Shown one piece after another: positions 1-64,000 of a stretch of 64,000 nt of DNA. The stretch comes from Catellatospora paridis (lineage in GTDB: Bacteria > Actinomycetota > Actinomycetes > Mycobacteriales > Micromonosporaceae), in assembly GCF_009720365.1 (NCBI RefSeq), contig NZ_ML769318.1, positions 210,022 to 274,021 of the forward strand. Direction: 5' to 3'. Made by a program: the position numbers and the translations under genes. The notes under the pieces are model-generated. The model had not been told where the DNA came from. It was given only the letters and a program-made list of their open reading frames with translations, and ran no database searches. Position 1 is the stretch's first letter. The number at the start of each line of letters is the position of its first letter.

Positions 1-29
1 TCCCCGTCTCTCCCGTTCCTGCTTCCCGT

Positions 30-78
30 GGGGGGGGGGGGGGCGGGGGCCCCCCCCCCCCCCCCCCCCCCACCCCCC
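30..78. repeat. G-run / C-run homopolymer tract
   Basis: A run of 14 G, one C and 5 G is followed directly by 22 C, one A and 6 C. Read as one strand it can fold on itself into a near-pure G:C hairpin. It lies 32 bp beyond the stop of the leftmost minus-strand gene, where a terminator would be expected. Homopolymers this long are also common sites of sequencing or assembly error, so the exact length should not be trusted. No gene is seen in the first 110 bases. Confidence 0.75.
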
Positions 79-110
79 TTGGCGCAGGAAAGAGTGTTCC
101 AGCCTGTTGA

Positions 111-1403
111 TCAGCCGCCGATGACGACGCGCGTGACCCCGGTCCAGAATGCCGGATCGGTGACGCGACGCCCGTCCACCAGCACTTTCAGGCCGGGCAG
201 GTCTGCGGGCTTGAGTGCCCGGTACTCGGCGTGGTCGGTCTGGATGATCGCAGCCGTGACGGGCTCGCCCCGGTGCGGCGGGAGGCCGTGGGCGGCGAGC
301 TCCTCGACGGTGTACAGCGGGTCGCTGACGAGGGGGTTCGCGCCGCGCGCCCGCAACGCCGCGACGATCGGGAAGACACCGGAGAACGCGGTCTCCTTCA
401 CCGCGCCCCGGTAGGCCGCGCCGAGCACGAGCACGTTCGCGCCGGACAGGTCGCCGTACGCGTCCGCGAGCAGCTCGACCCCGTACTCCGGCATGGCGGC
501 GTTGGCCTCGCGGGCGGCGCGCACCACGGTCGCCTCGGGGTCGTTCCACAGGTAGATGCGCGGGTAGATCGGGATGCAGTGTCCGCCGACGGCGATGCCG
601 GGCGTGTGGATGTGGCTGTAGGGCTGGGTGTTGCAGGCCTCGATGACCTTGGTGACGTCCACGCCGACGGTGTCGGCGAACCGGGCGAACTGGTTGGCCA
701 GCCCGATGTTGACGTCGCGGTACGTGGTCTCGGCGAGCTTGGCCAGCTCGGACGCCTCGGCCGAACCGAGGTCCCACACGCCGTTCGGACGCGGCAGGTC
801 CTCGCGGGCGTCGAAGTCGAGCACGGCGTTGTAGAACTCCACGCCGCGCTCGGCCGATGCCGCATCGATGCCGCCGACCAGCTTCGGGTACCGGCGCAGA
901 TCTGCGAAGACCCGGCCGGTGAGCACGCGCTCGGGGCTGAAGACGAGGAAGAAGTCCGTGCCGGCGGCGAGCCCGGAGCCCTGCTCCAGCATCGGCGCCC
1001 AGCGCTTGCGGGTGGTGCCGACGGGCAGGGTCGTCTCGTAGCTCACCAGCGTGCCGGGGCGCAGCCCGGCGGCGATGGCGCGGGTGGCGTCGTCCATCCA
1101 GCCGAAGTCGGGCACGCCGTCGGCGTCCACGAACAGCGGCACGACGACGACGACGGCCTCGGACTCGGCGACCGCTGCGGTGGTGTCCGTGGTCGCCGTC
1201 AGCAGGCCGGCCGCGACGGCCTCCTTGAGCTTGACGTCGAGGTCGGTCTCGCCGGGGAAGGGCACCGCACCGTCGTTGACCATGCTGACGACCCGCTCGG
1301 AGACGTCGGCGCCGATGACCTCATGGCCCTTGGCGGCGAACTGCACCGCGAGCGGGAGGCCGATCTTGCCCAGGGCTACCACACAGATCTTCATCGCTGT
1401 CAT
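111..1403 (-). CDS. UDP-N-acetyl-sugar 6-dehydrogenase (WecC/WbpA type)
   Basis: Two-step NAD-dependent oxidation of C6 of a UDP-HexNAc to the uronic acid, in the cytoplasm, supplying precursors for surface polysaccharide. The 430-residue protein has the usual family length. It has a Rossmann nucleotide-binding start (VVALGKIGLPLA), the catalytic cysteine motif GGHCIP near the middle, and a C-terminal UDP-binding domain with VLVLGAAYRG. Whether the substrate is UDP-GlcNAc (WbpA) or UDP-ManNAc (WecC) cannot be decided from sequence alone. The 2-epimerase gene is divergent next door; the presence of WbpB/E/D-like genes in the locus favours the WbpA reading. A second ATG nine bases downstream (1394) has better spacing from the AGGAAG ribosome-binding site and is an equally good start. 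Confidence 0.9.
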   Translation of the reverse strand: MTAMKICVVALGKIGLPLAVQFAAKGHEVIGADVSERVVSMVNDGAVPFPGETDLDVKLKEAVAAGLLTATTDTTAAVAESEAVVVVVPLFVDADGVPDFGWMDDATRAIAAGLRPGTLVSYETTLPVGTTRKRWAPMLEQGSGLAAGTDFFLVFSPERVLTGRVFADLRRYPKLVGGIDAASAERGVEFYNAVLDFDAREDLPRPNGVWDLGSAEASELAKLAETTYRDVNIGLANQFARFADTVGVDVTKVIEACNTQPYSHIHTPGIAVGGHCIPIYPRIYLWNDPEATVVRAAREANAAMPEYGVELLADAYGDLSGANVLVLGAAYRGAVKETAFSGVFPIVAALRARGANPLVSDPLYTVEELAAHGLPPHRGEPVTAAIIQTDHAEYRALKPADLPGLKVLVDGRRVTDPAFWTGVTRVVIGG

Positions 1404-1725
1404 TCTTCCTCACGGTCACACGGCCGCAAACCGCGGATGAGCTGGTCCATCGTGCCAGGGGCCGTTGCTCGGCGGCAAACGGCCGGTATAGTCGCCGCCG
1501 ACCGCGCGCCGCCGACAGTCCTTGGATTCCGGTGGAGTCTACGGTATTGCCCTCGCCGGGCGGACGGTCCGCGGGCGTGCGGCATCGGTGCGGCCTGGGC
1601 TCCTGGGCTGCGGCAGGGGTCGCCTTTGTCGATCTTTGGCGAAGCCGGGCGGGCCACGTATCGTACGTGTCGACCCGAACGCAACCATCCCCCGGGCGCA
1701 CATCGAACTTCAGGAGAGTCCCGAC
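1404..1725. other. Divergent intergenic region, 322 bp
   Basis: This separates the divergent dehydrogenase and epimerase genes. It holds a plausible plus-strand promoter (listed separately) and the ribosome-binding site AGGAGAG at 1712-1718. The 11-mer GGAGTCTACGG near 1534 recurs near 4298, upstream of the next minus-strand glycosyltransferase; its complement contains TAGACT, a possible -10 for leftward transcription. No convincing small gene was found. Confidence 0.6.
1636..1664 (+). promoter_or_regulatory. Candidate promoter for the 2-epimerase gene
   Basis: TTGGCG and TATCGT are separated by exactly 17 bp, matching the housekeeping sigma factor pattern. The predicted transcript would start near 1671, giving a leader of about 55 nt before the ATG at 1726. 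This rests on motif matching only. Confidence 0.45.
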
Positions 1726-2829
1726 ATGAAGGTGGTCAGTATCGTCGGGGCGCGTCCTCAGCTGGTGAAACTCGCTCCGATCGCCGCCGCCTTCGCGAAC
1801 ACGGACCACAAGCATGTGATCGTGCACACCGGCCAGCACTACGACGTGAATCTGTCCGACGTCTTCTTCTCCGGCCTGGGCATCCCGGCCCCCGACGTGC
1901 ACCTGGGCGTCGGCTCCGGCAGCCACGGCGTGCAGACCGGCAACACGCTCGCCGCCCTCGACCCGGTGCTCGCCTCCGAGAGCCCCGACTGGGTGCTCGT
2001 CTACGGCGACACCAACTCGACCCTGGCCGGCGCGCTGAGCGCGGTCAAGCAGCACCTGCCCGTGGCGCACCTGGAGGCGGGCCTGCGCTCGTTCAACCGC
2101 CGGATGCCCGAGGAGCACAACCGGGTCCTCACCGACCACGCGGCAGACCTGCTGCTGGCGCCGACCGAGGAGGCGATGCGCCACCTCGCCACGGAGGGTC
2201 TGGCCGCCAAGTCCGTGCTGGCCGGTGACGTGATGGTCGATGTCTGCCTGCGCATGCGCGACGCGGTGCGGGCAGGCGGGCACCCCCGCCCGCAGCTGCC
2301 GCCGGGCATCGACCCCGACCAGCCGTACCTGCTGGCCACGCTGCACCGGGCCGAGAACACCGACGACCCGCGGCTGCTGGCCGAGCTGATCGCTTCGCTG
2401 GCCGCGCTGCCCCTGCCGGTGGCGCTGCTCGCCCACCCGCGGCTGGTGGCCAAGGCCGGAGAGCAGGGCCTCAAGCTCGCCCAGGGGTCCGTGCACGTGG
2501 GCACCCCGCTCGGCTACGCGGCCATGGTCGCGGCCGTGCTCGGCTCGGCCGGCGTGGTCACCGACTCGGGCGGCCTGCAGAAGGAGGCCTACCTGCTCGA
2601 CCGCCCGTGCACCACGTTGCGGACCGAGACGGAGTGGATCGAGACCCTCGAAGGCGACTGGAACCGCCTCGTGCCGCGACCGGCGGCGCTGGGGGCGCAG
2701 GAGTGGATCGACATCGCCACCCGCCCCGCCCCTGCCGCGCCGCGCGGGCTGCCCTACGGCGACGGCCGCGCGGCCGAGCGGGTGGTCGAGTTCCTCGCCG
2801 GCGGGTTGTCGGACAGCAGCCGGGTGTAG
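1726..2829 (+). CDS. wecB: UDP-N-acetylglucosamine 2-epimerase, non-hydrolysing
   Basis: Interconverts UDP-GlcNAc-type and UDP-ManNAc-type sugars by elimination and re-addition of UDP, in the cytoplasm. The start ATG follows AGGAGAG by seven bases, and 367 residues is the normal length. Family motifs are clear: an N-terminal VGARPQLVKLAP, HTGQHYD, the substrate-site stretch EAGLRSFNRRMPEEHNR, HRAENTDDP and the UDP-binding VVTDSGGLQKEAYLL. With the other Wbp-like genes here it could be the WbpI/WlbD epimerase acting on UDP-2,3-diacetamido-glucuronate rather than plain UDP-GlcNAc; sequence alone does not separate these. Its last 76 bp overlap the 3' end of the convergent glycosyltransferase gene. 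Confidence 0.93.
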   Translation: MKVVSIVGARPQLVKLAPIAAAFANTDHKHVIVHTGQHYDVNLSDVFFSGLGIPAPDVHLGVGSGSHGVQTGNTLAALDPVLASESPDWVLVYGDTNSTLAGALSAVKQHLPVAHLEAGLRSFNRRMPEEHNRVLTDHAADLLLAPTEEAMRHLATEGLAAKSVLAGDVMVDVCLRMRDAVRAGGHPRPQLPPGIDPDQPYLLATLHRAENTDDPRLLAELIASLAALPLPVALLAHPRLVAKAGEQGLKLAQGSVHVGTPLGYAAMVAAVLGSAGVVTDSGGLQKEAYLLDRPCTTLRTETEWIETLEGDWNRLVPRPAALGAQEWIDIATRPAPAAPRGLPYGDGRAAERVVEFLAGGLSDSSRV

Positions 2830-4259
2830 ATCCCGTCGAGGATGCGCGCCTGCGCCTCCCACGACCAGTTCTCCAGCAGGCCGGGCTTGTCGTAGGCGGC
2901 CCGGTAGCGCTCGGGATCGGCCAGCACCGCGCTGACCGCGCGGACGTAGTCGGCCAGGTCCTCCGCGCGGAAGACCTCGCCCTGTCCCGTCGCGCGGGTG
3001 GTCTGCGCCATCATCTGCACGTCGCTGACCACCAGCGGCAGCCGGGCGTGCGAGTACTCGAAGAACTTCGTGATCAGCGCGATCTCGTGGTTCGGGTAGT
3101 GGTGGATGGGGATCACGCCGACGTCGGCGGGGGAGAGGAACCGGACCACCTGCTGGTGTTCCACGTACGGCAGGACGTGCACGCGCTCGGCGACGCCCAG
3201 CTCCGCGGCGCGGGCTTTGAGCCCCTGCATGTAGCGCGACTCGGGCCGGGGCACGATGAAGACGGTGTGCGACCCGGCCAGCTGCGGGAGGGCCTCCACC
3301 ATGATGCCCAGGCCGCGCTGCGCGGCGGCGGCACCGCTGTAGACGGCGACGGGCGCTGCCGCGTCGATGCCGCACAGCTCCCGCAGCGGCTTCGGCGCTG
3401 CCCCGGCGGGGTCGGCGTGGTCCAGCTCGGGCGCGTTGAGCACCACTTCGGGCAGAAGCGGCAGCTTGTGCTCATGCTTGAGCAGCTCGGCCAGGCCCTC
3501 GGACACCGTCACCACGGCGTCGGCGTGCGAGGCGTACATCCGTTCGTGCGCGAGCTGCGCGGGATGCCAGCGCGGGTTGTCCGTCCACGGGTTGATGCCG
3601 GGCAGGAACTCGTGCGCGTCCCAGACGAGCTTCACCGGCCGGCCGGCGGCGCGGGCGCGCGCGGCGGCGCGGGCACCCACCCCGAGCATCCGGAAGTCGT
3701 TGGCGTGGATCAGATCGGGCCGCAGAGAGTCGATCACCGGGCCGTAGACGTGCTCGAACTGCGACAGCTCCGGGTCGAGCCGCCGCCAGGAGCGATTGCC
3801 CAGCACACCCGACAGCACGACCACGTTCAGCCGGTCCCAGCCGCGCTTGGCGCTGCGAGCGGAGCGCAGCACGGCGGCTCGGGCGCCGCCCGCGGGCGCC
3901 GCCGAGGCAGCCTGAGCAGCGGACGGGGCGGCGGCCGAGGTGGCAGCCGCCCCGGTCGACGGCGTCGAGGTCGCGGCGCTGCTCTTCGAGGGGGACAGCC
4001 GCTCCTTGAGCCAGCCACGGGCACGCTTGGAACGCTCGTGGAGCTCCGGCATCACCAGCAGGCGTACCTGAGCGCCGCCCTCGGCCCAGGTGGCGGGCGT
4101 CTCAGCCGCGGCCCGGCCCAGGAGGACGACGTCCCAGCCGGCCTCGGCCGCGGAGCGGGCCGACTTCTGGACGCGGGAATCACCCTTGACGCCGTTGTCG
4201 ACCAGCATCACCACCCGGCCGCGAGCTGCGCCGACCGCTGCGACGTCGTCCATCCGCAT
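2754..4259 (-). CDS. GT4-like glycosyltransferase (GT-B fold)
   Basis: Predicted retaining glycosyltransferase using a nucleotide sugar, probably in assembly of the surface polymer. The 501-residue protein has an N-terminal acceptor domain starting VVMLVDNGVKGDSRVQKSA, the stretch PDLIHANDFRML, and a C-terminal donor domain with VYSGAAAAQRGL and a region before the end (FFEYSHARLPLVVSDV) where the family carries its nucleotide-contacting residues. Residues about 90-140 form an Ala/Ser/Pro-rich low-complexity insert. It is clearly paralogous to the first half of the gene at 8925-11423. It overlaps the 3' end of wecB by 76 bp, convergently. Sugar and acceptor are unknown. Confidence 0.82.
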   Translation of the reverse strand: MRMDDVAAVGAARGRVVMLVDNGVKGDSRVQKSARSAAEAGWDVVLLGRAAAETPATWAEGGAQVRLLVMPELHERSKRARGWLKERLSPSKSSAATSTPSTGAAATSAAAPSAAQAASAAPAGGARAAVLRSARSAKRGWDRLNVVVLSGVLGNRSWRRLDPELSQFEHVYGPVIDSLRPDLIHANDFRMLGVGARAAARARAAGRPVKLVWDAHEFLPGINPWTDNPRWHPAQLAHERMYASHADAVVTVSEGLAELLKHEHKLPLLPEVVLNAPELDHADPAGAAPKPLRELCGIDAAAPVAVYSGAAAAQRGLGIMVEALPQLAGSHTVFIVPRPESRYMQGLKARAAELGVAERVHVLPYVEHQQVVRFLSPADVGVIPIHHYPNHEIALITKFFEYSHARLPLVVSDVQMMAQTTRATGQGEVFRAEDLADYVRAVSAVLADPERYRAAYDKPGLLENWSWEAQARILDGIYTRLLSDNPPARNSTTRSAARPSP

Positions 4260-4367
4260 GATCGCCCACGTCCATGTTCATCGACGGCAAGATGCCGAGG
4301 AGTCTACGGCACCGCGCCGGTGCGCCAGATCTTGGTGCTCGGCGCGCCCTGTGCTGTCGACGCCCCG

Positions 4368-5540
4368 TCAGGCTGCCACTTCGGCCAGCTGCCGGTCGCC
4401 GCTGCCGGCCGCGGCCGCGGGTCCGGCGTCCGGTTCGGGCGTTCGGCTCCGGCCCATCCGGTGCACCGCGAGGCCGACCATGAACAGGCAGGCGGGCACG
4501 ATCGGATACAGGTAGCGCTGCGCCGTCATGGTGCCGTTCAGCAGGTCGAAGGCGAAGCTGCTGAGAAGCCCGCCGAAGTACACGCCGGCAGCCTCGGACC
4601 GCCACAGGAGGAAGCCGGCGGCGAGGGCGGCGGCCCACAGCAGGAGCCCGGAGACGTTGACGCGATACGACCAGATCTCGGCGACCAGCGTCTCCCAGGC
4701 GAGGTTGGGCAGGTTGAGCACCGCACCCCGGGGGTTGCCGGAGTAGCCGGTGTTGACGACGAACTGGCGCAGCGCGTCGAACGGCGCGATCACCATCATC
4801 GTGACCTGGGCAGCCAGCCCGGTGAGGAGCGCGGTCAGGGCGGGCGCGAACCACTCGGTGCGGATCCGGCGGTGCCGGATCGCCGACCAGAGCCAGCCCC
4901 CGAGCACCATCGCGACCGGCACCACCGTCATCTGCCGGGTGAAGGTGAGCAGGACGATGACGGCCGTGATGCCCACCAGGTTCGCCCGGGCCACCGGCCC
5001 GCGGAAGGGAAGCTGGTACATCAGGACCGCGATGAACAGGACGCAGAGCGTCTCGGTGTAGATACCGGTCGAGTAGAACCAGAACTGGTTGGTGGTCATC
5101 AAAAGCACCACCAGCGCGGTGGCCAGAGTCGGCGAGAAGAACCGGGCGAAGAAGCGCAGCAGAAGCACGATCGTGATCACGCCGCAGATCGCGGGGACGA
5201 CGTACATCCCGCTCGGCCCCATGAGCCAGACGAACGGCGTGGACAGCCACACGTACACCACGCGTGGCTTGATGAGGTCGTAGAAGGCCGGGTTGCTGTA
5301 ACCGCGGTCGAGCCGCCAGATGTCCGGATCGTTGAAGTACGCGCCGGTCAGGTCGATGGCGTCGGCGTACGGGTGGCCGGCGCTCATCATCGTCATCGAC
5401 GTGTAGTAGAGCGAGTCGCCGAACCACATCTTCAGGTTCTCGTGCGTGAACCAGTAGGCCAGCAGATACATCACGAGCGCGACCGCCCAGAAGCGTCCCG
5501 GAACGCCGCCGGCCACGGCGGTGGCCCACCGTCTCATCAT
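4368..5540 (-). CDS. Polytopic membrane glycosyltransferase (GT-C/GT87-like)
   Basis: A 390-residue integral membrane protein with about eight to ten hydrophobic helices, beginning just after the N-terminal MMRRW. Overall pattern resembles GT-C enzymes that use polyprenyl-phosphate sugars outside the membrane; I see no motif strong enough to name a family. The start codon overlaps the stop of the upstream GtrA gene in an ATGA arrangement, implying translational coupling, and GGGAGA lies upstream. An ATG three bases further in is an alternative start. With the GtrA-like protein and the divergent GT2 enzyme it may form a three-component lipid-linked glycosylation module as the final transferase. 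That role is inferred from context. Confidence 0.7.
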   Translation of the reverse strand: MMRRWATAVAGGVPGRFWAVALVMYLLAYWFTHENLKMWFGDSLYYTSMTMMSAGHPYADAIDLTGAYFNDPDIWRLDRGYSNPAFYDLIKPRVVYVWLSTPFVWLMGPSGMYVVPAICGVITIVLLLRFFARFFSPTLATALVVLLMTTNQFWFYSTGIYTETLCVLFIAVLMYQLPFRGPVARANLVGITAVIVLLTFTRQMTVVPVAMVLGGWLWSAIRHRRIRTEWFAPALTALLTGLAAQVTMMVIAPFDALRQFVVNTGYSGNPRGAVLNLPNLAWETLVAEIWSYRVNVSGLLLWAAALAAGFLLWRSEAAGVYFGGLLSSFAFDLLNGTMTAQRYLYPIVPACLFMVGLAVHRMGRSRTPEPDAGPAAAAGSGDRQLAEVAA

Positions 5541-5950
5541 GAATGTCTCCCGACCAGCCGTCCGGCGAAGACCCAGTGCCGGTATGCGAAGTAGTTGCCC
5601 ACGGCGATGACTATCACGGCGACGGTCTTTGCCGCCAGGTAGTTCACGCCGAGGCCGGTGAGGCCCAGTACCAGCACAAGGGTCAGCAGGTAGTTGGCGA
5701 TGACGAGTAGTACATATCGGGCCAACTGCGAGGTGAACGGATTGCCTTGTCCGGCCGAAGGAAAGACCATGGTGCGGTTCAGGCCGAAATTGACGACGAA
5801 GGAACCGCAGAACGCGACGGTGGCAGCCACCCCCAGGGGCACCTCCAGCACGCCGTGCAGCAGCCAGAGTCCACCAGCGTCGGTGACATAACTCAGGCCA
5901 CCGACGGTGAGATAGCGCACAGCGCTGTGGCGAAAGAAATGCCTGATCAC
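5537..5950 (-). CDS. GtrA-like flippase family protein
   Basis: A small, 137-residue, four-helix membrane protein. The N-terminal part (RYLTVGGLSYVTDAGGLWLLHG), a middle FVVNFGLNRTMVF and the C-terminal NYFAYRHWVFA match GtrA family proteins, thought to move polyprenyl-phosphate-linked sugars across the membrane. The GTG start was chosen because AGGAG lies six bases upstream. The gene overlaps the following membrane glycosyltransferase by four bases, and a GT2 enzyme is encoded divergently 171 bp away, which is the usual GtrA-GtrB-GtrC association. Confidence 0.85.
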   Translation of the reverse strand: MIRHFFRHSAVRYLTVGGLSYVTDAGGLWLLHGVLEVPLGVAATVAFCGSFVVNFGLNRTMVFPSAGQGNPFTSQLARYVLLVIANYLLTLVLVLGLTGLGVNYLAAKTVAVIVIAVGNYFAYRHWVFAGRLVGRHS

Positions 5951-6121
5951 TGCGTACTCCTGCGGCAGGCGCCTGGTCGAAACGCCGGTTTCGCCGGCTG
6001 CTGGGGGTGGGGCGCAGTGTTCCCGGAAACGGTGGGTACCCAGGCCGCGCGGGCCACTGTAGCATGGCGGCCGGTCGGGGCTACTCGGCGAAAAATCGTT
6101 GCCGTGGCTGAGGAGTTGGCT

Positions 6122-7102
6122 GTGTACAAGGAACTCGTCGTCGCCGTTGTGGTGCCCGCACACAACGAAGAAGCCCTGATTGCGACGACTATCAGCACGA
6201 TGCCCGATTTCGTGGACCACATCATCGTGGTCGACGACTGCAGCACCGACGCGACGTCGCAGCGGGCACGTGAGGTCGGGGACCCGCGGGTGACACTGAT
6301 CCGCCACGAACGCAACACCGGCGTCGGCGGCTCGATCCTCGACGGGCACCGGATGGCGCTGGAGCTCAAGGCGGACGTCAGCGTGGTCATGGCGGGCGAC
6401 GCCCAGATGGATCCGGCGCACCTGCCCCGCCTGCTCGACCCGATCGCCGCGGACGACGTCGAATTCACCAAGGCGAACCGGTTCTACTCGCGCAACTCCT
6501 TCCAGGGAATGCCGAAGCTGCGGGTTTTCGGCAGCGTCATCCTGTCCTTCATGACGAAGGCGGCGTCCGGCTACTGGCATCTGTTCGATCCGCAGAACGG
6601 ATACACGGCCATCTCCCGCGACGCCCTGGAGCGCATCGACCTGGACTCGATCGCCCAGCGCTACGAGTTCGAGAACGACCTCCTGATCAACCTGAACATC
6701 GCCGACGTGCGCGCGAAGGATGTGCCGGTGCCCGCCCGCTACGGCACCGAGGTCTCCGGGATGAAGCTGCACAAGGTGATTCCGCGCATCTCCTGGCTGC
6801 TGTGGCGCGGCTTCTGGCGCCGCATGGTGATCAAGCACGTGCTGCGCTCGTTCTCCCCCATCGCCCTGCTGTTCCTCAGCGGGTCGGCGCTGCTGACCGT
6901 CGGCGGCCTCATCGGCGCATATCTCACCGCCGTCCGGTTCCTCGACGGAGTCACCCCGAGCGCCGGCACCGTGCTGCTCGCGGTCGCACCCTGCCTGGTC
7001 GGCATCCACCTCGTGGTGAACTCGCTGCTGCTGGACATCCAGGAAGCGCCCGACCACCCGAGCCGGACGGGATCCCAGGCCCGCAGCACACGCGGACACT
7101 GA
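6122..7102 (+). CDS. GT2 polyprenyl-phosphate glycosyltransferase, GtrB/DPM1-like
   Basis: Predicted to transfer a sugar from a nucleotide donor to polyprenyl phosphate on the inner membrane face. The N-terminal GT-A domain starts VVVPAHNEEALIA, followed by VVDDCSTDAT and the metal-site region MAGDAQMDP. Two hydrophobic helices lie at the C-terminus (residues about 240-305). The GTG start has AGGAG six bases upstream; this gives 326 residues. It is divergent from the GtrA gene and ends 24 bp before the convergent dimethylformamidase-like gene. The donor sugar is unknown. Confidence 0.85.
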   Translation: MYKELVVAVVVPAHNEEALIATTISTMPDFVDHIIVVDDCSTDATSQRAREVGDPRVTLIRHERNTGVGGSILDGHRMALELKADVSVVMAGDAQMDPAHLPRLLDPIAADDVEFTKANRFYSRNSFQGMPKLRVFGSVILSFMTKAASGYWHLFDPQNGYTAISRDALERIDLDSIAQRYEFENDLLINLNIADVRAKDVPVPARYGTEVSGMKLHKVIPRISWLLWRGFWRRMVIKHVLRSFSPIALLFLSGSALLTVGGLIGAYLTAVRFLDGVTPSAGTVLLAVAPCLVGIHLVVNSLLLDIQEAPDHPSRTGSQARSTRGH

Positions 7103-7126
7103 GCACCCGCCGCCCCGGCCGCGGCG

Positions 7127-8659
7127 TCAGACCCGGGTGGATCGCCGGTTCGCCACGACCCGGTTCAGCAGGTTCGCCGTGACGCGGCGGATCGTCGGAT
7201 CGCCCTGCTGCGTCAGGAATCGCGGCCAGTACAGCGACCCCGCCGCGAAGACCAGGGCGCCGTTCGCCGTCTCGATGAGACTGGTGTTCTGCACCTTCTT
7301 ATCGCCGCTGGTGGTCACGTACGGCGAGGACGACAGCAGCACCTGCTTCCCGTCTGCCAAGTCGGGATCCCACCCGTCGGCCTCGCCGCCCACCACATCG
7401 TCGATCTTGTCGCCGTCGCGCACCCCGGTCCCGGCCCAGAACCAGTGGTTCTGGGCCCGCACCACGAGCGGTGCCGGGTCGTCCAGAATCCCGTTGAACT
7501 GCACACCCAGCAGGCGCTGCTCCGGGTCGCCCGGGCCGGTGTCGTCGCGCCAGCGGCAGGTGCGGTCCACCCGCTCGCCCGGCTCGTCGCCTCGCGACTT
7601 GTAGCAGGTGAGCAACCGCCCCGCCTGTCCGTCCGCCGTCTCGGGCAGGCGCGAGTGCCAGTAGACGTTGTTGGCGGACAGGAAGACCAGGCTCGTGCCG
7701 GCGGCCAGCGCCGCCGTCGCGTGCTGGCGCATCTCCCGCGACCAGTACTCGTCGTGGCCGGGGAAGACCAGGCCCGCGTAGCGGGAGGGGTCGATCCGCC
7801 CGGCGTGCAGGTCCTGGGACGTGGCGAAGGTCAGGTCGTAACCGGCCTCCTCCGCCCACGCCGCGAAGGCCCAGTCCAGATCCACGTTCGCCGGCCGGCC
7901 CGCGTTGGCGTACGGCCGGTCGAAGGAGACCTGCACGGCACGCGCGTCGGGTTGGAGCTCCCGCTTGGCCGTCGCGGCGTTCAGCGCGTACCCGTAGTAG
8001 AGGCTCTTGCCCTGGCGTTCGTCCTTCGGCCAGAGGTTGTACGCCTGGTACGTGGTGGTCGGAACCACCACGCACAGCTCGGCCGGGCGCTCGTCGTCGC
8101 GCACCACGAAGGGCACGTAGCTGCGCCAGCCGTCCTCCGTGGTGAGCACGGCGAGGTAGTGGCCGGACATCCAGTTCTCGGGGATGGTCAGCCCCCAGGA
8201 AGCGGGCCAGTCGCACACGATCGTGCCGGATCCCGGCTGCGGTGCGGGCACCTGCTGCGGTACGCCGTCCAGCATGGGGCTGTTGGCCATCAGGCCCGCT
8301 TCCGCGGCGCCGTAGTAGCCCTTGCGATAGAGGCTCACCCGGTACCGGCCCGGATCGGCGACGGTGACGTGGAAGTTGATCCGCTGGCCGACGTTCACGC
8401 TCGCCGCCGAGGCGTACCCGGCGATGTTGAGCCGCTTGTCGGACGTCGCCGGGCGGATGCCGGGTTTGGTCATCTTCCAGCCGTCGTCGGCGACCGCCTT
8501 GAGCTTCTGCCCGGCGGGGGCCGGTGCAGGGACCGGCGCCGGGCCCGCGGCGACACGGCCGCCCTGGGCGCGGACGCGCCCGCCGAGGGCCCAGGCGGTG
8601 CCGCCCGCCAGGCCCGTGACCAGTGTCGCCAGCAGTGCGCGACGCCGGAACTTGGACAT
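7127..8659 (-). CDS. Secreted N,N-dimethylformamidase large-subunit-like protein
   Basis: A 510-residue protein with a signal peptide (KFRRRALLATLVTGLAGGTAWA; the arginine cluster may be a Tat signal). A linker rich in Ala/Pro follows, then a region resembling the C-terminal domain of the dimethylformamidase beta subunit (FDRPYAN, DLDWAFAAWAEEAGYDLTF, VFPGHDEYWS). The true substrate is unlikely to be dimethylformamide; such proteins are common, secreted and uncharacterised in actinobacteria. AGGAG lies eight bases before the ATG. Location inside the polysaccharide locus may be meaningful but is not evidence of function. Confidence 0.78.
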   Translation of the reverse strand: MSKFRRRALLATLVTGLAGGTAWALGGRVRAQGGRVAAGPAPVPAPAPAGQKLKAVADDGWKMTKPGIRPATSDKRLNIAGYASAASVNVGQRINFHVTVADPGRYRVSLYRKGYYGAAEAGLMANSPMLDGVPQQVPAPQPGSGTIVCDWPASWGLTIPENWMSGHYLAVLTTEDGWRSYVPFVVRDDERPAELCVVVPTTTYQAYNLWPKDERQGKSLYYGYALNAATAKRELQPDARAVQVSFDRPYANAGRPANVDLDWAFAAWAEEAGYDLTFATSQDLHAGRIDPSRYAGLVFPGHDEYWSREMRQHATAALAAGTSLVFLSANNVYWHSRLPETADGQAGRLLTCYKSRGDEPGERVDRTCRWRDDTGPGDPEQRLLGVQFNGILDDPAPLVVRAQNHWFWAGTGVRDGDKIDDVVGGEADGWDPDLADGKQVLLSSSPYVTTSGDKKVQNTSLIETANGALVFAAGSLYWPRFLTQQGDPTIRRVTANLLNRVVANRRSTRV

Positions 8660-8873
8660 GGGGGTTCTCCTGCCGTGGGGGCGACATGGTGAGCGGGGCT
8701 GGAGGCATGATAGCCGTGATCACGGCGGCCGTGGGGGCATCCTACGAGCGACTGTCAGCGCTCGGCAATAGGCCGTGACCAGGGAATTAAGCGACCGGAC
8801 GCCATCCGGGGCCGGTGCGCCGGGTGGGGCTGCCACCGGACTGCGGGGTCGTCGTGGCCCCGGCAGAACGGCC

Positions 8874-8906
8874 GCGGCCCGGTGGCTTGGTGCGCCACCG
8901 GGCCGC
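8874..8906 (-). terminator. GC-rich hairpin after the double glycosyltransferase gene
   Basis: Perfect 13-bp stem (GCGGCCCGGTGGC and its complement) with a 7-nt loop, beginning 18 bp after the stop of the minus-strand gene ending at 8925. No T-run follows, as is common in high-GC actinobacteria. The rest of the 265-bp gap to 8659 shows only an upstream region for the dimethylformamidase-like gene. Confidence 0.65.
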
Positions 8907-8924
8907 GACTTTCTGACAGAGGTG

Positions 8925-11423
8925 CTAGCGGAGGAACTTCGCGAGCACGGCGGCGGTTCGCCGGCCGTCGTGGAACTCGCGCACGAACCTTGCCGAGGCC
9001 GCGCCGACCCGGGCCGTGCCGGCCCGGTCGTCCAGCATGGACTCCAGCACGCTGCTCAGGTTGAGCGGCGTCGCGGGCACGACGGGCAGGTCCGGGCCGA
9101 CGGCCGTGGCCACCCGCTCGCTGATGTACGCGACCACCGGCTTGCCCGCCGCCATCGCCTCGCAGCCGAGCGTGCCGTAGGCGCCCGTGGTGAACTGGTC
9201 GAGCACGATGTCGGACTCCTTGACCAGCTCCTTCATCTGCTCCCAGGGGATGCCCTCGGCGAGCCGCAGGTCGATGGCCCCCTGCTTGTGCAGCCTGGTG
9301 AGCGCCGGGAGGATCCGGTCCGTGCCCTTGGTCCACCGCTTGGACGGCGCGTGCATCACGATCGGGCGCTTGCGCTCCATCACCGGCCGGTCGCAGGCCC
9401 AGGCGTCGACGTCGATGACGAGCGGCGTCCAGGTCGCTGTCGGGAGGTCGTCGAGCAGGTCGGGCGTGGTGACGAACAGCGGCAGCCCGCACGAGTCCGC
9501 GATCTTCTGATTGCGCTGGGTGCGCTTGGACAGCTGGGCGGCGACGCCGGCGGGCGCGTCCCGGAACAGCGAGAACTCGTGGTTCTTCAGGTGCCGCCGC
9601 GGGTCGCGGATCTCGCTGCCATGGGCCAGGATCGCGACCTGCACGCCGGCGCGGCCCAGCATCGCGAGGTCGCCTTCGATGGTCGTCCCGTTGAGGTGGC
9701 CGAAGACCGGCATGAACGCGTCGACGAGCACGTGCGTGTAGCGGCCGACGACCCGGTGGATCTGCTGCGACTGCACGCCGAAGTCGGTCAGCCGGTGCGC
9801 GTCTATGTAGACGTTGGCCGGGAAGCCGAAGGACTCCGGCTGCCGGACCATCACGACCTCGGCCGAGACGTCGGACATCTCCCGGCAGATCGCCCTGGCG
9901 AAGGCCGCGCCCTGCCCGGCGTAATTGGCCGGGCCGAGACCCAGCCGGACCCTGGTGTCCCCGATCTCCCGCCAGTCCCCGACGAGCAGCGGATCCATCG
10001 GCGGCGGGTCCTCCTGCACGTCCCACGGGACGTCGGCGGGCGCGGCCGGCACGCGCGTCGACAGGCTGCGGTAGAGGCGCAGCAGCGACTTGCTCTGGTG
10101 CTCCCAGGACAGGTCGTCGAGGATCGCCTCGCTGATCCGCGCCGAGAGCATCGCGCGCTGCTCGTACGCCTTCTCCGCGGCGACCACGAAACCGTCGACG
10201 TCGGTGGCCGTGAACACCTCGCCGATGCCGTGCTCCTCGACGAAGGCCCGGACCACCTTGACGTCGCTGGTGACCAGCGGCAGGCGGGCGTGCAGGTATT
10301 CGGAGATCTTCGTGGGCAGCGAGATCTCGCAGTTCGGCACCTTCAGGAACGGGATCAGGCCGAGGTCGGCCGACTGCAGGTAGGCGGCCACCTCGTGCTG
10401 CGGCACGTAGGGCAGCAGGTGGATGCGGTCCCGCACGCCCAGCGTCTCCGCCTGCAGGAGCAGCTGCTTCAGCAGCGGGTTGGACCGGCCCACCACCATC
10501 GCGAGGTGGTAGCCGGGCAGCTTCGGCATCGCCGCGACGACGGTGTCGAGGCCGCGCTCCTTGCCCAGCCAGCCGGCATACACCATGAGCGGGACGTCGT
10601 CGTCGAGGTTGCACAGGGCGCGTACGGACAGGGTCTTCGCGCTGGTCGGCGCGATGATCTCGCGTACCGGCGAGTTGCCGACCACCACGGGGCTGGTGGC
10701 GAGCTGGTAGTCGGTGCGCAGCATCTCGGCCAGCTGCGTGGACACCGTGACCACCGCGTCGGCGGCGGAGATGAACTCGCGCTCGGCGCCGGTGAAAGCG
10801 CTGGCCTGGTGGCGGGTCGGCCACTGGACGCCCCGGATGTACTCGTGGGCGTCGTAGATCCACGAGCAGTTCAGCCCGCGGGCCCGCAGCCGCTCGACGG
10901 AGTGGGCCGCGATGACGATGGTGGCGATGTCGTTCGCGTGGATCAGGTCCGGCTTGAGGTCGTCGATCACCGGCCCGAACGCCTTGTCGAGCTGTGCCAG
11001 CGGCGGCCAGTCGCGGCGCCAGTCGCCGGTCGGCGCGACGCTCAGGGTGCGGCGCGCGCGCAGCTGGCGGACCTCGTGGCGCAGCTTGCCCACCACCCGG
11101 CGGGCGAAGCGCATGCCCAGGTCACCGACGTGGCCGACGCCCCGGGACCGGGATCGGTTGTCGGCTTCCTTGCCGGTCTGGGCCAGCCGGTCCGCGGTGC
11201 GGCTCAGGCGGCTCTGCGACTTCGGCTTGGCCGCCGGGACCCGGATGACCTTCAGCGGGCCCATGGTCGTCTCTTCGAGGACCTGGCCGTTGGTGCTGCC
11301 CACCACCGTGACGTCCCAGCCGTCCCGCGCCGCCGCGATGGCCGTCTTCTGGACCCGCGAGTCTCCTCTGATGTCGTTGGCGACGACCACGACCAACCGC
11401 GGCTGCCTGGCCTGGGATGTCAT
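8925..11423 (-). CDS. Double-domain GT-B glycosyltransferase
   Basis: An 832-residue protein with two glycosyltransferase-like halves. Residues about 1-420 match the GT4-type protein at 2754-4259 (VVVANDIRGDSRVQKTA, PDLIHANDIATIV, YDAHEYIRGV, VYAGWLGKERGL). Residues about 430-832 form a second GT-B-like unit with RLGLGPANYAGQG, ILAHGSEIRDPRRH, VMHAPSKRWTKGTD and the donor-site-like TTGAYGTLGCEAMAAGKPVVA. Such fusions can add two sugars in sequence, but this is not shown here. The start was moved 15 codons inside the longest frame to an ATG with GGAGG five bases upstream. A hairpin separates it from the operon on its right, so it probably has its own promoter. Confidence 0.82.
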   Translation of the reverse strand: MTSQARQPRLVVVVANDIRGDSRVQKTAIAAARDGWDVTVVGSTNGQVLEETTMGPLKVIRVPAAKPKSQSRLSRTADRLAQTGKEADNRSRSRGVGHVGDLGMRFARRVVGKLRHEVRQLRARRTLSVAPTGDWRRDWPPLAQLDKAFGPVIDDLKPDLIHANDIATIVIAAHSVERLRARGLNCSWIYDAHEYIRGVQWPTRHQASAFTGAEREFISAADAVVTVSTQLAEMLRTDYQLATSPVVVGNSPVREIIAPTSAKTLSVRALCNLDDDVPLMVYAGWLGKERGLDTVVAAMPKLPGYHLAMVVGRSNPLLKQLLLQAETLGVRDRIHLLPYVPQHEVAAYLQSADLGLIPFLKVPNCEISLPTKISEYLHARLPLVTSDVKVVRAFVEEHGIGEVFTATDVDGFVVAAEKAYEQRAMLSARISEAILDDLSWEHQSKSLLRLYRSLSTRVPAAPADVPWDVQEDPPPMDPLLVGDWREIGDTRVRLGLGPANYAGQGAAFARAICREMSDVSAEVVMVRQPESFGFPANVYIDAHRLTDFGVQSQQIHRVVGRYTHVLVDAFMPVFGHLNGTTIEGDLAMLGRAGVQVAILAHGSEIRDPRRHLKNHEFSLFRDAPAGVAAQLSKRTQRNQKIADSCGLPLFVTTPDLLDDLPTATWTPLVIDVDAWACDRPVMERKRPIVMHAPSKRWTKGTDRILPALTRLHKQGAIDLRLAEGIPWEQMKELVKESDIVLDQFTTGAYGTLGCEAMAAGKPVVAYISERVATAVGPDLPVVPATPLNLSSVLESMLDDRAGTARVGAASARFVREFHDGRRTAAVLAKFLR

Positions 11424-11452
11424 TCGGTCCTCCGTGAGCAGGAAGTCATCAA

Positions 11453-11506
11453 GCCGATGGCCCGCCAACGCCGCCCGGACGGGCGGTTCGCTGGTGGGCC
11501 ATCGGC
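11453..11506 (-). terminator. Imperfect hairpin after the Gfo/Idh/MocA gene
   Basis: Outer arms GCCGATGGCCC and GGGCCATCGGC pair exactly, and an inner GCCGCCC/GGGCGG segment extends the stem with small bulges. It begins 37 bp after the stop of the dehydrogenase gene and lies upstream of the next minus-strand gene, so it probably ends the aminotransferase-dehydrogenase transcript. Confidence 0.6.
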
Positions 11507-11542
11507 GTCACTGTCGTTTCAGCCAGTGGAGTTCGCCACCGA

Positions 11543-12547
11543 CTACATCGTCTCCGGAAGCCGGACCGTCGACCGGGACTTCGCCGACTCGAGAACAGCC
11601 GAAGCCACCTCGACCGTACGCAAACCCTGCCGCAGTGTCACGATGTCGCTGGGCTTGCCCTCCACCGCGTCGCGGAAGCGCTCGTGCTCGACGAGCAGCG
11701 GCTCCCGCTTCGGGATGGCGAACCGGATCATGTCACCCTCGGCCACGCCGCGGAAGGAGCGCAGCGCCTCCCACTCGGTGGTGATCGCGCCGTTGGCGTA
11801 GAACGTCAGGTCCGCGGTGAGCGTGTCGGCGATGAAGCAGCCCTTCTCGCCGGTGATCACCGTGGAGCGCTCCTTGAGCGGGCTGAGCCAGTTCACCAGG
11901 TGGTTGACCATGGAGCCGTCGGCGAGCTGGCCCACCGCGGCGACCATGTCCTCGTGCGGGCGGCCGCTGCGGAAGACCGTGTGTGCGGACACCGAGGCGT
12001 ACGACTGGCCGGTGACCCAGCTGGTCAGGTCGATGTCGTGGGTGGCGAGGTCCATGACCACGCCCACGTCGGCGATGCGGTGCGGGAACGGGCCCTGCCG
12101 GCGGGTGACCACCTGGAAGACCTCGCCCAGCTCGCCCGCCTCCAGGCGGGACCGCAGGCTCTGCAGCGCCGGGTTGTAGCGCTCGATGTGGCCCACGCCC
12201 GCGACCAGGCCGGCCTGCTCGAAGGCGTCGACCAGCCGCCGGGCGGCGTCGATCGAGGGGGCCAGCGGCTTCTCGATCAGCGCGCAGATGCCGTTGGCGG
12301 CCAGCTCCAGGCCGACCTCCTCGTGCAGCGCGGTCGGGCAGGCGATCACCGCGTAGTCGATGCCCAGCGCGATGAGCTCGGAGACCGTGGGGACCACGGG
12401 CACCCGCAGCGTGCCGGTGCTGTCGCCCATCGGGTCGACGACCGCGACGAGCTCGACCCCGGCCAGACCGGACAGCACGCGGGCGTGGTTGCGGCCCATC
12501 GCGCCGAGCCCGATGAGGCCGGCACGCAGCTTGCGTTCGGTGCTCAC
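11543..12547 (-). CDS. Gfo/Idh/MocA-family sugar dehydrogenase (WbpB/WlbA-like)
   Basis: NAD(P)-dependent oxidation of a nucleotide sugar, probably at C3 of UDP-GlcNAc-uronate to give the 3-keto intermediate for transamination. The 334-residue protein has an N-terminal Rossmann motif (GLIGLGAMGRNH), the conserved catalytic EKP motif (ALIEKPLA), and the family helix VVMDLATHDIDL that carries the substrate-site histidine. Its GTG start overlaps the stop of the preceding aminotransferase gene as GTGA, so the two are translationally coupled. Pairing with a DegT aminotransferase supports the WbpB/WlbA reading; a different keto-sugar substrate is possible. Confidence 0.85.
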   Translation of the reverse strand: MSTERKLRAGLIGLGAMGRNHARVLSGLAGVELVAVVDPMGDSTGTLRVPVVPTVSELIALGIDYAVIACPTALHEEVGLELAANGICALIEKPLAPSIDAARRLVDAFEQAGLVAGVGHIERYNPALQSLRSRLEAGELGEVFQVVTRRQGPFPHRIADVGVVMDLATHDIDLTSWVTGQSYASVSAHTVFRSGRPHEDMVAAVGQLADGSMVNHLVNWLSPLKERSTVITGEKGCFIADTLTADLTFYANGAITTEWEALRSFRGVAEGDMIRFAIPKREPLLVEHERFRDAVEGKPSDIVTLRQGLRTVEVASAVLESAKSRSTVRLPETM

Positions 12548-13650
12548 AGCCGGCCTGCCACGGTGTTCACGCCGTCGGCGATGTACTCCAGCTCCTCCGC
12601 GGTCAGCGACGGGAAGACCGGCAGCGAGAGCACCTCGGCGGCCGCCTTCTCGGTCTCCGGGAGGTCCCAGGCCGGGTTGACCTTGCCCTCGGCCGTCAGG
12701 TACGGCTTGAGGCGGTGGATCGGCGTCGGGTAGTACACCGCGCTGCCGATGCCCTTCTCGGTCAGGCCCTGCTGCAGCGCGTCGCGGTTACCGCCCTCGA
12801 CCCGCACCGTGTACTGGTGATACACGTGCTTGGCGTTGTCCGCGACCGGCGGGGTCACCACGGTGGTGATCCGCGAGTCGAGGAACTTGGCGTTGGACTG
12901 GCGCTGCTCGGTCCACGCGGGGAGCTGCTTGAACTGCTCCCGGCCGACCGCCGCGGCGACGTCGGTGAGCCGCATGTTCGCGCCGACGATCTCGTTGGCG
13001 TAGCGCTGCTCCATACCCTGGTTGCGCAGCAGGCGCAGCGTGCGGGCGAACTCGGCGTCGGCAGTGGTGATCATGCCGCCTTCGAGCGAGTGCATGTTCT
13101 TGGTGGGGTAGAAGCTGAAGGTGCCCGCGATGCCGAACGCGCCGACCGGGGTGCCGTTCAGCGCGGCGCCGTGCGCCTGGCAGGCGTCCTCCAGGACGGC
13201 CAGGCCGTGGCGCTGCGCCAGCTCCATGATCCGGTCCATCGCGGCGGGGTGGCCGTACAGGTGGACGGGCATGATCGCGACGGTGCGCGGGGTGATCGCG
13301 GCGGCGGCGGCGTCGGGGTCGAGGCAGAAGCTGCCCGCCTCGATGTCGGCGAAGACCGGCTCGGCGCCGACCAGGCGGACCGCGTTGGCGGAGGCGGCGA
13401 AGGAGAACGAGGGCACGATGACCTCGTCGCCGGGGCCGACACCCATCGCGATCAGCGCCAGGTGCAGGGCGGAGGTGCCCGAGTTCACCGCCACGCTGTG
13501 CCGGCCGTCCACCAGGGTCGAGAACTCGTCCTCGAACGCCTTCACCTCCGGGCCCTGCACGACCATGCCGCTGCGCAGCACGCGCACGGCGGCTTCGATC
13601 TCGGCCTCACCGATCACCGGTCGTGCCGGGGGGATGGGCTTTCCGTTCAA
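12544..13650 (-). CDS. DegT/DnrJ/EryC1/StrS sugar aminotransferase (WbpE-like)
   Basis: PLP enzyme adding an amino group to a keto nucleotide sugar, probably at C3 for a 2,3-diamino uronic acid. The 368 residues show the family pattern: VNSGTSALHLAL (cofactor phosphate site), VIVPSFSFAASANAV, LEDACQAHGA, and the PLP lysine in FSFYPTKNMHSLEGG. C-terminal RLKPYL and SLPVFPSLT are typical of the WbpE/WlbC group. The gene is first of a two-gene operon with the Gfo/Idh/MocA dehydrogenase. A TATAGAAT box lies about 60 bp upstream. Confidence 0.9.
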   Translation of the reverse strand: MNGKPIPPARPVIGEAEIEAAVRVLRSGMVVQGPEVKAFEDEFSTLVDGRHSVAVNSGTSALHLALIAMGVGPGDEVIVPSFSFAASANAVRLVGAEPVFADIEAGSFCLDPDAAAAAITPRTVAIMPVHLYGHPAAMDRIMELAQRHGLAVLEDACQAHGAALNGTPVGAFGIAGTFSFYPTKNMHSLEGGMITTADAEFARTLRLLRNQGMEQRYANEIVGANMRLTDVAAAVGREQFKQLPAWTEQRQSNAKFLDSRITTVVTPPVADNAKHVYHQYTVRVEGGNRDALQQGLTEKGIGSAVYYPTPIHRLKPYLTAEGKVNPAWDLPETEKAAAEVLSLPVFPSLTAEELEYIADGVNTVAGRL

Positions 13651-13710
13651 GGGGTCCTCCTCGTTTCCATTTCCGTGCCGTTCAACGGACCCGTTCCGAT
13701 GGTGAGTCCG

Positions 13711-13718
13711 ATTCTATA
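13711..13718 (-). promoter_or_regulatory. Candidate -10 box of the aminotransferase operon
   Basis: The minus strand reads TATAGAAT in the short gap between the ABC ATPase stop and the aminotransferase start. It fits a sigma-70 -10 element; no matching -35 was found. Weak evidence. Confidence 0.3.
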
Positions 13719-13732
13719 GTCGCTGGTGAGGC

Positions 13733-14500
13733 TCATTTGGCGGTGCTGAATTCCTCATACGCGGCGAGGACCTCGTCGGTCGGACCGTCCATCCGGATCA
13801 GGCCCGACTCCAGCCAGATCGTCCGCTCGCAGGTGTCGCGAACGGAGCTGAGGGAGTGGCTGACCAGGAAGACGGTACCCGCGCCCTCGCGCAGCTCACG
13901 GACACGATCCTCGCTGCGCTTGCGGAACTTGGCGTCACCGGTGGCCAGGGCCTCGTCGATGAGCAGGACCTCGTGCTTCTTGGCGGCCGCGATCGAGAAC
14001 CGCAGCCGGGCCGACATGCCCGAGGAGTAGGTGCGCATGGGCAGCGAGCTGAAGTCGCCGCGCTCGTTGATCCCGGAGAAGTCGATGATCTCCGGGGTCT
14101 TGGCGCGCGCCTCGGCCTTGGGCATACCCATGGCCAGGCAGCCGAGCACCACGTTCCGCTCGCCGGAGATGTCGGCCATCATGGCCGCGTTCACGCCGAG
14201 CAGCGAGGGCTGGCCCTTGGTGTAGACCGCGCCGCGGGTGGCCGGCAGCAGCCCGGCGATCGCCCGCAGCAGGGTGGACTTGCCGGAGCCGTTGGTGCCG
14301 ATCAGGCCGACGGCCTCGCCCTCGTGCGCGGTGAAGCTGACGCCCTTGACGGCGTGCACCTCGCGCACGGCCGTCGACGGCTTGCGGGAGGCCATCCGGC
14401 GCATGGCGCCCAGCGGCGAACTGTCCTTCGCCGCGCCGTGCACCCGGTAGACGACGTGCACGTCGTCCACGACGACGGTGGGGATCCTGGTGTCAGCCAC
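13733..14500 (-). CDS. Polysaccharide export ABC transporter, ATP-binding subunit (TagH/Wzt-like)
   Basis: Powers export of a lipid-linked glycan through the membrane with the adjacent permease. It has Walker A (GTNGSGKST), the unusual signature region SSGMSARLRFSIA typical of TagH/Wzt/RfbB proteins, Walker B (VLLIDEALATGD) and the switch histidine in VSHSL. The GTG start was chosen because AAGGAG lies seven bases upstream and it overlaps the permease stop by eight bases; longer upstream frames lack support. The 255 residues lack the C-terminal carbohydrate-binding domain of some Wzt proteins, so substrate recognition probably does not need a modified chain end. Confidence 0.92.
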   Translation of the reverse strand: MADTRIPTVVVDDVHVVYRVHGAAKDSSPLGAMRRMASRKPSTAVREVHAVKGVSFTAHEGEAVGLIGTNGSGKSTLLRAIAGLLPATRGAVYTKGQPSLLGVNAAMMADISGERNVVLGCLAMGMPKAEARAKTPEIIDFSGINERGDFSSLPMRTYSSGMSARLRFSIAAAKKHEVLLIDEALATGDAKFRKRSEDRVRELREGAGTVFLVSHSLSSVRDTCERTIWLESGLIRMDGPTDEVLAAYEEFSTAK

Positions 14501-15392
14501 GGCCGTACTCCTTCTCGCCACGCCAGAAGTAGAGGAAACCGCCCACGCCCATGACGATCGCCCAGCCGACGGCGACGGCCCACATCGAGGCAACCGAGAA
14601 CTGGGACGCCGGGTTGGTGGTGATGAGCGCTTCGCGGGCCAGCTCGATGAAGACCAGCATCGGGTTGAGGTGCAGCAGCGTCGAGGCCCAGGTCGGCAAG
14701 TCGTTGGTCGCGGTGGTCAGGCTGTAGAACACGCCCGAGCCGTAGAGCCAGGTGCGCAGCACGAACGGCATGACCTGCTTCAGGTCGACGATCTTCGAGC
14801 CCACGCGGGCCAGCAGCATGGCCAGGCCGCCGCTGAAGATGGTCTGCAGGAGCAGCAGCGGGATGAGGGTGAGCCAGATCAGCCGCGGTGGCTCGCCGGT
14901 GACCAGCACGATGCCGATCAGCACGCACATCGAGACGAGCAGCTGCTGCAGCTGGGTGATGGTGACCGACAGCGGCAGGCTGGCCCGGGGGAACTGCAGC
15001 GCCCGGATCATGTTCAGGTTGCCCGAGATCGAGACCGTGCCCGCGGCGGCCACCGCCGAGGTGTAGCCGAAGATGAAGATGCCGCAGCACAGGTACGCGA
15101 TGAAGTTCTCGATCCGGCCGCCGGTGCCCAGAATGACGCCGAAGATCAGGTAGTACACCGCGGCGTTGGTGAGCGGGGTAAGTACGTGCCAGAGCTGTCC
15201 GAGTCGCGCAGTGGTCAGCGTCGCGACGTTGCGTGCATTCGCGAACGCGACGATGAAGTGCCGGTAGGCCCACAGCGAGCGTGCGTACTCGACCAGGCCC
15301 GGCCGCGCTCCCGCGGCGCGCAGGCCGTGACGGGCCGCGAGCTGGGCTGGTGCGAGGACGGGATGAGGCTCTGTCACCACAGCTTCTGCCAT
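14493..15392 (-). CDS. Polysaccharide export ABC transporter permease (TagG/Wzm-like)
   Basis: A 299-residue membrane protein with about six helices, of the ABC-2 export family. Family features include YFLIFGVILG-like helix text (YYLIFGVILG), the RALQFPRASLPLS stretch and the C-terminal LLHLNPMLVFIELAREALI. It is first of a two-gene operon with the ATPase. GGAG lies eight bases upstream of the ATG. The divergent TetR gene and its palindromic operator are about 110 bp upstream, so transcription may be controlled by that repressor. Confidence 0.92.
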   Translation of the reverse strand: MAEAVVTEPHPVLAPAQLAARHGLRAAGARPGLVEYARSLWAYRHFIVAFANARNVATLTTARLGQLWHVLTPLTNAAVYYLIFGVILGTGGRIENFIAYLCCGIFIFGYTSAVAAAGTVSISGNLNMIRALQFPRASLPLSVTITQLQQLLVSMCVLIGIVLVTGEPPRLIWLTLIPLLLLQTIFSGGLAMLLARVGSKIVDLKQVMPFVLRTWLYGSGVFYSLTTATNDLPTWASTLLHLNPMLVFIELAREALITTNPASQFSVASMWAVAVGWAIVMGVGGFLYFWRGEKEYGRG

Positions 15393-15500
15393 GGTAAGGG
15401 CTCCGATCTCCAGACTGGGGATGAGTGGCGGTCACACACGGTAGCCGACGCCAAGGAAGAGACGCCACCGTATCGACGTAAACGTGATGCTAGTCGGCCG

Positions 15501-15527
15501 TGCGTCGCGACGCAACCGTTGCGTCGC
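15501..15527. promoter_or_regulatory. Palindromic operator upstream of the TetR gene
   Basis: GCGACGCAAC at 15507-15516 is followed after one base by its exact complement GTTGCGTCGC at 15518-15527. An overlapping perfect palindrome TGCGTCG/CGACGCA occupies 15501-15514, so three GCGTCGC half-sites are present. The site ends 11 bp before the first in-frame ATG of the TetR gene and is in the divergent promoter region shared with the export transporter. TetR proteins usually bind such sites in their own promoter. Confidence 0.7.
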
Positions 15528-15538
15528 TGCGCTATCGT

Positions 15539-16141
15539 ATGCACGTGCTGGCAGAGAGTAGGCGCGTCCCCGCGGGGGCGGCCGTGTTGAGAGGGGATAT
15601 CACCGAGGCGATCCAGGCCGCGGTGGTGGAGGAACTCGCCCTGGTCGGCTATGGCCGACTGTCGATCGAGGCGGTGGCCCGCCGCGCGGGCGTGGCGAAG
15701 ACCGCCGTGTACCGCCGGTGGCCTTCCAAGCTCGAGATGGTGCTGGAGATCGTGTCCGGCCTCGCGGGCCAGAAGCTGCCGCTGCCCGACACCGGGACCC
15801 TGCAGGGCGACCTCGCGATCTTCCTGCAGATCCTGACCCGGGCACTGCGCCATCCGCTGGCCTCGCAGGTCATCCCGGACCTGCTGGCCGAGGCGGCCCG
15901 CAATCCGCAGATCGGGGAGAAGCTGCAGCACGCACTGCGCGCCAACCAGCACGAGATCGGAGCGCTGCTGATCGGCCGGGCCGTCGAACGCGGCGAGCTG
16001 CCCACGACCACCGATCCCGACGTGGCGGTGGACCTGATCGTCGGCCCCGTCTACTGGCATCTCGCGGTGACCCGCAACCCGGTGCCGGCCGACTACGTGC
16101 CGCGCCTGGTGGCCGCGATCATCGCGGGCCTGTCCGGCTGA
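15539..16141 (+). CDS. TetR-family transcriptional regulator
   Basis: DNA-binding repressor of about 200 residues. The N-terminal helix-turn-helix is clear (LSIEAVARRAGVAKTAVYRRWPSKLEMV), followed by an all-helical ligand domain similar to the TetR_C group (LLAEAARNPQIGEKL, GRAVERGELP). Start is uncertain: ATG 15539 lacks a clear ribosome-binding site, and GTG 15584 follows a GGGGGCG stretch and would still keep the full DNA-binding domain. It is divergent from the polysaccharide export operon and has a palindromic operator just upstream, so autoregulation and possible control of export are inferred. Confidence 0.88.
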   Translation: MHVLAESRRVPAGAAVLRGDITEAIQAAVVEELALVGYGRLSIEAVARRAGVAKTAVYRRWPSKLEMVLEIVSGLAGQKLPLPDTGTLQGDLAIFLQILTRALRHPLASQVIPDLLAEAARNPQIGEKLQHALRANQHEIGALLIGRAVERGELPTTTDPDVAVDLIVGPVYWHLAVTRNPVPADYVPRLVAAIIAGLSG

Positions 16142-16148
16142 TCCGCGC

Positions 16149-16194
16149 GCACCGCGTGCCGCCGACCACTGCAGTGGTCGGCGGCACGCGGTGC
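16149..16194. terminator. 46-bp perfect palindrome between convergent genes
   Basis: Two exact 23-bp arms meet at CTGCAG with no loop. It begins seven bases after the TetR stop and ends 24 bases before the stop of the convergent acetyltransferase gene. It is best read as a bidirectional terminator. Being loopless, it can also form a cruciform. Confidence 0.75.
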
Positions 16195-16217
16195 GGGTCG
16201 TCATGCTCCGGCCGCCG

Positions 16218-16754
16218 TCACAGGCCGGCGGGCCGCTCCGCGTCGCGGGACACGATCTGGCCCTTCTCGTCGACCCAGCCGAGGTGCCGGGCGGGGTTGC
16301 CGGCGACCAGCTGGTTCGGCGCCACGCTCTTGGTGACCACGGAACCGGCCGCGACCATGGCGTGCTCGCCGATCACGGTGCCGCAGACGATGGTGGCGTT
16401 GGCGCCGAGCGAGGCCCCCCGCTTGATCAGCGTGGGGGTGATCTGCCAGTCCGGGTTCTGTGCCCGCGGCCGCAGGTCGTTGGTGAAGACCACGCACGGA
16501 CCGACGAAGACCGCGTCCTCGATGGTGACGCCGTGGTACACCGAGACGTTGTTCTGGATCTTCACGAGGTCGCCGATCACGACGTCGGCGTCGACGTACA
16601 CGTTGCGCCCGATCACGCAGCCGGCGCCGATGGTCGCGCTGTTGCGCACGTGGGCCAGGTGCCAGATCTTGGTGCCGGCGCCGACCTGGGCGCCTTCCTC
16701 GACGTCGGCGCTGGGGTGCACGAAAACGGGGGGTGTGGAGGGGGTGCCAGTCAT
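16218..16754 (-). CDS. Left-handed beta-helix N-acetyltransferase (WbpD/WlbB-like)
   Basis: Predicted to acetylate the 3-amino group of UDP-2-acetamido-3-amino-2,3-dideoxy-glucuronate using acetyl-CoA. The 178-residue protein is built from hexapeptide repeats (for example VGAGTKIWHLAHVRNSATIG, IGRNVYVDADVVIG, IGEHAMVAAGSVV) and has the diagnostic VFTNDLRPRA loop and VAGNPARHLGWV end seen in WlbB/WbpD proteins. It stands alone on the minus strand, convergent with TetR, with a 46-bp palindrome after it. Together with the dehydrogenase, aminotransferase and epimerase it completes the set of Wbp enzyme classes. Confidence 0.88.
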   Translation of the reverse strand: MTGTPSTPPVFVHPSADVEEGAQVGAGTKIWHLAHVRNSATIGAGCVIGRNVYVDADVVIGDLVKIQNNVSVYHGVTIEDAVFVGPCVVFTNDLRPRAQNPDWQITPTLIKRGASLGANATIVCGTVIGEHAMVAAGSVVTKSVAPNQLVAGNPARHLGWVDEKGQIVSRDAERPAGL

Positions 16755-16873
16755 TGTCGACCACCGTGTTCCGGGGCGCTCCGCGCCGGGGTTTGGGCTG
16801 CTGGCGCAGCCGGACGGGTACGAGATTAACCCGTCGTGACCCTGGTGCGGGCGGGGGTCGGCGCAGGTGCCGG

Positions 16874-17218
16874 TCAGTTTCCGCCGCGGGATACCTCGAC
16901 CACGACCTGGCTGTCGGTGATCTCGTTGACCTTCACGGTGAAGTCGCCGACGCTCACGCCGTCGCCGCGCTGCACGGTGACCTCCTGACCGGCCACCTTG
17001 AGCGTGACCGAGTCCTGGTTCGCGCTGACGAGCTGCACCTCGACGCCCAGGATCGAGATCTTGGCGTTGGTGACGTTGCGCTCGAAGGTGATGGTGCAGC
17101 CGGTCGTGCTGCAGGTGCTGGTCGCACCCTCGCCGCTGCAGCCGGCCAGAGCCCCGCCGGTGAGTGCGGTCACCAGCGCTGCGGTGGCGATGAGACGCTT
17201 CGTCCTCCGTGCGAACAT
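16874..17218 (-). CDS. Small secreted lipoprotein, unknown function
   Basis: A 114-residue protein with a basic N-terminus (MFARRTKR), a hydrophobic segment and the lipobox ALAGC, so it should be lipid-anchored outside the membrane. The mature part has a cysteine pair in STCSTTGCTITF, then a beta-rich domain (VTLKVAGQEVTVQRGDGVSVGDFTVKVNEI). No family is recognised. The start was taken at the ATG that opens the signal peptide; the longer upstream frame has no signal-like sequence and overlaps the divergent gene. Only 37 bp separate it from the divergent phosphatase gene. Confidence 0.75.
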   Translation of the reverse strand: MFARRTKRLIATAALVTALTGGALAGCSGEGATSTCSTTGCTITFERNVTNAKISILGVEVQLVSANQDSVTLKVAGQEVTVQRGDGVSVGDFTVKVNEITDSQVVVEVSRGGN

Positions 17219-17255
17219 TAGGCGATCATAGACCCACCAGGATCGGGGCGCGGCG

Positions 17256-18050
17256 ATGATTGACCGGATTGTGGAGATTCTGCGGGAGACCGCGGATGCG
17301 GTGGTTCTGCCGAGGTTCCGCAACCTGGCCGACGGGGAGATCGTGGAGAAGGGCCCCGGGGATCTCGTCACCGTCGCCGACCGGGAGGCCGAGGTCATGC
17401 TGACCGCGCGGCTCGCGGCGCTGCTGCCGGGCTCGCTGGTGGTCGGCGAGGAGGCCGTCGCCGCCGACCCGGACGTGCTCACCCGGCTGGACGACGACGG
17501 CGCGGTGTGGCTGATCGACCCGATCGACGGCACCGGCAACTTCGCCGCCGGACAGGAGCCGTTCGGCATGATGGTCGCCCTGATGCGCCGCGGCGTGCCG
17601 GTGCTCGCGGTGATCTACGAGCCGGTCCCCGGGACCGTCGCCGCGGCCGAGGCCGGCGCCGGATCCTACGTCGACGGCGTCCGGATGGTGCTGGACCACA
17701 CCCCGGTCGGCGCGGACCAGCTGCGCGGCGCGGTGATGACCAAGTACCTGCCGCCCGAGCTGCGCGAGCAGGTCGTGTCCCGGCTGCCCAACCTCTCCGA
17801 GGCGATCCCGGGGCTGCGCTGCGCCGCGCGGGAGTACCCGGAACTGCTGCGCGAGACGCGGCACTTCGCGCTGTTCTGGCGGGCCAAGCCGTGGGACCAC
17901 GCGCCGGGCGCGCTGCTGATGCGCGAGGCCGGCGGCGTGGTCCGGCACTTCGACGGGGCCGACTACGACCCGGTGCACCCGCGCAACGGCCTCGTCGTGT
18001 GCCGTGACGATGCGGTGTTTGGGCTGGTACGCAGCGTGTTGCTGGCATGA
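17256..18050 (+). CDS. Inositol monophosphatase family enzyme
   Basis: Magnesium-dependent sugar-phosphate phosphatase, likely inositol-1-phosphate or a related substrate such as histidinol phosphate. All metal-site motifs are present: VVGEEAV, WLIDPIDGTGNF and KPWDHAPGALL. At 264 residues it has the usual length. In actinobacteria the product, inositol, serves phosphatidylinositol and mycothiol synthesis, but the exact substrate cannot be read from sequence. Confidence 0.9.
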   Translation: MIDRIVEILRETADAVVLPRFRNLADGEIVEKGPGDLVTVADREAEVMLTARLAALLPGSLVVGEEAVAADPDVLTRLDDDGAVWLIDPIDGTGNFAAGQEPFGMMVALMRRGVPVLAVIYEPVPGTVAAAEAGAGSYVDGVRMVLDHTPVGADQLRGAVMTKYLPPELREQVVSRLPNLSEAIPGLRCAAREYPELLRETRHFALFWRAKPWDHAPGALLMREAGGVVRHFDGADYDPVHPRNGLVVCRDDAVFGLVRSVLLA

Positions 18051-18192
18051 ACAACTTTCCTGTCGGCGCGCCGCTGCGGTAATCTGCCTCGCGGCCGCGC
18101 GTCTGCGGGTGCCCCCGACACCCGTGGCGGCCGCCGCCGCGCGCACCCCCAGCTCCTTCCCTTCGCGGCGTGAGACGGAAGGATCCACGTCC
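18051..18192 (+). promoter_or_regulatory. Structured leader upstream of secreted coiled-coil protein
   Basis: This 142-bp gap contains TAATCT (18080-18085, a possible -10 or part of a GGTAATCTGCC motif), several GC-rich complementary stretches, and a TCCTTCC...GGAAGGA hairpin close to the start codon that could mask the ribosome-binding site. Cell-wall hydrolase and coiled-coil secreted proteins in actinobacteria are often under ydaO-type c-di-AMP riboswitches. I could not confirm that fold by eye. Confidence 0.3.
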
Positions 18193-19230
18193 GTGACCCT
18201 GACGGTGCGCCCTCGCCGGCGTTTCGTGCCGGCCATCGCCATCGCCGTGGCGGCAGCGGTGCTCGTGACCGCGTTCCCCACCGCGGCTCAGGCCGAGCCC
18301 AACGAGATCTCCTCGACCAAGGTCGCGCAGCTGCGCCAGACCCTGGAAAGCGCCGCCGGTCAGTACCTGGAGGCCGAAGGCCTGCTCACCAAGGCCAAGA
18401 CCGAGCAGGCAGCCCTCAACCAGAAGCTGGTCGTCGCGGAGAACCGCTACCTGCGCGCCAAGACCAGCGTGCAGAAGTACGCGGCCGAGGCCTACAAGGC
18501 CGGACGCCTGGGCGTCATCGGCGTCATGCTGAACGCCAACACGCCGGACTCCTTCCTGGCCCGCTCCGCCGCCCTGGAGAAGATGGCGGCCCGCGACGAG
18601 GCCCGCATCAGCGAGCTGGTCAGCGCCCGCAAGGAGATCGACGGCACCAAGGCCGAGATCGACAACCGGGTCCGCGAGCAGAACAAGCAGCTGTCCGAGA
18701 TGGCCAAGTTGCGCAGCGCCACCGAGCGGGCGCTGTCGGCCGTCGGCGGGTACACCACCACCGGCTGGGTCGACCCCTATGCGCCGACCGCCGCGCCGGC
18801 CAAGCGCAACTCCGACGGCAGCTGGCCGTCGCAGGGCTGCACCGTGAACGACCCGACCCCGGCCAACGGCTGCATCACCCCGCGCACCCTGCACGCGCTG
18901 CAGCAGGCCCAGCGATGGTTCGACCACTACGTCTCCTGCTACCGATCGGGCGACATGTACGAGCACCCCAAGGGCCGGGCCTGCGACTTCTCCTCGGAGC
19001 CGGACGGGTTCAAGAACTTCTCGTCCAAGGGCGCGAACAAGCTCTACGGCGACAAGCTCGCCTCGTTCTTCGTCAAGAACGCGAGCAGGCTCGGCGTCAT
19101 GTACGTGATCTGGTACTGCAAGATCTGGCTGGCCGGATCAGGCTGGAAGACGTATAGCTCCGCGGGCGGCAGCTGCGGCGACGACCCGGCCGGCGACCAC
19201 ACCAACCACGTTCACCTGTCCGTCCTCTAG
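18193..19230 (+). CDS. Secreted coiled-coil protein with C-terminal ARB_07466-like domain
   Basis: A 345-residue protein with a signal peptide (ends FPTAAQAEP), a long coiled coil (residues about 35-180: heptad-rich, Ala/Glu/Lys, as in cell-wall hydrolase regulators), then a globular C-terminal domain with four or more cysteines (GCTVNDPTPANGC, SCYRSGD, CDFSS, YCKIW) and DHTNHVHLSVL at the end. The C-terminal part resembles a domain common in secreted actinobacterial proteins whose H-x-H ending suggests peptidase relatives. The GTG start opens the signal peptide; the longer frame overlaps the upstream gene without support. Probably acts in the cell envelope. Confidence 0.75.
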   Translation: MTLTVRPRRRFVPAIAIAVAAAVLVTAFPTAAQAEPNEISSTKVAQLRQTLESAAGQYLEAEGLLTKAKTEQAALNQKLVVAENRYLRAKTSVQKYAAEAYKAGRLGVIGVMLNANTPDSFLARSAALEKMAARDEARISELVSARKEIDGTKAEIDNRVREQNKQLSEMAKLRSATERALSAVGGYTTTGWVDPYAPTAAPAKRNSDGSWPSQGCTVNDPTPANGCITPRTLHALQQAQRWFDHYVSCYRSGDMYEHPKGRACDFSSEPDGFKNFSSKGANKLYGDKLASFFVKNASRLGVMYVIWYCKIWLAGSGWKTYSSAGGSCGDDPAGDHTNHVHLSVL

Positions 19231-19286
19231 CTGCGCGCTACATCGCCTCGGCGGTCGTTGTGGGTCCCGCCCACATGGCCGCCTGT

Positions 19287-19330
19287 GAGGTGTCTCTCTA
19301 GCGTGGTCCGCGACCACGAGGTGACTCTCT
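19287..19330. repeat. Direct repeats flanking a palindrome upstream of liv operon
   Basis: GAGGTGTCTCTCT and GAGGTGACTCTCT form a direct repeat (12 of 13 bases), 31 bp apart. Between them lies CGTGGTC-CGC-GACCACG at 19302-19318, a perfect 7-bp inverted repeat. The set lies 65 bp before the substrate-binding protein gene and could be an operator. The same gap also separates the coiled-coil gene from the operon. Confidence 0.45.
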
Positions 19331-19395
19331 CTCGCAACACGGCATTAATCAGAGCGACCTCGCGGCATTGGCAGACCACTCAATGAGGAGATGCA

Positions 19396-20628
19396 GTGAG
19401 CGAGCGCAGCAGACTGCACAGTTTTGCAGAGAATGCCGGTTTGTCCCGGCGCGTGTTCGTTGCCTCGACGGTTGCCGCTGCCCTGCTGGCCGCGGCCGGT
19501 TGCAGCAGCCCGCAGGAGGCGGCCCAGGGCACGGGCGGGGACGGCGCGCCGGTCAAGGTCGGCCTGGTCTACTCCCAGTCCGGGGCCCTGGCCAGCTACG
19601 GCAAGCAGTACATCGACGGCTTCAAGGCCGGCCTGGCCCAGGCCACCAACGGCACCAACAAGGTCAACGGCCGCACGATCGAGCTGCTCGAGGCCGACGA
19701 CGCCGGTGACCCGGCCAAGGCGGTGTCCGCGGCGAAGGACCTGATCGGCAAGGGTGTCAAGATCCTCGCCGGCTCGGCCTCCTCCGGGGTGGCGCTGCAG
19801 GTCGCGCCGGTCGCCGCGCAGGACAAGACGCTGTTCATCTCCGGTCCCGCCGCGACCGACGGCGTCACCGGCATCAACCGCTACACGTTCCGCTCCGGCC
19901 GCCAGTCTTACCAGGACGTGCTCGCGGCGAAGTCGTTCATCGGCGACGCCAAGGACAAGAAGGTCGTGGTGTTCGCACAGGACAGCGCGTTCGGCAAGGC
20001 CAACGAGGCCGCGGTGACCGCGGTCATCGGCGGCGCGGGCGCGAAGGTGTCGGCGATCCTGGTGCCGGCCAGCGCCACCGACTTCACCCCGTTCGCCAGC
20101 CAGGTCAACACCGCCAAGCCGGACCTGCTCTTCGTGGCCTGGGCGGGCACCACCGCCACCGCCATGTGGCAGGCGCTGGACCAGCAGGGCGTGCTGTCCA
20201 GCACCACCGTCGTGACCGGCCTGGACCAGAAGGCGTCCTACCCGGTGTTCGGCGCGGCCGGCGAGAAGATCTCGTTCCTGTCGCACTACTTCGACGGCGC
20301 GACCAGCAACGACGCCGCCAAGGCGGCGGGCGCGAAGATCACCGGGGGGCTCGACCTGTTCAGCCCCGACGGCTTCAACGCCGCGCAGATGGTGGTGCGG
20401 GCGATCACCGAGGGCGGCGACGACGTCGAGAAGATGGTCACCGCGCTGGAGGGCTGGAGCTTCGACGGGGTCAAGGGCAAGATGACCATCCGCAAGGAGG
20501 ACCACGCCATGATCCAGCCGATGTTCCAGGTCAAGCTCGTGGGTTCCGGCCCGGCCGCCAAGCCGCAGCTGGTCAAGGAGCTGGCGCCGGAAGACGTCAC
20601 CCCGCCCGCCGTAGCGATGAAGCCCTGA
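19396..20628 (+). CDS. livJ: ABC transporter substrate-binding lipoprotein, Liv/HAAT type
   Basis: Binds a branched-chain amino acid, amide or related solute outside the membrane and delivers it to the LivHM channel. The 410-residue protein has a twin-arginine motif (LSRRVFVAS) followed by a lipobox (AAAGC), so it appears to be a Tat-exported lipoprotein. The mature part is a type I periplasmic-binding fold (KVGLVYSQSGALASYG, IELLEADDAGDPAKA). GAGGAG lies five bases before the GTG start. First gene of a five-gene operon; the ligand is not determined. Confidence 0.9.
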   Translation: MSERSRLHSFAENAGLSRRVFVASTVAAALLAAAGCSSPQEAAQGTGGDGAPVKVGLVYSQSGALASYGKQYIDGFKAGLAQATNGTNKVNGRTIELLEADDAGDPAKAVSAAKDLIGKGVKILAGSASSGVALQVAPVAAQDKTLFISGPAATDGVTGINRYTFRSGRQSYQDVLAAKSFIGDAKDKKVVVFAQDSAFGKANEAAVTAVIGGAGAKVSAILVPASATDFTPFASQVNTAKPDLLFVAWAGTTATAMWQALDQQGVLSSTTVVTGLDQKASYPVFGAAGEKISFLSHYFDGATSNDAAKAAGAKITGGLDLFSPDGFNAAQMVVRAITEGGDDVEKMVTALEGWSFDGVKGKMTIRKEDHAMIQPMFQVKLVGSGPAAKPQLVKELAPEDVTPPAVAMKP

Positions 20629-20631
20629 CCT

Positions 20632-21465
20632 GTGGACCACCCCGTCACGGGTGTCACCGAGGCTCCGCCCGCGCCGCAGCAGCGGCCCGGACGGGGCCTC
20701 GGCTCCCCAGAAGCCCCCGCCGTGCTGGCCACCGATGCGCTGACCTGGCGCATCGGCGAAGTCGCCATCGTCGACGGCGTGTCCCTGCAGCTGCATGCCG
20801 GTGAGTTCCTCGGCGTGATCGGCCCGAACGGGGCAGGCAAGACCTCCCTGTTCAACCTCATCTCAGGCTTGCGCGCGGTCACCGCCGGCCGGGTGCTGCT
20901 GCACGGCGCGGACATCACCGCGCTGGCCCCCCACCGTCGGGCGCAGCGCGGCCTGGGCCGCACCTTCCAGTCCTCGTCCGTCTTCGGCGGGCTGTCGGTG
21001 CGCGAGAACGTCCGACTCGCGGTGCAGGCCCACCGCGGTGGCTCGATGGCCCTGTGGCGGCGCGCCGCGGCATACCGCGAGGTCGCGGCGCGGGCCGACG
21101 AGTGCCTGGCCACGGTCGGGCTCGGCGCGCGCGGCGAGGCGCTCGCGGGCACGCTGGCCCACGGCGAGAAGCGCAAGTTGGAGATCGCGCTGCTGCTGGC
21201 GGGCGAGCCGTCGGTGCTGCTGCTGGACGAGCCAATGGCCGGGGTGTCCGCGGAGGACGTGCCCGAGCTGGTCGAGGTGATCCGGGAGCTGACCGCCCAC
21301 AGCGGTCGCAGCGTGCTCATGGTGGAGCACCACATGGACGTGATCCTGGACCTGGCCGACCGCATCGCCGTCATGCACCACGGCGCGCTGCTGGCCTGCG
21401 ACACCCCCGACGCGGTGATGGCCAACGCCACCGTGCAGGAGGCATACCTGGGGGAGGGCTTGTGA
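20632..21465 (+). CDS. livG: Liv-type ABC transporter ATPase LivG
   Basis: One of two ATPases driving uptake by the LivHM channel. Walker A is GPNGAGKTS, the Q-loop lies in GLGRTFQSSSVF (a LivG hallmark), Walker B is VLLLDEPMAG and the switch is MVEHHMDV. The signature is divergent (TLAHGEKRKLEIA instead of LSYGQQ), as in many LivG proteins. The GTG start is three bases after the previous stop; an extra 30-residue N-terminal Pro-rich tail means the real start could be further in. Confidence 0.9.
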   Translation: MDHPVTGVTEAPPAPQQRPGRGLGSPEAPAVLATDALTWRIGEVAIVDGVSLQLHAGEFLGVIGPNGAGKTSLFNLISGLRAVTAGRVLLHGADITALAPHRRAQRGLGRTFQSSSVFGGLSVRENVRLAVQAHRGGSMALWRRAAAYREVAARADECLATVGLGARGEALAGTLAHGEKRKLEIALLLAGEPSVLLLDEPMAGVSAEDVPELVEVIRELTAHSGRSVLMVEHHMDVILDLADRIAVMHHGALLACDTPDAVMANATVQEAYLGEGL

Positions 21466-22280
21466 AGGCCGAGGAGCGAGCTGGCGAGCCCCGCAGGACG
21501 AACCCGGGCAGCACCGTGACGGCGGCCGAGGAGTGGACGTCCGTGGCCGATCCCGCCGGGGCGGCGAGTCTGCTGCAGGTCGAGAACCTGTCGGTGCGCA
21601 TCGCCGGGCTGCACATTCTGCAGGGCGTGTCCTTCGACGTCGCATCGTCGGGCGTGACCGTGCTGCTGGGGCGCAACGGGGTGGGCAAGTCGACCACGTT
21701 GCGCGCGATCCTCGGGCTGACCCCGCGCAACGGCACGGCGACCGGCTCGGTGCGCCTCGGCGGCGAGCAGATCCTCGGCAGGCCGACCCACGCGCTGGTC
21801 AAGGCGGGGCTGGGCTTCGTGCCCGAGGACCGGTGCGTGTTCGCCGGGCTGACCGTCGCGGAGAACCTGCGGCTGGCCGAGCGCACCGACACTCCCGACT
21901 ACGACCTGGTCTTCAGCCTGTTCCCGGAGCTGTCCAAGCGGGCCAGGCAGCGGGCGGGCTCGCTGTCGGGCGGGCAGCAGCAGATGCTGTCGCTGGGCCG
22001 GGTGCTGCTGAACCGCAACCGGCTGCTGTTGATCGACGAGCCGACCAAGGGCCTCGCGCCCAAGGTGGTCACCGAGGTGGCCGAGGCACTGGAGCGGGCC
22101 GCGCAGGCGGTGCCGGTGCTGCTCGTCGAGCAGAACCTCGCCGTCGTACGCAGGCTCGCCGGCGACGCCGTCGTCATCGCCGCGGGCCAGGTCGCCTGGA
22201 CCGGGCCGGGCGAGCAGCTGCTGGCCGACCCGGCGCTCACCAAGTCTCTGCTGGCCGTCAACGCTGCCGGGGGGCACTGA
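21462..22280 (+). CDS. livF: Liv-type ABC transporter ATPase LivF
   Basis: Second ATPase of the transporter. Walker A GRNGVGKST, signature LSGGQQQMLSLGRVL, Walker B LLLIDEPTKGLAP and LLVEQNLAVV (a LivF hallmark) are intact. The GTG start overlaps the livG stop as GTGA with GGGGAGGG just upstream, giving 272 residues. An internal GTG at 21516 would remove a low-complexity N-terminus and is an alternative start. Confidence 0.92.
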   Translation: MKAEERAGEPRRTNPGSTVTAAEEWTSVADPAGAASLLQVENLSVRIAGLHILQGVSFDVASSGVTVLLGRNGVGKSTTLRAILGLTPRNGTATGSVRLGGEQILGRPTHALVKAGLGFVPEDRCVFAGLTVAENLRLAERTDTPDYDLVFSLFPELSKRARQRAGSLSGGQQQMLSLGRVLLNRNRLLLIDEPTKGLAPKVVTEVAEALERAAQAVPVLLVEQNLAVVRRLAGDAVVIAAGQVAWTGPGEQLLADPALTKSLLAVNAAGGH

Positions 22281-23170
22281 TGTCGACGATCGTCCTGATG
22301 ACCGTCACCGGGCTCGGCCTGGCGGCGCTGTACTTCCTCGTCGCGTCGGGCCTGTCGCTCGTGTTCGGGCTCGCCGACGTGCTCAACTTCGCGCACGGGC
22401 TGTTCCTGTCCGTCGGTGCGTACGCCACCTGGTGGGCCGCGGGCAACCTGCCCGGCGCGGGCCCCGACGGGTGGGGGTTCGTGCTCGCCGTGCTGTTCGG
22501 CGTGCTGGCCGGCACCGTGGTGGCCGCGCTGGTGGAACTGGTCATGATCCGGCCCCTCTACTCGCGGACCATCGAGCAGGTGCTGGTCACCGTCGGCCTG
22601 TCGCTGGCCGGGGTGGCCGCGCTGCAGGCCGACTTCGGGGCGGATCCGCGTCCCTTCCCGCGCCCCTCGTGGACCCAGCAGGTGGTCACCATGGCCGGGG
22701 CCCGGGTGCCGCTGGATCGGCTGCTGCTCATCGTCGCCGCGGTGGCGGTGCTCGGCGCGCTGCTGGCCTTCCTGCGCTGGACCCGGTACGGCTTGATCAT
22801 CCGGGCGGGGGTGGAGAACCGGGAGATGGTGACCGCGCTCGGCATCGACGTGCGCAAGGCGTTCACCCTGGTCTTCGCCATCGGCGGGGCGGCCGCGGCG
22901 CTCGCGGGCGCGCTGTCCGGGGTGTACTTCGGCAGCGTCTCGCCGACCAGCGGCGCCTCACTGCTGATCTTCGCGTTCATCGTCGTCGTGATCGGCGGCA
23001 TGGGCTCGGTGCTCGGCTCGGCGGTCGCCGCGGTCGCGGTGGGCCTGCTGCAGCAGTTCGTCAACTACTACGGCACCTCGGGCGCCGGAGACATCTGCGT
23101 GGTCGCACTGCTGGCCGTCGTGCTGCTGTGGCGTCCCGCGGGCCTGGCCGGAAAGGCGGCGACAGCATGA
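22280..23170 (+). CDS. livH: Liv-type ABC transporter permease LivH
   Basis: Membrane channel subunit, 296 residues with about eight helices. Family motifs include LVFGLADVLNFAHGLFLSVGAY near the N-terminus, RYGLIIRAGVENREMVTALGIDV in the cytoplasmic EAA-like loop, and FAFIVVVIGGMGSVLGS near the C-terminus. ATG overlaps the livF stop by one base (TGATG), so it is translationally coupled. Confidence 0.93.
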   Translation: MSTIVLMTVTGLGLAALYFLVASGLSLVFGLADVLNFAHGLFLSVGAYATWWAAGNLPGAGPDGWGFVLAVLFGVLAGTVVAALVELVMIRPLYSRTIEQVLVTVGLSLAGVAALQADFGADPRPFPRPSWTQQVVTMAGARVPLDRLLLIVAAVAVLGALLAFLRWTRYGLIIRAGVENREMVTALGIDVRKAFTLVFAIGGAAAALAGALSGVYFGSVSPTSGASLLIFAFIVVVIGGMGSVLGSAVAAVAVGLLQQFVNYYGTSGAGDICVVALLAVVLLWRPAGLAGKAATA

Positions 23171-24291
23171 CGGCGACGCAGACCCCCGTGGCACAGACCC
23201 CGGACAGGCCGGCCGTGCCGCCCGCGCCGGCCCGTCCGACGGCGTTCGCGCTGGTGAAGCGGTTCTGGCCGGTGGTGGCGTTCGTGCTGCTGGCGGTGCT
23301 GCCGTACAGCGGGATCACGATCCCGGGGCTGTTCGACGGGCCGATCAACTCGCCCGGGGCGCTGCAGGTGCTGGCGCTGTGCCTGGTCTTCGGCGGCCTC
23401 GCGGCCGGCTACGACCTGCTGTTCGGGCGCACCGGCCTGCTCTCGTTCGGGCACGCGCTCTACTTCGCGCTCGGCGTCTACGGCACCGACATCCTGATCA
23501 CGAAGTACGGCTACCCGCTGCCGCTGGCCGCGCTGCTGGCGGTGCTGTTCGCGACCACCGTCGCGACGGCCCTGGGCGCGGTCGCGCTGCGGGTGCACGG
23601 CATCGCCTTCTCCATGGTCACCCTGGCGTTCGGCCAGGTCGGCGCGATCCTGGTGGCTCGGGACCCGGGCGGCCTGACCGGTGGTGAGGAGGGCCTGTCG
23701 CTGGACGCCTCCGGGCTGCCCGACGGGCTGGTCGGCGTCGTCAACACGGTCAACCTGTACTGGATCGCGCTGGCCTATCTCGGCCTGGTCGTGGTGGTGC
23801 TGCACCGGGTGGCGCAGTCGCCGACCGGGCGGGTCTTCGCCGGCCTGCGCGACGACGAGCGGCGCATCGGGGTGCTGGGGCTGGACCCGTACCGCTTCAA
23901 GCTGGTGTCCTTCACCCTGTCCAGCGCCCTGGCCGCGCTCGGCGGCGTGGTGTACCTGCTGCTGGCGGCGGGGGCGTCCCCGCACGTCGCGTCGTCGGAC
24001 CTGACGCTGACGCTGCTGGTGATGGTGGTGCTCGGCGGTCCGGGCACCCGGTTCGGCCCGGTGCTGGGCGGGGTGCTGTTCACCTACCTGGACCACCGGC
24101 TGACCGACTTCGGCGCGTCCGACGCGGTGGACTCGCTGCCCGGGGTGCTTGCCGGGCCGCTGTCCCAGCCGCTGTTCGTGCTGGGCACGATCTTCATCCT
24201 GGCGGTCTACTTCTTCCCCGGCGGCCTCGCGGGCCTCGGCACCCGCCTGTCCGCCCTCCGCCGCGCCGTCACCCCCACACCCCGCCCCTGA
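23167..24291 (+). CDS. livM: Liv-type ABC transporter permease LivM
   Basis: Second channel subunit, 374 residues, with a Pro-rich cytoplasmic N-terminus of about 35 residues and about ten helices. It shows YDLLFGRTGLLSFGHALYFALG, the GGEEGL loop and FAGLRDDERRIGVLGLDPYRFKL, all typical of LivM. The ATG overlaps the livH stop by four bases. Last gene of the operon; a 65-bp palindromic element lies 41 bp after the stop, before the convergent NlpC/P60 gene. Confidence 0.93.
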   Translation: MTATQTPVAQTPDRPAVPPAPARPTAFALVKRFWPVVAFVLLAVLPYSGITIPGLFDGPINSPGALQVLALCLVFGGLAAGYDLLFGRTGLLSFGHALYFALGVYGTDILITKYGYPLPLAALLAVLFATTVATALGAVALRVHGIAFSMVTLAFGQVGAILVARDPGGLTGGEEGLSLDASGLPDGLVGVVNTVNLYWIALAYLGLVVVVLHRVAQSPTGRVFAGLRDDERRIGVLGLDPYRFKLVSFTLSSALAALGGVVYLLLAAGASPHVASSDLTLTLLVMVVLGGPGTRFGPVLGGVLFTYLDHRLTDFGASDAVDSLPGVLAGPLSQPLFVLGTIFILAVYFFPGGLAGLGTRLSALRRAVTPTPRP

Positions 24292-24332
24292 CCGCAGCTT
24301 TCCCCGCGCTGGGCTCGCCCACCCCGCCTTGC

Positions 24333-24397
24333 ATATACGTTGGCCTATCTGGATGAGTTCGATCGCCGAATTTTCACCCAGATAGGCCAACGTCTAT
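24333..24397. repeat. 65-bp palindromic element, copy R1
   Basis: 24-bp arms with outer sequence ATATACGTTGGCCTATCTGG on the left and the complement of ATAGACGTTGGCCTATCTGG on the right (one outer mismatch). The 17-bp centre (24357-24373) contains CGATCGCC. It lies between livM and the convergent NlpC/P60 gene. Three more copies are in the window, always 65 bp and always between convergent genes. Confidence 0.95.
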
Positions 24398-24457
24398 CGC
24401 GGGCGGGGCGATTGGGCGGGGCGCGGGGCGCGACGCGGGGCGAGTGGGCGGGGTGGG

Positions 24458-25447
24458 TCAGTGGGTGGAGAGGACTACGCGGCCGAAGCTGTTGATGGGA
24501 AGGGAGTCGATGGGGTCGACGCGGACGCGCTCGCCGTATTGGGGGGCGTGGACCATCTTGTCGCCGCCCAGGTAGATGCCCACGTGGTGGACGTCGCGGT
24601 AGAAGAAGATCAGGTCGCCGGGGACGAGCTGGCCGCGCGAGATGGTGCGGGCGCGCTGCTGCTGGCGGCCGGAGCTGTGCGGCAGTTGGATGCCGATCGT
24701 GCGGAAGGTGGCGGCGACCAGGCCCGAGCAGTCGAAGCCGCCCGGACCCTCCCCCGCCCACTTGTAGTCCTTGCCGATCTGGGCAAGCGCGTACTTCAGG
24801 ACCTTCTCGCCCGCGCCCGCCAGGCGGGGCACGGGTGGCTTCGCCCGGTCCTCGGTGCGGGCCAGCCGCCCGGTTGGCCCGTACGCCTTGACGCGCAGTT
24901 TCTTGAGGTCCGCGATCGCGGACTCGATCGTGGTGCGCTGGCGGCTGAGCTGCTTCTGCTGGTTCTTCTGCTGTTCGAGCAGCGCGTCCAGGGTGCGCTG
25001 GGCGGTGGCGTAGCGCTCCGAGGTGAGCGCCAGCTCCTCGATCTCGCGCTGCTGGTGCTGGGTGTACGCCTTCATGAGCAGCAGCCGGTCGACGATGTCG
25101 CGCGTGGTGCCCGCGTCGAGCAGCAGTGACAGGGACATGGACCGGCTGGACCGGTAGCCGGCGGCCGCGAGCCGCCCGACGGCGCCGCGGCGAGAAGTGA
25201 TCTTCTCCTTCAATGGTTCGATCTGGCGCTGCAGGACCCCGGTCTGCGCGGCCGTCGTCTTGAGGTCGTCGCGTAGCTCGTGGTACTTCTCCACGACCAC
25301 CTCAAGCTGGTCGGACTTGGCGCGGATCTGGCGGTCGAGCTCGGCGCTCGACGGTTCGGCGTGCGCGGCGCCCGAGATGAGCACGGTTGACGCGATCAAC
25401 GTCGCGCCTGCCCATAACACGAGGCGCCGCGTGGCGGAGTTCGACAC
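24458..25447 (-). CDS. Secreted NlpC/P60 peptidoglycan hydrolase with coiled-coil N-domain
   Basis: Cleaves peptide stems of peptidoglycan outside the cell. The 329-residue protein has a signal peptide ending GAAHAEP, a coiled coil (residues about 33-195), a short linker and a C-terminal NlpC/P60 domain. The catalytic cysteine is in FDCSGLV, the histidine in HHVGIYLG, and the third polar residue is probably the histidine of MVHAPQYG. The GTG start opens the signal peptide. The layout matches RipA/RipC-type hydrolases, which take part in cell division; the coiled coil probably controls activity. It is divergent from csoR. Confidence 0.92.
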   Translation of the reverse strand: MSNSATRRLVLWAGATLIASTVLISGAAHAEPSSAELDRQIRAKSDQLEVVVEKYHELRDDLKTTAAQTGVLQRQIEPLKEKITSRRGAVGRLAAAGYRSSRSMSLSLLLDAGTTRDIVDRLLLMKAYTQHQQREIEELALTSERYATAQRTLDALLEQQKNQQKQLSRQRTTIESAIADLKKLRVKAYGPTGRLARTEDRAKPPVPRLAGAGEKVLKYALAQIGKDYKWAGEGPGGFDCSGLVAATFRTIGIQLPHSSGRQQQRARTISRGQLVPGDLIFFYRDVHHVGIYLGGDKMVHAPQYGERVRVDPIDSLPINSFGRVVLSTH

Positions 25448-25533
25448 GTGGTCTATAACGACAAAAGTGCATGATCGGTGCAGGGTTGGTCAGACTGACG
25501 TGTCGAGCGACACCCGGCGTGTCTTGGCGGGGG

Positions 25534-25548
25534 TACCCCTAGGGGGTA
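25534..25548. promoter_or_regulatory. CsoR-type copper operator
   Basis: TACCCC-TA-GGGGGTA, a near-perfect palindrome of the type bound by CsoR in Bacillus and actinobacteria. It ends 10 bp before the csoR start codon, so apo-CsoR would block transcription of csoR-copZ-membrane protein-copA, with release by Cu(I). Confidence 0.85.
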
Positions 25549-25558
25549 TGGTGAGATC

Positions 25559-25861
25559 GTGGAGAGCAGCGAGAAGACCCCGGTCAGTTACGCCCAGGAC
25601 GACGACAAGCAGGCGCTGCTGGCGCGGCTGAAGCGGGTCGAGGGGCAGGTGCGCGGGCTGCAGCGGATGGTCGAGCAGGACACGTACTGTGTCGACGTCC
25701 TCACGCAGATCTCGGCCGCCACCCGGGCCCTCCAGGCCGTCGCGCTCGGGCTGCTGGAGGGTCATCTCAACCACTGCGTGGTGGACGCCGCCCGGCAGGG
25801 CGACCCCGCTGCCAAAGTCAAGGAAGCCACCGAGGCGATCGCTCGCCTGGTCCGGTCATAG
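25559..25861 (+). CDS. csoR: CsoR copper-sensing repressor
   Basis: All-helical copper sensor, 100 residues. The Cu(I)-binding Cys-His-Cys set is present: the cysteine of QDTYCVDVL and the histidine and cysteine of GHLNHC (H-x3-C). The helix LLARLKRVEGQVRGLQRM is the family DNA-binding face. The GTG start is used, with GGTGAG five bases upstream overlapping the operator end. The gene heads a copper-efflux operon and is presumably autoregulated. Confidence 0.95.
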   Translation: MESSEKTPVSYAQDDDKQALLARLKRVEGQVRGLQRMVEQDTYCVDVLTQISAATRALQAVALGLLEGHLNHCVVDAARQGDPAAKVKEATEAIARLVRS

Positions 25862-25878
25862 GTCGTAGGGAGACCGCG

Positions 25879-26097
25879 ATGTCCGTTCGGACGACATACC
25901 AGATCACCGGCATGACCTGCGGGCACTGCGCCAGCGCGGTGACCAGGGAGCTGACCGCGCTGCCCGGCGTGAAGGAGGTCGTGATCGACCTCGCCGCGGG
26001 CAACGCCGCGGTCGTCAGCGATGCCGTGCTGCCGCTCGACGAGGTGCGCAACGCCGTCGACGAGGCGGGTTACCAGCTGGCCGGCGTAGATGCCTGA
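25879..26097 (+). CDS. copZ: Copper chaperone CopZ (HMA domain)
   Basis: A 72-residue cytoplasmic Cu(I) carrier. It has the metal-binding motif GMTCGHC near the N-terminus and the beta-alpha-beta pattern of an HMA domain (ALPGVKEVVIDLAAGNAAVV). It lies 17 bp after csoR and overlaps the next gene by eight bases. It would hand copper to the CopA N-terminal domain. Confidence 0.95.
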   Translation: MSVRTTYQITGMTCGHCASAVTRELTALPGVKEVVIDLAAGNAAVVSDAVLPLDEVRNAVDEAGYQLAGVDA

Positions 26098-27061
26098 GCG
26101 GCAGTCGACGCAGGCCGAGGTGCCCGAGCAGGCCGGGGTGGTGCGCGCCCAGTCGGCGGCCCGCACCGGCGACGCGGCGGGCACCAAGCTCGGCATGTTC
26201 GTCGGCGGGCTGATCGTGGCGCTGGTCGTCGGTTTCACCCTCGGCAAGGTGCTCGGCCCGGCCGAGAGCCCGACGCAGGGGGCGACGACCGGGGCTCCGG
26301 CGGCCTCACCGGGCATGGGCGGCGTGCACGCGCACGCCCCGCAGGCCAGCGCGGGATCCGAGGTCGGCGGCCTGGCGGTGAGCAGCGGCGGCTACACGCT
26401 GGCCCCCGCGGCGACGGTGTTCGCCGCGCCCGGCCCGCAGCACCTCAAGTTCGTGGTCAACGGGGCGGACGGCAAGGCGGTGACGGACTTCGCGGTGGTG
26501 CACGACAAGCCGCTGCACCTGGTCGTCGTACGCCGGGACATGACCGGCTACCAGCACCTGCACCCGACCATGGCCGCCGACGGCACCTGGACCGTGCAGG
26601 CCGACCTGGCCACGCCGGGCCTCTGGCGGGCGTACGCCGACTTCACCGCGATCAGCGCGGGCGGCACGCAGACCGCGATCGCGCTCGGCACCGACCTCAC
26701 CGTGGCCGGTGACTACCGCCCGCAGCCGCTGCCCGCGGCGGCCCGCGAGGTCTCGGCCGACGGCCTGACCGCCGGCTACGAGGGCACCCCGGTCATCGGG
26801 GCCAGCCAGCCGATGCTGTTCACGGTCAAGCAGGGCGGCGCGACCGCCGCGCTGGAGCCGTACCTCGGCTCGTTCGGCCACCTGGTGGTGCTGCGCGAGC
26901 TGGACCTGGCCTACGTGCACGTGCACCCGGAGCCCGCGCTGGTCAACGGCGGAGTGAAGTTCTGGCTCGCCGCGCCGAGCCCGGGGCGTTACCGGATGTT
27001 CTTCGACTACTCGGTGGGCGGCAAGGTCCGCACGGCGCAGTACACGCTGGAAGTGAAGTAG
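26090..27061 (+). CDS. Membrane-anchored His/Met-containing protein in copper operon
   Basis: A 323-residue protein with a cytoplasmic N-tail, one transmembrane helix (residues about 37-58) and a large outer domain. Past the helix is a short segment with MGGVHAHAP. Two similar beta-rich halves follow, each with a histidine cluster: [24 protein letters not shown] and [20 protein letters not shown]. The repeated L-H-L-V-V ... H-x-H-P pattern suggests an internal duplication and a metal-binding site on the cell surface. Not a known copper chaperone family that I recognise. Operon position between copZ and copA implies a copper role. Confidence 0.8.
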
Positions 27062-27075
27062 GGGGCGAAGGGGTC

Positions 27076-29376
27076 ATGGACCTGCGGCAGGCGAACGTCA
27101 TCGAGCTGGACATCGGCGGGATGACCTGCGCCACCTGTGCCGGCCGGGTGGAGAAGAAGCTGAACCGGGTGGACGGCGTGACCGCCACCGTCAACTTCGC
27201 CACCGAGACCGCGCACGTGACCTACCCGGAGACGGTCTCCGTCGGCGACCTGATCAAGGTCGTCGAGGCCACCGGGTACACGGCCGCCGTGCCGCAGGTC
27301 GCTCTCCCCAGCGACGAGGCCGCCCGGCCCGAGCCCGACCCGCTCGGTCAGCGGCTGCTGATCAGTGGCCTGCTGACGCTGCCCGTGGTGCTGCTCAGCA
27401 TGATCCCGGCGCTGCAGTTCACCAACTGGCAGTGGCTGGCGTTCACGCTGGCCACGCCGGTCGCGGTGTGGGGCGCCTGGCCGTTCCACCGGGCCGCGGC
27501 GCTCAACGCGCGCCACGGCGCGGCCACCATGGACACGCTGATCAGCCTCGGCGTGCTGGTGTCGTACGGCTGGAGCGCCTGGGCACTGTTCTTCGGCGGC
27601 GCGGGCATGCCCGGCATGACCATGTCGCTGACCTGGCTGGCCGCTCGCGGCGACGACCCCGGCATGCACCTCTACCTCGAGGTAACCACCACCTTGACCA
27701 CGTTCCTGCTGGCCGGGCGGTGGTTCGAGCACCGGGCCAAGCGCCGCGCGGGCTCGGCCCTGCGGGCGCTGCTGGACCTGGGCGCGAAGGACGCGGTGCT
27801 GCTGCGAAACGGCGTCGAGCAGCGGGTTCCGGTGGACCGCCTCGCGGTCGGCGACCTGTTCGTGGTGCGCCCCGGCGAGAAGATCGCCACTGACGGCGTG
27901 ATCGTCGAGGGCAGCAGCGCGGTGGACACCGCCCTGCTCACCGGCGAGAGCATGCCGGTCGAGGTCGGCGCCGGCGACGCGGTGGTCGGCGCGACCGTGA
28001 ACGCCGGCGGCCGGCTGGTGGTGCGGGCGACCCGGGTCGGCGCGGACACCCAGCTCGCGCAGATGGCGAAGCTGGTCACCGAGGCGCAGTCGGGCAAGGC
28101 CCCCGTGCAGCGGCTGGCCGACCGGATCTCCGGCGTGTTCGTCCCGGTCGTGATCGCGCTGGCGGTGGGCACGTTCGCGTTCTGGACGGCGTACGACGGC
28201 GGGGTCACCTCGGCCGCGGTCACCGCGGCGGTGGCGGTGCTGATCGTGGCCTGCCCGTGTGCACTGGGCCTGGCCACGCCGACCGCGCTGCTGGTGGGCA
28301 CCGGCCGGGGCGCCCAGCTCGGCATCCTGATCAAGGGCCCGGAGGTGCTCGAATCCACCCGCCGGGTCGACACGATCGTGCTCGACAAGACGGGCACGGT
28401 CACCACCGGCGTGATGACGCTTGTCGGCACGCTCCCGGCCGCCGGGATCGAAGAGCAGGACCTGCTGCGGTACGCCGCCGCGGTGGAGCACGCGTCCGAA
28501 CACCCGATCGCGCGGGCCGTGGTGAACGGGGCGGCCGCGCGCGGGATCGCCCCCGGCGCGGTGCACGACTTCCAGTCCCTGCCCGGCCTGGGCGCACAGG
28601 GCGTCGTCGACGGCCGCAAGGTGCTGGTCGGCCGCGCGTCACTGCTCGCCGAGCAGGGCATGGCCCTCGACCTGGTGGACGTACCCGCCGCGAATGCCGT
28701 GGCGGCCGCGACGGGGGCGACTGCCGCGACCGGCGTGATCAGGCAAGCCGGCGGGAAGCAGGGGGGCGAGGTCCTGGCCGACGAGGCGCGCACCGCGGTG
28801 GCGGTGGCTCTCGACGGTGAGTTCGCGGGTTGGCTGCTGGTGGCGGACACGGTCAAGCCCGGGTCGGCCGCCGCGGTGGCCGAGTTCAAGCGGCTCGGGC
28901 TGCGGCCGGTGCTGCTGACCGGTGACGCCGAGGCCCCGGCGCGGGCGGTGGCGGCCGAGGTCGGCATCGGCGAGGTCATCGCCGGGGTGCTCCCCGCCGG
29001 CAAGGTCGACGCGGTGCGGCGGCTGCAGGAGCAGGGGCACACGGTGGCGATGGTCGGCGACGGGGTCAACGACGCGGCGGCGCTGGCCGCCGCCGACCTC
29101 GGCCTGGCGATGGGCACCGGCACCGACGCGGCGATCGAGGCCGCCGACCTGACGCTGGTCCGCGGGGAGCTGACCGTCGCCGCGGACGCGATCCGGCTGT
29201 CGCGGGCGACCCTGCGGACGATCAAGGGCAACCTGTTCTGGGCGTTCGCCTACAACGTGGCGGCGCTGCCGCTGGCCGCGGCGGGCCTGGTCACGCCGGT
29301 GCTGGCGGCTGCCGCGATGGCGCTGAGCAGCATCTTCGTGGTGACGAATTCGCTGCGCCTGTTCCGTTTCCGGTAG
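27076..29376 (+). CDS. copA: Copper-exporting P1B-type ATPase CopA
   Basis: ATP-driven Cu(I) export. The 766-residue protein has an N-terminal HMA domain (GMTCATC), eight predicted helices, the channel motif ACPCALG, the phosphorylated [11 protein letters not shown] motif SEHPIA, the actuator LLTGES and the hinge [13 protein letters not shown] short Ala/Gly-rich insertion ([21 protein letters not shown]) sits in the nucleotide-binding domain. Last gene of the csoR operon. CPC and HMA types support Cu(I) specificity. Confidence 0.95.
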
Positions 29377-29423
29377 TCCGTCACGGTGCGTCGCCGCCGA
29401 TCCGTAAACGAACCTGCCCTTTC

Positions 29424-29483
29424 ACGCAACAGACCGCCGTTCGAGGCCGCTAAGACGCAACAGACCAGCGTAAAGACGCAATC
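29424..29483. repeat. Three ACGCAA direct repeats before dimethylargininase gene
   Basis: ACGCAACAGACC occurs exactly twice (29424-29435 and 29455-29466), and a third partial copy ACGCAATCC begins at 29476. Start-to-start spacing is 31 and 21 bp, about three and two helical turns, so all lie on one DNA face. They end about 45 bp before the gene start and are a likely binding site for a multimeric regulator such as an Lrp/AsnC protein. Confidence 0.55.
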
Positions 29484-29528
29484 CTTCCCGCTACTGGGCG
29501 GCGGCTCGGGTGCGTAACCTTGCTGATC

Positions 29529-30374
29529 GTGACAGAGCGTGACTTGATCCCCACTGCCCGGCGGCCCCGTCCGCGTACCTACCTGATGTGCGCCCCGGAG
29601 CACTTCGTCGTGGAGTACGCCATCAACCCGTGGATGGACACCACCGCACCGGTGGACACCGCGCTGGCGGTCAAGCAGTGGGACGTGCTGCGCCAGACGA
29701 TGGTCGATCTCGGCCACACGGTGCACGTGCTCACCCCGCAGGCCGGTCTGCCGGACATGGTCTTCGCGGCCAACGGCGGGTTCGTGGTCGACGGCGTCGC
29801 GTACGGGGCGAAGTTCCGCTACCCGCAGCGCGCCGACGAGGCCACCGCGCACCGGGCCTTCTACGAGTCCCGCGACGAGTACGCCTTCGTCGCGCCGACC
29901 CAGATCAACGAGGGTGAGGGCGACTTCGCCTACCTGCCCGACGCCCACGGCGGCATCGCGCTCGCCGGGTACGGCTTCCGCACCGAGCCCGCCGCGCACG
30001 CCGAGGCCGCCGAGGCCCTGGGCCGCCCGGTGATCTCGCTGAAGCTGGTCGACCCGCGCTTCTACCACCTCGACGTCGCGCTGACCGTGCTCGACGACGA
30101 GAACATCGCCTACTACCCCGGCGCGTTCTCCGCGGCCTCGCAGAAGGTCATCGCGCAGCTGTTCCCGAACGCCGTGATCGCCGACGAGGCCGACGCGCTC
30201 GCGTTCGCGCTGAACCTGGTCAGCGACGGCCGCAACGTCGTGATCAACACGGAGTCGACCGCGTTCGCGGACAAGCTCACCGCGGCGGGCTACCACCCGG
30301 TCCTGGTGGACCTCGCCGAGCTGAAGAAGGGCGGCGGCAGCGTGAAGTGCTGCATCGCCGAACTGCGCGACTGA
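29529..30374 (+). CDS. Dimethylargininase (DDAH-type amidinohydrolase)
   Basis: Hydrolyses N-omega-methylarginines to citrulline and (di)methylamine; related enzymes act on arginine. The 281-residue protein has the amidinotransferase fold signatures CAPEHFVVEYAINPWM near the N-terminus, LPDMVFAANGG, the catalytic histidine in RFYHLDVALTVL and the nucleophile cysteine in GGGSVKCCIAEL near the C-terminus (the doublet leaves Cys274 or Cys275 as nucleophile). No strong ribosome-binding site precedes the GTG; the start follows family length. A strong terminator and a 65-bp repeat follow. Confidence 0.88.
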   Translation: MTERDLIPTARRPRPRTYLMCAPEHFVVEYAINPWMDTTAPVDTALAVKQWDVLRQTMVDLGHTVHVLTPQAGLPDMVFAANGGFVVDGVAYGAKFRYPQRADEATAHRAFYESRDEYAFVAPTQINEGEGDFAYLPDAHGGIALAGYGFRTEPAAHAEAAEALGRPVISLKLVDPRFYHLDVALTVLDDENIAYYPGAFSAASQKVIAQLFPNAVIADEADALAFALNLVSDGRNVVINTESTAFADKLTAAGYHPVLVDLAELKKGGGSVKCCIAELRD

Positions 30375-30394
30375 CCGCGTACCCACTGATCGAA

Positions 30395-30436
30395 CGCCGG
30401 CCGCCGGACCCGCAGGGGTCCCGCGGCCGGCGCTTT
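30395..30436 (+). terminator. Intrinsic terminator after dimethylargininase gene
   Basis: A hairpin of CGCCGGCCGC and GGACCC pairing with GGGTCC and GCGGCCGGCG (one mismatch, 4-nt loop GCAG), followed by CTTTA. It begins 21 bp after the stop, and repeat element R2 begins at once after it. Confidence 0.8.
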
Positions 30437-30437
30437 A

Positions 30438-30502
30438 ATAGACGTCGGCCTATCTGGATGACTTCTTGGCGATCGAACTCATCTAGATAGGCCAACGTCT
30501 AT
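30438..30502. repeat. 65-bp palindromic element, copy R2
   Basis: Left arm opens ATAGACGTCGGCCTATCTGG, right arm is the complement of ATAGACGTTGGCCTATCTAG; 22 of 24 arm bases pair. The 17-bp centre contains GGCGATCG, the reverse orientation of R1 and R4. It lies between the dimethylargininase terminator and the stop of the convergent lyase gene (30517). Confidence 0.95.
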
Positions 30503-30516
30503 GACAGCCGGGGCAG

Positions 30517-31470
30517 TCAGGCCGCGTGTGTGAACGACGTGGTGCGGGTCATGCCGGCGGCGCGGCCCTTGGCGGAGATGACCAGGGCCATCTTGCGGGA
30601 GGCCTCGTCGATCATCTCGTCGCCGAGCATGACCGCGCCGAGGCGGCCGCCCTGCTCGGAGGTGTAGTAGTCGTAGGCGTCGAGGATCAGCTCGGCGTGG
30701 TCGTAGTCGGACTGGGCCGGCGAGTAGACCTCGTTGGCGGCGTCGAGCTGGCCGGGGTGCAGCACCCACTTGCCGTCGAAGCCGAGCGCCGCCGAGCGCC
30801 GGGCCACCTCGGTGAACCCGTCCACATCCTTGATCTGCAGGTACGGCCCGTCGATGGCCTGCTTGTCGTGCATGCGCGCGGCCATCAGGATGCGCATCAG
30901 GATGTAGTGGTACGGGTCGCCCGGGTAGCCGGGGATGAGCGAGCCGACGACCAGAGACTTCATGTTGATCGAGGCCATGAAGTCGGCGGGGCCGAAGATG
31001 ATCGTCTCCACGCGGGGCGAGGCGGCCGCGATGGCGTCCACGTTGACCAGCCCGGCCGCGTTCTCGATCTGGGCCTCGATGCCGATCGCGCCGACCGGCA
31101 GGCCGAGCGACTTCTCCAGCTGGGTCAGCGTCAGGTCGAGCCACTCTACGTGCGACGCACTCTGCACCTTGGGCAGCATGATCGCGTCCAGGTTGGCGCC
31201 CGCGCCCTCGACGATCTCGATGACATCCGTGTACGTCCACGGCGTGGTCAGGTCGTTGACCCGTACCACGCGGGTCTTGCCGGCCCAGTCGCCCTCGTTG
31301 AGCGCGGCCACGATGTTTTTGCGGGCCTCAGGCTTGGCCAGCGGCGCCACCGCGTCCTCCAGGTCGAGGAAGACCTGGTCGGCGGGCAGGCCCTGGGCCT
31401 TGCCGAGCATCTTGACGCTGGAACCCGGCACGGCCAGACATGACCTGCGGGCACGCCCGAGAGCGGCCAT
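30517..31470 (-). CDS. HpcH/HpaI aldolase / CitE family lyase (malyl-CoA lyase-like)
   Basis: A 317-residue CoA-ester lyase of the CitE/Mcl type. Family motifs include RSCLAVPGSSVKML, FLDLEDAVAP (metal-site acidic residues), VRVND, IEAQIENAAGL and FGPADFMASI. Likely cleaves (3S)-malyl-CoA or beta-methylmalyl-CoA to glyoxylate plus acyl-CoA. The acyl-CoA dehydrogenase at 34212 and the MaoC protein at 39989 belong to types that accompany it in the actinobacterial ethylmalonyl-CoA pathway; this role is inferred. Confidence 0.87.
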   Translation of the reverse strand: MAALGRARRSCLAVPGSSVKMLGKAQGLPADQVFLDLEDAVAPLAKPEARKNIVAALNEGDWAGKTRVVRVNDLTTPWTYTDVIEIVEGAGANLDAIMLPKVQSASHVEWLDLTLTQLEKSLGLPVGAIGIEAQIENAAGLVNVDAIAAASPRVETIIFGPADFMASINMKSLVVGSLIPGYPGDPYHYILMRILMAARMHDKQAIDGPYLQIKDVDGFTEVARRSAALGFDGKWVLHPGQLDAANEVYSPAQSDYDHAELILDAYDYYTSEQGGRLGAVMLGDEMIDEASRKMALVISAKGRAAGMTRTTSFTHAA

Positions 31471-31542
31471 CGATACTCCTTAGGGAGCGTTCAGTAGTTG
31501 ACGCCACGGTAACCTCACTCCCGTCGAGAGGAGAACGGGACT

Positions 31543-32355
31543 GTGGAAGATCTCACGCGCCATGCGGTGATCACCGGTGCCACGTCCGGCATCGGGCAGG
31601 CGGCGGCTGTCGCGCTGGTGCGACAGGGCTGGCAGGTCACCCTGGTCGGGCGCGATCCGGGCCGGCTGGACGCGGCACTGGGCGCGGTCCGGGCCGAGGC
31701 GGCGGGCCCCGAGCCGGTCGGCCTGCTGGCCGACTTCGCACAGCTGTCACAGGTGCGCGACCTGGCCGCCAAGCTCTCCGGGCAGCGCGTCGACGTGCTG
31801 GCCAACAACGCGGGCCTGCTCGCGAACCGGCGCACCGCCACCGTGGACGGTCACGAGCTGACCATCCAGACCAACCACCTGGCCCCGTTCCTGCTGGCGC
31901 ACCTGATGCGCGACCAGCTGGCACCGGGCGCCCGCATCGTCAACACGGCGTCGATGGCGCACTCGTTCGGCACCCTCGATCCGGACAACCTGGACCGGCG
32001 CGGCGGCATCTACAGCGCCTGGCTGGCGTACGGCGGCTCGAAGCGGGCCAACATCCTGTTCGCGGCGGAGGCCGCCCGGCGCTGGCCGGACCTGCTCAGC
32101 TACTCCTTCCACCCGGGCGTGGTGCGCACCCGCTTCGGCACGCCCGCGGCCCGGCTGTTCTACAAGATCGGTCCCGGTATCGCCACCCCGGAGCAGGGTG
32201 CCGACCAGCTGGTCTGGCTGGCCACCGAGGACCCGGTCCGGCTGCAGAACGGCGCGTACTACGTGCTGCGCAAGCCGACCCGCCCGCACCCCAGCGCCCG
32301 CGACCCGCGGTTCGCCGCCCGCCTGTGGGACGCGAGCGCCACCGCCGTCCTCTGA
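31543..32355 (+). CDS. Short-chain dehydrogenase/reductase
   Basis: NAD(P)-dependent oxidoreductase of 270 residues, close to retinol-dehydrogenase-like SDRs. It has the cofactor motif TGATSGIGQAAA, NNAG (ANNAGLLAN), the catalytic serine in IVNTASMAHS and YGGSKRAN (Tyr-x3-Lys as YGGSK). GAGAGGAG lies upstream of the GTG. Substrate unknown. A long perfect hairpin follows. Confidence 0.87.
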   Translation: MEDLTRHAVITGATSGIGQAAAVALVRQGWQVTLVGRDPGRLDAALGAVRAEAAGPEPVGLLADFAQLSQVRDLAAKLSGQRVDVLANNAGLLANRRTATVDGHELTIQTNHLAPFLLAHLMRDQLAPGARIVNTASMAHSFGTLDPDNLDRRGGIYSAWLAYGGSKRANILFAAEAARRWPDLLSYSFHPGVVRTRFGTPAARLFYKIGPGIATPEQGADQLVWLATEDPVRLQNGAYYVLRKPTRPHPSARDPRFAARLWDASATAVL

Positions 32356-32378
32356 CGCGCCGCGCGGGACCGTACGAG

Positions 32379-32424
32379 TCGAGGCTCCGACCAGGCTGTC
32401 TGGGACAGCAGGTCGGAGCCTCGA
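32379..32424. terminator. Bidirectional hairpin between SDR and DUF4190 genes
   Basis: TCGAGGCTCCGACC pairs exactly with GGTCGGAGCCTCGA, and an inner GCTGTC/GACAGC stem sits in the loop. The hairpin lies between two convergent genes. Confidence 0.8.
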
Positions 32425-32469
32425 TCGGTGTTCGGCGGCCCACCCGGTGTCCGGTGCGCGCCGCCGTCG

Positions 32470-33033
32470 TCAGTACGAGCTGGCGCCGCTCACGCCCAGC
32501 ATGGCCAGGAACGGCAGGCCGAATGCGCAGAGGCAGCCGACCACGCCGAGGCCCGTGATGATCCAGCCGACGATGATCGCCGCCTTCGCCATCCCCTCGC
32601 CGTCCTCGCCGCTCTGGCGGATCTGCTTCATCGCCGAGTGACCGAGGATCGCCCCGATCGGGGCGGTGATCCAGGTCATCAGGCCGACCAGGGACAGGAT
32701 CAGCGCGACCAGGGCCATGCTGTTCTGCGGCCGGGGCGGCGGGTAGCCGCCGTAGGGCTGCTGTCCGTAAGGCTGCTGCCCGTACGGAGCCTGCCCGTAC
32801 GGCTGCTGCGGCGCGGCGTAGGGGTCCGCCGACTTGTAGGGGTCGGCGTAGGGCTGCCCCGACTGCGGTGCCACCGGCGGCACGCTCGCCGGCGGCGTCG
32901 CCGGAGAGCCGGGCACGGCCGGGGAGCCGTACGACGGCGGTGTCGCGTACGGGTTGGCCGCGGACGGCGGCGCGTAGGGATCCGGCTGACCCGAGTACGG
33001 GTCCTGGCCGGCTGGCGGAGGCGGGTACGTCAT
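32470..33033 (-). CDS. DUF4190 membrane protein (copy 1)
   Basis: A 187-residue protein: Pro/Tyr/Gln-rich N-terminal half (repeats of DPYAxPxx, QQPYGQQPYG), then two hydrophobic helices around a loop with GAILGHSAMKQIRQSGEDGEGMA typical of DUF4190. Start is the ATG with GGGAGAG upstream; a longer frame is unsupported. Third of three tandem paralogues. Function unknown; disordered cytoplasmic N-terminus and membrane anchor suggest a scaffold. Confidence 0.82.
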   Translation of the reverse strand: MTYPPPPAGQDPYSGQPDPYAPPSAANPYATPPSYGSPAVPGSPATPPASVPPVAPQSGQPYADPYKSADPYAAPQQPYGQAPYGQQPYGQQPYGGYPPPRPQNSMALVALILSLVGLMTWITAPIGAILGHSAMKQIRQSGEDGEGMAKAAIIVGWIITGLGVVGCLCAFGLPFLAMLGVSGASSY

Positions 33034-33049
33034 GACTTCTCTCCCAAGG

Positions 33050-33589
33050 TCAGTCCCAGTCGCTGCTGCTGCTGCCGTTCTGGATCTCGTCCCAGAAGGT
33101 CGGGTCGTTGGCAACGATGATCACGACGATCAAGATCCCAATGACGGTCAGCGCGACGGCGGACCATCCCGTGATGATGCCGGTGATGGCCATCCCACGG
33201 CCCTCCTGCTGACGCTCCCTGATCTGCTTCTGGCTGACGTGGCCGAGGATCGCGCCGATGAGCCCGGGCAGCGCGCCGATGCCGTAGCACCAGCACATCA
33301 GCACGCCCACGATGCCGAGCACCATCGACGCGATCGCCATCCCGTTCGTGCCGGGCGCGGCAGGACCCTGTGCGTAGGGGGTGAAGGGCACGCCGTACGC
33401 GCCCGTCGGCTGCGGGGAGTACGGCGCGCCGCTGGCGGCCGGCGCGGCGTACGGGTCCGCGCTGACCGGCGGCACCGCGTAGGGGTCCCCGCTGACCGGC
33501 TGCGGGGTGTACGGATTCGGGGTGGGCGGCGGAGCGTACGGATCAGGTTGCTGGTTGAACGGATCCGGGCTCGGCGGCGGGTAGGTCAT
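33050..33589 (-). CDS. DUF4190 membrane protein (copy 2)
   Basis: 179 residues, opening MTYPPPSPDPFNQQPDPYA, with a Pro/Tyr-rich first half and two helices around IGAILGHVSQKQIRERQQEGRGMA. The C-terminus is short and ends in a Ser/Asp-rich tail. Only 16 bp separate it from copy 1 downstream, consistent with one transcript. Confidence 0.85.
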   Translation of the reverse strand: MTYPPPSPDPFNQQPDPYAPPPTPNPYTPQPVSGDPYAVPPVSADPYAAPAASGAPYSPQPTGAYGVPFTPYAQGPAAPGTNGMAIASMVLGIVGVLMCWCYGIGALPGLIGAILGHVSQKQIRERQQEGRGMAITGIITGWSAVALTVIGILIVVIIVANDPTFWDEIQNGSSSSDWD

Positions 33590-33614
33590 GAAGAGCTCCT
33601 GACTCGACGTCTGG

Positions 33615-34055
33615 TCAGAACGAGCCGAAGCCGCCGTTGAGGTTCAGCGCCAGCCCGGCGATGCCGTTCAGGATGCCGAGACCCACGCCGACGTAACCGC
33701 AGATGATGCCCGTCAGCGCCTGCGAGCGGTTGGACTGCCCCTGCTGGGCGATCTGCTTCATGCTGATGTGGCCCATGATGGCGCCGGCCGCGCCGACGGC
33801 CACGCCGAGCAGCGCGCAGCACGCGGCGGGGATGGCGATGATGCCGACGATCATCGCGGCGAGGGCGAGGCCGTTGTTCTGCTTCAGCGGCGCGGTGCCC
33901 CACGGCTGGGCGTAGGGCTGCTGCAGGCCGGGCTGCTCGCCGTACGGCTGCTGCGCGGGGGGCTGCGGCTGGCCGTAGGGGTTCGGCTGCTGCGGCTGCG
34001 CGTAGGGGTCCGGCTGCTGGGCGTAGGGGTCCTGGCCGGGCGGGGTGTAGCTCAT
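33615..34055 (-). CDS. DUF4190 membrane protein (copy 3)
   Basis: 146 residues, the shortest of the three. The N-terminus MSYTPPGQDPYAQQPDPYA is followed by Gln/Pro repeats and two helices around GAIMGHISMKQIAQQGQSNRSQA. First gene of the three-gene run, divergent from the acyl-CoA dehydrogenase gene. The three copies have diverged in the linker but share the loop G-x-I-x-G-H-x-x-x-K-Q-I. Confidence 0.85.
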   Translation of the reverse strand: MSYTPPGQDPYAQQPDPYAQPQQPNPYGQPQPPAQQPYGEQPGLQQPYAQPWGTAPLKQNNGLALAAMIVGIIAIPAACCALLGVAVGAAGAIMGHISMKQIAQQGQSNRSQALTGIICGYVGVGLGILNGIAGLALNLNGGFGSF

Positions 34056-34140
34056 GGGGTGCCTTGTCTCTCGGATGTGGGTTCAGCGCACGTTAGCGAA
34101 CCCGGTGAACCTTTTCACAGTGACGGTGCTGTCAAGCGCC

Positions 34141-34169
34141 TTGGATGGGACGGAGGCCCGGCTCATACT
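34141..34169 (+). promoter_or_regulatory. Candidate promoter of the acyl-CoA dehydrogenase gene
   Basis: TTGGAT and CATACT are exactly 17 bp apart, with the start codon 43 bp downstream and an AGGAGG-like site in between. Match to the housekeeping consensus; not tested. Confidence 0.45.
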
Positions 34170-34211
34170 CAGCTCACCTGAAGGTTCGTTCAGTCCCCAG
34201 GAGGCTGACAT

Positions 34212-35411
34212 ATGGCTCGTCTCGCCCGTACTCCAGGCTTGTCCGATGTGCAGACCGCGATCCTCGAGACGGTGCGCGAGTTCGCGGACAAGGAGATCAT
34301 CCCGCGCGCGCAGCGGCTGGAGCACGCCGACGAGTACCCCGAGGAGATCCTCGCCGGGATGAAGGAGATGGGCCTGTTCGGCCTGACCATCGGCGAGGAG
34401 TACGGCGGACTCGGCGAGTCCCTGCTGACCTATGCCCTGGTCGTGGAGGAGCTGTCCCGCGGCTGGATGTCGGTGTCGGGCATCGTCAACACCCACTTCA
34501 TCGTGGCGTACCTGATCGGCCAGCACGGCTCCGAGGAGCAGAAGCAGCGGCTGCTGCCCCGGATGGCCACCGGCGAGGTGCGCGGCGCGTTCAGCATGTC
34601 CGAGCCCAACACCGGCTCCGACGTCGCCGCGATCACCTCGAAGGCGGTCCGCGACGGCGACTCCTACGTGCTGAACGGCCAGAAGATGTGGCTGACCAAC
34701 GGCGCGTACTCGTCCGTGGTGGCCACCCTGGTCAAGACCGACCAGGGCGCCGACAGCGTCTACGGCAACATGACCACGTTCCTGCTGGAGAAGGAGCCCG
34801 GATTCGGCGAGACCGCGCCCGGCCTGACCATCCCCGGCAAGATCGAGAAGATGGGCTACAAGGGCGTCGAGACCACCGAGATGGTGCTCAACGGCCACCG
34901 GGTGCCCGAGTCGGCGATCCTCGGCGGCGCCGACAAGGCCGGTCGCGGCTTCTACCAGATGATGGACGGCATCGAGGTGGGCCGGGTCAACGTGGCCGCC
35001 CGCGCCTGCGGCATCTCGATCCGCGCGTTCGAACTCGCCGTGGCGTACGCCCAGCAGCGGGCGACGTTCGGCAAGCCGATCGCGCAGCACCAGGCCATCG
35101 CCTTCAAGCTCGCCGAGATGGGCACCAAGATCGAGGCTTCGCACGCGCTGATGGTCAACGCGGCCCGGCTCAAGGACTCCGGCGAGCGCAACGACGTCGA
35201 GGCCGGTATGGCCAAGCTGCTGGCCAGCGAGTACTGCCACGAGATCGTCACCGAGTCGTTCCGCATCCACGGCGGCTACGGCTTCTCCAAGGAGTACGAG
35301 ATCGAGCGCCTCATGCGCGAGGCCCCGTTCCTGCTCATCGGCGAGGGCACCAGCGAGATCCAGAAAACGATCATCTCGCGCGGCCTCCTCAAGGAGTACC
35401 GCGCGCGCTGA
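34212..35411 (+). CDS. Acyl-CoA dehydrogenase (possible methylsuccinyl-CoA dehydrogenase)
   Basis: FAD enzyme of 399 residues. Family motifs: FSMSEPNTGSDVAAI (flavin/CoA contact), WLTNGAYSSVVATLV, GYKGVETTEMV, FGKPIAQHQAIAFKLAEM and the C-terminal RIHGGYGFSKEYEIERLMREA ... IGEGTSEIQK. The catalytic glutamate is likely in the REAP/IGEGTSEIQ region, as in related members. Sequence pattern and co-occurrence with CitE and MaoC genes resemble the acyl-CoA dehydrogenase in the Streptomyces ethylmalonyl-CoA gene cluster, so methylsuccinyl-CoA is a plausible substrate. Confidence 0.9.
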   Translation: MARLARTPGLSDVQTAILETVREFADKEIIPRAQRLEHADEYPEEILAGMKEMGLFGLTIGEEYGGLGESLLTYALVVEELSRGWMSVSGIVNTHFIVAYLIGQHGSEEQKQRLLPRMATGEVRGAFSMSEPNTGSDVAAITSKAVRDGDSYVLNGQKMWLTNGAYSSVVATLVKTDQGADSVYGNMTTFLLEKEPGFGETAPGLTIPGKIEKMGYKGVETTEMVLNGHRVPESAILGGADKAGRGFYQMMDGIEVGRVNVAARACGISIRAFELAVAYAQQRATFGKPIAQHQAIAFKLAEMGTKIEASHALMVNAARLKDSGERNDVEAGMAKLLASEYCHEIVTESFRIHGGYGFSKEYEIERLMREAPFLLIGEGTSEIQKTIISRGLLKEYRAR

Positions 35412-35417
35412 CCGGGT

Positions 35418-35454
35418 GCCGAGGGCGCGACCCGGGTCGGGTCGCGCCCTCGGC
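35418..35454. terminator. Bidirectional 16-bp hairpin
   Basis: GCCGAGGGCGCGACCC pairs exactly with GGGTCGCGCCCTCGGC around a 5-nt loop. It lies between the stops of the convergent acyl-CoA dehydrogenase and membrane-protein genes, three bases from the latter. Confidence 0.85.
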
Positions 35455-35457
35455 GTG

Positions 35458-36141
35458 TCAGCGCGAGCGCAGCTCCGGCGGGGCGTCGGGGAGGTAGGCG
35501 AGGTCGCCCCGGAGTTCGGGGTGGTCGAGGTAGTGCTGCAGGACGGCGGCGACCTCGGCGTCGCGCATCCGGTAGTCGGCGCCGCGCAGGCGCAGCGTGC
35601 CGTCAGTGGTGTCCAGGCGCACCCCGGCCCCGCTGTTCGGGCGCGCCGAGCGCACCTGCGACCAGGGCAGGTGCCGCCGGTGTACGCGGACCCCGCTCGC
35701 ATTGAGCACGATCTGCCGGGCGTTGCCGTGGGCCGGACGCACGACCACCCAGAGCAGCCCCAGCGCCAGCAGCGTCCACCCGATCGCGAGACCGGCCTCA
35801 CGGCCGTCCTCCAGCCGCGCCCAGCGGGCGATGATCGGCAGCTGCACGGCGAACCACAGCGCGGTGAGCACCCGGTCCGACACCGGGGTGAGCACGAGGC
35901 CGGGCTCGCCGTCGGCGGCGCCCTGGCGCCACCGCCCGTTCGGGTGGCGCATCAGGTGCAAGGAGCGCGCCACGGCGGCCCCGACCCCGAGGACGATCAG
36001 CCAGACGGTGTTCGCCTCGTCGCCGGACAGCGGATGGACGGGAGTGGTGCGTCCGTACCACCACGCGCCGGCGATGAGCAGGAGTCCGGCCGCGGTGAGC
36101 GCGGCGGCGCGGGCGCGCGGGGTCGTCGGCACGGCGATCAC
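35458..36141 (-). CDS. Membrane protein with PH-like C-terminal domain
   Basis: About 227 residues with four hydrophobic helices (roughly residues 10-26, 45-60, 86-105 and 117-136), then a soluble domain whose strands (ARQIVLNASGVRVHRRHLPWSQV, GVRLDTTDGTLRLRGADY) look like a bacterial PH domain. Function unknown. Start is not certain: TTG 36147, GTG 36141 or GTG 36132 are all in frame with no clear ribosome-binding site. Divergent from the next membrane protein gene. Confidence 0.68.
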   Translation of the reverse strand: MIAVPTTPRARAAALTAAGLLLIAGAWWYGRTTPVHPLSGDEANTVWLIVLGVGAAVARSLHLMRHPNGRWRQGAADGEPGLVLTPVSDRVLTALWFAVQLPIIARWARLEDGREAGLAIGWTLLALGLLWVVVRPAHGNARQIVLNASGVRVHRRHLPWSQVRSARPNSGAGVRLDTTDGTLRLRGADYRMRDAEVAAVLQHYLDHPELRGDLAYLPDAPPELRSR

Positions 36142-36220
36142 TCGCAAAGGCTACGAGACCACCTCACCTCCGCCAACGGCGCGGCCGGTGTCGATTTCGG
36201 GGCAGGCTATTCTGGCCGAC

Positions 36221-36628
36221 GTGCGACGACTGCTCACCCCCGGCTGGCTGGCCGGTCATGCGCTGGCGCTGCTGGCCGTCGTCACATGTCTCGCCCTCGG
36301 CTGGTGGCAGGCGGGCCGCGCCGCCGAGGGAAACACTTTGAGCTGGGCGTACACCTTCGAGTGGCCGATCTTCGCGATCTTCGTGGTGGTGATCTGGGTC
36401 CGGGAGATCCGGCTCACCCTCCGCAAGGGCCGTGCCGAGTCCACGGCCCCGACCGTTGACCCGGTGGACCGGCCGCGGCCGGTCATCACGCGGCGGGTGA
36501 ATCAGCCCACTGCCGCGGTCGACGACTCCGGCGATCCGCAGCTGGCCGAGTACAACCGTTACCTGGCCTGGCTGAACGAGAACCCCGAGGCACGACCCAG
36601 CGACTATCCCGCTAAGGAGTATCGATGA
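36221..36628 (+). CDS. Small membrane protein with two helices
   Basis: A 135-residue protein: basic start, helix 1 (GHALALLAVVTCLALGWWQAGRA), a short loop, helix 2 (PIFAIFVVVIWVREI), then a polar C-tail (DPQLAEYNRYLAWLNENPEARPSDYP). No function assigned; the tail pattern occurs in actinobacterial proteins encoded before DUF3817 genes. It overlaps the next gene by four bases (ATGA). The upstream part of the longer frame is not supported. Confidence 0.75.
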   Translation: MRRLLTPGWLAGHALALLAVVTCLALGWWQAGRAAEGNTLSWAYTFEWPIFAIFVVVIWVREIRLTLRKGRAESTAPTVDPVDRPRPVITRRVNQPTAAVDDSGDPQLAEYNRYLAWLNENPEARPSDYPAKEYR

Positions 36629-36948
36629 ACGGCGCACTGACCCGGTACCGCATCATCGCCTGGATCGTGGGCGTGCTGCTACTGGCGCTGACCCTCGTCG
36701 CCATGCCCATGAAGTACTTCGCCGACAACAACGTCGGCGTGCTGATCATCGCCCCGGTGCACGGCTGGCTGTTCGTGGTCTACCTGGCCGCCGTCGGCGA
36801 CCTGGCCCGCCGGGTGCAGTGGCCGGTCACCCGCATCCTGCTGGTGGCGCTGGCCGGCACCATCCCGTTCCTGTCGTTCGTGATGGAGCGCCGCGTGGTC
36901 GGCTGGATCCAGGGCACCGACCGGCAGCCCTCGTTCACAGAAGCGTGA
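36625..36948 (+). CDS. DUF3817 membrane protein
   Basis: A 107-residue protein with three helices and the family pattern YRIIAWIVGVLLLALTL, MPMKYF and IAPVHGWLFVVYLAAVGDLARR. Translationally coupled to the upstream small membrane protein. Its last 14 bp overlap the convergent radical SAM gene. Function of the family is unknown. Confidence 0.88.
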   Translation: MNGALTRYRIIAWIVGVLLLALTLVAMPMKYFADNNVGVLIIAPVHGWLFVVYLAAVGDLARRVQWPVTRILLVALAGTIPFLSFVMERRVVGWIQGTDRQPSFTEA

Positions 36949-38986
36949 GCTGAACGCCCGCCGCCTCGCCGGCGGCGGGCGGCTCCGTCTCGTCCCCGGT
37001 CATCACCAGGTCCCGGGTAGGCGTGTCCCGGGCCGGCAGCCCGTGCCGCCGGCAGGCCCGCCGCACCTTCGCGGTGACCAGCCGCTGGTAGTCGGCGCTC
37101 ACGTAGGCCCGGTTGCCGGGGTAGAGCCGCTGGTAGAACGGCACCAGCTCCGGATGGTTCGCGGCGAGCCAGCTCAGGTACCACTCCCGGGCGCCGGGCC
37201 GCAGGTGCAGGACCAGCGGCGTGATGCTCGCCGCCCCCGCCGCGACCAGCGCCCCGACCGTCGCGTCGAGCTGCTCCTCGCTGTCGGACAGGCCCGGCAG
37301 GATCGGCGCCATCAGCACGCCGACCCGCAAGCCCGCGTCGCTCATCCGGCGCACCGCGTCGAGCCGCCGCGACGGGCTGGGCGTGCCCGACTCGACGCTG
37401 CGCCACAGCGCCTCGTCGAGGAAGCCGATGGAGAACGCCACCGACACCCGGGCCCGCTGCGCGGCCTGCTGCAGCAGCGGCAGGTCCCGCAGGATCAGGG
37501 TGCCCTTGGTGAGGATCGAGAACGGGTTCGACCAGTCCGACAGCGCCCCGATGATGCCCGGCATCAGCTGGTAACGGCCTTCCGCGCGCTGGTAGCAGTC
37601 GACGTTGGTGCCCATCGCGATCGGCTTGCCGTTCCAGCGGGGCGAGGCCAGCTCGCGGCGCAGCAGCTCGGGCGCGTTCACCTTCACCACGATCTTCGAA
37701 TCGAAGTCGTGCCCGGTGTCCAGGTCGAGGTAGCTGTGCGTGTTGCGGGCGAAGCAGTTGTGGCTGACCACGCCGTTGGCGATGAAGTCGCCGGTGCCGG
37801 TGGTGATGTCCCACAGCGGCAGCTCCAGGCCCAGCGGCTCGATCGACGCCACGTGCAGCGGCACCGTGCCCTTGATCGCGACGCCCTGCACCGTGCGCCG
37901 CCGGGTCACCGCCGGGTCGGTCAGGTGGAAGAAGCGCAACTTCTCCGGCAGCCCCCCGAGCAGCCGCAGGCTGAGCAGCCCGATCGGGTCGCGCCGGTCC
38001 TCGACGACGAACTCGAACCCGAACGCCCGCAGCGCCGCCCTCGTCGGCTCGACCAGCTCCGGGTCGGTGTGCACGATGCGCCACAGGCCCTGGGTGTGGC
38101 TGCCCTCGGCGTCGAAGACCCCGGCCAGGAAGCCCTTGTCCCACTCGGCGTCGCGTTCCTCCGGCCGCTGCAGCAGCAGGCCGATCAGATCGAGATCCCG
38201 CCGGGCGTACGTGCGCAGCCCGGTGCGCTGGCCCAGCGGCGTGTACTCGGCGGTGTGCACGCCGGACTCGCGCAGGTAGCCGATCGTGCGGCTGAGCACC
38301 TGCGGCTCGGCACACGCCAGCCGGAAGCGCGGCACGGTGCCGTACGGATCGCGGTAGCCGGTCTCCGGCTCCGGGCGCAGCACCGCGTGCAGGTAGCCGC
38401 GAAGGTACTCCGGGGACTCCTTGGGCTGCTCGGCGAAGCGGCCGGTGCCCATCAGCTTGTTGCCCGTGGTCAGGTGCGGCCGCTGCTCGGGTCCCGACCT
38501 GGCCCCGGTGACGTGCTTCCAGCCCCGGTCGGTCAGGAACCGGTGGTCGCCGCTGGCCACCAGCTCGGTGCCGTCGCGCAGGGTCACCCGGTAGGCGGGC
38601 TTCACCGTGGACCACTTGTCGCGCACGTGGGTCACCGCATACCGCCGGTAGGAGCCCTCGCGGACGGTGCCGATGATCGCGTCGCCGACCCGCAGCTCGG
38701 CGATGGGCTTGGTGCGGCCGTCGGCCATCAGCACGGGAGTGTCCCCGGCCAGGCAGTACGAGCAGGCGTGGGTGCAGCCGCGATATGGGTTGATCGTGTA
38801 TTCGAACGGCACCCCGCGCGGCTCGCCCGCCACCTTGTTGATCAGCGACTTGGCGCGTACCTCGTAGAAGGTCATGCCGGCGAAGCCGGGCGTGTCGAAC
38901 GTACGCACGACCGCGCCGGGCAGCGTCTGCTGCACCGGCGCGGTCGCGTCCGGCGGGATGCTCTCGGTCAGATGGCTCCAGCGCAC
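36935..38986 (-). CDS. Rv2578c-family radical SAM protein interrupted by an intein
   Basis: The host protein without its intein is about 350 residues, the usual size of Rv2578c-type proteins, a group related to spore-photoproduct-lyase-like radical SAM enzymes with unknown reaction. The cluster-binding motif is GCTHACSY, then C411, so the extein reads CxxxCxxC after splicing. The rest shows IAMGTNVDCYQRAEGRYQL and the TIM-barrel stretch SVAFSIGFLDEALW. The gene begins with GTG and has only a weak AGCGGG upstream. It converges on the DUF3817 gene with a 14-bp overlap. Splicing must occur for the enzyme to assemble a 4Fe-4S cluster. Confidence 0.9.
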   Translation of the reverse strand: MRWSHLTESIPPDATAPVQQTLPGAVVRTFDTPGFAGMTFYEVRAKSLINKVAGEPRGVPFEYTINPYRGCTHACSYCLAGDTPVLMADGRTKPIAELRVGDAIIGTVREGSYRRYAVTHVRDKWSTVKPAYRVTLRDGTELVASGDHRFLTDRGWKHVTGARSGPEQRPHLTTGNKLMGTGRFAEQPKESPEYLRGYLHAVLRPEPETGYRDPYGTVPRFRLACAEPQVLSRTIGYLRESGVHTAEYTPLGQRTGLRTYARRDLDLIGLLLQRPEERDAEWDKGFLAGVFDAEGSHTQGLWRIVHTDPELVEPTRAALRAFGFEFVVEDRRDPIGLLSLRLLGGLPEKLRFFHLTDPAVTRRRTVQGVAIKGTVPLHVASIEPLGLELPLWDITTGTGDFIANGVVSHNCFARNTHSYLDLDTGHDFDSKIVVKVNAPELLRRELASPRWNGKPIAMGTNVDCYQRAEGRYQLMPGIIGALSDWSNPFSILTKGTLILRDLPLLQQAAQRARVSVAFSIGFLDEALWRSVESGTPSPSRRLDAVRRMSDAGLRVGVLMAPILPGLSDSEEQLDATVGALVAAGAASITPLVLHLRPGAREWYLSWLAANHPELVPFYQRLYPGNRAYVSADYQRLVTAKVRRACRRHGLPARDTPTRDLVMTGDETEPPAAGEAAGVQLTLL
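37757..38755 (-). other. Intein with LAGLIDADG domain inside the radical SAM gene
   Basis: 333 residues (78-410). Block A starts at Cys78 (CLAGDTPVLMADG), block B is SGDHRFLTDRGW, block F is PLWDITTGTGDFIANG and block G is VVSHN, followed by the +1 cysteine C411. A homing-endonuclease part in the middle keeps one clear motif, GFLAGVFDAEG; the matching first motif position (YLRGYLHAVLRP) lacks the Asp-Gly pair. All residues needed for splicing appear intact, so excision is expected even if the endonuclease is dead. Confidence 0.93.
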
Positions 38987-39013
38987 CCCGCTATTGAAAC
39001 ATATGTTCGAACG

Positions 39014-39370
39014 CTAGGCAGCTGTCGCGTCCGCCTTCACCTGCTCCATGTCGAGCTCGCGCACCTTCTGGAGCAGGTCCAGGAAGGCGGCCTCGGGCAG
39101 GGCGCCCGGCTGCGAGTACACGATCACGCCGTCGCGGATGGCCATGATCGTGGGGATCGACTGGATGTTGAAGTGCATGGCGAGTTCCTGCTGCGCCTCA
39201 GTGTCGACCTTGCCGAAGGTGACGTCCGGGTTCGCCTCGGCGGCCCGCTCGTAGACCGGCGCGAAACGGACACACGGACCACACCAGCTCGCCCAGAAGT
39301 CGACGAACGTGATGCCGTCGCCGCTCGTCTTCTCGCCGAAGTTTTCGGTGGTGAACTCCACGGTGCCCAT
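39014..39370 (-). CDS. Thioredoxin
   Basis: Dithiol-disulfide carrier, 118 residues, with active site WCGPC in FVDFWASWCGPCVRFAP and the cis-proline in IQSIPTIMAI. The ATG opening MGTVEF has GAGGAG seven bases upstream; the longer frame starts inside that site. It lies alone between convergent/divergent neighbours, next to a DCC-type protein that also has a redox cysteine pair. Confidence 0.93.
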   Translation of the reverse strand: MGTVEFTTENFGEKTSGDGITFVDFWASWCGPCVRFAPVYERAAEANPDVTFGKVDTEAQQELAMHFNIQSIPTIMAIRDGVIVYSQPGALPEAAFLDLLQKVRELDMEQVKADATAA

Positions 39371-39520
39371 CGTCGTGCTCCTCATTTCTTCGAGTGACCA
39401 GCGTCCATGTAAACCACTGCGCCACTTAGCTCATTCCCGTCCTGTCCACGGTACAGACGGTGACGTGACGCACAGGGCGGCACGCGATACAACGCGTGCG
39501 AGGCGGAGGACCATGAAGAC

Positions 39521-39898
39521 GTGTCCGCGACCTTCGTCTACGACGGCGACTGCGCCTTCTGCACCCGGTGCGTCGAGTTCATCCGCCGCCGGGTGCCGAC
39601 CGCCGCCGTGATCGTGCCGTGGCACAGCGCCGACCTGCCCGCCCTGGGGCTGACCCGGGAGCAGTGCCTGACCGCGGTGCAGTACGTGGAGCCCGGCCGC
39701 CCCGCGCTCGCCGGCCCGGAAGCCATTGCCGCACTCCTGCGGGCGAGCCGCTCACCCTGGCGCCCGCTGGGCGCCGCGCTCGACCTGCCCGCGGTGGGAC
39801 TCTTCTCGTGGCCGGTGTACCGCTGGATCGCCCGTCACCGCCACCGGCTCCCCGGCGGCACCGCCGCCTGCGCCGTGCCCCGCGCGCCCGGCTTGTAA
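39521..39898 (+). CDS. DCC-family (DUF393) thiol-disulfide oxidoreductase-like protein
   Basis: 125 residues, beginning with the family hallmark FVYDGDCAFCTRCVEF (D-x-x-C-C pair). A second part includes AGPEAIAALLR and SWPVYRWIARHRHRLPGG. Role unknown; the cysteine pair suggests redox activity. GTG start with GGAGGA upstream. The last base of its TAA stop is the first base of repeat R3. Confidence 0.87.
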   Translation: MSATFVYDGDCAFCTRCVEFIRRRVPTAAVIVPWHSADLPALGLTREQCLTAVQYVEPGRPALAGPEAIAALLRASRSPWRPLGAALDLPAVGLFSWPVYRWIARHRHRLPGGTAACAVPRAPGL

Positions 39899-39962
39899 TA
39901 GACGTTGGCCTATCTAGGTGAAAATCCGGCGATCGGAGTCATCTAGATAGGCCAACGTCTAT
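39898..39962. repeat. 65-bp palindromic element, copy R3
   Basis: Arms read ATAGACGTTGGCCTATCTAG inward; 23 of 24 arm bases pair. The 17-bp centre contains CGGCGATCGG, same orientation as R2. It starts on the final base of the DCC gene stop and ends 26 bp before the stop of the convergent MaoC gene. Confidence 0.95.
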
Positions 39963-39988
39963 GCAAAGCGGGGTGCGCGGGCCGCCGG

Positions 39989-40456
39989 TCACTCGGGGGC
40001 GGTGTCGGGGCGCTTGGGGACCATGACCTTGCGCTTGAAGATGCAGACCAGGGTGCCGTCCTGGTTGTAGCCGCGGGTCTCGACGCTGACCACGCCGCGG
40101 TCGGGCTTGGAGCCGGACTCGCGCTTGTCCAGCACTGTGGTCTCGCCGTAGATGGTGTCGCCGTGAAAGGTCGGCGCGACGTGGCGCAGGCTCTCGACCT
40201 CGAGGTTGGCGATGGCCTTGCCGCTGACGTCGGGCACCGACATGCCCAGCAGCAGCGAGTAGATGTAGTTGCCGACCACCACGTTGCGCTTGAACTCGGT
40301 CTGCGTCGCCGCGTAGTGGGCGTCCAGGTGCAGCGGGTGGTGGTTCATCGTCAGCAGGCAGAACAGGTGGTCGTCGTACTCCGTGACGGTCTTGCCGGGC
40401 CAGTGCTTGTAGATCGCCCCGACCTCGAACTCCTCGAAGTAGCGCCCGAACTGCAT
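39989..40456 (-). CDS. MaoC-family hydratase (mesaconyl-CoA hydratase-like)
   Basis: A 155-residue single-hotdog hydratase. Opening MQFGRYFEEFEVGAIYKHWPGKTVTEYDDHLFC and LTMNHHPLHLDAHYAA carry the MaoC catalytic Asp/His region. This N-terminal pattern resembles the MaoC protein in the Streptomyces ethylmalonyl-CoA gene cluster (mesaconyl-CoA hydratase), as far as I recall. ATG preceded by GGGAGA; the longer frame is unsupported. Possible partner of the CitE lyase and acyl-CoA dehydrogenase in this window. Confidence 0.85.
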   Translation of the reverse strand: MQFGRYFEEFEVGAIYKHWPGKTVTEYDDHLFCLLTMNHHPLHLDAHYAATQTEFKRNVVVGNYIYSLLLGMSVPDVSGKAIANLEVESLRHVAPTFHGDTIYGETTVLDKRESGSKPDRGVVSVETRGYNQDGTLVCIFKRKVMVPKRPDTAPE

Positions 40457-40673
40457 GGTCCGTCTCCCGCCCCTGGATGCAGCGAACGGCGGGGCCCTCC
40501 CCGGCACCCGCCGCCCGCGCTTGTGAAAAGGATTCTGCACGGCCGTTACCGGCGAGTACATAGGCCGCACCGAGAACTACATCACAGACAACGGATCTCC
40601 GCCCCGGGGGTGATTGGCACGCTTGGCGGCAAGCGTCCGCGCTTGCGGCATATGCTGACCTCAGGAGGTCGCC

Positions 40674-41207
40674 ATGCCGAGTAATTCCGCAGCGGATCAC
40701 CTGATCTCGCGCCAGCTGTATCGGCGGGAGATCGCTCCCCTCACCTTCGAACCGCACGAGTGGGAGCTGCTGACCCGGCTCCCGGCCCGTGTCATGATCG
40801 CCGCCACCTCCGCCGAACCCGACAGCGACCGCCGTACGGTCGACGAGGGCCTGGCCGGCATCAACGCCATCGCCGCGGGCGCCGACGTGGATTCCGAGCT
40901 GGTGAAAGCCATCGTCGGCGCGATCTACGCCGAGGCGGACCCCGATCCGCCCGCCGCGGAGCAGTTCCGCGACCCGCACGCCGCCATCACCGAGGTACTC
41001 GTGAGCTGCCGCGCGGCGGCGATCGTGCTCGACGCCCGGGCCACGCCGGCCGACGGGCAGGCGTACCGCCACTGGCTGGAGGCGATCGCGGACCAGGTCT
41101 GCGGGGCGGCTCGGTCCGGTGGCCTGCTGGGCCTCGGCGGGACCACCCGCAGCCCGGCCGAGCAGCGTTTCCTGGCCGACCTACTGGACGCGCTGCGCAA
41201 CGTGTGA
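40674..41207 (+). CDS. Conserved-type hypothetical soluble protein
   Basis: 177 residues, mostly helical, no signal or membrane segment, no family recognised. Notable stretches are PLTFEPHEWELLTRLPARVMIAATSAEPDS and a C-terminal GGLLGLGGTTRSPAEQRFLADLLDAL. GGAGG lies seven bases before the ATG. The 217-bp divergent gap to MaoC contains no other gene. It precedes a SpoU methyltransferase by 20 bp, so they may be co-transcribed. Confidence 0.72.
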   Translation: MPSNSAADHLISRQLYRREIAPLTFEPHEWELLTRLPARVMIAATSAEPDSDRRTVDEGLAGINAIAAGADVDSELVKAIVGAIYAEADPDPPAAEQFRDPHAAITEVLVSCRAAAIVLDARATPADGQAYRHWLEAIADQVCGAARSGGLLGLGGTTRSPAEQRFLADLLDALRNV

Positions 41208-41227
41208 CCAGCTAAAATCTTTCACTT

Positions 41228-41947
41228 GTGACCATCGAACGGGACGCGGGGCGCACCGCGCGGGACGGCGTGCCGCCGCAGGCGGCCCCGGACGGCGTGG
41301 ACGGCTTCGGCACGGGCGGCCCGGCCACCGAGGACGAGCTGGCGGTCGGCGTCGGCCCGTGGCCCGGTTCGTGGCCGGCGGCCGACCACTACGACCACGC
41401 CCTGCTGGCCGCCGGCGACCGGCGCAACGTGGTGGACCGCTACCGCTACTGGCGGCACGAGGCGATCGTGGCCGACCTGGACACCCGGCGGCACGACTTC
41501 CACGTCGCCATCGAGAACTGGCAGCACGACTTCAACATCGGCACGGTGGTGCGCACCGCGAACGCGTTCCTGGCCGCCGAGGTGCACATCGTGGGCCGGC
41601 GCCGCTGGAACCGGCGCGGCGCCATGGTGACCGACCGCTACCAGCACGTACGCCACCACGACGCGATCGAGGCGTTCGCCGCCTGGGCGCGGGGCGCGGG
41701 GCTGGCCGTCATCGGCATCGACAACCTGCCCGGCAGCCGCCCGCTGGAGACGACCACCCTGCCCCGGCACTGCGTGCTCCTGTTCGGTCAGGAGGGCCCG
41801 GGGCTGTCCGACGCGGCCCGGGCGGCGTGCGACCAGATGTACTCGATCGCCCAGTACGGGTCGACCCGCTCGGTCAACGCCGGGGTGGCCTCGGCGGTGG
41901 CCATGCACGCCTGGATCCGTGCGTACGCCGGCCCACCCCCGGCCTGA
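41228..41947 (+). CDS. SpoU-type RNA 2'-O-methyltransferase
   Basis: S-adenosylmethionine-dependent ribose methylation of tRNA or rRNA. A 239-residue protein with an acidic N-terminal extension of about 75 residues and a trefoil-knot SpoU domain: motif 1 NIGTVVRTANAF, motif 2 LLFGQEGPGLSDAA and motif 3 SIAQYGSTRSVNAGVASAVAM. The target nucleotide is unknown. GTG start near the preceding stop. Confidence 0.88.
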   Translation: MTIERDAGRTARDGVPPQAAPDGVDGFGTGGPATEDELAVGVGPWPGSWPAADHYDHALLAAGDRRNVVDRYRYWRHEAIVADLDTRRHDFHVAIENWQHDFNIGTVVRTANAFLAAEVHIVGRRRWNRRGAMVTDRYQHVRHHDAIEAFAAWARGAGLAVIGIDNLPGSRPLETTTLPRHCVLLFGQEGPGLSDAARAACDQMYSIAQYGSTRSVNAGVASAVAMHAWIRAYAGPPPA

Positions 41948-42010
41948 CCGGCTCGCCGATCTTGGCGAGTGGCTTGACGTGCTCCGATCACGGGGCGGAC
42001 AGTGGTGGTC

Positions 42011-42667
42011 ATGGGGCTCGCGGTGTCTTGTCCGCGGTGCGGTGGCGATCTGCGGCCGCCCGGTCTTGCACACTCCGACTGGGTCTGTGAGCGCGACGGG
42101 CCGGTCCCGCCGCTGCACACCGCCCAGCATGTCAACCATGACGTCTTCGCCTGCGCGACCAAGCGCGCGGCCGAGTCCGGAGTGCCCCTGTGGTGCCCCT
42201 GGCCGCTGCCGACCGGCTGGACCGTCACCGGCGTGGCATGGGCGGGCGACGACCGGTCCGGCGTGTCGGCCACGGCGCTGGCGTGCAGCGGACCGACCCC
42301 GTTCAGTGACGGCCCGGCCGACGTCCTGCTCGTCGCCGAGGAGCCGGGCACGGGGCTCGGCGCGTACTTCGCCGGGCTGTCCGGCCCGGACCCCGGCCCG
42401 GCCCTGCTCGACCTGGAAGGCGGGCACGGCGCGCACGCGAAGGTGAAGGCCGACGGGCACCCGACTCCACTGTGGGCGGTGTCGACGCCGGACGACCGCA
42501 GCGCCTACGCGGGGGAGGCCCGGGGGCGCTGGCTGTACGCCGTCACCTGGCCCGCACAGGCCGGCTACCTGCTGTCCGAAGACGTCGTCCTGCAGGACCT
42601 GAGCGACTGGATGCCGCCGGAACTGGTGTTCGGAGCGCTGTCGCCGCGGCTGCGTCCCGCTCGATGA
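42011..42667 (+). CDS. DUF6758-like zinc-ribbon protein
   Basis: About 218 residues. The N-terminus has SCPRCGGDLRPPG followed by WVCERDG, a zinc-ribbon-like C-x2-C plus C pattern. The remainder contains PLWCPWPLPTGWTVTGV and DVLLVAEEPGTGLGA, a pattern of the actinobacterial DUF6758 family of unknown function. GTG codons at 42002 and 42005 are alternative starts; ATG was preferred. Confidence 0.72.
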   Translation: MGLAVSCPRCGGDLRPPGLAHSDWVCERDGPVPPLHTAQHVNHDVFACATKRAAESGVPLWCPWPLPTGWTVTGVAWAGDDRSGVSATALACSGPTPFSDGPADVLLVAEEPGTGLGAYFAGLSGPDPGPALLDLEGGHGAHAKVKADGHPTPLWAVSTPDDRSAYAGEARGRWLYAVTWPAQAGYLLSEDVVLQDLSDWMPPELVFGALSPRLRPAR

Positions 42668-42822
42668 GTCGACTTCCTTACTTTCCTCATCGGACGCTGG
42701 TCAACGGGCTTGCACGGATATGCGCTAATGATTCTCGGCAGGCACCGTTACTGATACGCTGAGTCTCGCCACGGCCACCAGTTGTCGAGTGGACACGGCC
42801 AGGCGGAGGGGGATAGCCCGAC

Positions 42823-42981
42823 ATGCTCAAGAAGATCCTTACGTGGGGCGGCATCGCCTTTTTGATCTTCTTCGTGGCGTTCCGGCCCGATTCTGCGGCG
42901 AACGTCGTGAAGACGCTGGGCGGCACTGTCATGGACATCGCCCAGGGTTTCGGTGACTTCTTCGGCAGCCTGGTCGCTTAG
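42823..42981 (+). CDS. Small 52-residue membrane protein
   Basis: The reading frame encodes MLKKILTWGGIAFLIFFVAF followed by RPDSAANVVKTLGGT and ends DFFGSLVA. One transmembrane helix near the N-terminus, an amphipathic helix after it. GGAGGGGG precedes the ATG, and the PH-domain protein gene starts five bases after the stop, so the pair is probably co-expressed. Function unknown. Confidence 0.78.
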   Translation: MLKKILTWGGIAFLIFFVAFRPDSAANVVKTLGGTVMDIAQGFGDFFGSLVA

Positions 42982-42986
42982 CTCAT

Positions 42987-43889
42987 ATGATCGGCGGTCT
43001 CGGGCCGGACGAGCCAAGCGAAGAGCGCACTCCGGGTCCTGACGGTCCGGAGTGGTCCGGTCGCCGTGAACGCGACACGGAGCCCATCCCGCGGACCCGA
43101 GCGGAGTCCCAGCCGCCTGCTGAGGACGATCTGCACGCTGATCCGGGCGACCACGCACACTTCATCGGCAAGGCCACCGTGGGGGCGACCGCCGGTGCCG
43201 CCTCGGGCGGCTCCGGAGGCAGGCCCCCCGGTGACAACGCCACCACGGCGCCCCTCGGTGACGAGCTTCCGAACTTCACCGAGGAGGAACTGGCCGGGCT
43301 GCGGTTCGACGCGTCCGGGGTGCCGCTGGGGCCGCGCCGGGTGCTCCCGCTCGAGGACGAGCCGAGCGCCATGGTCGCGCGCTACCTGTTCCCCACCGAG
43401 CGTTATCGCGGGGAGTGGAAGCGGCACTGGGTGCACCTCACCAACCCGCTGCTGATCGGCGTGTTCGCCACCTTCGCGCTGGGTTACCTGTCGGGCTTTC
43501 TGGCCAAGCAGGATGTCGCCGGCATGTGGGTGGTGGCGGTGGTGATCTGGGCGCTGGTGATGAGCTGGGTCGCCTGGACCGTCGCCGACTGGTATTTCGA
43601 CCGCTTCATCCTGACCAACAAGCGGCTGATGCTCGTCAATGGGCTCATCACCCGCAAGGTGGCGATGATGCCACTGCTGAAGGTCACCGACATGAAGTAC
43701 GAGCAGTCGCCGCTGGGCCGCATGCTCAACTACGGCACGTTCGTGCTCGAGTCCGCCGGCCAGGACCAGGCGCTGAGCAAGGTCGACCACATGCCCAACC
43801 CGAACGAGCTGTACCTGCGCATCGTCGAGGAGATGTACGAGCCGGCGGCAGTGGAGGCGCGGCTCGGGCGTGAGGCGGAAGAGGAGTAG
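42987..43889 (+). CDS. PH-domain membrane protein
   Basis: A 300-residue protein with a disordered acidic N-terminus (about 105 residues), two helices (NPLLIGVFATFALGYLSGF and MWVVAVVIWALVMSWVAW), then a bacterial PH-like domain (DRFILTNKRLMLVNGLITRKVAMMPLLKVTDMKYEQSPLGRMLNYGTFVLESAG). The last stretch is typical of bPH2 proteins. Role unknown. Coupled to the upstream 52-residue membrane protein. Confidence 0.83.
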   Translation: MIGGLGPDEPSEERTPGPDGPEWSGRRERDTEPIPRTRAESQPPAEDDLHADPGDHAHFIGKATVGATAGAASGGSGGRPPGDNATTAPLGDELPNFTEEELAGLRFDASGVPLGPRRVLPLEDEPSAMVARYLFPTERYRGEWKRHWVHLTNPLLIGVFATFALGYLSGFLAKQDVAGMWVVAVVIWALVMSWVAWTVADWYFDRFILTNKRLMLVNGLITRKVAMMPLLKVTDMKYEQSPLGRMLNYGTFVLESAGQDQALSKVDHMPNPNELYLRIVEEMYEPAAVEARLGREAEEE

Positions 43890-44085
43890 TCGGGCTATTC
43901 GGCCTCTGCCGAAAGGGCCGATCGGTGGACTGGAAAGTTCACTGCCAGATCTAGATCCGCTAGCGCGAGTATGCCAGTCTGTCCGTTGAGGCGACGCATA
44001 CGGGGTATCCACCCGATACCGGGAACCAAACGGGGTGCGGCAGCCTCTTACACGGGGTGATGGGCGCGTTCGACGCGCCTCGGTC

Positions 44086-44106
44086 AGGCGTTCGAGACGA
44101 ACGCCT
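44086..44106. promoter_or_regulatory. Inverted repeat upstream of the ECF sigma gene
   Basis: AGGCGTTCG and CGAACGCCT are exact complements around a 3-nt loop, 19 bp before the GTG start and overlapping the leader. A second inverted repeat, GGCGCG/CGCGCC, lies at 44062-44079. In the same 235-bp gap a GGGAACC (around 44020) resembles the -35 of ECF promoters, though no clear -10 partner was found. The site may be an operator or an RNA hairpin. Confidence 0.4.
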
Positions 44107-44124
44107 GCGATAGGAGGTGCGTCT

Positions 44125-44832
44125 GTGAGCCACCGGTCGGCCATGGAGGACGAGTTCCGCGAGTTCGTGACCGCACGTTCGGCAGCTCTGCTGCGCACGG
44201 CATACCTGCTGGCCGGTGACTGGGCCACGGCGGAGGACCTGCTGCAGACGGCGCTCACCAAGACGTACCTGGCGTGGAAGCGCCTGGGGCAGATCGAGGC
44301 GGTGGAGCCGTACGCCCGCCGGGTGCTCGTCAACACCGCGACGAGCTGGTGGCGGCGACGCTGGCACGGCGAGCGACCCACCGAATTCCTCCCGGAACGG
44401 GCAGCGCCGGACAACCTCGAAGAGCAGCTAGAACGCGATGTGATGTGGAAACATGTCAAAGCTCTGCCGGCACGACAACGCGCCGTGCTGGTCCTGCGTT
44501 TCTACGAGGACATGTCTGAGGCGCAGACAGCCGCGATGCTGCAGATCTCGCCCGGGACCGTGAAGAGCCAGACGTCACGAGCCCTGGGCACGCTGCGGCA
44601 GCGGCTGGCTGCCGAGGGAGTCACCGGCAGGCTGCCGGCCGCGAAGGCGGCGGCGGAGCCGGCGGTCCCGAAGCAGCGAGCGGGCAGGGTCGTCACGGAG
44701 TCGCTCGACCTGCCCGCAGGCGAGGTCATCCTGACGGCCGAGCCCACCCCGGTCACCGCACCCGCGGTGCCGTCGCCTCGGAGGGAAGCTGTTCGACCGG
44801 CCCGCGTGCCGGTCGGCCAACCTGGGCGGTGA
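44125..44832 (+). CDS. SigE-family ECF RNA polymerase sigma factor
   Basis: Alternative sigma factor of 235 residues. Region 2 (EDEFREFVTARSAALLRTAYLLAGDWATAEDLLQTALTKTYLAW) and region 4 (LPARQRAVLVLRFYEDMSEAQTAAMLQISPGTVKSQTSRALGTLRQRL) are intact; this is the actinobacterial 'sigma-70 factor, SigE family'. A Pro/Ala-rich C-tail of about 55 residues follows. GTG with AGGAGG seven bases upstream. It overlaps the next gene by four bases, and that gene may encode its regulator. Confidence 0.9.
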   Translation: MSHRSAMEDEFREFVTARSAALLRTAYLLAGDWATAEDLLQTALTKTYLAWKRLGQIEAVEPYARRVLVNTATSWWRRRWHGERPTEFLPERAAPDNLEEQLERDVMWKHVKALPARQRAVLVLRFYEDMSEAQTAAMLQISPGTVKSQTSRALGTLRQRLAAEGVTGRLPAAKAAAEPAVPKQRAGRVVTESLDLPAGEVILTAEPTPVTAPAVPSPRREAVRPARVPVGQPGR

Positions 44833-46043
44833 CCATGCTTGAGGACGAGCTGCGTGAGATGTTCGCGGCTCGCGCGCAGACCCTTCCTGCCGCCGCGGAC
44901 CCGGCCGGCCGCGCCATTCGAACGGCGCGCCGGACGACGCGGCGGCGGCGGACGGCGACGGGCACGATGACGGTGTTCGCCTTCGCGACCGTGCTCGGCG
45001 GCGCCGTCGCGGCCCAGGGGCTCGGCGCCGCGACGACGACGGCAACCGATCCGAACCGGGTCACCTTCCAGAACCTCTACGGCGCCGACCAGCCGGTCGC
45101 CGCCCGCCAGACCCAGCTGCCGACCATGGAGCTGCCGGTCGACCTGCTGGTCGGCCAGCAGCTGTGGACCACCGACGGCCAGCGGGTGGACCTGGTCCAC
45201 GAGGGCGACGTCGCCATGATCGCGAAGGTGCCCGACGGCTGGGTGTACTCCGACGCCAACACGGTGCGCCTGCTGCCCAACAGCGCCAGCGAGCCGCTCC
45301 GGCTGTCCGGCCAGGCCGAGTGGGCGGTGAGCCACGACGGCAGCCGGGTGGCCACCAACGACCAGGGCACCATGGCGGTCACCAAGGTGAGCGGCGGCGA
45401 CCGGGGCACGACGGTCGCGTCGTCGCCGGTGCCCGACGCCGCCGCACCGGTGACCTTCTTCGGCGAGCGGGTCGTCGTCTCCAGCGAGAAGGGCTTCGAC
45501 TACTGGAGCGCGGCGGCGCCCTCGCAGTACACCGAGACCTGGAACGCGGATCTGCTCGCCGTGTTCGGCAGCCTGGGCGCCAACGTGGCGATCGGCATCG
45601 TGCGCGGCGAGGGCGACCTGCTGTGCCTGGTCGACGTCACCGCGGTCAAGAAGGGCCTGAAGATCGGCGCGCGGCTGGGCTGCGGCGACCTGGTGGGCCG
45701 GGCGCTGGTCAAGCTCCACGCGGCGCTCTCCCCCGACGGCGGGCTGCTCGCCGTGGCCACGCCGAGCGGCCTGCAGATGATCGACCTGGACAAGTCGCGG
45801 ATCAACGCGGCGGCGAGCAAGGACAAGGAACAGGCGCAGGTCGAGGCGCTGGTGCTGCAGGCCGACTGCCCGATCGCCGCGGTGGACGCGGTGGTGTGGT
45901 CGGACAACCGGACGGTGCTGGCGCAGACCGACTCCGACGGCATCTTCGCCTGCCGGAACGACGGCACCAAGCTCCAGGTCACGTTGCCGCCCGACGTCCA
46001 GCCCGGCTGGACGATGATCCCTTCGTACGGCGCCGGCAAGTGA
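44829..46043 (+). CDS. Membrane-anchored propeller-like protein, candidate anti-sigma factor
   Basis: A 404-residue protein: short cytoplasmic N-terminus (LEDELREMFAARAQTLP), one transmembrane helix (TGTMTVFAFATVLGGAVAAQGLG), and a large outer domain. The outer part has repeated beta-rich pieces with SxDGxxLAVAT-like text (SHDGSRVATN, SPDGGLLAVATPSG), which suggests a beta-propeller. Coupled by a four-base overlap to the sigma factor gene, so a role as its anti-sigma factor is plausible, but no zinc-finger or ASD motif is present. The GTG at 44829 or ATG at 44835 starts it. Confidence 0.65.
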   Translation: MTMLEDELREMFAARAQTLPAAADPAGRAIRTARRTTRRRRTATGTMTVFAFATVLGGAVAAQGLGAATTTATDPNRVTFQNLYGADQPVAARQTQLPTMELPVDLLVGQQLWTTDGQRVDLVHEGDVAMIAKVPDGWVYSDANTVRLLPNSASEPLRLSGQAEWAVSHDGSRVATNDQGTMAVTKVSGGDRGTTVASSPVPDAAAPVTFFGERVVVSSEKGFDYWSAAAPSQYTETWNADLLAVFGSLGANVAIGIVRGEGDLLCLVDVTAVKKGLKIGARLGCGDLVGRALVKLHAALSPDGGLLAVATPSGLQMIDLDKSRINAAASKDKEQAQVEALVLQADCPIAAVDAVVWSDNRTVLAQTDSDGIFACRNDGTKLQVTLPPDVQPGWTMIPSYGAGK

Positions 46044-46906
46044 CGATCGACCTGCACCTGCACTCCACCGCGAGTGACGGCACCACACCCCCCGACGAGC
46101 TGATGCGCCTGGCCGGCGCGGCGGGGCTCGGGGCCGTCGCGCTCACCGACCACGACACCACCGCCGGCTGGGCGGCCGCCACGCAGGCGCTGCCGCCCGG
46201 CCTCACCCTCATCCGGGGCGCGGAGCTGAGCTGCCGCTGGCACGGCGAGAGCGAGTCCATCGCGCTGCACCTGCTGGCATACCTGTTCGACCCCGCCGAC
46301 GAGCACCTGGTCGCGGCGCTGGCCCGGGTGCGCGAGTCGCGGCTGGGGCGCGCCGAACGCATGGTCGCGCTGATGCGGGCCGACGGCATCGACGTGAACT
46401 GGGCCGACATCCTGGCCCACGCCGACGGCGGCACCGTCGGCCGGCCGCACCTGGCCGCCGCACTGATCCGGGCCGGGCTCGTCGCCGACACCCAGGAGGC
46501 GTTCAGCCCGCGCTGGATCGGCAACGGCAGCCCGTACCGGGTGCCCAAGGACGACCTCGACGTGTTCGAGGCGCTGCGCCTGGTGCAGGCAGCCGGCGGG
46601 GTGACCGTGTTCGCCCACCCGCGGGCCCGGGTCCGCGGGCGGGTCGTGCCGAAGGAGCTGTTCGCGCAGCTCGCGGCCGCCGGACTGGACGGCCTGGAGG
46701 CCGACCACCACGACCACAGCCCGGCCGAACGCGCCGAGGTGCGCCGCATCGCCGCCCAGCTCGGCCTGTTCGTCACCGGCAGCTCGGACTTCCACGGCAC
46801 GCACAAGAAGGTGCGCATCGGCGAGTTCACCACGGCCCCGGAGGCGCTCGAGCGGATCGTCGCCGGTGCGACCGGCGCCACCCCCGTCACGGGAGTCGTC
46901 GGATAA
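46040..46906 (+). CDS. PHP-domain phosphoesterase
   Basis: Metal-dependent phosphoesterase of 288 residues, related to TrpH/YciV, which act on 3',5'-bisphosphorylated nucleosides or short RNA. Metal ligands appear in order: DLHLHSTASDG, LTDHDTTAG, GAELSC, a histidine in VFAHPRARV, and SGSSDFHG-like end (TGSSDFHGTHKK). The GTG overlaps the preceding stop as GTGA. Its 5' neighbours are the sigma factor and membrane protein; functional link is not clear. Confidence 0.9.
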   Translation: MTIDLHLHSTASDGTTPPDELMRLAGAAGLGAVALTDHDTTAGWAAATQALPPGLTLIRGAELSCRWHGESESIALHLLAYLFDPADEHLVAALARVRESRLGRAERMVALMRADGIDVNWADILAHADGGTVGRPHLAAALIRAGLVADTQEAFSPRWIGNGSPYRVPKDDLDVFEALRLVQAAGGVTVFAHPRARVRGRVVPKELFAQLAAAGLDGLEADHHDHSPAERAEVRRIAAQLGLFVTGSSDFHGTHKKVRIGEFTTAPEALERIVAGATGATPVTGVVG

Positions 46907-46934
46907 CCCTTGCCCGGCGTGCTATGCATCCGGT

Positions 46935-47552
46935 GTGGATTGGAAGTTCTTCGGCGAGGTCTTCGTCACCCTGCTCGTCATCACCGACCCGCCGGGAATG
47001 GTGCCCATCTTTCTCGCGCTGACCGGGGCGCTGCCCGCCCGGGACCGGCACAAGGCCGCCACGCACGCGGTCGCGCTGGCCCTGGGCGTCATCGCGGTCT
47101 TCGCGGTGGCCGGTCAGACCATCCTGGACTACCTGCACATCCAGCTGCCGGCGCTGCAGGGCGCGGGCGGCCTGCTGCTGGTCCTGGTCGCGCTGGAACT
47201 GCTCACCGGCAAGGCCGACGACCCCGACCAGCAGTCGACCTCGAACATCGCCCTGGTCCCGCTCGGCACGCCGCTGCTGGCGGGTCCCGGTGCGATCGTG
47301 GCGACGATGCTGTTCGTGCAGCGGGCCGACAGCGGTGGCCAGTACCTGGCGATCGGGCTGGGCATCATCGCGGTCATGGTCGCGGTGTGGCTGGTCCTGC
47401 GCTACTCCGGGTTCATCGTGAAGGTGCTGCGGCCCGGCGGCATCGAGGTGCTGACCCGCATCGCCGGTCTGCTGCTGGCCGCGATCGCGGTCCAGCTGAT
47501 GGCCGACTCCATCGGCGCCTTCGTCGAGATGTTCACCACCGCGCACCCGTAA
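46935..47552 (+). CDS. MarC-family integral membrane protein
   Basis: A 205-residue protein with six predicted helices. Family text includes VITDPPGMVPIFLALTG, IQLPALQGAGGLLLVLVAL and LVPLGTPLLAGPGAIVATMLF. Function of MarC proteins is unsettled; early ideas on antibiotic resistance were not supported. GTG chosen because the helix pattern begins just after it. Downstream lies an inverted repeat separating it from the convergent DUF6191 gene. Confidence 0.9.
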   Translation: MDWKFFGEVFVTLLVITDPPGMVPIFLALTGALPARDRHKAATHAVALALGVIAVFAVAGQTILDYLHIQLPALQGAGGLLLVLVALELLTGKADDPDQQSTSNIALVPLGTPLLAGPGAIVATMLFVQRADSGGQYLAIGLGIIAVMVAVWLVLRYSGFIVKVLRPGGIEVLTRIAGLLLAAIAVQLMADSIGAFVEMFTTAHP

Positions 47553-47568
47553 CGCGAAGCTCCTGATC

Positions 47569-47623
47569 GATCATGAAGTTGTGGACACGACACGCCGTCG
47601 AGCCGTGCCATAAGTTCATGATC
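47569..47623. repeat. Imperfect inverted repeat between MarC and DUF6191 genes
   Basis: Left arm GATCATGAAGTTGTGGACACG and right arm complementary to GATCATGAACTTATGGCACGG pair at 17 of 21 positions around a 13-nt loop. This is another palindrome in a convergent gap, unrelated in sequence to the 65-bp family. Confidence 0.8.
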
Positions 47624-47640
47624 AACACGTGGGAGTGGGG

Positions 47641-47862
47641 TCAGGGCGTGGGGGTGCGGCGGATGACGGCCACGCCGTTGTCCAGGTCGATGCCGGTGCC
47701 GTTGGCGACGTCGACGCGTCGGCGGGCGGCTTCCTGGATGTGCTCGGTCTGCTTGTGCTTGCTCGGCCGGAACAGGCCGTCGATCTCGGCCAGGCCCGCG
47801 GACATCATCGCGGTGGCGCCGTTCTTGTCGTCGCCGCCGCGCAGCCAGCGCAACAGTCCCAC
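47641..47862 (-). CDS. DUF6191 small protein
   Basis: 73 residues, opening GLLRWLRGGDDKNGATAMMS, then AGLAEIDGLFRPSKHKQTEHIQ and a C-terminal basic tail. It matches the DUF6191 group of uncharacterised actinobacterial proteins, soluble with a helical centre. The GTG has AGGAG eight bases upstream. A longer in-frame extension lacks support. Confidence 0.78.
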   Translation of the reverse strand: MGLLRWLRGGDDKNGATAMMSAGLAEIDGLFRPSKHKQTEHIQEAARRRVDVANGTGIDLDNGVAVIRRTPTP

Positions 47863-47946
47863 CGCACACACTCCTGACCTCGCCCGACCGGCCCGGTCGG
47901 GCGGGTCGCCTGGCCAGTGTCCCACCGGACTGGCACGATCTGCCAG

Positions 47947-48861
47947 GTGAGCCGAACCCCCCACCCCCGCCGCGGCAAGGACGTCCCGGAGCAGCTCGGC
48001 TTCGACATGATGCCCGAGCGCCTGTTCGTGTGCACCCCGAGCAAGCTCGCGTCATACGCCGACTGCCCGCGCCGCTACCGGCACACCTACCTGGATCGGC
48101 CCGCGCCGCAGAAGGGGCCCGCCTGGGCGCACAACTCGCTCGGCGCGAGCGTGCACACGGCGCTGCGCAACTGGTGGGACCTGCCCGAGGAGCGGCGCAC
48201 GAGCGCGGCCCTGCCGCGGCTGCTGCGGGCCACCTGGGTGCGCGAGGGCTACCGCGACGACGAGCAGGAGCGGGCGGTCTACGACCGGGCGCTGAGCTGG
48301 CTGGAGGCATACACCGAAGGTCTAGATCCTGACCTGGACCTGTTGGGCGTGGAGCGCACGGTGGCGGCGAAGACGGCGGTGCTGGCGCTGAGCGGCCGGG
48401 CCGACCGCATCGACGCCCGGGGCGGCGAGGCCGTGATCGTCGACTACAAGACCGGCCGGACCGGACTGGACGCCGACGACGCCCGGGGTTCGCTGGCGCT
48501 GGCGCTGTACGCGTTCGCCGCCGAGCGGGTGTTCCGCCGTCCCTGCCGCAAGGTCGAGCTGCACCACCTGCCGACCGGCACGGTCGCCGCGCACGAGCAC
48601 ACCCCGGAGTCCATCGCCCGGCACGTGGGGCGGGCCGAGGACACCGCGCGCGACATCATCGCCGCGGAACGGGCGCTGGCCGACGGGACGCCGCCCGACG
48701 AGGCGTTCCCGACCACGCCGAGCAGCCTGTGCAGCTGGTGCGACTTCCGCCGGGTGTGCCCGGCGGGCGCGGAAGCGCCGGTGAAGGAGACCTGGGCGGC
48801 GGTGGAGGCACTCCAGCCCGCCGCGCCGCCGGTCGAGGACGCCTCGCCGGCCGTTTCGTAG
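47947..48861 (+). CDS. RecB-like PD-(D/E)XK nuclease family protein
   Basis: A 304-residue protein related to Cas4/AddB-type nucleases. Nuclease motifs: a first cysteine and basic stretch in CTPSKLASYADCPRRYRHTYL, SGRADRID, and VIVDYKTGR. The C-terminal CSWCDFRRVC with the first cysteine (ADC) would hold a 4Fe-4S cluster. Not next to CRISPR or AddA genes; probable role in DNA repair or processing. GTG start is not well marked by a ribosome-binding site. The Fur gene ends ten bases away on the opposite strand. Confidence 0.85.
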   Translation: MSRTPHPRRGKDVPEQLGFDMMPERLFVCTPSKLASYADCPRRYRHTYLDRPAPQKGPAWAHNSLGASVHTALRNWWDLPEERRTSAALPRLLRATWVREGYRDDEQERAVYDRALSWLEAYTEGLDPDLDLLGVERTVAAKTAVLALSGRADRIDARGGEAVIVDYKTGRTGLDADDARGSLALALYAFAAERVFRRPCRKVELHHLPTGTVAAHEHTPESIARHVGRAEDTARDIIAAERALADGTPPDEAFPTTPSSLCSWCDFRRVCPAGAEAPVKETWAAVEALQPAAPPVEDASPAVS

Positions 48862-48870
48862 CGGGCGGCG

Positions 48871-49335
48871 TCAGGACGCCGCGTCGGGTGTCCGGTCCTC
48901 GGCGGCCAGCTGCTGGCAGGACGGGCACAGGCCCCAGTAGGTGACCTCGGCCTCGTCGAGGGCGAAGCCGTGGGTCTGGCTCGGGTCGAGGCAGGGCGCG
49001 GCGCCGGTGGCGCAGTCGACGTCGGCGATCGCGCCGCAGCCGCGGCAGACGATGTGATGGTGGTTGTCGCCGCTGCGGGCCTCGTAGCGGGCCGGGGAGC
49101 CGGCCGGTTCGATGCGCCGGGCCAGGCCCGCGCGGGCCAGTGCGCCGAGCACGTCGTAGACGGCCTGGGTGGAGACCGAGTCGAGGCGCTGCCGGGCCTG
49201 CCGGGTGATCTCCTCGACCTCGAGGTGGCCACCCTGCCCGAGGATGTCGAGCACGGCGAGGCGCGGCCGGGTCACCCGCAGGCCCCGGGCGCGAAGGAGA
49301 GCCTGGGGCTCGATGTCGCCGTGCATGACCACCAT
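48871..49335 (-). CDS. Fur-family metal-responsive repressor
   Basis: 154 residues, with a winged-helix N-terminus (RVTRPRLAVLDILGQGGHLEVEEI, VSTQAVYDVLGALARAGL), and metal sites in NHHHIVCRGCGAIADVDCA and CPSCQ. The Cys-x2-Cys pairs make a structural zinc site. Which metal it senses is not determined; lone fur genes of this type (FurA-like) often control a catalase, but none is in the window. Alternative ATG at 49326. The upstream 150-bp divergent gap is A/T-richer near 49345-49375. Confidence 0.88.
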   Translation of the reverse strand: MVVMHGDIEPQALLRARGLRVTRPRLAVLDILGQGGHLEVEEITRQARQRLDSVSTQAVYDVLGALARAGLARRIEPAGSPARYEARSGDNHHHIVCRGCGAIADVDCATGAAPCLDPSQTHGFALDEAEVTYWGLCPSCQQLAAEDRTPDAAS

Positions 49336-49483
49336 TTCAGCAGCTAACTTGGATCTGCTCAAGAAAAGGTCCGATATACGTGCTCTGCGACACGGCGCAT
49401 TCCCCCTCTGTCCCATCGACGTGGGCGGGTCTAGGCTCACCTTGACCTTGGGTACGCACCCCCGGAATCCACGTGGAGGCACA

Positions 49484-49969
49484 GTGTTCGAGGAACTACT
49501 CGGCCTGCCGGCTCACCCCCTGCTCGTGCACGCCGCAGTCGTGTTCGCCCCACTGCTGATCGTCGGCGTGGTGGTCTATTCGTTCGCCCCGGCGGTGCGC
49601 CGCTACATCGGCTGGGCCGTGCTGCTGCTCGGCGTGGGCGCGCCCATCGCGCTGTGGTTCGCGCGCCAGAGCGGCGAGGCGCTGTTCGCGACGCTCGTCG
49701 AGAAGGGCTACCCGCCGCAGATCCTCGCCCAGGTGGACGTGCACAAGGACTACGGCGACGCGGCGGCCTGGGCGGGCACCCTGCTGGGCGTCCTGGCGAT
49801 CGCGCTGGTGCTCTTCACCACCTCGGCCGCGAAGAAGCCGGCGACCAGCGGCTCCCGCGCCACGGGCTGGGCCCTGATCGCGCTGAACCTGCTCGCCGCC
49901 GGGGCCACCGGCTACTACGTCTTCAAGACCGGTGACACCGGCGCCCACGCGGTCTGGAGCACCATCTGA
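49484..49969 (+). CDS. DUF2231-like membrane protein
   Basis: 161 residues with four hydrophobic helices and the family start LGLPAHPLLVHAAVVFAPLLIVGVVVYS. Conserved His residues near the first helix resemble metal or heme ligands in this family; no biochemical role is known. GTG start with TGGAGG five bases upstream. It ends four bases before the stop of the convergent small membrane protein. Confidence 0.83.
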   Translation: MFEELLGLPAHPLLVHAAVVFAPLLIVGVVVYSFAPAVRRYIGWAVLLLGVGAPIALWFARQSGEALFATLVEKGYPPQILAQVDVHKDYGDAAAWAGTLLGVLAIALVLFTTSAAKKPATSGSRATGWALIALNLLAAGATGYYVFKTGDTGAHAVWSTI

Positions 49970-49972
49970 CTG

Positions 49973-50299
49973 TCAGGTCCGCCACTGCACGCAGGCGATG
50001 AGGATCAGCACGATGCCCGCGGCGATGCCGAGCGCGTTGGTGAAGCGGTCCGCGCGCTCCTCGGCGAGGTCGATCGCCTCGTGATCCAGTTCGGGCAGCC
50101 GTCGCGGGACGACGGTGCGCGGGGTGACCTCCGGATGCCAGCCCGGCGGGGGCGGCACGGCGGGCGGCGGTCCCGGATACGCCGAGGCGGCCTGCTCGGC
50201 GTCGGCCCCGTCGGCAGACGGCGCGGGCCTGCGCCACTGATCATCGGCGGGCCGGTTCACGACCGGCCCCGGGAACGGACGAAGCTCCGCCCGTGCCAT
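49973..50299 (-). CDS. Small tail-anchored membrane protein
   Basis: A 108-residue protein with a long Pro-rich disordered N-terminus (VPPPPGWHPEVTPRTVVPRRLPEL), a helical stretch DHEAIDLAEERADRFTNALG and one C-terminal helix (AAGIVLILIACVQW). No family recognised. Converges with the DUF2231 gene, leaving a three-base gap between the stops. Confidence 0.65.
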   Translation of the reverse strand: MARAELRPFPGPVVNRPADDQWRRPAPSADGADAEQAASAYPGPPPAVPPPPGWHPEVTPRTVVPRRLPELDHEAIDLAEERADRFTNALGIAAGIVLILIACVQWRT

Positions 50300-50379
50300 C
50301 CGGCGGGGGCGGAGCTTCGGCGGTCGGGCCCGCGGAGGCGGACCGCGGGACGCAGCGCGCCTGGTCCTATGCTGCTGGG

Positions 50380-50553
50380 GTGAGCACTGAGGCTGACTTC
50401 GCCGGTCGTGACGACGATCGAGTCGTGGAACTCGAAGACGACGCGCCTGTGCTGCCCGACCAGACCCGTGAGGACACGGACCGGGGCTGGGGCGAGCGGT
50501 CGTGGAGCAACGACGACCGGCTGCGCGACGAGCGCCCGCCGCACTGGGACTGA
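50380..50553 (+). CDS. Small acidic protein, unknown function
   Basis: 57 residues, highly acidic and likely disordered (ADFAGRDDDRVVELEDDAPVLPDQ) with a Trp near the end (RPPHWD). The GTG at 50380 matches the compact form of this conserved type of actinobacterial small protein; no strong ribosome-binding site was seen. Confidence that it is expressed is moderate. Confidence 0.6.
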   Translation: MSTEADFAGRDDDRVVELEDDAPVLPDQTREDTDRGWGERSWSNDDRLRDERPPHWD

Positions 50554-50626
50554 CCGCCGGCTACAGCGGTGGCGGGGCTGGCGCACCGCCGTACTATAGC
50601 GCGGAAACGGACATTGCGGGCGAAGC

Positions 50627-50950
50627 TCAGGAAGCGCTGCTGCTCGCGGTCGACGACGAGGTGCTCTTCGACGGCGTGCTGCTGCTCGACGTGGAGCTGC
50701 CGCCGCTGGTCGAGCCGCTCGACGCGGAGGTCGAGGAGCTGCCGGACGCCGCGGGAGCCGTGCCGGAGCCGCTGCCGCGCGAGTCGGTGCGGTAGAAGCC
50801 GGAGCCCTTGAAGACCACGCCGACCGAGGAGAACAGCTTGCGCAGGGTGCCCTCGCACGTCGGGCACTCGGTCAGCGGCTCGTCCGCGAAGGACTGCACG
50901 GCCTCCAGCTGGTGACCGCAAGCGGTGCAGGCGTACTGGTAGGTGGGCAC
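50627..50950 (-). CDS. FmdB-family zinc-ribbon protein (Ruc-like)
   Basis: 107 residues. The N-terminal zinc ribbon has YACTACGHQLE and CPTCEGTLRKLFSSVGVVFKGSGFYRTD, the FmdB family pattern. A long Ser/Gly/Thr-rich tail makes up the C-terminal half. Position beside 5-FTHF cyclo-ligase matches Mycobacterium Rv0991c, described as the redox-regulated chaperone Ruc, which also has a disordered tail. GTG with GAGGGG upstream; the upstream frame is longer but unsupported. Confidence 0.88.
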   Translation of the reverse strand: MPTYQYACTACGHQLEAVQSFADEPLTECPTCEGTLRKLFSSVGVVFKGSGFYRTDSRGSGSGTAPAASGSSSTSASSGSTSGGSSTSSSSTPSKSTSSSTASSSAS

Positions 50951-51054
50951 GTTCCCCTCCATGATCATTACTGGCACTCGGATATACCGAGTGCTAATAG
51001 TGCCTGACCGCCCCGCGACGTGCCAAGTGGCTGTCGCCGATCACACTGTCGCCG

Positions 51055-51666
51055 TCAGCCGGGAATGCGCCGCAGGCCGCTCGGCATGAGTACGTAACCC
51101 ACCCGCTGGTCGTGCCCCTCGGCGGGCACCTCGTCGAGCAGTTCGCCGTCGTACAGCAGGGCGACCACCGGCGTGCCGCGCGCGACCCTGGCCAGGGCCC
51201 GGTCGTAGCTGCCGCCGCCGCGGCCCAGCCGCGCGCCGCGCCGGTCCACGGCGACCGCGGGGACCAGTACCAGGTCCGCCATGGTGATTCCGGTCATGCC
51301 GGTGCGCGGGCCGGTGGGCTCGCGCAGCCCCAACGTGGCGGGCGCGAGCGAGTCCGGCCCGGTGTAGTCGGCCCAGTCGAGATCGCGGTCGGGCCGCAGC
51401 ACCGGCAGCAGCACCCGGGCCACGCCGGGCGTGGCGGCGAGCCGGTCCGGCAGATCCGGGCCGCCGGGTTCGCCGGTCATCGGCACGTACGCGCATACCG
51501 TCAGCGCCCCGTCCGCCGCGATCAGTTCCGGCAGCAACCCCGCCAGCGCCGCATCCGCCCTGGCTGCGGCCGCTGGAGTCAGCGCGCGGCGGGCCGCCAG
51601 CGCCGCGGCGCGGACCGCCCGCTTGGTCGCCGCGGACGTCACTGAAGAAACGGAATATTCACTCAT
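51055..51666 (-). CDS. 5-formyltetrahydrofolate cyclo-ligase
   Basis: ATP-dependent conversion of 5-formyl-THF to 5,10-methenyl-THF. 203 residues, with ATP-site basic stretch SAATKRAVRAAALAARRAL near the N-terminus, the family motif LGRGGGSYDRALA and the closing GHDQRVGYVLMPSG. In the conserved actinobacterial order it precedes galU on the opposite strand. Confidence 0.9.
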   Translation of the reverse strand: MSEYSVSSVTSAATKRAVRAAALAARRALTPAAAARADAALAGLLPELIAADGALTVCAYVPMTGEPGGPDLPDRLAATPGVARVLLPVLRPDRDLDWADYTGPDSLAPATLGLREPTGPRTGMTGITMADLVLVPAVAVDRRGARLGRGGGSYDRALARVARGTPVVALLYDGELLDEVPAEGHDQRVGYVLMPSGLRRIPG

Positions 51667-51752
51667 AACGTCCCCAGGTTGTACAAGCGTCGCATCCTAG
51701 CGCGGCGTTGGCCGTTGACTCCGATGACTTCACCGCCGCCGAGGGGGAAAGT

Positions 51753-54230
51753 GTGACACTGCGCGCACGGCTCACCACCGCCTTCCTGGCGGTGGTCCTC
51801 AGCCCCGTTCTGCTCGGCGCCTTCTTCGTCGGCACCATGGTCAGCAAGCTGTCCCACGAACGCGCCACCGAGCGGCTGGCCGTGGCCGCCGGCTCGGTGC
51901 GCACGTCGGTCGGCGCGCTCTGCGGCCAGCTGCGCGCCGTCGCCGAGGGCGTCGCCGCCGCACCCGCCGACCAGCGCCTGGCCACCGCCGAGCGCATGGT
52001 CGCCGCGGGCCTCGCGGGCGGCGTGCACATCGACACCGGCGTCGACGGCGCCACCACCGCCCAGGCCCCGGCCCCGCCGTGGGCCGACTGCGCGGGCCCG
52101 GACCCGCAGGTGCGCCCGGACGCGGTCGCCGGATTCGAGGCGCTGTCGGCGCGGGTGCCGCTGGCCGGCCCCAACGGCGAGCCGACGGGCACCGTCTCGG
52201 CCGCCCTCACCGTGGACGGCGACCTGATCCGGCGGCTGGCCCAGGCCAGCGGCGCTCAGCTGACCCTGCTGCCCGGCACCGGCGTGCCGGCGGGCGCGGC
52301 CGCCGCCGGCGATCCCGACCTGGCGACCGACGCCGACGGCACCCTCGGCGAACCCGGCACCGGCGACACCCTCGACGGCGATGACACCGACGGCGATGAC
52401 ACCGACGGCGCTGCGGAGGACGGGGCGGGCGGCATCGGCGGGATGCCGGGCGCGGTGCCCGGCGGCATCGGCGCGCAGCCCGGCCCGGCGGCGGGGCAGC
52501 CCGGCGACCTCACCGGCGGTGCGCTGCCCGTCGACCCGAGCGCCGACGGCCCCGGCCCGAACGGCGTCGTCGCGGCCGGCCCGCACGAACCGCCCGCCGA
52601 CGGGGCGATCGGCGACGAGTTCGGCCAGGAGATCGACCTCGCACCCCCGCCCGAGGAGCCCGGCGGCGGCGGGCCGGTGCACACCACGATGCTCGGCGCG
52701 GACGCGGCGACCATCAGCGTGTACGCGGGAAAGCTTGGCGACGGCGCGACCGGCGCGGCGGACAACGGCCACCTCGTGGCGCGGGTCGGTCCCGTCGCCG
52801 GGGAGCCGCTGCCGCTGGCGGTGTCGCTGCCCGCCCGGCCGCCGACCGGCCTCTACCTGCTGCTCACCCTCGTCGTCCTGATCACCGCCGCGGTGGCCGT
52901 GACAGTCGCCTGGTGGCTCGCGAAGACCGCCACCGAGCCCGTGGTGGAGCTGGCCGCGGCCGCCGACCGGGTGGCCGGGGGCGACCTGGACGCCCGGGTG
53001 CCGGTACGCGGCAACGACGAGATCGCCCGGATGGCCACCGCGTTCAACCACATGACCCGCGAGCTGCACACCTACGTGGCGGCGCTGACGGCCAGCCGGG
53101 ACCAGTTGCGCGGGCACCTGGGCGTGCTCGGCGACACCCTGTCCAGCACCCACGACCTGGATCGGATCCTGCGCGTCATCCTGCAGACCGCCCGGCACGC
53201 CACCGGCGCGTCGGCGGGCATGGTGCTGCTGGCCGACCCGGCCACCGGCGCGCTGGTCGGCCAGTGCACCGAGGGCCTGCCCGAGCAGTGGACCACCGGC
53301 GAGCGGGGCACCCTGCGGGTGCCGTACGGGCTCGGGCTGACCGGCCTGGTCGCGGCCACCGGCGTGCCCCGGTTGGGCCGCGTCGAGCGGGACGGGCCGC
53401 GGCTGGACCCGGGCGAGCCGGACTGCCGCACGTACATGGTGGTGCCCTTCTCGGCGCCGGGGCTGGGCGAGGCGAGCTCGTTCCCGCAGCCCGGGGCGCT
53501 GCCCGCGGCGCGCGGCGTGCTGGCCCTGTACGACCGGCTGGGCCGCGACGAGTTCGACGACTCCGATCTGGTCACCCTGCGCACGTTCGCCGGGCAGGCC
53601 GCGGTCGCCGTCGACAACGTGCGGGTGCACGAGGAGGCGCAGCGGCTGTCGGTGACCGACCCGCTCACCGGGCTGTTCAACTACCGCTCGCTGCGCGAGT
53701 CGCTGCGCCGCGAGTCCGAGCGGGCCGTCCGCTTCGGCCGCCGGCTGTGCGTGCTCGCCCTGGACCTGGACCGGTTCAAGGAGATCAACGACACCTACGG
53801 CCATGCCGCCGGCGATGCCGTGCTGGCCGAGTTCGCCCAGCGCATCCGGTACGAGATCCGCGAGGTCGACGTGGCCTTCCGGCACGGCGGCGAGGAGTTC
53901 GTGGTGCTGCTGCCGGAGACCGACGAGGTGGGCGGCGTCGCCGTCGCCGAGCGGCTGTGCGAGTCGGTGCGCCGTGAGCCGATCATCGTGCCGGCCCGCG
54001 ACGGCGGACCGGACCTCTACGTCAACATCACGGTCTCGATCGGACTGGCCGTGCTGCCCGACCACGGGCAGCAGGGCGCCGGGGTGCTCCAGGCCGCCGA
54101 CGAGGCCCTGTACGCCGCCAAGGCGGCCGGGCGGGACACCTTCCAGGTCGCGCTGCCCGGCGGCGTCCTGTGCCCATCCGGCGGCGCGTCGAGCAGCCCA
54201 CAGGCCCCTCGACAGGCTCGGGGCCGTTAG
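51753..54230 (+). CDS. Diguanylate cyclase with HAMP, GAF and GGDEF domains
   Basis: Makes the second messenger c-di-GMP from GTP. The 825-residue protein has an N-terminal helix (residues about 8-28), an outer sensor region with a Gly/Asp/Pro-rich acidic stretch (DTLDGDDTDGDDTDG), a second helix (LLLTLVVLITAAVAVTVAWWLA), a HAMP domain, a GAF domain and a GGDEF domain with active GGEEF at about residue 712 and a RxxD I-site (REVD) five residues before it. So it should be active and feedback-inhibited. GTG start with GAGGGGG upstream; longer frames are unsupported. It ends ten bases before galU. Confidence 0.88.
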   Translation: MTLRARLTTAFLAVVLSPVLLGAFFVGTMVSKLSHERATERLAVAAGSVRTSVGALCGQLRAVAEGVAAAPADQRLATAERMVAAGLAGGVHIDTGVDGATTAQAPAPPWADCAGPDPQVRPDAVAGFEALSARVPLAGPNGEPTGTVSAALTVDGDLIRRLAQASGAQLTLLPGTGVPAGAAAAGDPDLATDADGTLGEPGTGDTLDGDDTDGDDTDGAAEDGAGGIGGMPGAVPGGIGAQPGPAAGQPGDLTGGALPVDPSADGPGPNGVVAAGPHEPPADGAIGDEFGQEIDLAPPPEEPGGGGPVHTTMLGADAATISVYAGKLGDGATGAADNGHLVARVGPVAGEPLPLAVSLPARPPTGLYLLLTLVVLITAAVAVTVAWWLAKTATEPVVELAAAADRVAGGDLDARVPVRGNDEIARMATAFNHMTRELHTYVAALTASRDQLRGHLGVLGDTLSSTHDLDRILRVILQTARHATGASAGMVLLADPATGALVGQCTEGLPEQWTTGERGTLRVPYGLGLTGLVAATGVPRLGRVERDGPRLDPGEPDCRTYMVVPFSAPGLGEASSFPQPGALPAARGVLALYDRLGRDEFDDSDLVTLRTFAGQAAVAVDNVRVHEEAQRLSVTDPLTGLFNYRSLRESLRRESERAVRFGRRLCVLALDLDRFKEINDTYGHAAGDAVLAEFAQRIRYEIREVDVAFRHGGEEFVVLLPETDEVGGVAVAERLCESVRREPIIVPARDGGPDLYVNITVSIGLAVLPDHGQQGAGVLQAADEALYAAKAAGRDTFQVALPGGVLCPSGGASSSPQAPRQARGR

Positions 54231-54239
54231 TCTCGCGAC

Positions 54240-55190
54240 ATGTCGGCTCACACCCCCCACGCACAAGCGCACGGTCAGCGGGCCACGAAGGCTGTCATCC
54301 CGGCGGCCGGACTGGCGACCCGGTTCCTCCCGGCCACCAAAGCGGTGCCCAAGGAGTTGCTACCCGTCGTCGACCGGCCCGTTCTGCAGTACATCGTGGA
54401 GGAGGCGTCGCGCTCGGGCATCAACGACGTCCTGCTCATCACCGGACGTGGCAAGACCAGCATGGTCGACCACTTCGACCGCCAGCCCTACCTGGAGGCG
54501 CGGCTGGAGGCCAAGGGCGACCTGGAGCGCCTGGCCGCGGTCCGCGGCACCTCCGAACTGGCCGAGATCTACACCTGCCGCCAGGGCGAGCCGCTGGGCC
54601 TGGGCCACGCGGTCTCCTACGCGGAGTCCCACGTGGGCGACGCCCCGTTCGCGGTGCTCCTCGGTGACGAGTTCACCGAGGAGTCGCAGCCGCTGCTGCC
54701 GCAGATGATCGACCTGCAGTCGCGCACCGGCGGCATCGTGCTGGCGTTCATCGAGATCCCCGAGGACCAGGTCAACCGGTACGGCATCGCGTCGGTGTCC
54801 GACGCCGGTCCCGAGTACGCCGACGTGGACAACGTCGTACGGGTCACCGGCCTGGTCGAGAAGCCGGCCCGCGAGGAGGCCCCGAGCAACCTGGCGGTCG
54901 TCGGCCGCTACGTGCTGCCCGGCACCATCTTCGACGCGATCCGGCGCACCAAGCCGGGCAGCGGCGGCGAGATCCAGCTGACCGACGCGATGGCGCTGCT
55001 GCTCGCCGAGGGCACCCCCGTGCACGGCATCGTGTACCGCGGGCACCGCTACGACACCGGCATGCCGCTGGGTTACCTGCAGGCCGTCGTACAGCTGGCC
55101 AGCGAGCGCGACGACCTCGGCCCCGCCTTCACGGAGTGGCTGAAGTCCTTCGTCGCGGGCCTCGACGGCAATGCGGGGAAGGCCGCCTGA
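54240..55190 (+). CDS. galU: UTP-glucose-1-phosphate uridylyltransferase
   Basis: Makes UDP-glucose for glycans. 316 residues with the nucleotidyl signature AAGLATRFLPATKAVPKELLP, lysine-containing EKPAREEAPS and GSGGEIQLTDAMALL. Rest of the operon (moeA, rimJ) follows with two-base spacing. In this genome it may feed the surface polysaccharide pathway. Confidence 0.95.
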   Translation: MSAHTPHAQAHGQRATKAVIPAAGLATRFLPATKAVPKELLPVVDRPVLQYIVEEASRSGINDVLLITGRGKTSMVDHFDRQPYLEARLEAKGDLERLAAVRGTSELAEIYTCRQGEPLGLGHAVSYAESHVGDAPFAVLLGDEFTEESQPLLPQMIDLQSRTGGIVLAFIEIPEDQVNRYGIASVSDAGPEYADVDNVVRVTGLVEKPAREEAPSNLAVVGRYVLPGTIFDAIRRTKPGSGGEIQLTDAMALLLAEGTPVHGIVYRGHRYDTGMPLGYLQAVVQLASERDDLGPAFTEWLKSFVAGLDGNAGKAA

Positions 55191-55191
55191 C

Positions 55192-56496
55192 ATGACCGCC
55201 ACGGTCAGGTCCACTCCGGACCCCGTCCATCTCGACGCGGCAGCGGCCGCGGGCGAGCTGACGCCACTCGCCGACTACCTGGGCAGCGTGCTGCGCAGGC
55301 TGCGGGCGCTGCCGGCGTTGGATCTGGACCTGACCCAGGCGCACGGCAACGTGCTGGCCGACAACGTGCTGGCGACCCACCCGTACCCGGCCTTCGACCA
55401 GGCCGCGATCGACGGCTACGCGGCGCGGTCCGAGGACATCGCGGCGGCGGCGGCCGGGCGGCCCGCGCGGCTGAACGTGGTGGGCGACCTCGCCGCGTCC
55501 AGCTGGCGGCCGGCCCGGCTCACGCCCGGCACCTGCTTCTCGGTGGCCGCCGGCGCGGCGCTGCCGCAGGCCGCCGACGTGGTGGTGCCGATCCGGTGGA
55601 CCGACCAGGGCATGGCCTCGGTCGAGGTGCACCACCCCGCCAAGCGCGGTTACGGCGTACGCCGCACCGGCGAGATCGTCACCGAGGGCATGGTGCTGGC
55701 GCGAGCGGGCACGACAGTGACCCCGGCGCTGGTCGGGGCGCTGGCAGCCAGCGGGATCGGGCACGTGATCGTGCGGCCCAGCCCGCGCGTCGTGATCGTG
55801 TCCACCGGCGACGAACTCGTCGAGGCGGGCCGGGTCTCGCAGCCAGGCCAGGTCGTCGACGTCAACTCGCACGCGCTGACCGCGGCCACCGCGGAGGCGG
55901 GCGCGCACGCGTACCGCGTGGGGATCTGCGACGACGACCCGGAGGCGCTGCGCGCGCTGCTGGAGGATCAGACGCTGCGCGCCGATCTGATCATCACCAC
56001 CGGCGGTTCCGGCACCGGGCCCGGCGACATGGTGCGGCGCATCCTGTCGCGCCGCGACGGCAGCCGAGCGGGCATGGTGACCTTCACGGACGTGTCGCTG
56101 TACCCGTGCGGCACGCTCGGCTTCGGCACCGTCGGCAGCGCCGAGGAGGTGCCGATCGTCTGCCTGCCCGGCGAGCCGGGCGCCGCGCTGATCGGCTTCG
56201 AGGTGCTGGCCCGCCCCGTGATTCAGGTGCTGGCCGGGGCCGAGCCGGTGTTCCGGCCGTCGGTGCGCGGCCACCTGCTGGAGACCGTCGCGTCGCCCGG
56301 GGGGCTGCGCGAGTTCCGCCCGGCGCTGGTGGCCGAGCGCCGCGGTGGCGGATACACGGTGCAGCCGCTGCCGGGCGGTGCCCGTACCCTGGCCGGTATG
56401 GCCGAGGCTAACGGACTACTGGTGCTGGGTGAGCGGGTGACCAGCGCGGCAGCGGGCTCCACCGTGGACGTGCTGCTGCTGGACCGCCGGCGATGA
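55192..56496 (+). CDS. moeA: Molybdopterin molybdotransferase MoeA (gephyrin-like)
   Basis: Inserts molybdenum into molybdopterin. 434 residues with FDQAAIDGYA, the central MoaB-like domain motif IITTGGSGTGPGDMV, CLPGEPGAALIGFEVL and a C-terminal domain IV. Moderate N-terminal extension. The ATG lies two bases after the galU stop. Order galU-moeA-rimJ is conserved in mycobacteria and Streptomyces. Confidence 0.93.
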   Translation: MTATVRSTPDPVHLDAAAAAGELTPLADYLGSVLRRLRALPALDLDLTQAHGNVLADNVLATHPYPAFDQAAIDGYAARSEDIAAAAAGRPARLNVVGDLAASSWRPARLTPGTCFSVAAGAALPQAADVVVPIRWTDQGMASVEVHHPAKRGYGVRRTGEIVTEGMVLARAGTTVTPALVGALAASGIGHVIVRPSPRVVIVSTGDELVEAGRVSQPGQVVDVNSHALTAATAEAGAHAYRVGICDDDPEALRALLEDQTLRADLIITTGGSGTGPGDMVRRILSRRDGSRAGMVTFTDVSLYPCGTLGFGTVGSAEEVPIVCLPGEPGAALIGFEVLARPVIQVLAGAEPVFRPSVRGHLLETVASPGGLREFRPALVAERRGGGYTVQPLPGGARTLAGMAEANGLLVLGERVTSAAAGSTVDVLLLDRRR

Positions 56497-56527
56497 CGGG
56501 GCACAGCGAGCGCGGCGAGGAGAAGGC

Positions 56528-57154
56528 ATGAGCAGCGCGGTGGGTTATCCCGCGGTGCTCACCGACGGCGACGTCGTGCTGCGGCCGTACCGGCGGGGCG
56601 ACGCGGGGTCGTGGGTCGAGGTGCGCACCTACAACGAGGCCTGGCTGCGGCAGTGGGAGGCCACGCCGCCCGCGGCCTGGTCCGAGCTGAACTCGACCGC
56701 CGCGTTCCACATGATCCGGCGAGCCATGCGCCGCGGCGCCCGCCAGGGCGAGTCGATGCCGTTCGCGATCTGCCTGCGCGACCGCGGCCGGGAGCGCCTG
56801 GTCGGGCACATCAACCTGGGCAGCATCGTGCGGCGGGCGTTCTCCTCGGCGTACTGCGGCTACTGGATCGACTCGCGGGTGGCCGGGCGCGGCATCATGC
56901 CCACGGCTCTCGCGCTCGTCGTCGACCACGCGTTCGGGCCGGGGCGGCTGCACCGCGTGGAGGTCAACATCCGGCCGGAGAACAAGCCCAGCCGTCGTGT
57001 GGTGGAGAAGCTCGGCTTCCGCGAGGAGGGCTACCACCCGCACTACATGTTCATCGACGGCGCTTGGCGTGATCACATCGGATACGCGCTGACCTGGGAG
57101 GACGTGGCCTCCGACGGCGGCCTGCTGGCCCGCTGGCGGCGGCGGCGCGGCTGA
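56528..57154 (+). CDS. rimJ: RimJ/RimL-type GNAT N-acetyltransferase
   Basis: Acetyltransferase of 208 residues related to those acting on ribosomal-protein N-termini. GNAT motifs include VGHINLGSIVRRAFSSAYCGYWIDSRVAGRGIMPTALALVVDHAF and RVEVNIRPENKPSRRVVEKLGFREEGYH (acetyl-CoA site). GAGGAG precedes the ATG. Third gene of the galU cluster. True substrate unknown. Confidence 0.9.
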   Translation: MSSAVGYPAVLTDGDVVLRPYRRGDAGSWVEVRTYNEAWLRQWEATPPAAWSELNSTAAFHMIRRAMRRGARQGESMPFAICLRDRGRERLVGHINLGSIVRRAFSSAYCGYWIDSRVAGRGIMPTALALVVDHAFGPGRLHRVEVNIRPENKPSRRVVEKLGFREEGYHPHYMFIDGAWRDHIGYALTWEDVASDGGLLARWRRRRG

Positions 57155-57189
57155 ACCGGACTTCACCTTCCTACGGTGTGGCGTTACGC

Positions 57190-57204
57190 GATCACGTGAT
57201 CACG
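57190..57204. promoter_or_regulatory. Overlapping palindromes before SepX-like gene
   Basis: GATCACGTGATC is a perfect 12-bp palindrome and overlaps CGTGATCACG, another perfect one. TACGGTG occurs at 57173 and again at 57231, flanking it. The 194-bp gap may hold a promoter and a regulator site for the divisome gene downstream. No other gene is seen. Confidence 0.45.
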
Positions 57205-57348
57205 AACGTAGGCTCCCCTCACTGGAAGTCTTACGGTGACCGATCGATAGGCCGGCCGCCGTACCAAGGGTGACGCCGGTGGTCAGTCCACGGCGGTCCG
57301 CCGACGGCGGGCTGCCGGGAGGAGCCATTGGCGCAGGGAGGGGAGAGG

Positions 57349-58107
57349 GTGCCGACCTCGGTGCTCCTCGCCGTCCTCGCTGCTGCGGGCCTGCTCGCTC
57401 TCGCTCCGGCGCTGGTGCGCCGGTACGACGCCACCGAGCGGCTGGTGGCCGAGCGGGCGATCTCTACCGCGCGGGTGCTGTCGCGCCGCCGCCGTCGCCG
57501 CACCGTGCCCGGACGGCGGCCGATCCGCCCGCCGCGGGCGCTGTGCACCGCCCCCGTGTCCGCGCCGCCCTCGTCCGGCAACGGCCCGTCCCGCACCCCG
57601 CTGCGCCTGGTCGGCCAGGCCGAGCGGGTCAAGGCCAAGCCCCGCCGCCGGCACCGCCCGGCCGTGTACCGCCGCCGCCGGCTGCTCGCCGGGCTGGTGC
57701 TGCTGAACCTGGTGCAGCTGGCCGGCGTCGCGCTGGTCAGCCCAGGGTTCCTGATCAGCGTGTCGGTGACCGGCTCGGCCCTGCTGCTGTACGTCGCCCA
57801 CCTGCGCGGCCAGGCGCTGCGTACGGCCCGCCGCCGCCGCTCCGAGGAGCGCCAGGCGCAGTGGCTCGCCGAGCAGCAGGCGCAGGTCCGCCTTGCGCAG
57901 CGCCGCCGCGCGCAGGCCCGCCGCGAGGCCGCCCGGCTGCTCCAGGAGGAGCTGCTGCGGGCCCAGGAGCAGCTGGCCGCGCTGCAGGCCCAAGCCGAGA
58001 CCCTGGCCGCCGAGGCACCCCCGCCGCCCCGGGTGGCGACGATCTCCTACCGCGGCCGCCAGGGCGGCGTACGCGGCCGGCCGTACCACGCCGGCCCGGC
58101 CGCCTGA
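57349..58107 (+). CDS. SepX/GlpR-like membrane protein of the cell-division complex
   Basis: 252 residues: an N-terminal helix (TSVLLAVLAAAGLLALAPALV), a basic linker, two further helices (RLLAGLVLLNLVQLAGVALVS and FLISVSVTGSALLLYVAHL) and a C-terminal basic, Gln/Ala-rich coiled coil. Order galU-moeA-rimJ-this gene matches mycobacterial Rv0993-Rv0996 and the Streptomyces SepX divisome gene, so the assignment is from synteny plus layout. GTG with GGGAGGGGAGA upstream; a TTG seven codons earlier is an alternative. Confidence 0.75.
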   Translation: MPTSVLLAVLAAAGLLALAPALVRRYDATERLVAERAISTARVLSRRRRRRTVPGRRPIRPPRALCTAPVSAPPSSGNGPSRTPLRLVGQAERVKAKPRRRHRPAVYRRRRLLAGLVLLNLVQLAGVALVSPGFLISVSVTGSALLLYVAHLRGQALRTARRRRSEERQAQWLAEQQAQVRLAQRRRAQARREAARLLQEELLRAQEQLAALQAQAETLAAEAPPPPRVATISYRGRQGGVRGRPYHAGPAA

Positions 58108-58212
58108 CCCCTTCCGGAGTGCGGGAACCGTGACGCACGACGCACCGGGTATGGATTCGCGATCGTTCCGCGGACCTGCTAACCTTGGCCGGTCCGTTAC
58201 ACGGACCGACTC

Positions 58213-58289
58213 GGGGACGTGGCGCAGCCCGGTAGCGCACCTCGTTCGCATCGAGGGGGTCAGGGGTTCGAATCCCCTCGTCTCCACCA
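58213..58289 (+). tRNA. tRNA-Ala (anticodon CGC)
   Basis: Acceptor GGGGACG pairs with CGTCTCC, including the G3:U70 pair that identifies alanine tRNA. Anticodon arm CCTCG-TTCGCAT-CGAGG gives anticodon CGC (codon GCG). T-arm AGGGG-TTCGAAT-CCCCT is standard, and the 3' CCA is encoded. A terminator follows. Confidence 0.97.
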
Positions 58290-58294
58290 GAGTC

Positions 58295-58333
58295 AGAGGC
58301 CGTCTCTCCTGTGAGAGACGGCCTCTTCGTTTT
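58295..58333 (+). terminator. Intrinsic terminator after tRNA-Ala
   Basis: AGAGGCCGTCTCTC pairs exactly with GAGAGACGGCCTCT around a 4-nt loop, followed by TCGTTTT. A textbook terminator, starting six bases after the CCA. Confidence 0.92.
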
Positions 58334-58478
58334 CCCGTATCCCCCGGTCCTGGTGCTGGCTAGGGTCGGCGGCTTCGACCTGTACTGGTAGCCGACTGCG
58401 GCCGCGGCCTGGTCACGCCTGCGGCGCAGACGGCGAAGGCCCGCGGCGGCGTGCCACGGGCCCTCGTCCGGTCGAGGA

Positions 58479-60005
58479 TCAGATCCAGTTGTTGCCGAGG
58501 ATCATGCGTTTCTGCCAGTCGACGTACGGGATCGGCTCGCCCGTGTAGATCGGGTAGAAGAAGGCGAACATGATCACGACGAGCAGCACGAACGCGCCGA
58601 GCGCGACGGAGCCGATGAGCTGCCTGTTCTCGTTCTGCGGCAGGCCCGGCGGCGAGGTCATGATCGCGCCGAAGACGAACACCACGGCCAGGATCAGGAA
58701 CGGCTCGGCCGGCATGGCGTAGAAGTAGAACATCGTGCGGGTCGGGAAGAAGAACCACGGGATCAGCGCGGCACCCGTCATCACCAGGATGGCCCCGGCC
58801 CGCCAGTCGCGACGGGCGATGCCGAACCACAGCGTCGCGCCCAGCGCGGGCAGGAAGCTCCACCACAGCAGCGGCGTGCCCAGCAGCAGCACCTCGGCCG
58901 CGCACTGCTCCACCCCGCAGCCGGGATCCCCGGACCAGTAGAAGGCCACCGGGCGCCCCAGCAGCAGCCACTGGATCGGCGCCCACGGGCCCGCCGACTG
59001 GTACGTGTGCTCCGAGCTGAGGCCTTCGTGGAAGCGCAGCGCCTCCTGGTGGTAGTGCAACAGGCTGCTGAACCAGTTCGGTGACCAGTTGCGGTAGTAG
59101 CCGCCGTCGGTGAGGATCCAGCCGCTCCAGCTCGCCAGGTAGACGCCGAACACGATGGGGATGCAGGCGAGCACCCACAGGCCCTCGTCGAGGATGGCGT
59201 CGCGGATCGGGTGGCGGACCCCGGCACTGCGCCGTGCGCCCACCTCCCACCAGATCAGCAGCAGCACGAACACCGGCAGGAAGGCCAGCGCCGACCACTT
59301 GACCGCCAGGGCGCCGCCCAGCAGCGCGGCCGCCGCCAGCCGCCACCACGGCACCGCGAACGCCGGGCGGCTGCTGCGGCCCCGTCCGTGCGGGTCGCCG
59401 CCGCCCTCCACGAAGCGCAGCCACCGCAGGCGGCGCTGATCACGGTCGAGCACCAGCGCGCCGAACGCGGCCAGCAGGAAGAACATGAGGAACAGGTCGA
59501 GCAGGGCCGTGCGCGACAGCACGAAGTGCATGCCGTCGAAGGCCATCAGCAGGCCCGCCGCGCCGCCCAGCACCACCGAGCCGAACAAACGCATGGCGAT
59601 GCGGGTGAACATCAGCACCGAGATGGTGCCGAACACCGCCGCGGACAGCCGCCAGCCCGCCTCGTTGTACCCGAGGACCTGCTCACCGAGTCCGATGATC
59701 CACTTACCGAGCGGGGGATGCACCACGTAGCCTGCGGTGGCGTTCTTCTCGTCCCACTCGAACCCCTTCTCCCACAGCCAGTGGGCGTCGGTGGCGTAGT
59801 AGGTCTCGTCGAAGATCTTGCCGGGCGGCTTCGCCAGGTTGTACAGGCGCAGCACGCCCGCCAGGAAGGTGACCGCCAGCGCGGCCAGCCACGCGTACGG
59901 GCTCAGCCGCTGCTCCAAGGGCAGCAGGCGGCGCCGAACGACATTGAGCACGTGCGGCTCGGAAGTGATGGGCGCCTGCGGGGGCGCCGTCGCCGTCTGG
60001 GTCAC
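58479..60005 (-). CDS. pmt: Protein O-mannosyltransferase (Pmt family)
   Basis: Transfers mannose from polyprenyl-phosphate-mannose to Ser/Thr of secreted proteins during export. 508 residues, about 11 helices, with the GT-C catalytic acidic pair in the first outer loop (KIFDETYYATDA) and the family motifs YVVHPPLGKWII, FDGMHFVLSRTALLDLFLMFF and SWSGWI. Order with rsmI matches mycobacterial Rv1002c-Rv1003. GTG start opens a short cytoplasmic tail; the longer frame has no support. Confidence 0.92.
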   Translation of the reverse strand: MTQTATAPPQAPITSEPHVLNVVRRRLLPLEQRLSPYAWLAALAVTFLAGVLRLYNLAKPPGKIFDETYYATDAHWLWEKGFEWDEKNATAGYVVHPPLGKWIIGLGEQVLGYNEAGWRLSAAVFGTISVLMFTRIAMRLFGSVVLGGAAGLLMAFDGMHFVLSRTALLDLFLMFFLLAAFGALVLDRDQRRLRWLRFVEGGGDPHGRGRSSRPAFAVPWWRLAAAALLGGALAVKWSALAFLPVFVLLLIWWEVGARRSAGVRHPIRDAILDEGLWVLACIPIVFGVYLASWSGWILTDGGYYRNWSPNWFSSLLHYHQEALRFHEGLSSEHTYQSAGPWAPIQWLLLGRPVAFYWSGDPGCGVEQCAAEVLLLGTPLLWWSFLPALGATLWFGIARRDWRAGAILVMTGAALIPWFFFPTRTMFYFYAMPAEPFLILAVVFVFGAIMTSPPGLPQNENRQLIGSVALGAFVLLVVIMFAFFYPIYTGEPIPYVDWQKRMILGNNWI

Positions 60006-60089
60006 GCCAAGGATCGTAGGCTGAAAAACTCGGAAACCGTCGCCTGAGTTCACGGTGATCGGCAAAAACGTATCGAAGGCAGGGGACAG

Positions 60090-60920
60090 ATGGCGGAAGT
60101 CACCGGGCTGGTGCTGTGCGGCGCGCCGCTGGGCAACCCCGCGGACGCCTCGGCGCGGCTGCGCCAGGTGCTCACCGAGGTGGACCTGGTCGCCGCCGAG
60201 GACACCCGCCGGCTGCTCCGGCTGGCCCGCGATCTTGACATCGTCATCCCTGGCAAGATCGTCTCGTACTTCGAGGGCAACGAGGAGCGGCGTACCCCCG
60301 AGCTGGTCGAGACGATGCGCGACGGGCAATCGGTGGCGCTGGTGACCGACGGCGGCATGCCCAGCGTCAGCGACCCCGGCTACCGGCTCGTCGCCGCGGC
60401 GCTGGCGGCCGGGCTGCCCGTCACCTGCGCCCCCGGCCCCAGCGCCGTCACCACGGCGCTCGCGCTGTCCGGGCTGCCCTGCGACCGGTTCTGCTTCGAG
60501 GGCTTCCTGCCGCGCAAGGGCGGCGAGCGCCGCGCCCGGCTGGCCGCGCTCGCGGCCGAGGAGCGCACCCTGGTCTTCTTCGAGTCCACCCACCGGGTCA
60601 AGGACACCCTCGCCGACCTCGTGGCGGCCTTCGGCGGCGACCGGGCCGCCGCCCTGTGCCGCGAGCTGACCAAGACCTACGAGGAGGTACGCCGCGCGCC
60701 GCTGGCCGAGCTGGCCGAGCTGGAGGAACTCCGTGGCGAGATCACCCTCGTGGTGGCCGGTGCGGTGCCGAACATGGAACGCCCCACCGACGAGCAGCTG
60801 ATCGCCGAGGTCGCCGCGCACGTGGCCGCGGGCTCGTCCCGCCGGGACGCCGCCGCCGCCGTGGCCGCCGCCCACCAGCTCCCGAAGCGTGACGTCTACG
60901 ACCTCTCCACCCGCCGCTGA
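60090..60920 (+). CDS. rsmI: 16S rRNA 2'-O-ribose C1402 methyltransferase RsmI
   Basis: Methylates the ribose of C1402 in 16S rRNA with S-adenosylmethionine. 276 residues with GAPLGNPADAS, AAEDTRRLLRL, VALVTDGGMPSVSDPGYRLV, APGPSAVTTALALSGLP and FLPRKGGERRA, a full RsmI set, although the usual P-x-G-N-L motif reads GAPLGNP. AGGGGACAG precedes the ATG. Divergent from pmt; convergent with the repeat-rich membrane protein gene across R4. Confidence 0.95.
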   Translation: MAEVTGLVLCGAPLGNPADASARLRQVLTEVDLVAAEDTRRLLRLARDLDIVIPGKIVSYFEGNEERRTPELVETMRDGQSVALVTDGGMPSVSDPGYRLVAAALAAGLPVTCAPGPSAVTTALALSGLPCDRFCFEGFLPRKGGERRARLAALAAEERTLVFFESTHRVKDTLADLVAAFGGDRAAALCRELTKTYEEVRRAPLAELAELEELRGEITLVVAGAVPNMERPTDEQLIAEVAAHVAAGSSRRDAAAAVAAAHQLPKRDVYDLSTRR

Positions 60921-61027
60921 CGCGCCGCCGTTTCGCTCGGCGGTGCTGACCGTGATCGGCTCGCGGGCATCCCTCACCCCCACACTCACCCCACCCCGCC
61001 CCACCCCACCCCACCCCGTCCCCATGC

Positions 61028-61092
61028 ATAGACGTTGGCCTATCTGGATGAGTTCGATCGTCGAAAACTCATCCAGATAGGCCAACGTCTAT
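61028..61092. repeat. 65-bp palindromic element, copy R4
   Basis: Arms ATAGACGTTGGCCTATCTGG (left) and its exact complement (right); all 24 arm bases pair, making it the most perfect copy. The 17-bp centre contains GTTCGATCG, same orientation as R1. It lies between the convergent rsmI and repeat-rich membrane protein genes, beside a C-rich tract (about 60978-61023). Confidence 0.96.
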
Positions 61093-61132
61093 CAAGGGCA
61101 GAACCGTGAAGCGCGTGCCGTATCGGGGCGGG

Positions 61133-62899
61133 TCAGAAGGTGGCGGCGAGGAAGCCGATCGTGATGAGGAGGGGGCCGGCGAAGGAGAGGCCGAGGGCGG
61201 CGAGGCGTTCGTGGCGCTCGGGCAGGCGCAGGGCGCCGGTGGCGAAGACGATGCAGATCGAGCAGAACAGCACGATCGACAGCCCCACCATCCAGCGCAG
61301 GTGCAGGCCGCCGGTGCCGTTGGTGACGTACGCCCGGTGGCTGCCGGCCCCGACCATGCGCGCCGGGGCGCTCAGGCCCTCGGCCTGCCCGGGCGGGCCG
61401 AGCACGCTGACCGCGTCGGCCGTGAAGTCGCGGGCCGGGGTGGCGAACTCGCCCACGCAGCGCTGCAGGAGCCCGCTGCCCGCGCAGCTGGTGACCGTCA
61501 GCGTGCCGGTCTTGCCGTGACCCACCGCGAGCCACAGCGGCTCCGCGCTGACCCAGCTGAAGAAGGCGGCGACCAGCCCGAACAGGATCAGCAGCGGCAT
61601 CGCGACACCGGCCCGCCGCGGTGGGCGGGGCCGCTTCGCCCGCTTGCGCGCCGGGGCGGACTCCTGCCGTCGGCGGCCGCCGTGCAGCCGAGGGTCGATC
61701 CAGCTCTCTCGCGGGACCTCCTGCACGGGCATGGTGAACGCCTCGGTCGGCGCGGAGATCCCGGGAGCCTGCGCGTGCGGCGCTTCCCCCGTCGGCCGGT
61801 GCGCTGCGGGCGGCGATGCGAGCGTCGTAGAAGCGGAGGCGGCGGCGGTACCGGGAGCGGGGAGTCCGCTGTCGCTGTCCGGAGGTTCGGCGTGACCGCC
61901 GTCCGGGTCCGCCAGATCCACCGTGACGGCGTTGCGTGCCCCGCGCACCTGGCCGGGTGCCGTCGCGGGCCGCTCCGGTGCCGGGGTCGTGGCGGCCTGG
62001 GACGCGTCGTCGGGCAGCGCGTACTGGTCGAACGGTTCGTCGGGGTCGTGGCGGCGAGTGGGCTCGCCGAGCCAGGACGGGTTCCTGCCGTCGAGCTCTG
62101 GCAGGTCGAGGTCGAAGTGGCCGGTCGGCTCGCCGAGCCAGGCGGGATTCGCGCGCCCCGACGTGTGCTCGGGCTCCGGGTCGGCGGCCGGGTCTTCGTC
62201 GAGGTCCGCTGTCCCGGCGTCGCCGGACCGCAGCGACGCCCCGCCGTCCGAGGCCAAGCCGTCGGGCAGCGGGCCGGACTCGGCGGGCTGCGGTGCCGCG
62301 TCTGGTGCGGCGGCCTGCGACCGCGCCGGGTCGGGCTCGGCCTGCCGCGGCGGTGCCGCGTCCGGTGCCGCGGGCCGGGGCGCAGCGGATTCGTGCACGG
62401 TGTGCTCGTGCGGGTCGGTCTGCCCGGCGTCGGTCGCTTCGGGCGCGACCTGCCGTGGTTCGAGTTCCTCCGGCGCAGGCTGCGGCGACTCCGGCGCGTT
62501 CGTGACGGGCTGCGGGGACGCGGGGACGTTCGTGACGGGCTGCGGGGACGCGGGGACGTTCGTGACGGGCTGCGGCGACGCGGGGACGTTCGTGACGGGC
62601 TGCGGGGACGCCGGGACGCCCACGACGGGCTGCGGCGACGTCGGTATACCCGCGACGGGCTGCGGTGATGTGTGGTCGTTTGACACGCGCGGTGGTGACG
62701 CCTGGTCGCCTGGGCGGCGCCACGGGGTGTCGGTGTCGGCCGGTGCGGGCAGCGCCACCAGGCCGGGCGGCGGCGGGGCGACCAGCGTGCCGGACCGGAC
62801 GGGCCGGGAGGGGTGGGCCTCGTCGCGGGCGGGGGCCGCGCCGGGCTCGACCCGCTGGGTGGGTTCATCGTGCGCGAGGCTGTCCACGTTATCCCTCAT
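61133..62899 (-). CDS. Repeat-rich membrane protein, unknown function
   Basis: 588 residues. The first 420 are disordered, Pro/Ala/Asp/Glu-rich and include about seven 10-residue repeats of type [10 protein letters not shown] (residues 78-140). Later parts repeat WLGEPTxHxDxD ([30 protein letters not shown]). The C-terminal 170 residues form a membrane domain: a helix ([20 protein letters not shown]), an outer domain with two cysteines and two more helices. No family recognised. ATG start with no clear ribosome-binding site nearby. Confidence 0.7.
62459..62668 (-). repeat. 30-bp in-frame tandem repeats
   Basis: About seven tandem copies of a 30-bp unit code for SPQPVxxxPx. Three central copies are almost identical at DNA level (unit GTGACGGGCTGCGGGGACGC and neighbours), so copy number may vary between strains. 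They lie fully inside the membrane protein gene and are not a CRISPR array. Confidence 0.9.
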
Positions 62900-63011
62900 A
62901 CCTGGTCATTTCACTCCAGTCGGACACCTGACAAGGGGATTTGCCGGGCGTGTCGTACGAGGTGACAACCGGTGCATGGGCCAGCGGCGGCCTTCACTAC
63001 GCTGGTTAGTC

Positions 63012-64000
63012 ATGAGTCACGTTCTCGCCGCGGTCGCCTGGCCTTATGCGAACGGCCCCCGCCACATCGGTCATGTCTCCGGTTTCGGAGTGCCCTCCGA
63101 CGTCTTCAGCCGGTACATGCGCATGGCAGGCCACGACGTGCTCATGGTGTCGGGCACCGACGAGCACGGCACGCCGATCCAGGTGCAGGCCGACGCCGAG
63201 GGCATCACGCCCCGGGAGGCGGTCGACAAGTACAACCGCATGATCGTCGAGGATCTGCACGGGCTGGGCCTCGCCTACGACCTGTTCACCCGGACCACCA
63301 CCCGCAACCACTACGCCGTGGTGCAGGAGCTGTTCACCGCCCTGTTCGAAAACGGGTACGTGATCGCGAAGACCACCCAGGCCGCGATCTCCCCGTCGAC
63401 CGGCCGCGGCCTGCCCGACCGGTACATCGAGGGCACCTGCCCGATCTGCGGCTACACCAGCGCCCGCGGCGACCAGTGCGACAACTGCGGCAACCAGCTG
63501 GACCCGATCGACCTGATCGACCCCAAGTCGAAGATCAACGGCGAGACGCCGGTGTTCGTCGACTCGGAGCACTACTTCCTGGACCTGTCCGCGTTCGCGG
63601 ACGCGCTGGGCTCATGGCTCGACACCCGCGAGGGCTGGCGGCCCAACGTGCTGCGCTTCTCCAAGAACCTGGTGGCCGACCTGCGGCCCCGCGCGATCAC
63701 CCGGGACCTGGACTGGGGTGTGCCCATCCCGAAGGAGGGCTGGGACACCAAGCGCTTCTACGTCTGGTTCGACGCGGTCATCGGCTACCTGTCGGCCTCG
63801 ATCGAGTGGGCGCGCCGTTCGGGCGACCCGGAGGCGTGGCGCAAGTGGTGGCAGTCCGAGGACGGCCTGTCGTACTACTTCATGGGCAAGGACAACATCG
63901 TCTTCCACTCGCTGATCTGGCCGGCGATCCTGCTCGGCTACGACGGCAAGGGCGACAGGGGCGGCAAGCCGGGCGAGCTCGGCGAGCTGGGCCTGCCCAC
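63012..64000 (+). CDS. metG: Methionine-tRNA ligase, 3' part cut by window edge
   Basis: Charges tRNA-Met. The visible 329 codons start [21 protein letters not shown], with the class I HIGH motif, [14 protein letters not shown], and the zinc-knuckle insertion [20 protein letters not shown], and continue through [19 protein letters not shown]. The frame runs off the right end before the KMSKS site. A 112-bp gap from the divergent membrane protein gene contains the promoter. Position near pmt/rsmI matches the mycobacterial order (metS). Confidence 0.96.

Follow-up and report, generated by a model that had tools for sequence, protein, structure and literature searches.

Palindromes that recur at gene ends tend to be explained in one of two ways, as mobile elements or as terminators. 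In the sections of PMC3733652 cited here, REPs of the GTAG and CGTC superfamilies have stems of 5–13 bp (GTAG) or 8–9 bp (CGTC), one of their ends carries an unpaired tag, and the GTAG REPs are associated with a transposase. The I-shaped or 'HS-U-lack' 3' ends of GC-rich actinobacteria are defined by their shape together with 3'-end data, and bidirectional ends occur among them; stem-loops that lack U residues have been reported at 3' ends in Streptomyces clavuligerus (PMC8269248, sections cited). DNA uptake signals are about 9–11 nt long and are generally present in 1000 or more copies, according to the cited parts of PMC1852404 and PMC3630211.

Here we describe a family of 65-bp palindromes, family A, from Catellatospora paridis (the host) and its relatives, which resembles each of these systems in part. 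Like the REPs treated in the cited sections of PMC3733652, the copies are dispersed short palindromes that lie mostly in convergent or same-direction gaps (63 of 63 host copies read), possess paired stems and are likely transcribed. Unlike REPs, they have a stem of ~25 bp, symmetric paired ends (ATAG...CTAT) and a constant length of 65 bp, and no link to a RAYT was found. Family A shares with the I-shaped ends, as the cited portion of PMC8269248 presents them, a stable hairpin shortly past the stop codon that lacks a U-tract; it differs in that its members belong to a single sequence family, which has conserved blocks and species dialects and is described here by its sequence. DNA uptake sequences within terminators are also repeats paired as 3'-end hairpins whose spelling is kept per species (PMC1852404, PMC3630211, in the parts cited), whereas family A numbers 1–131 copies per genome and has 24-nt arms seen only paired (125 of 125 arms, in host sequence consisting mostly of stretches chosen for a copy). 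Stem-loop sequence families are likewise repeated and intergenic, and stem-loops are generally enriched after stop codons; the cited portions of these surveys, which cover 40 mostly medical genomes, do not report a constant length combined with a change of dialect at orthologous sites (PMC2267715, PMC1590033). No description of this family was found among the top-ranked literature matches, in which subscription journals were scarcely covered.

The placement of family A is ordinary, being REP- or terminator-like, and its species-specific re-spelling at shared sites is unusual. The same sites can be traced across species here. With shared sites, kept pairing and a stem that changes in step, the choice between a selfish copy and a read signal becomes testable at dozens of natural replicates. 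The copies are also candidates for natural terminators that would act in both directions in GC-rich actinomycetes.

Four palindromes in a 64-kb window

The window is a 64-kb stretch of the C. paridis genome, in which an initial annotation had noted four palindromes (R1–R4), all between convergent genes. Both observations were borne out: each palindrome is real and exactly 65 bp long at the positions noted, and our own gene caller places all four in convergent gaps. A search with an 18-nt arm at up to 3 mismatches gave 8 matches in the window, all 8 paired as R1–R4, compared with a mean of 0 in 100 dinucleotide shuffles. When folded as RNA on either strand, R1–R4 give free energies of −36.6 to −50.4 kcal/mol (z −8.1 to −13.4). 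Rfam at the gathering score left family A unmatched in the window, where its sole match was a tRNA.

R1 (24333..24397) consists of arms at 24333–24356 and 24374–24397 around a 17-nt centre (24357–24373), and its fold reaches −36.6 (+) and −40.0 (−) kcal/mol, with z of about −9. R2 (30438..30502) is defined by its sequence, arm matches and RNA fold. R3 (39898..39962) is supported by the same evidence together with the gene call, according to which its first base is the final base of the stop codon of the upstream gene. R4 (61028..61092) has a perfect 26-bp stem and carries a GATC loop motif at element positions 29–32 on the + strand.

The copies had been described as having 24-bp arms. These arms are imperfect in places, namely at the start of R1 (ATATACG), in R2 (GTCGG versus CCAAC) and in R3 (AGGTGA versus TCATCT). 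Conservation also extends past the 65 bp, as the flanks tend toward CCCCGYTTTNC before and GNAAARCGGGG after the element. Based on sequence and motif statistics, the left flank of R1 bears the motif CACCCCGCCTTGC (24320..24332), which belongs to the extended element, and the right flank of R3 bears GCAAAGCGGGGTG (39963..39975). R3 folded with both of its flanks (39875–39985) gives −85.2 kcal/mol. Among 58 copies in tandem gaps, 88% of the upstream and 69% of the downstream sides have a flank motif that scores above a 5% cut set on random sequence (upstream versus downstream, p=0.006).

R2 was said to follow a complete intrinsic terminator directly. A separate GC-rich hairpin does stand before it at 30395..30432 on the + strand, and it is strong (−39.2 kcal/mol, z −5.6), but its tail, CUUUAAUA, has no more than three consecutive U, and the hairpin was missed by a scan of 24200–40100 that demanded 5 T in 8 bases. 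That a second strong hairpin adjoins the element at R2 was counted against a 3'-end reading.

Distribution within the genus

Searches of the host genome and its relatives for the arm consensus showed that the family is present across the genus. The C. paridis genome (8.97 Mb, 35 contigs) contains 71 forward and 70 reverse arm matches at up to 3 mismatches, corresponding to about 70 copies; eight sister genomes hold 16–131 copies, and two further genomes hold 1 each. The strict pattern was found in 9 of 11 Catellatospora genomes and in 0 of 140 genomes from other genera. A looser core, TGGCCTAT-N31..35-ATAGGCCA, was counted 62 times in the host, 108 in C. methionotrophica (G001), 67 in C. sichuanensis (G004), 56 in C. 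tritici (G005), 107 in C. coxensis (G006), 55 in C. vulcania (G007), 118 in G009, 131 in C. sp. KI3 (G010), 16 in G003 and once each in G002 and G008, and it was found in 0 of 10 other-genus genomes.

Species kinship was judged by RsmI identity alone. RsmI identity to the window is 94–97% for G001, G003, G004, G006 and G007, and 83–85% for G002, G005, G008, G009 and G010. The near group referred to below comprises the host, C. vulcania, C. methionotrophica, C. sichuanensis and C. coxensis. We read 63 of about 71 host copies in their context (the best places, with at most 1 mismatch in the arm). From C. coxensis, whose genome has 107 copies, we used 40 stretches in addition to those from the collection scan.

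Three non-Catellatospora stretches (L100, L107 and L130), among at least 98 listed, were considered as occurrences outside the genus and rejected, as the outer arms are absent and the matches look like chance. The evidence for absence outside the genus is thus the 0 of 140 genomes with the strict pattern and the 0 of 10 with the looser core. A phage or plasmid origin was also rejected: the strict pattern was found 0 times in viral contigs, and R4 with its flanks 0 times in plasmid or phage records.

The patchy and dispersed occurrence (nine genomes with 16–131 copies, two with 1) would fit a mobile palindrome of small size, REP- or MITE-like and spread by an enzyme, for which a 3' position is a tolerated insertion site and the dialects described below are newer copies replacing older ones. 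The initial annotation had pointed to a RAYT-like transposase as a possible partner, but the link was not found when we looked for it. PF01797 (Y1 transposase) is present in 6 of the 11 genomes and absent from G005, G007, G009 and G010, which carry 55–131 copies. Four of the nine Y1 loci were read with ~1.5 kb on each side, and they contained no paired arms and only three isolated one-mismatch 9-mers. The 0 matches in viral contigs and in plasmid or phage records also count against a mobile element. With four copy-rich genomes lacking Y1 and no paired arms at the four loci read, a RAYT/Y1 transposase as the partner is unsupported, and we regard the mobile element explanation as unlikely.

Placement after stop codons

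Based on gene calls from our own codon-usage caller, the 63 host copies read comprise 38 in convergent gaps, 25 in tandem gaps and 0 in divergent gaps. Their median distance to a stop codon is 37 bp, 97 of 101 such distances do not exceed 100 bp, and 23 of the 25 tandem copies are closer to the upstream stop than to the next start. As a background, gaps of at least 25 bp were classified in 400 kb of G008, where convergent gaps make up 19%, divergent gaps 25% and tandem gaps 56%. Against these fractions the host copies show an excess in convergent gaps (P=6.5e-13) and a lack in divergent gaps (P=1.9e-8); against 80 kb of host sequence the corresponding values are P=1.5e-16 and P=2.5e-6. All 221 copies across species include 130 convergent, 81 tandem and 4 divergent among the 215 classified, with 6 unclassified; the 4 divergent calls count against a 3'-end reading. 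Hence the bias in orientation is present genome-wide, while the original claim that copies occur exclusively between convergent genes is true of the window and not of the genome: the copies as a rule follow a stop codon and need not stand between converging genes. REPs, too, stand chiefly in gaps of the convergent and same-direction types (PMC3733652, sections cited), which is a point in favor of a mobile element.

At only 2 of 62 tandem copies do the 8 bases after the hairpin contain at least 4 T. Family A is thus unlike a textbook U-tract terminator, as had been noted for the window. By counts derived from fractions, with the gaps free of family A coming mostly from loci picked for a nearby copy, convergent gaps with 30–80 bp besides the element contain another hairpin in 1 of 33 cases versus 12 of 23 gaps that lack family A (p=2.4e-5), and tandem gaps with versus without a copy contain one in 1 of 26 versus 31 of 129 (p=0.017) and 5 of 30 versus 47 of 122 (p=0.031). 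Convergent gaps of greater length showed no significant depletion (10 of 45 versus 10 of 25, p=0.17; 4 of 8 versus 6 of 13, p=1).

A hairpin at such a location, with other hairpins rare in short gaps that hold a copy, could also be an ordinary intrinsic terminator that shares its sequence with the others only through recent duplication. We consider this quite improbable, as the U-tract is absent and the invariant stem block, the constant length and the fixed loop motif are unneeded for intrinsic termination. Termination alone leaves the invariant block, the fixed length and the dialects unexplained.

Pairing, length and centre of the element

Across 25 stem pairs in 50 aligned copies, 95.7% of the cells are paired. 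Two-sided changes number 135 in this alignment versus 43 after shuffling, and 0 of 500 shuffles reached 135; when the partner was slid by 1–3 columns, two-sided changes were at most 14. Of 166 copies found with 56–81 bp permitted, 163 measure exactly 65 bp, and copies of other lengths (3 of 166, 4 of 221) were left out of position-wise counts. Extended inward from 24 pairs, the stem has a median of 25 pairs in 175 copies and of 26 in 42 copies. Only 2 of 992 host positions differ at arm positions 10–17 within a search that demanded the core; the corresponding counts are 24 of 124 for position 8 and 21 of 124 for position 18. The patterns used for relatives required TGGCCTAT or TGGCCTATCT, and the element finder allowed 1 mismatch per core block, so the invariance of the core is partly by design.

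The centre has features of its own. GATC is found at centre positions 5–8 in one orientation in 123 of 175 near-group copies. A short inner stem, bulged by 2 nt on its 3' side, has a mean of 2.37 of 4 pairs, versus 2.10 (sd 0.05) when the halves were swapped between copies. The side bearing GATC tends to follow transcription in tandem gaps (34 to 14, p=0.0055), also when each shared site is given one vote (21 to 7 with 4 ties, p=0.013); the host genome alone gives 16 to 7 (p=0.09). A strand test that compared G-U with A-C at unpaired cells in the transcript sense gave 42 to 24 for 62 tandem copies (p=0.036) and 46 to 32 for 79 (p=0.14). As the signal was lost in the larger set, this test is not relied on.

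The constant 65-bp geometry, the near-invariant half-site block and the 3'-end placement would suit a double-stranded DNA site for a chromosome-organizing or domain-boundary protein, which was one of the three roles originally put forward. However, two half-sites need no coupling, and the arms change together far beyond chance. Arms at up to 3 mismatches were always paired (125 of 125) in 497 kb of host sequence, mostly stretches chosen for a copy, and the loop motif tends to follow transcription. A DNA site of this kind is therefore disfavored and appears very improbable.

Placement, kept pairing, constant length, orientation bias and fewer other hairpins in short gaps are all directly visible in the DNA, and from them we infer a role in termination or 3'-end protection. 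Family A probably represents a structured RNA, a hairpin that is read at the 3' ends of mRNAs, lacks a U-tract and serves both strands; among the three roles originally listed, a bidirectional transcription-end element appears the best supported. The transcript of the upstream gene would fold into a stem of about 25 bp, in which the near-invariant basal block (TGGCCTAT/ATAGGCCA) would be followed by a variable 4-bp dialect block (positions 19–22) and a conserved GA/TC step. The apex would have a fixed length of 17 nt, usually with GATC at a fixed place (in the host and the five nearest species sampled) and often with an inner stem and 2-nt bulge. Such a hairpin might end transcription without a U-tract, or it might block 3' exonuclease trimming after factor-dependent termination. 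As it is palindromic, the element in a convergent gap could serve both transcripts, and it would replace the ordinary terminator hairpin there.

Species dialects at shared sites

Stem positions 19–22 vary yet stay paired, and the preferred spelling differs by species. The GGAT group accounts for 56 of 62 host copies, and GGAT for 10 of 16 in C. vulcania. The CATC group is found in 54 of 57 copies from C. coxensis, and CATC in 15 of 15 from C. sichuanensis. The 25 copies from C. methionotrophica include 12 GGAT and 11 CATC, and the two dialects are interspersed on its largest contig. The AGAG group is seen in 20 of 33 copies from sp. KI3 (10 mixed), and AGAG in 5 of 6 from C. tritici. Single-step intermediates between dialects are present (GGAT, GGTT, GATC, CATC; AGAT, AGAG).

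Flanking proteins identified 120 orthologous pairs; when restricted to copies of 65 bp, these fall into 49 site groups. Such groups shared between species argue against a mobile element. The host and C. coxensis share 26 sites (26 pairs, representing 26 distinct copies per side), at which dialect identity is 15.4% versus 13.6% for random pairs (p=0.42) and centre identity is 56.6% versus 46.8% (p=4e-4). Replacement of whole copies by a mobile palindrome does not predict related loops where dialects differ. The centre excess runs in the same direction between the host and C. methionotrophica (p=0.018, 15 pairs) and between the host and C. vulcania (p=0.023, 12 pairs), and more weakly for the host and C. 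sichuanensis (p=0.12, 8 pairs) and for C. coxensis and C. methionotrophica (p=0.083, 9 pairs). The 7 pairs between the host and KI3 gave no centre signal (0.336 versus 0.352), so the vertical signal of the loop is shown only within the near group.

Single sites display the same pattern. At R4, the orthologue in C. vulcania has the same dialect and an identical centre, and those in C. coxensis and C. methionotrophica have the other dialect and a centre alike at 12 of 17 positions. A copy from C. sichuanensis (L073) and one from the host (L177) have centres alike at 16 of 17 positions, with inner arms reading CATCGA and AGATGA, respectively. Among the 72 pairs whose dialects differ, 14 have at least 12 centre bases in common.

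Independent drift is not expected to unify dozens of sites, so either a reader or homogenization must be invoked. We infer that the dialects could be caused by a trans-acting reader or by homogenization of the copies. As a tentative proposal, family A may be a genus-wide 3'-end hairpin system with a trans-acting reader, for which the basal block would serve as a handle and the four stem pairs as a species code, with sites being re-spelled as the reader drifts. Under drifting specificity, dozens of fixed sites would re-spell both arms in step and keep their own loops.

Homogenization without selection would instead combine short-tract conversion or template switching with a hairpin-templated correction of the second arm. 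It competes with the reader as the cause of the dialects, not with a function at 3' ends, and we hold it to be quite possible, though short of probable. Palindromes can trigger replication stalling. Microhomology could be supplied by the conserved TGGCCTAT and GA blocks on either side of the dialect block, and the spelling at shared sites is uniform species-wide. Such tracts, however, would have to end at the stem and leave the loop untouched, as in the example of L073 and L177; C. methionotrophica keeps both dialects interspersed, and the existence of single-step intermediates makes stepwise change possible.

Other hairpins in orthologous gaps

The gaps orthologous to those of R1–R4 hold family A in some species and different palindromes in others. 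The latter include family B with arms CTCTTAAAGACT, family C with TTGCCTGGCA, family D with GATCTTGCG and family E with AGAAGGTGCCCTTC, plus others. The initial annotation had held that unrelated hairpins at the homologous loci of related strains would make the association with convergent gaps a matter of chance. Unrelated hairpins do occur at these loci in some sister species, but family A recurs at the same sites elsewhere, and the two observations together indicate interchange rather than chance.

At the R4 locus, G003 retains an apparent remnant end of the element. At the R3 locus, G003 and G008 have no element, no gap and no hairpin, and the convergent genes overlap by 38 and 4 bp, respectively, by our own gene calls. 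A hairpin in the gap is therefore common, not obligatory. Differing hairpin families in the same gap of sister species would be consistent with mobility, as would overlapping genes where R3 is lacking, a state expected after insertion elsewhere or after loss. No target duplication was recognizable in the diverged flanks.

Repeated gene-end hairpins may be common in this bacterial family, with each lineage having its own set. Long gap hairpins belong to repeat families in 33 of 77 cases in 400 kb of G008 and in 11 of 49 cases in 400 kb of G013, which is from another genus.

Gap of the R3 element

The first base of R3 (39898–39962), one of the 65-bp palindromic gene-end elements of family A, is the final base of the upstream gene's stop codon (39898). 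R3 is absent from the orthologous site of two further Catellatospora genomes (G003 and G008), where the two convergent genes overlap. The locus looks as if the gap had been opened by the element, or closed by the element's loss.

Other palindromes and hairpins at gene ends

A second palindrome, family B, shares the plan of family A: it reads CTCTTAAAGACT-(inner arm)-AGTCTTTAAGAG, with a core of 52–53 bp and a variable, mostly paired centre. It was seen in stretches orthologous to 24333–30502 (L198–L199, L200–L201 and L210). Copy numbers are 24 in C. methionotrophica, 18 in C. vulcania, 12 in G003, 4 in C. coxensis, 2 in the host genome and 1 in C. sichuanensis; none of 50 genomes of other genera gave a match.

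The convergent gap orthologous to that of R2 (30438–30502) is packed with TTTGCTCTGCACCCA repeats, adjoined by a GC-rich hairpin, in C. sichuanensis and C. tritici (L202–L203, L206–L208).

Multiple families of repeated hairpins occur in 400 kb of G008 (L262–L281), mainly in tandem and convergent gaps: GATCGC..CGTGTCA (9 members), AGAAGGTGCCCTTC (8), TTGCCTGGCA (7) and GATCTTGCGCGAACTG (4). In 400 kb of a genome from another genus (G013, L282–L301), a hairpin family TGATCAAGAGGTTTGCGTCA is repeated, with 7 members.

In the window, two convergent gaps each hold a long GC-rich hairpin with perfect pairing, at 16148–16195 (24-bp stem without a loop) and 35418–35454 (17-bp stem); both are likely ordinary gene-end hairpins. 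A tRNA gene (Rfam RF00005) lies at 58213–58286 on the plus strand.
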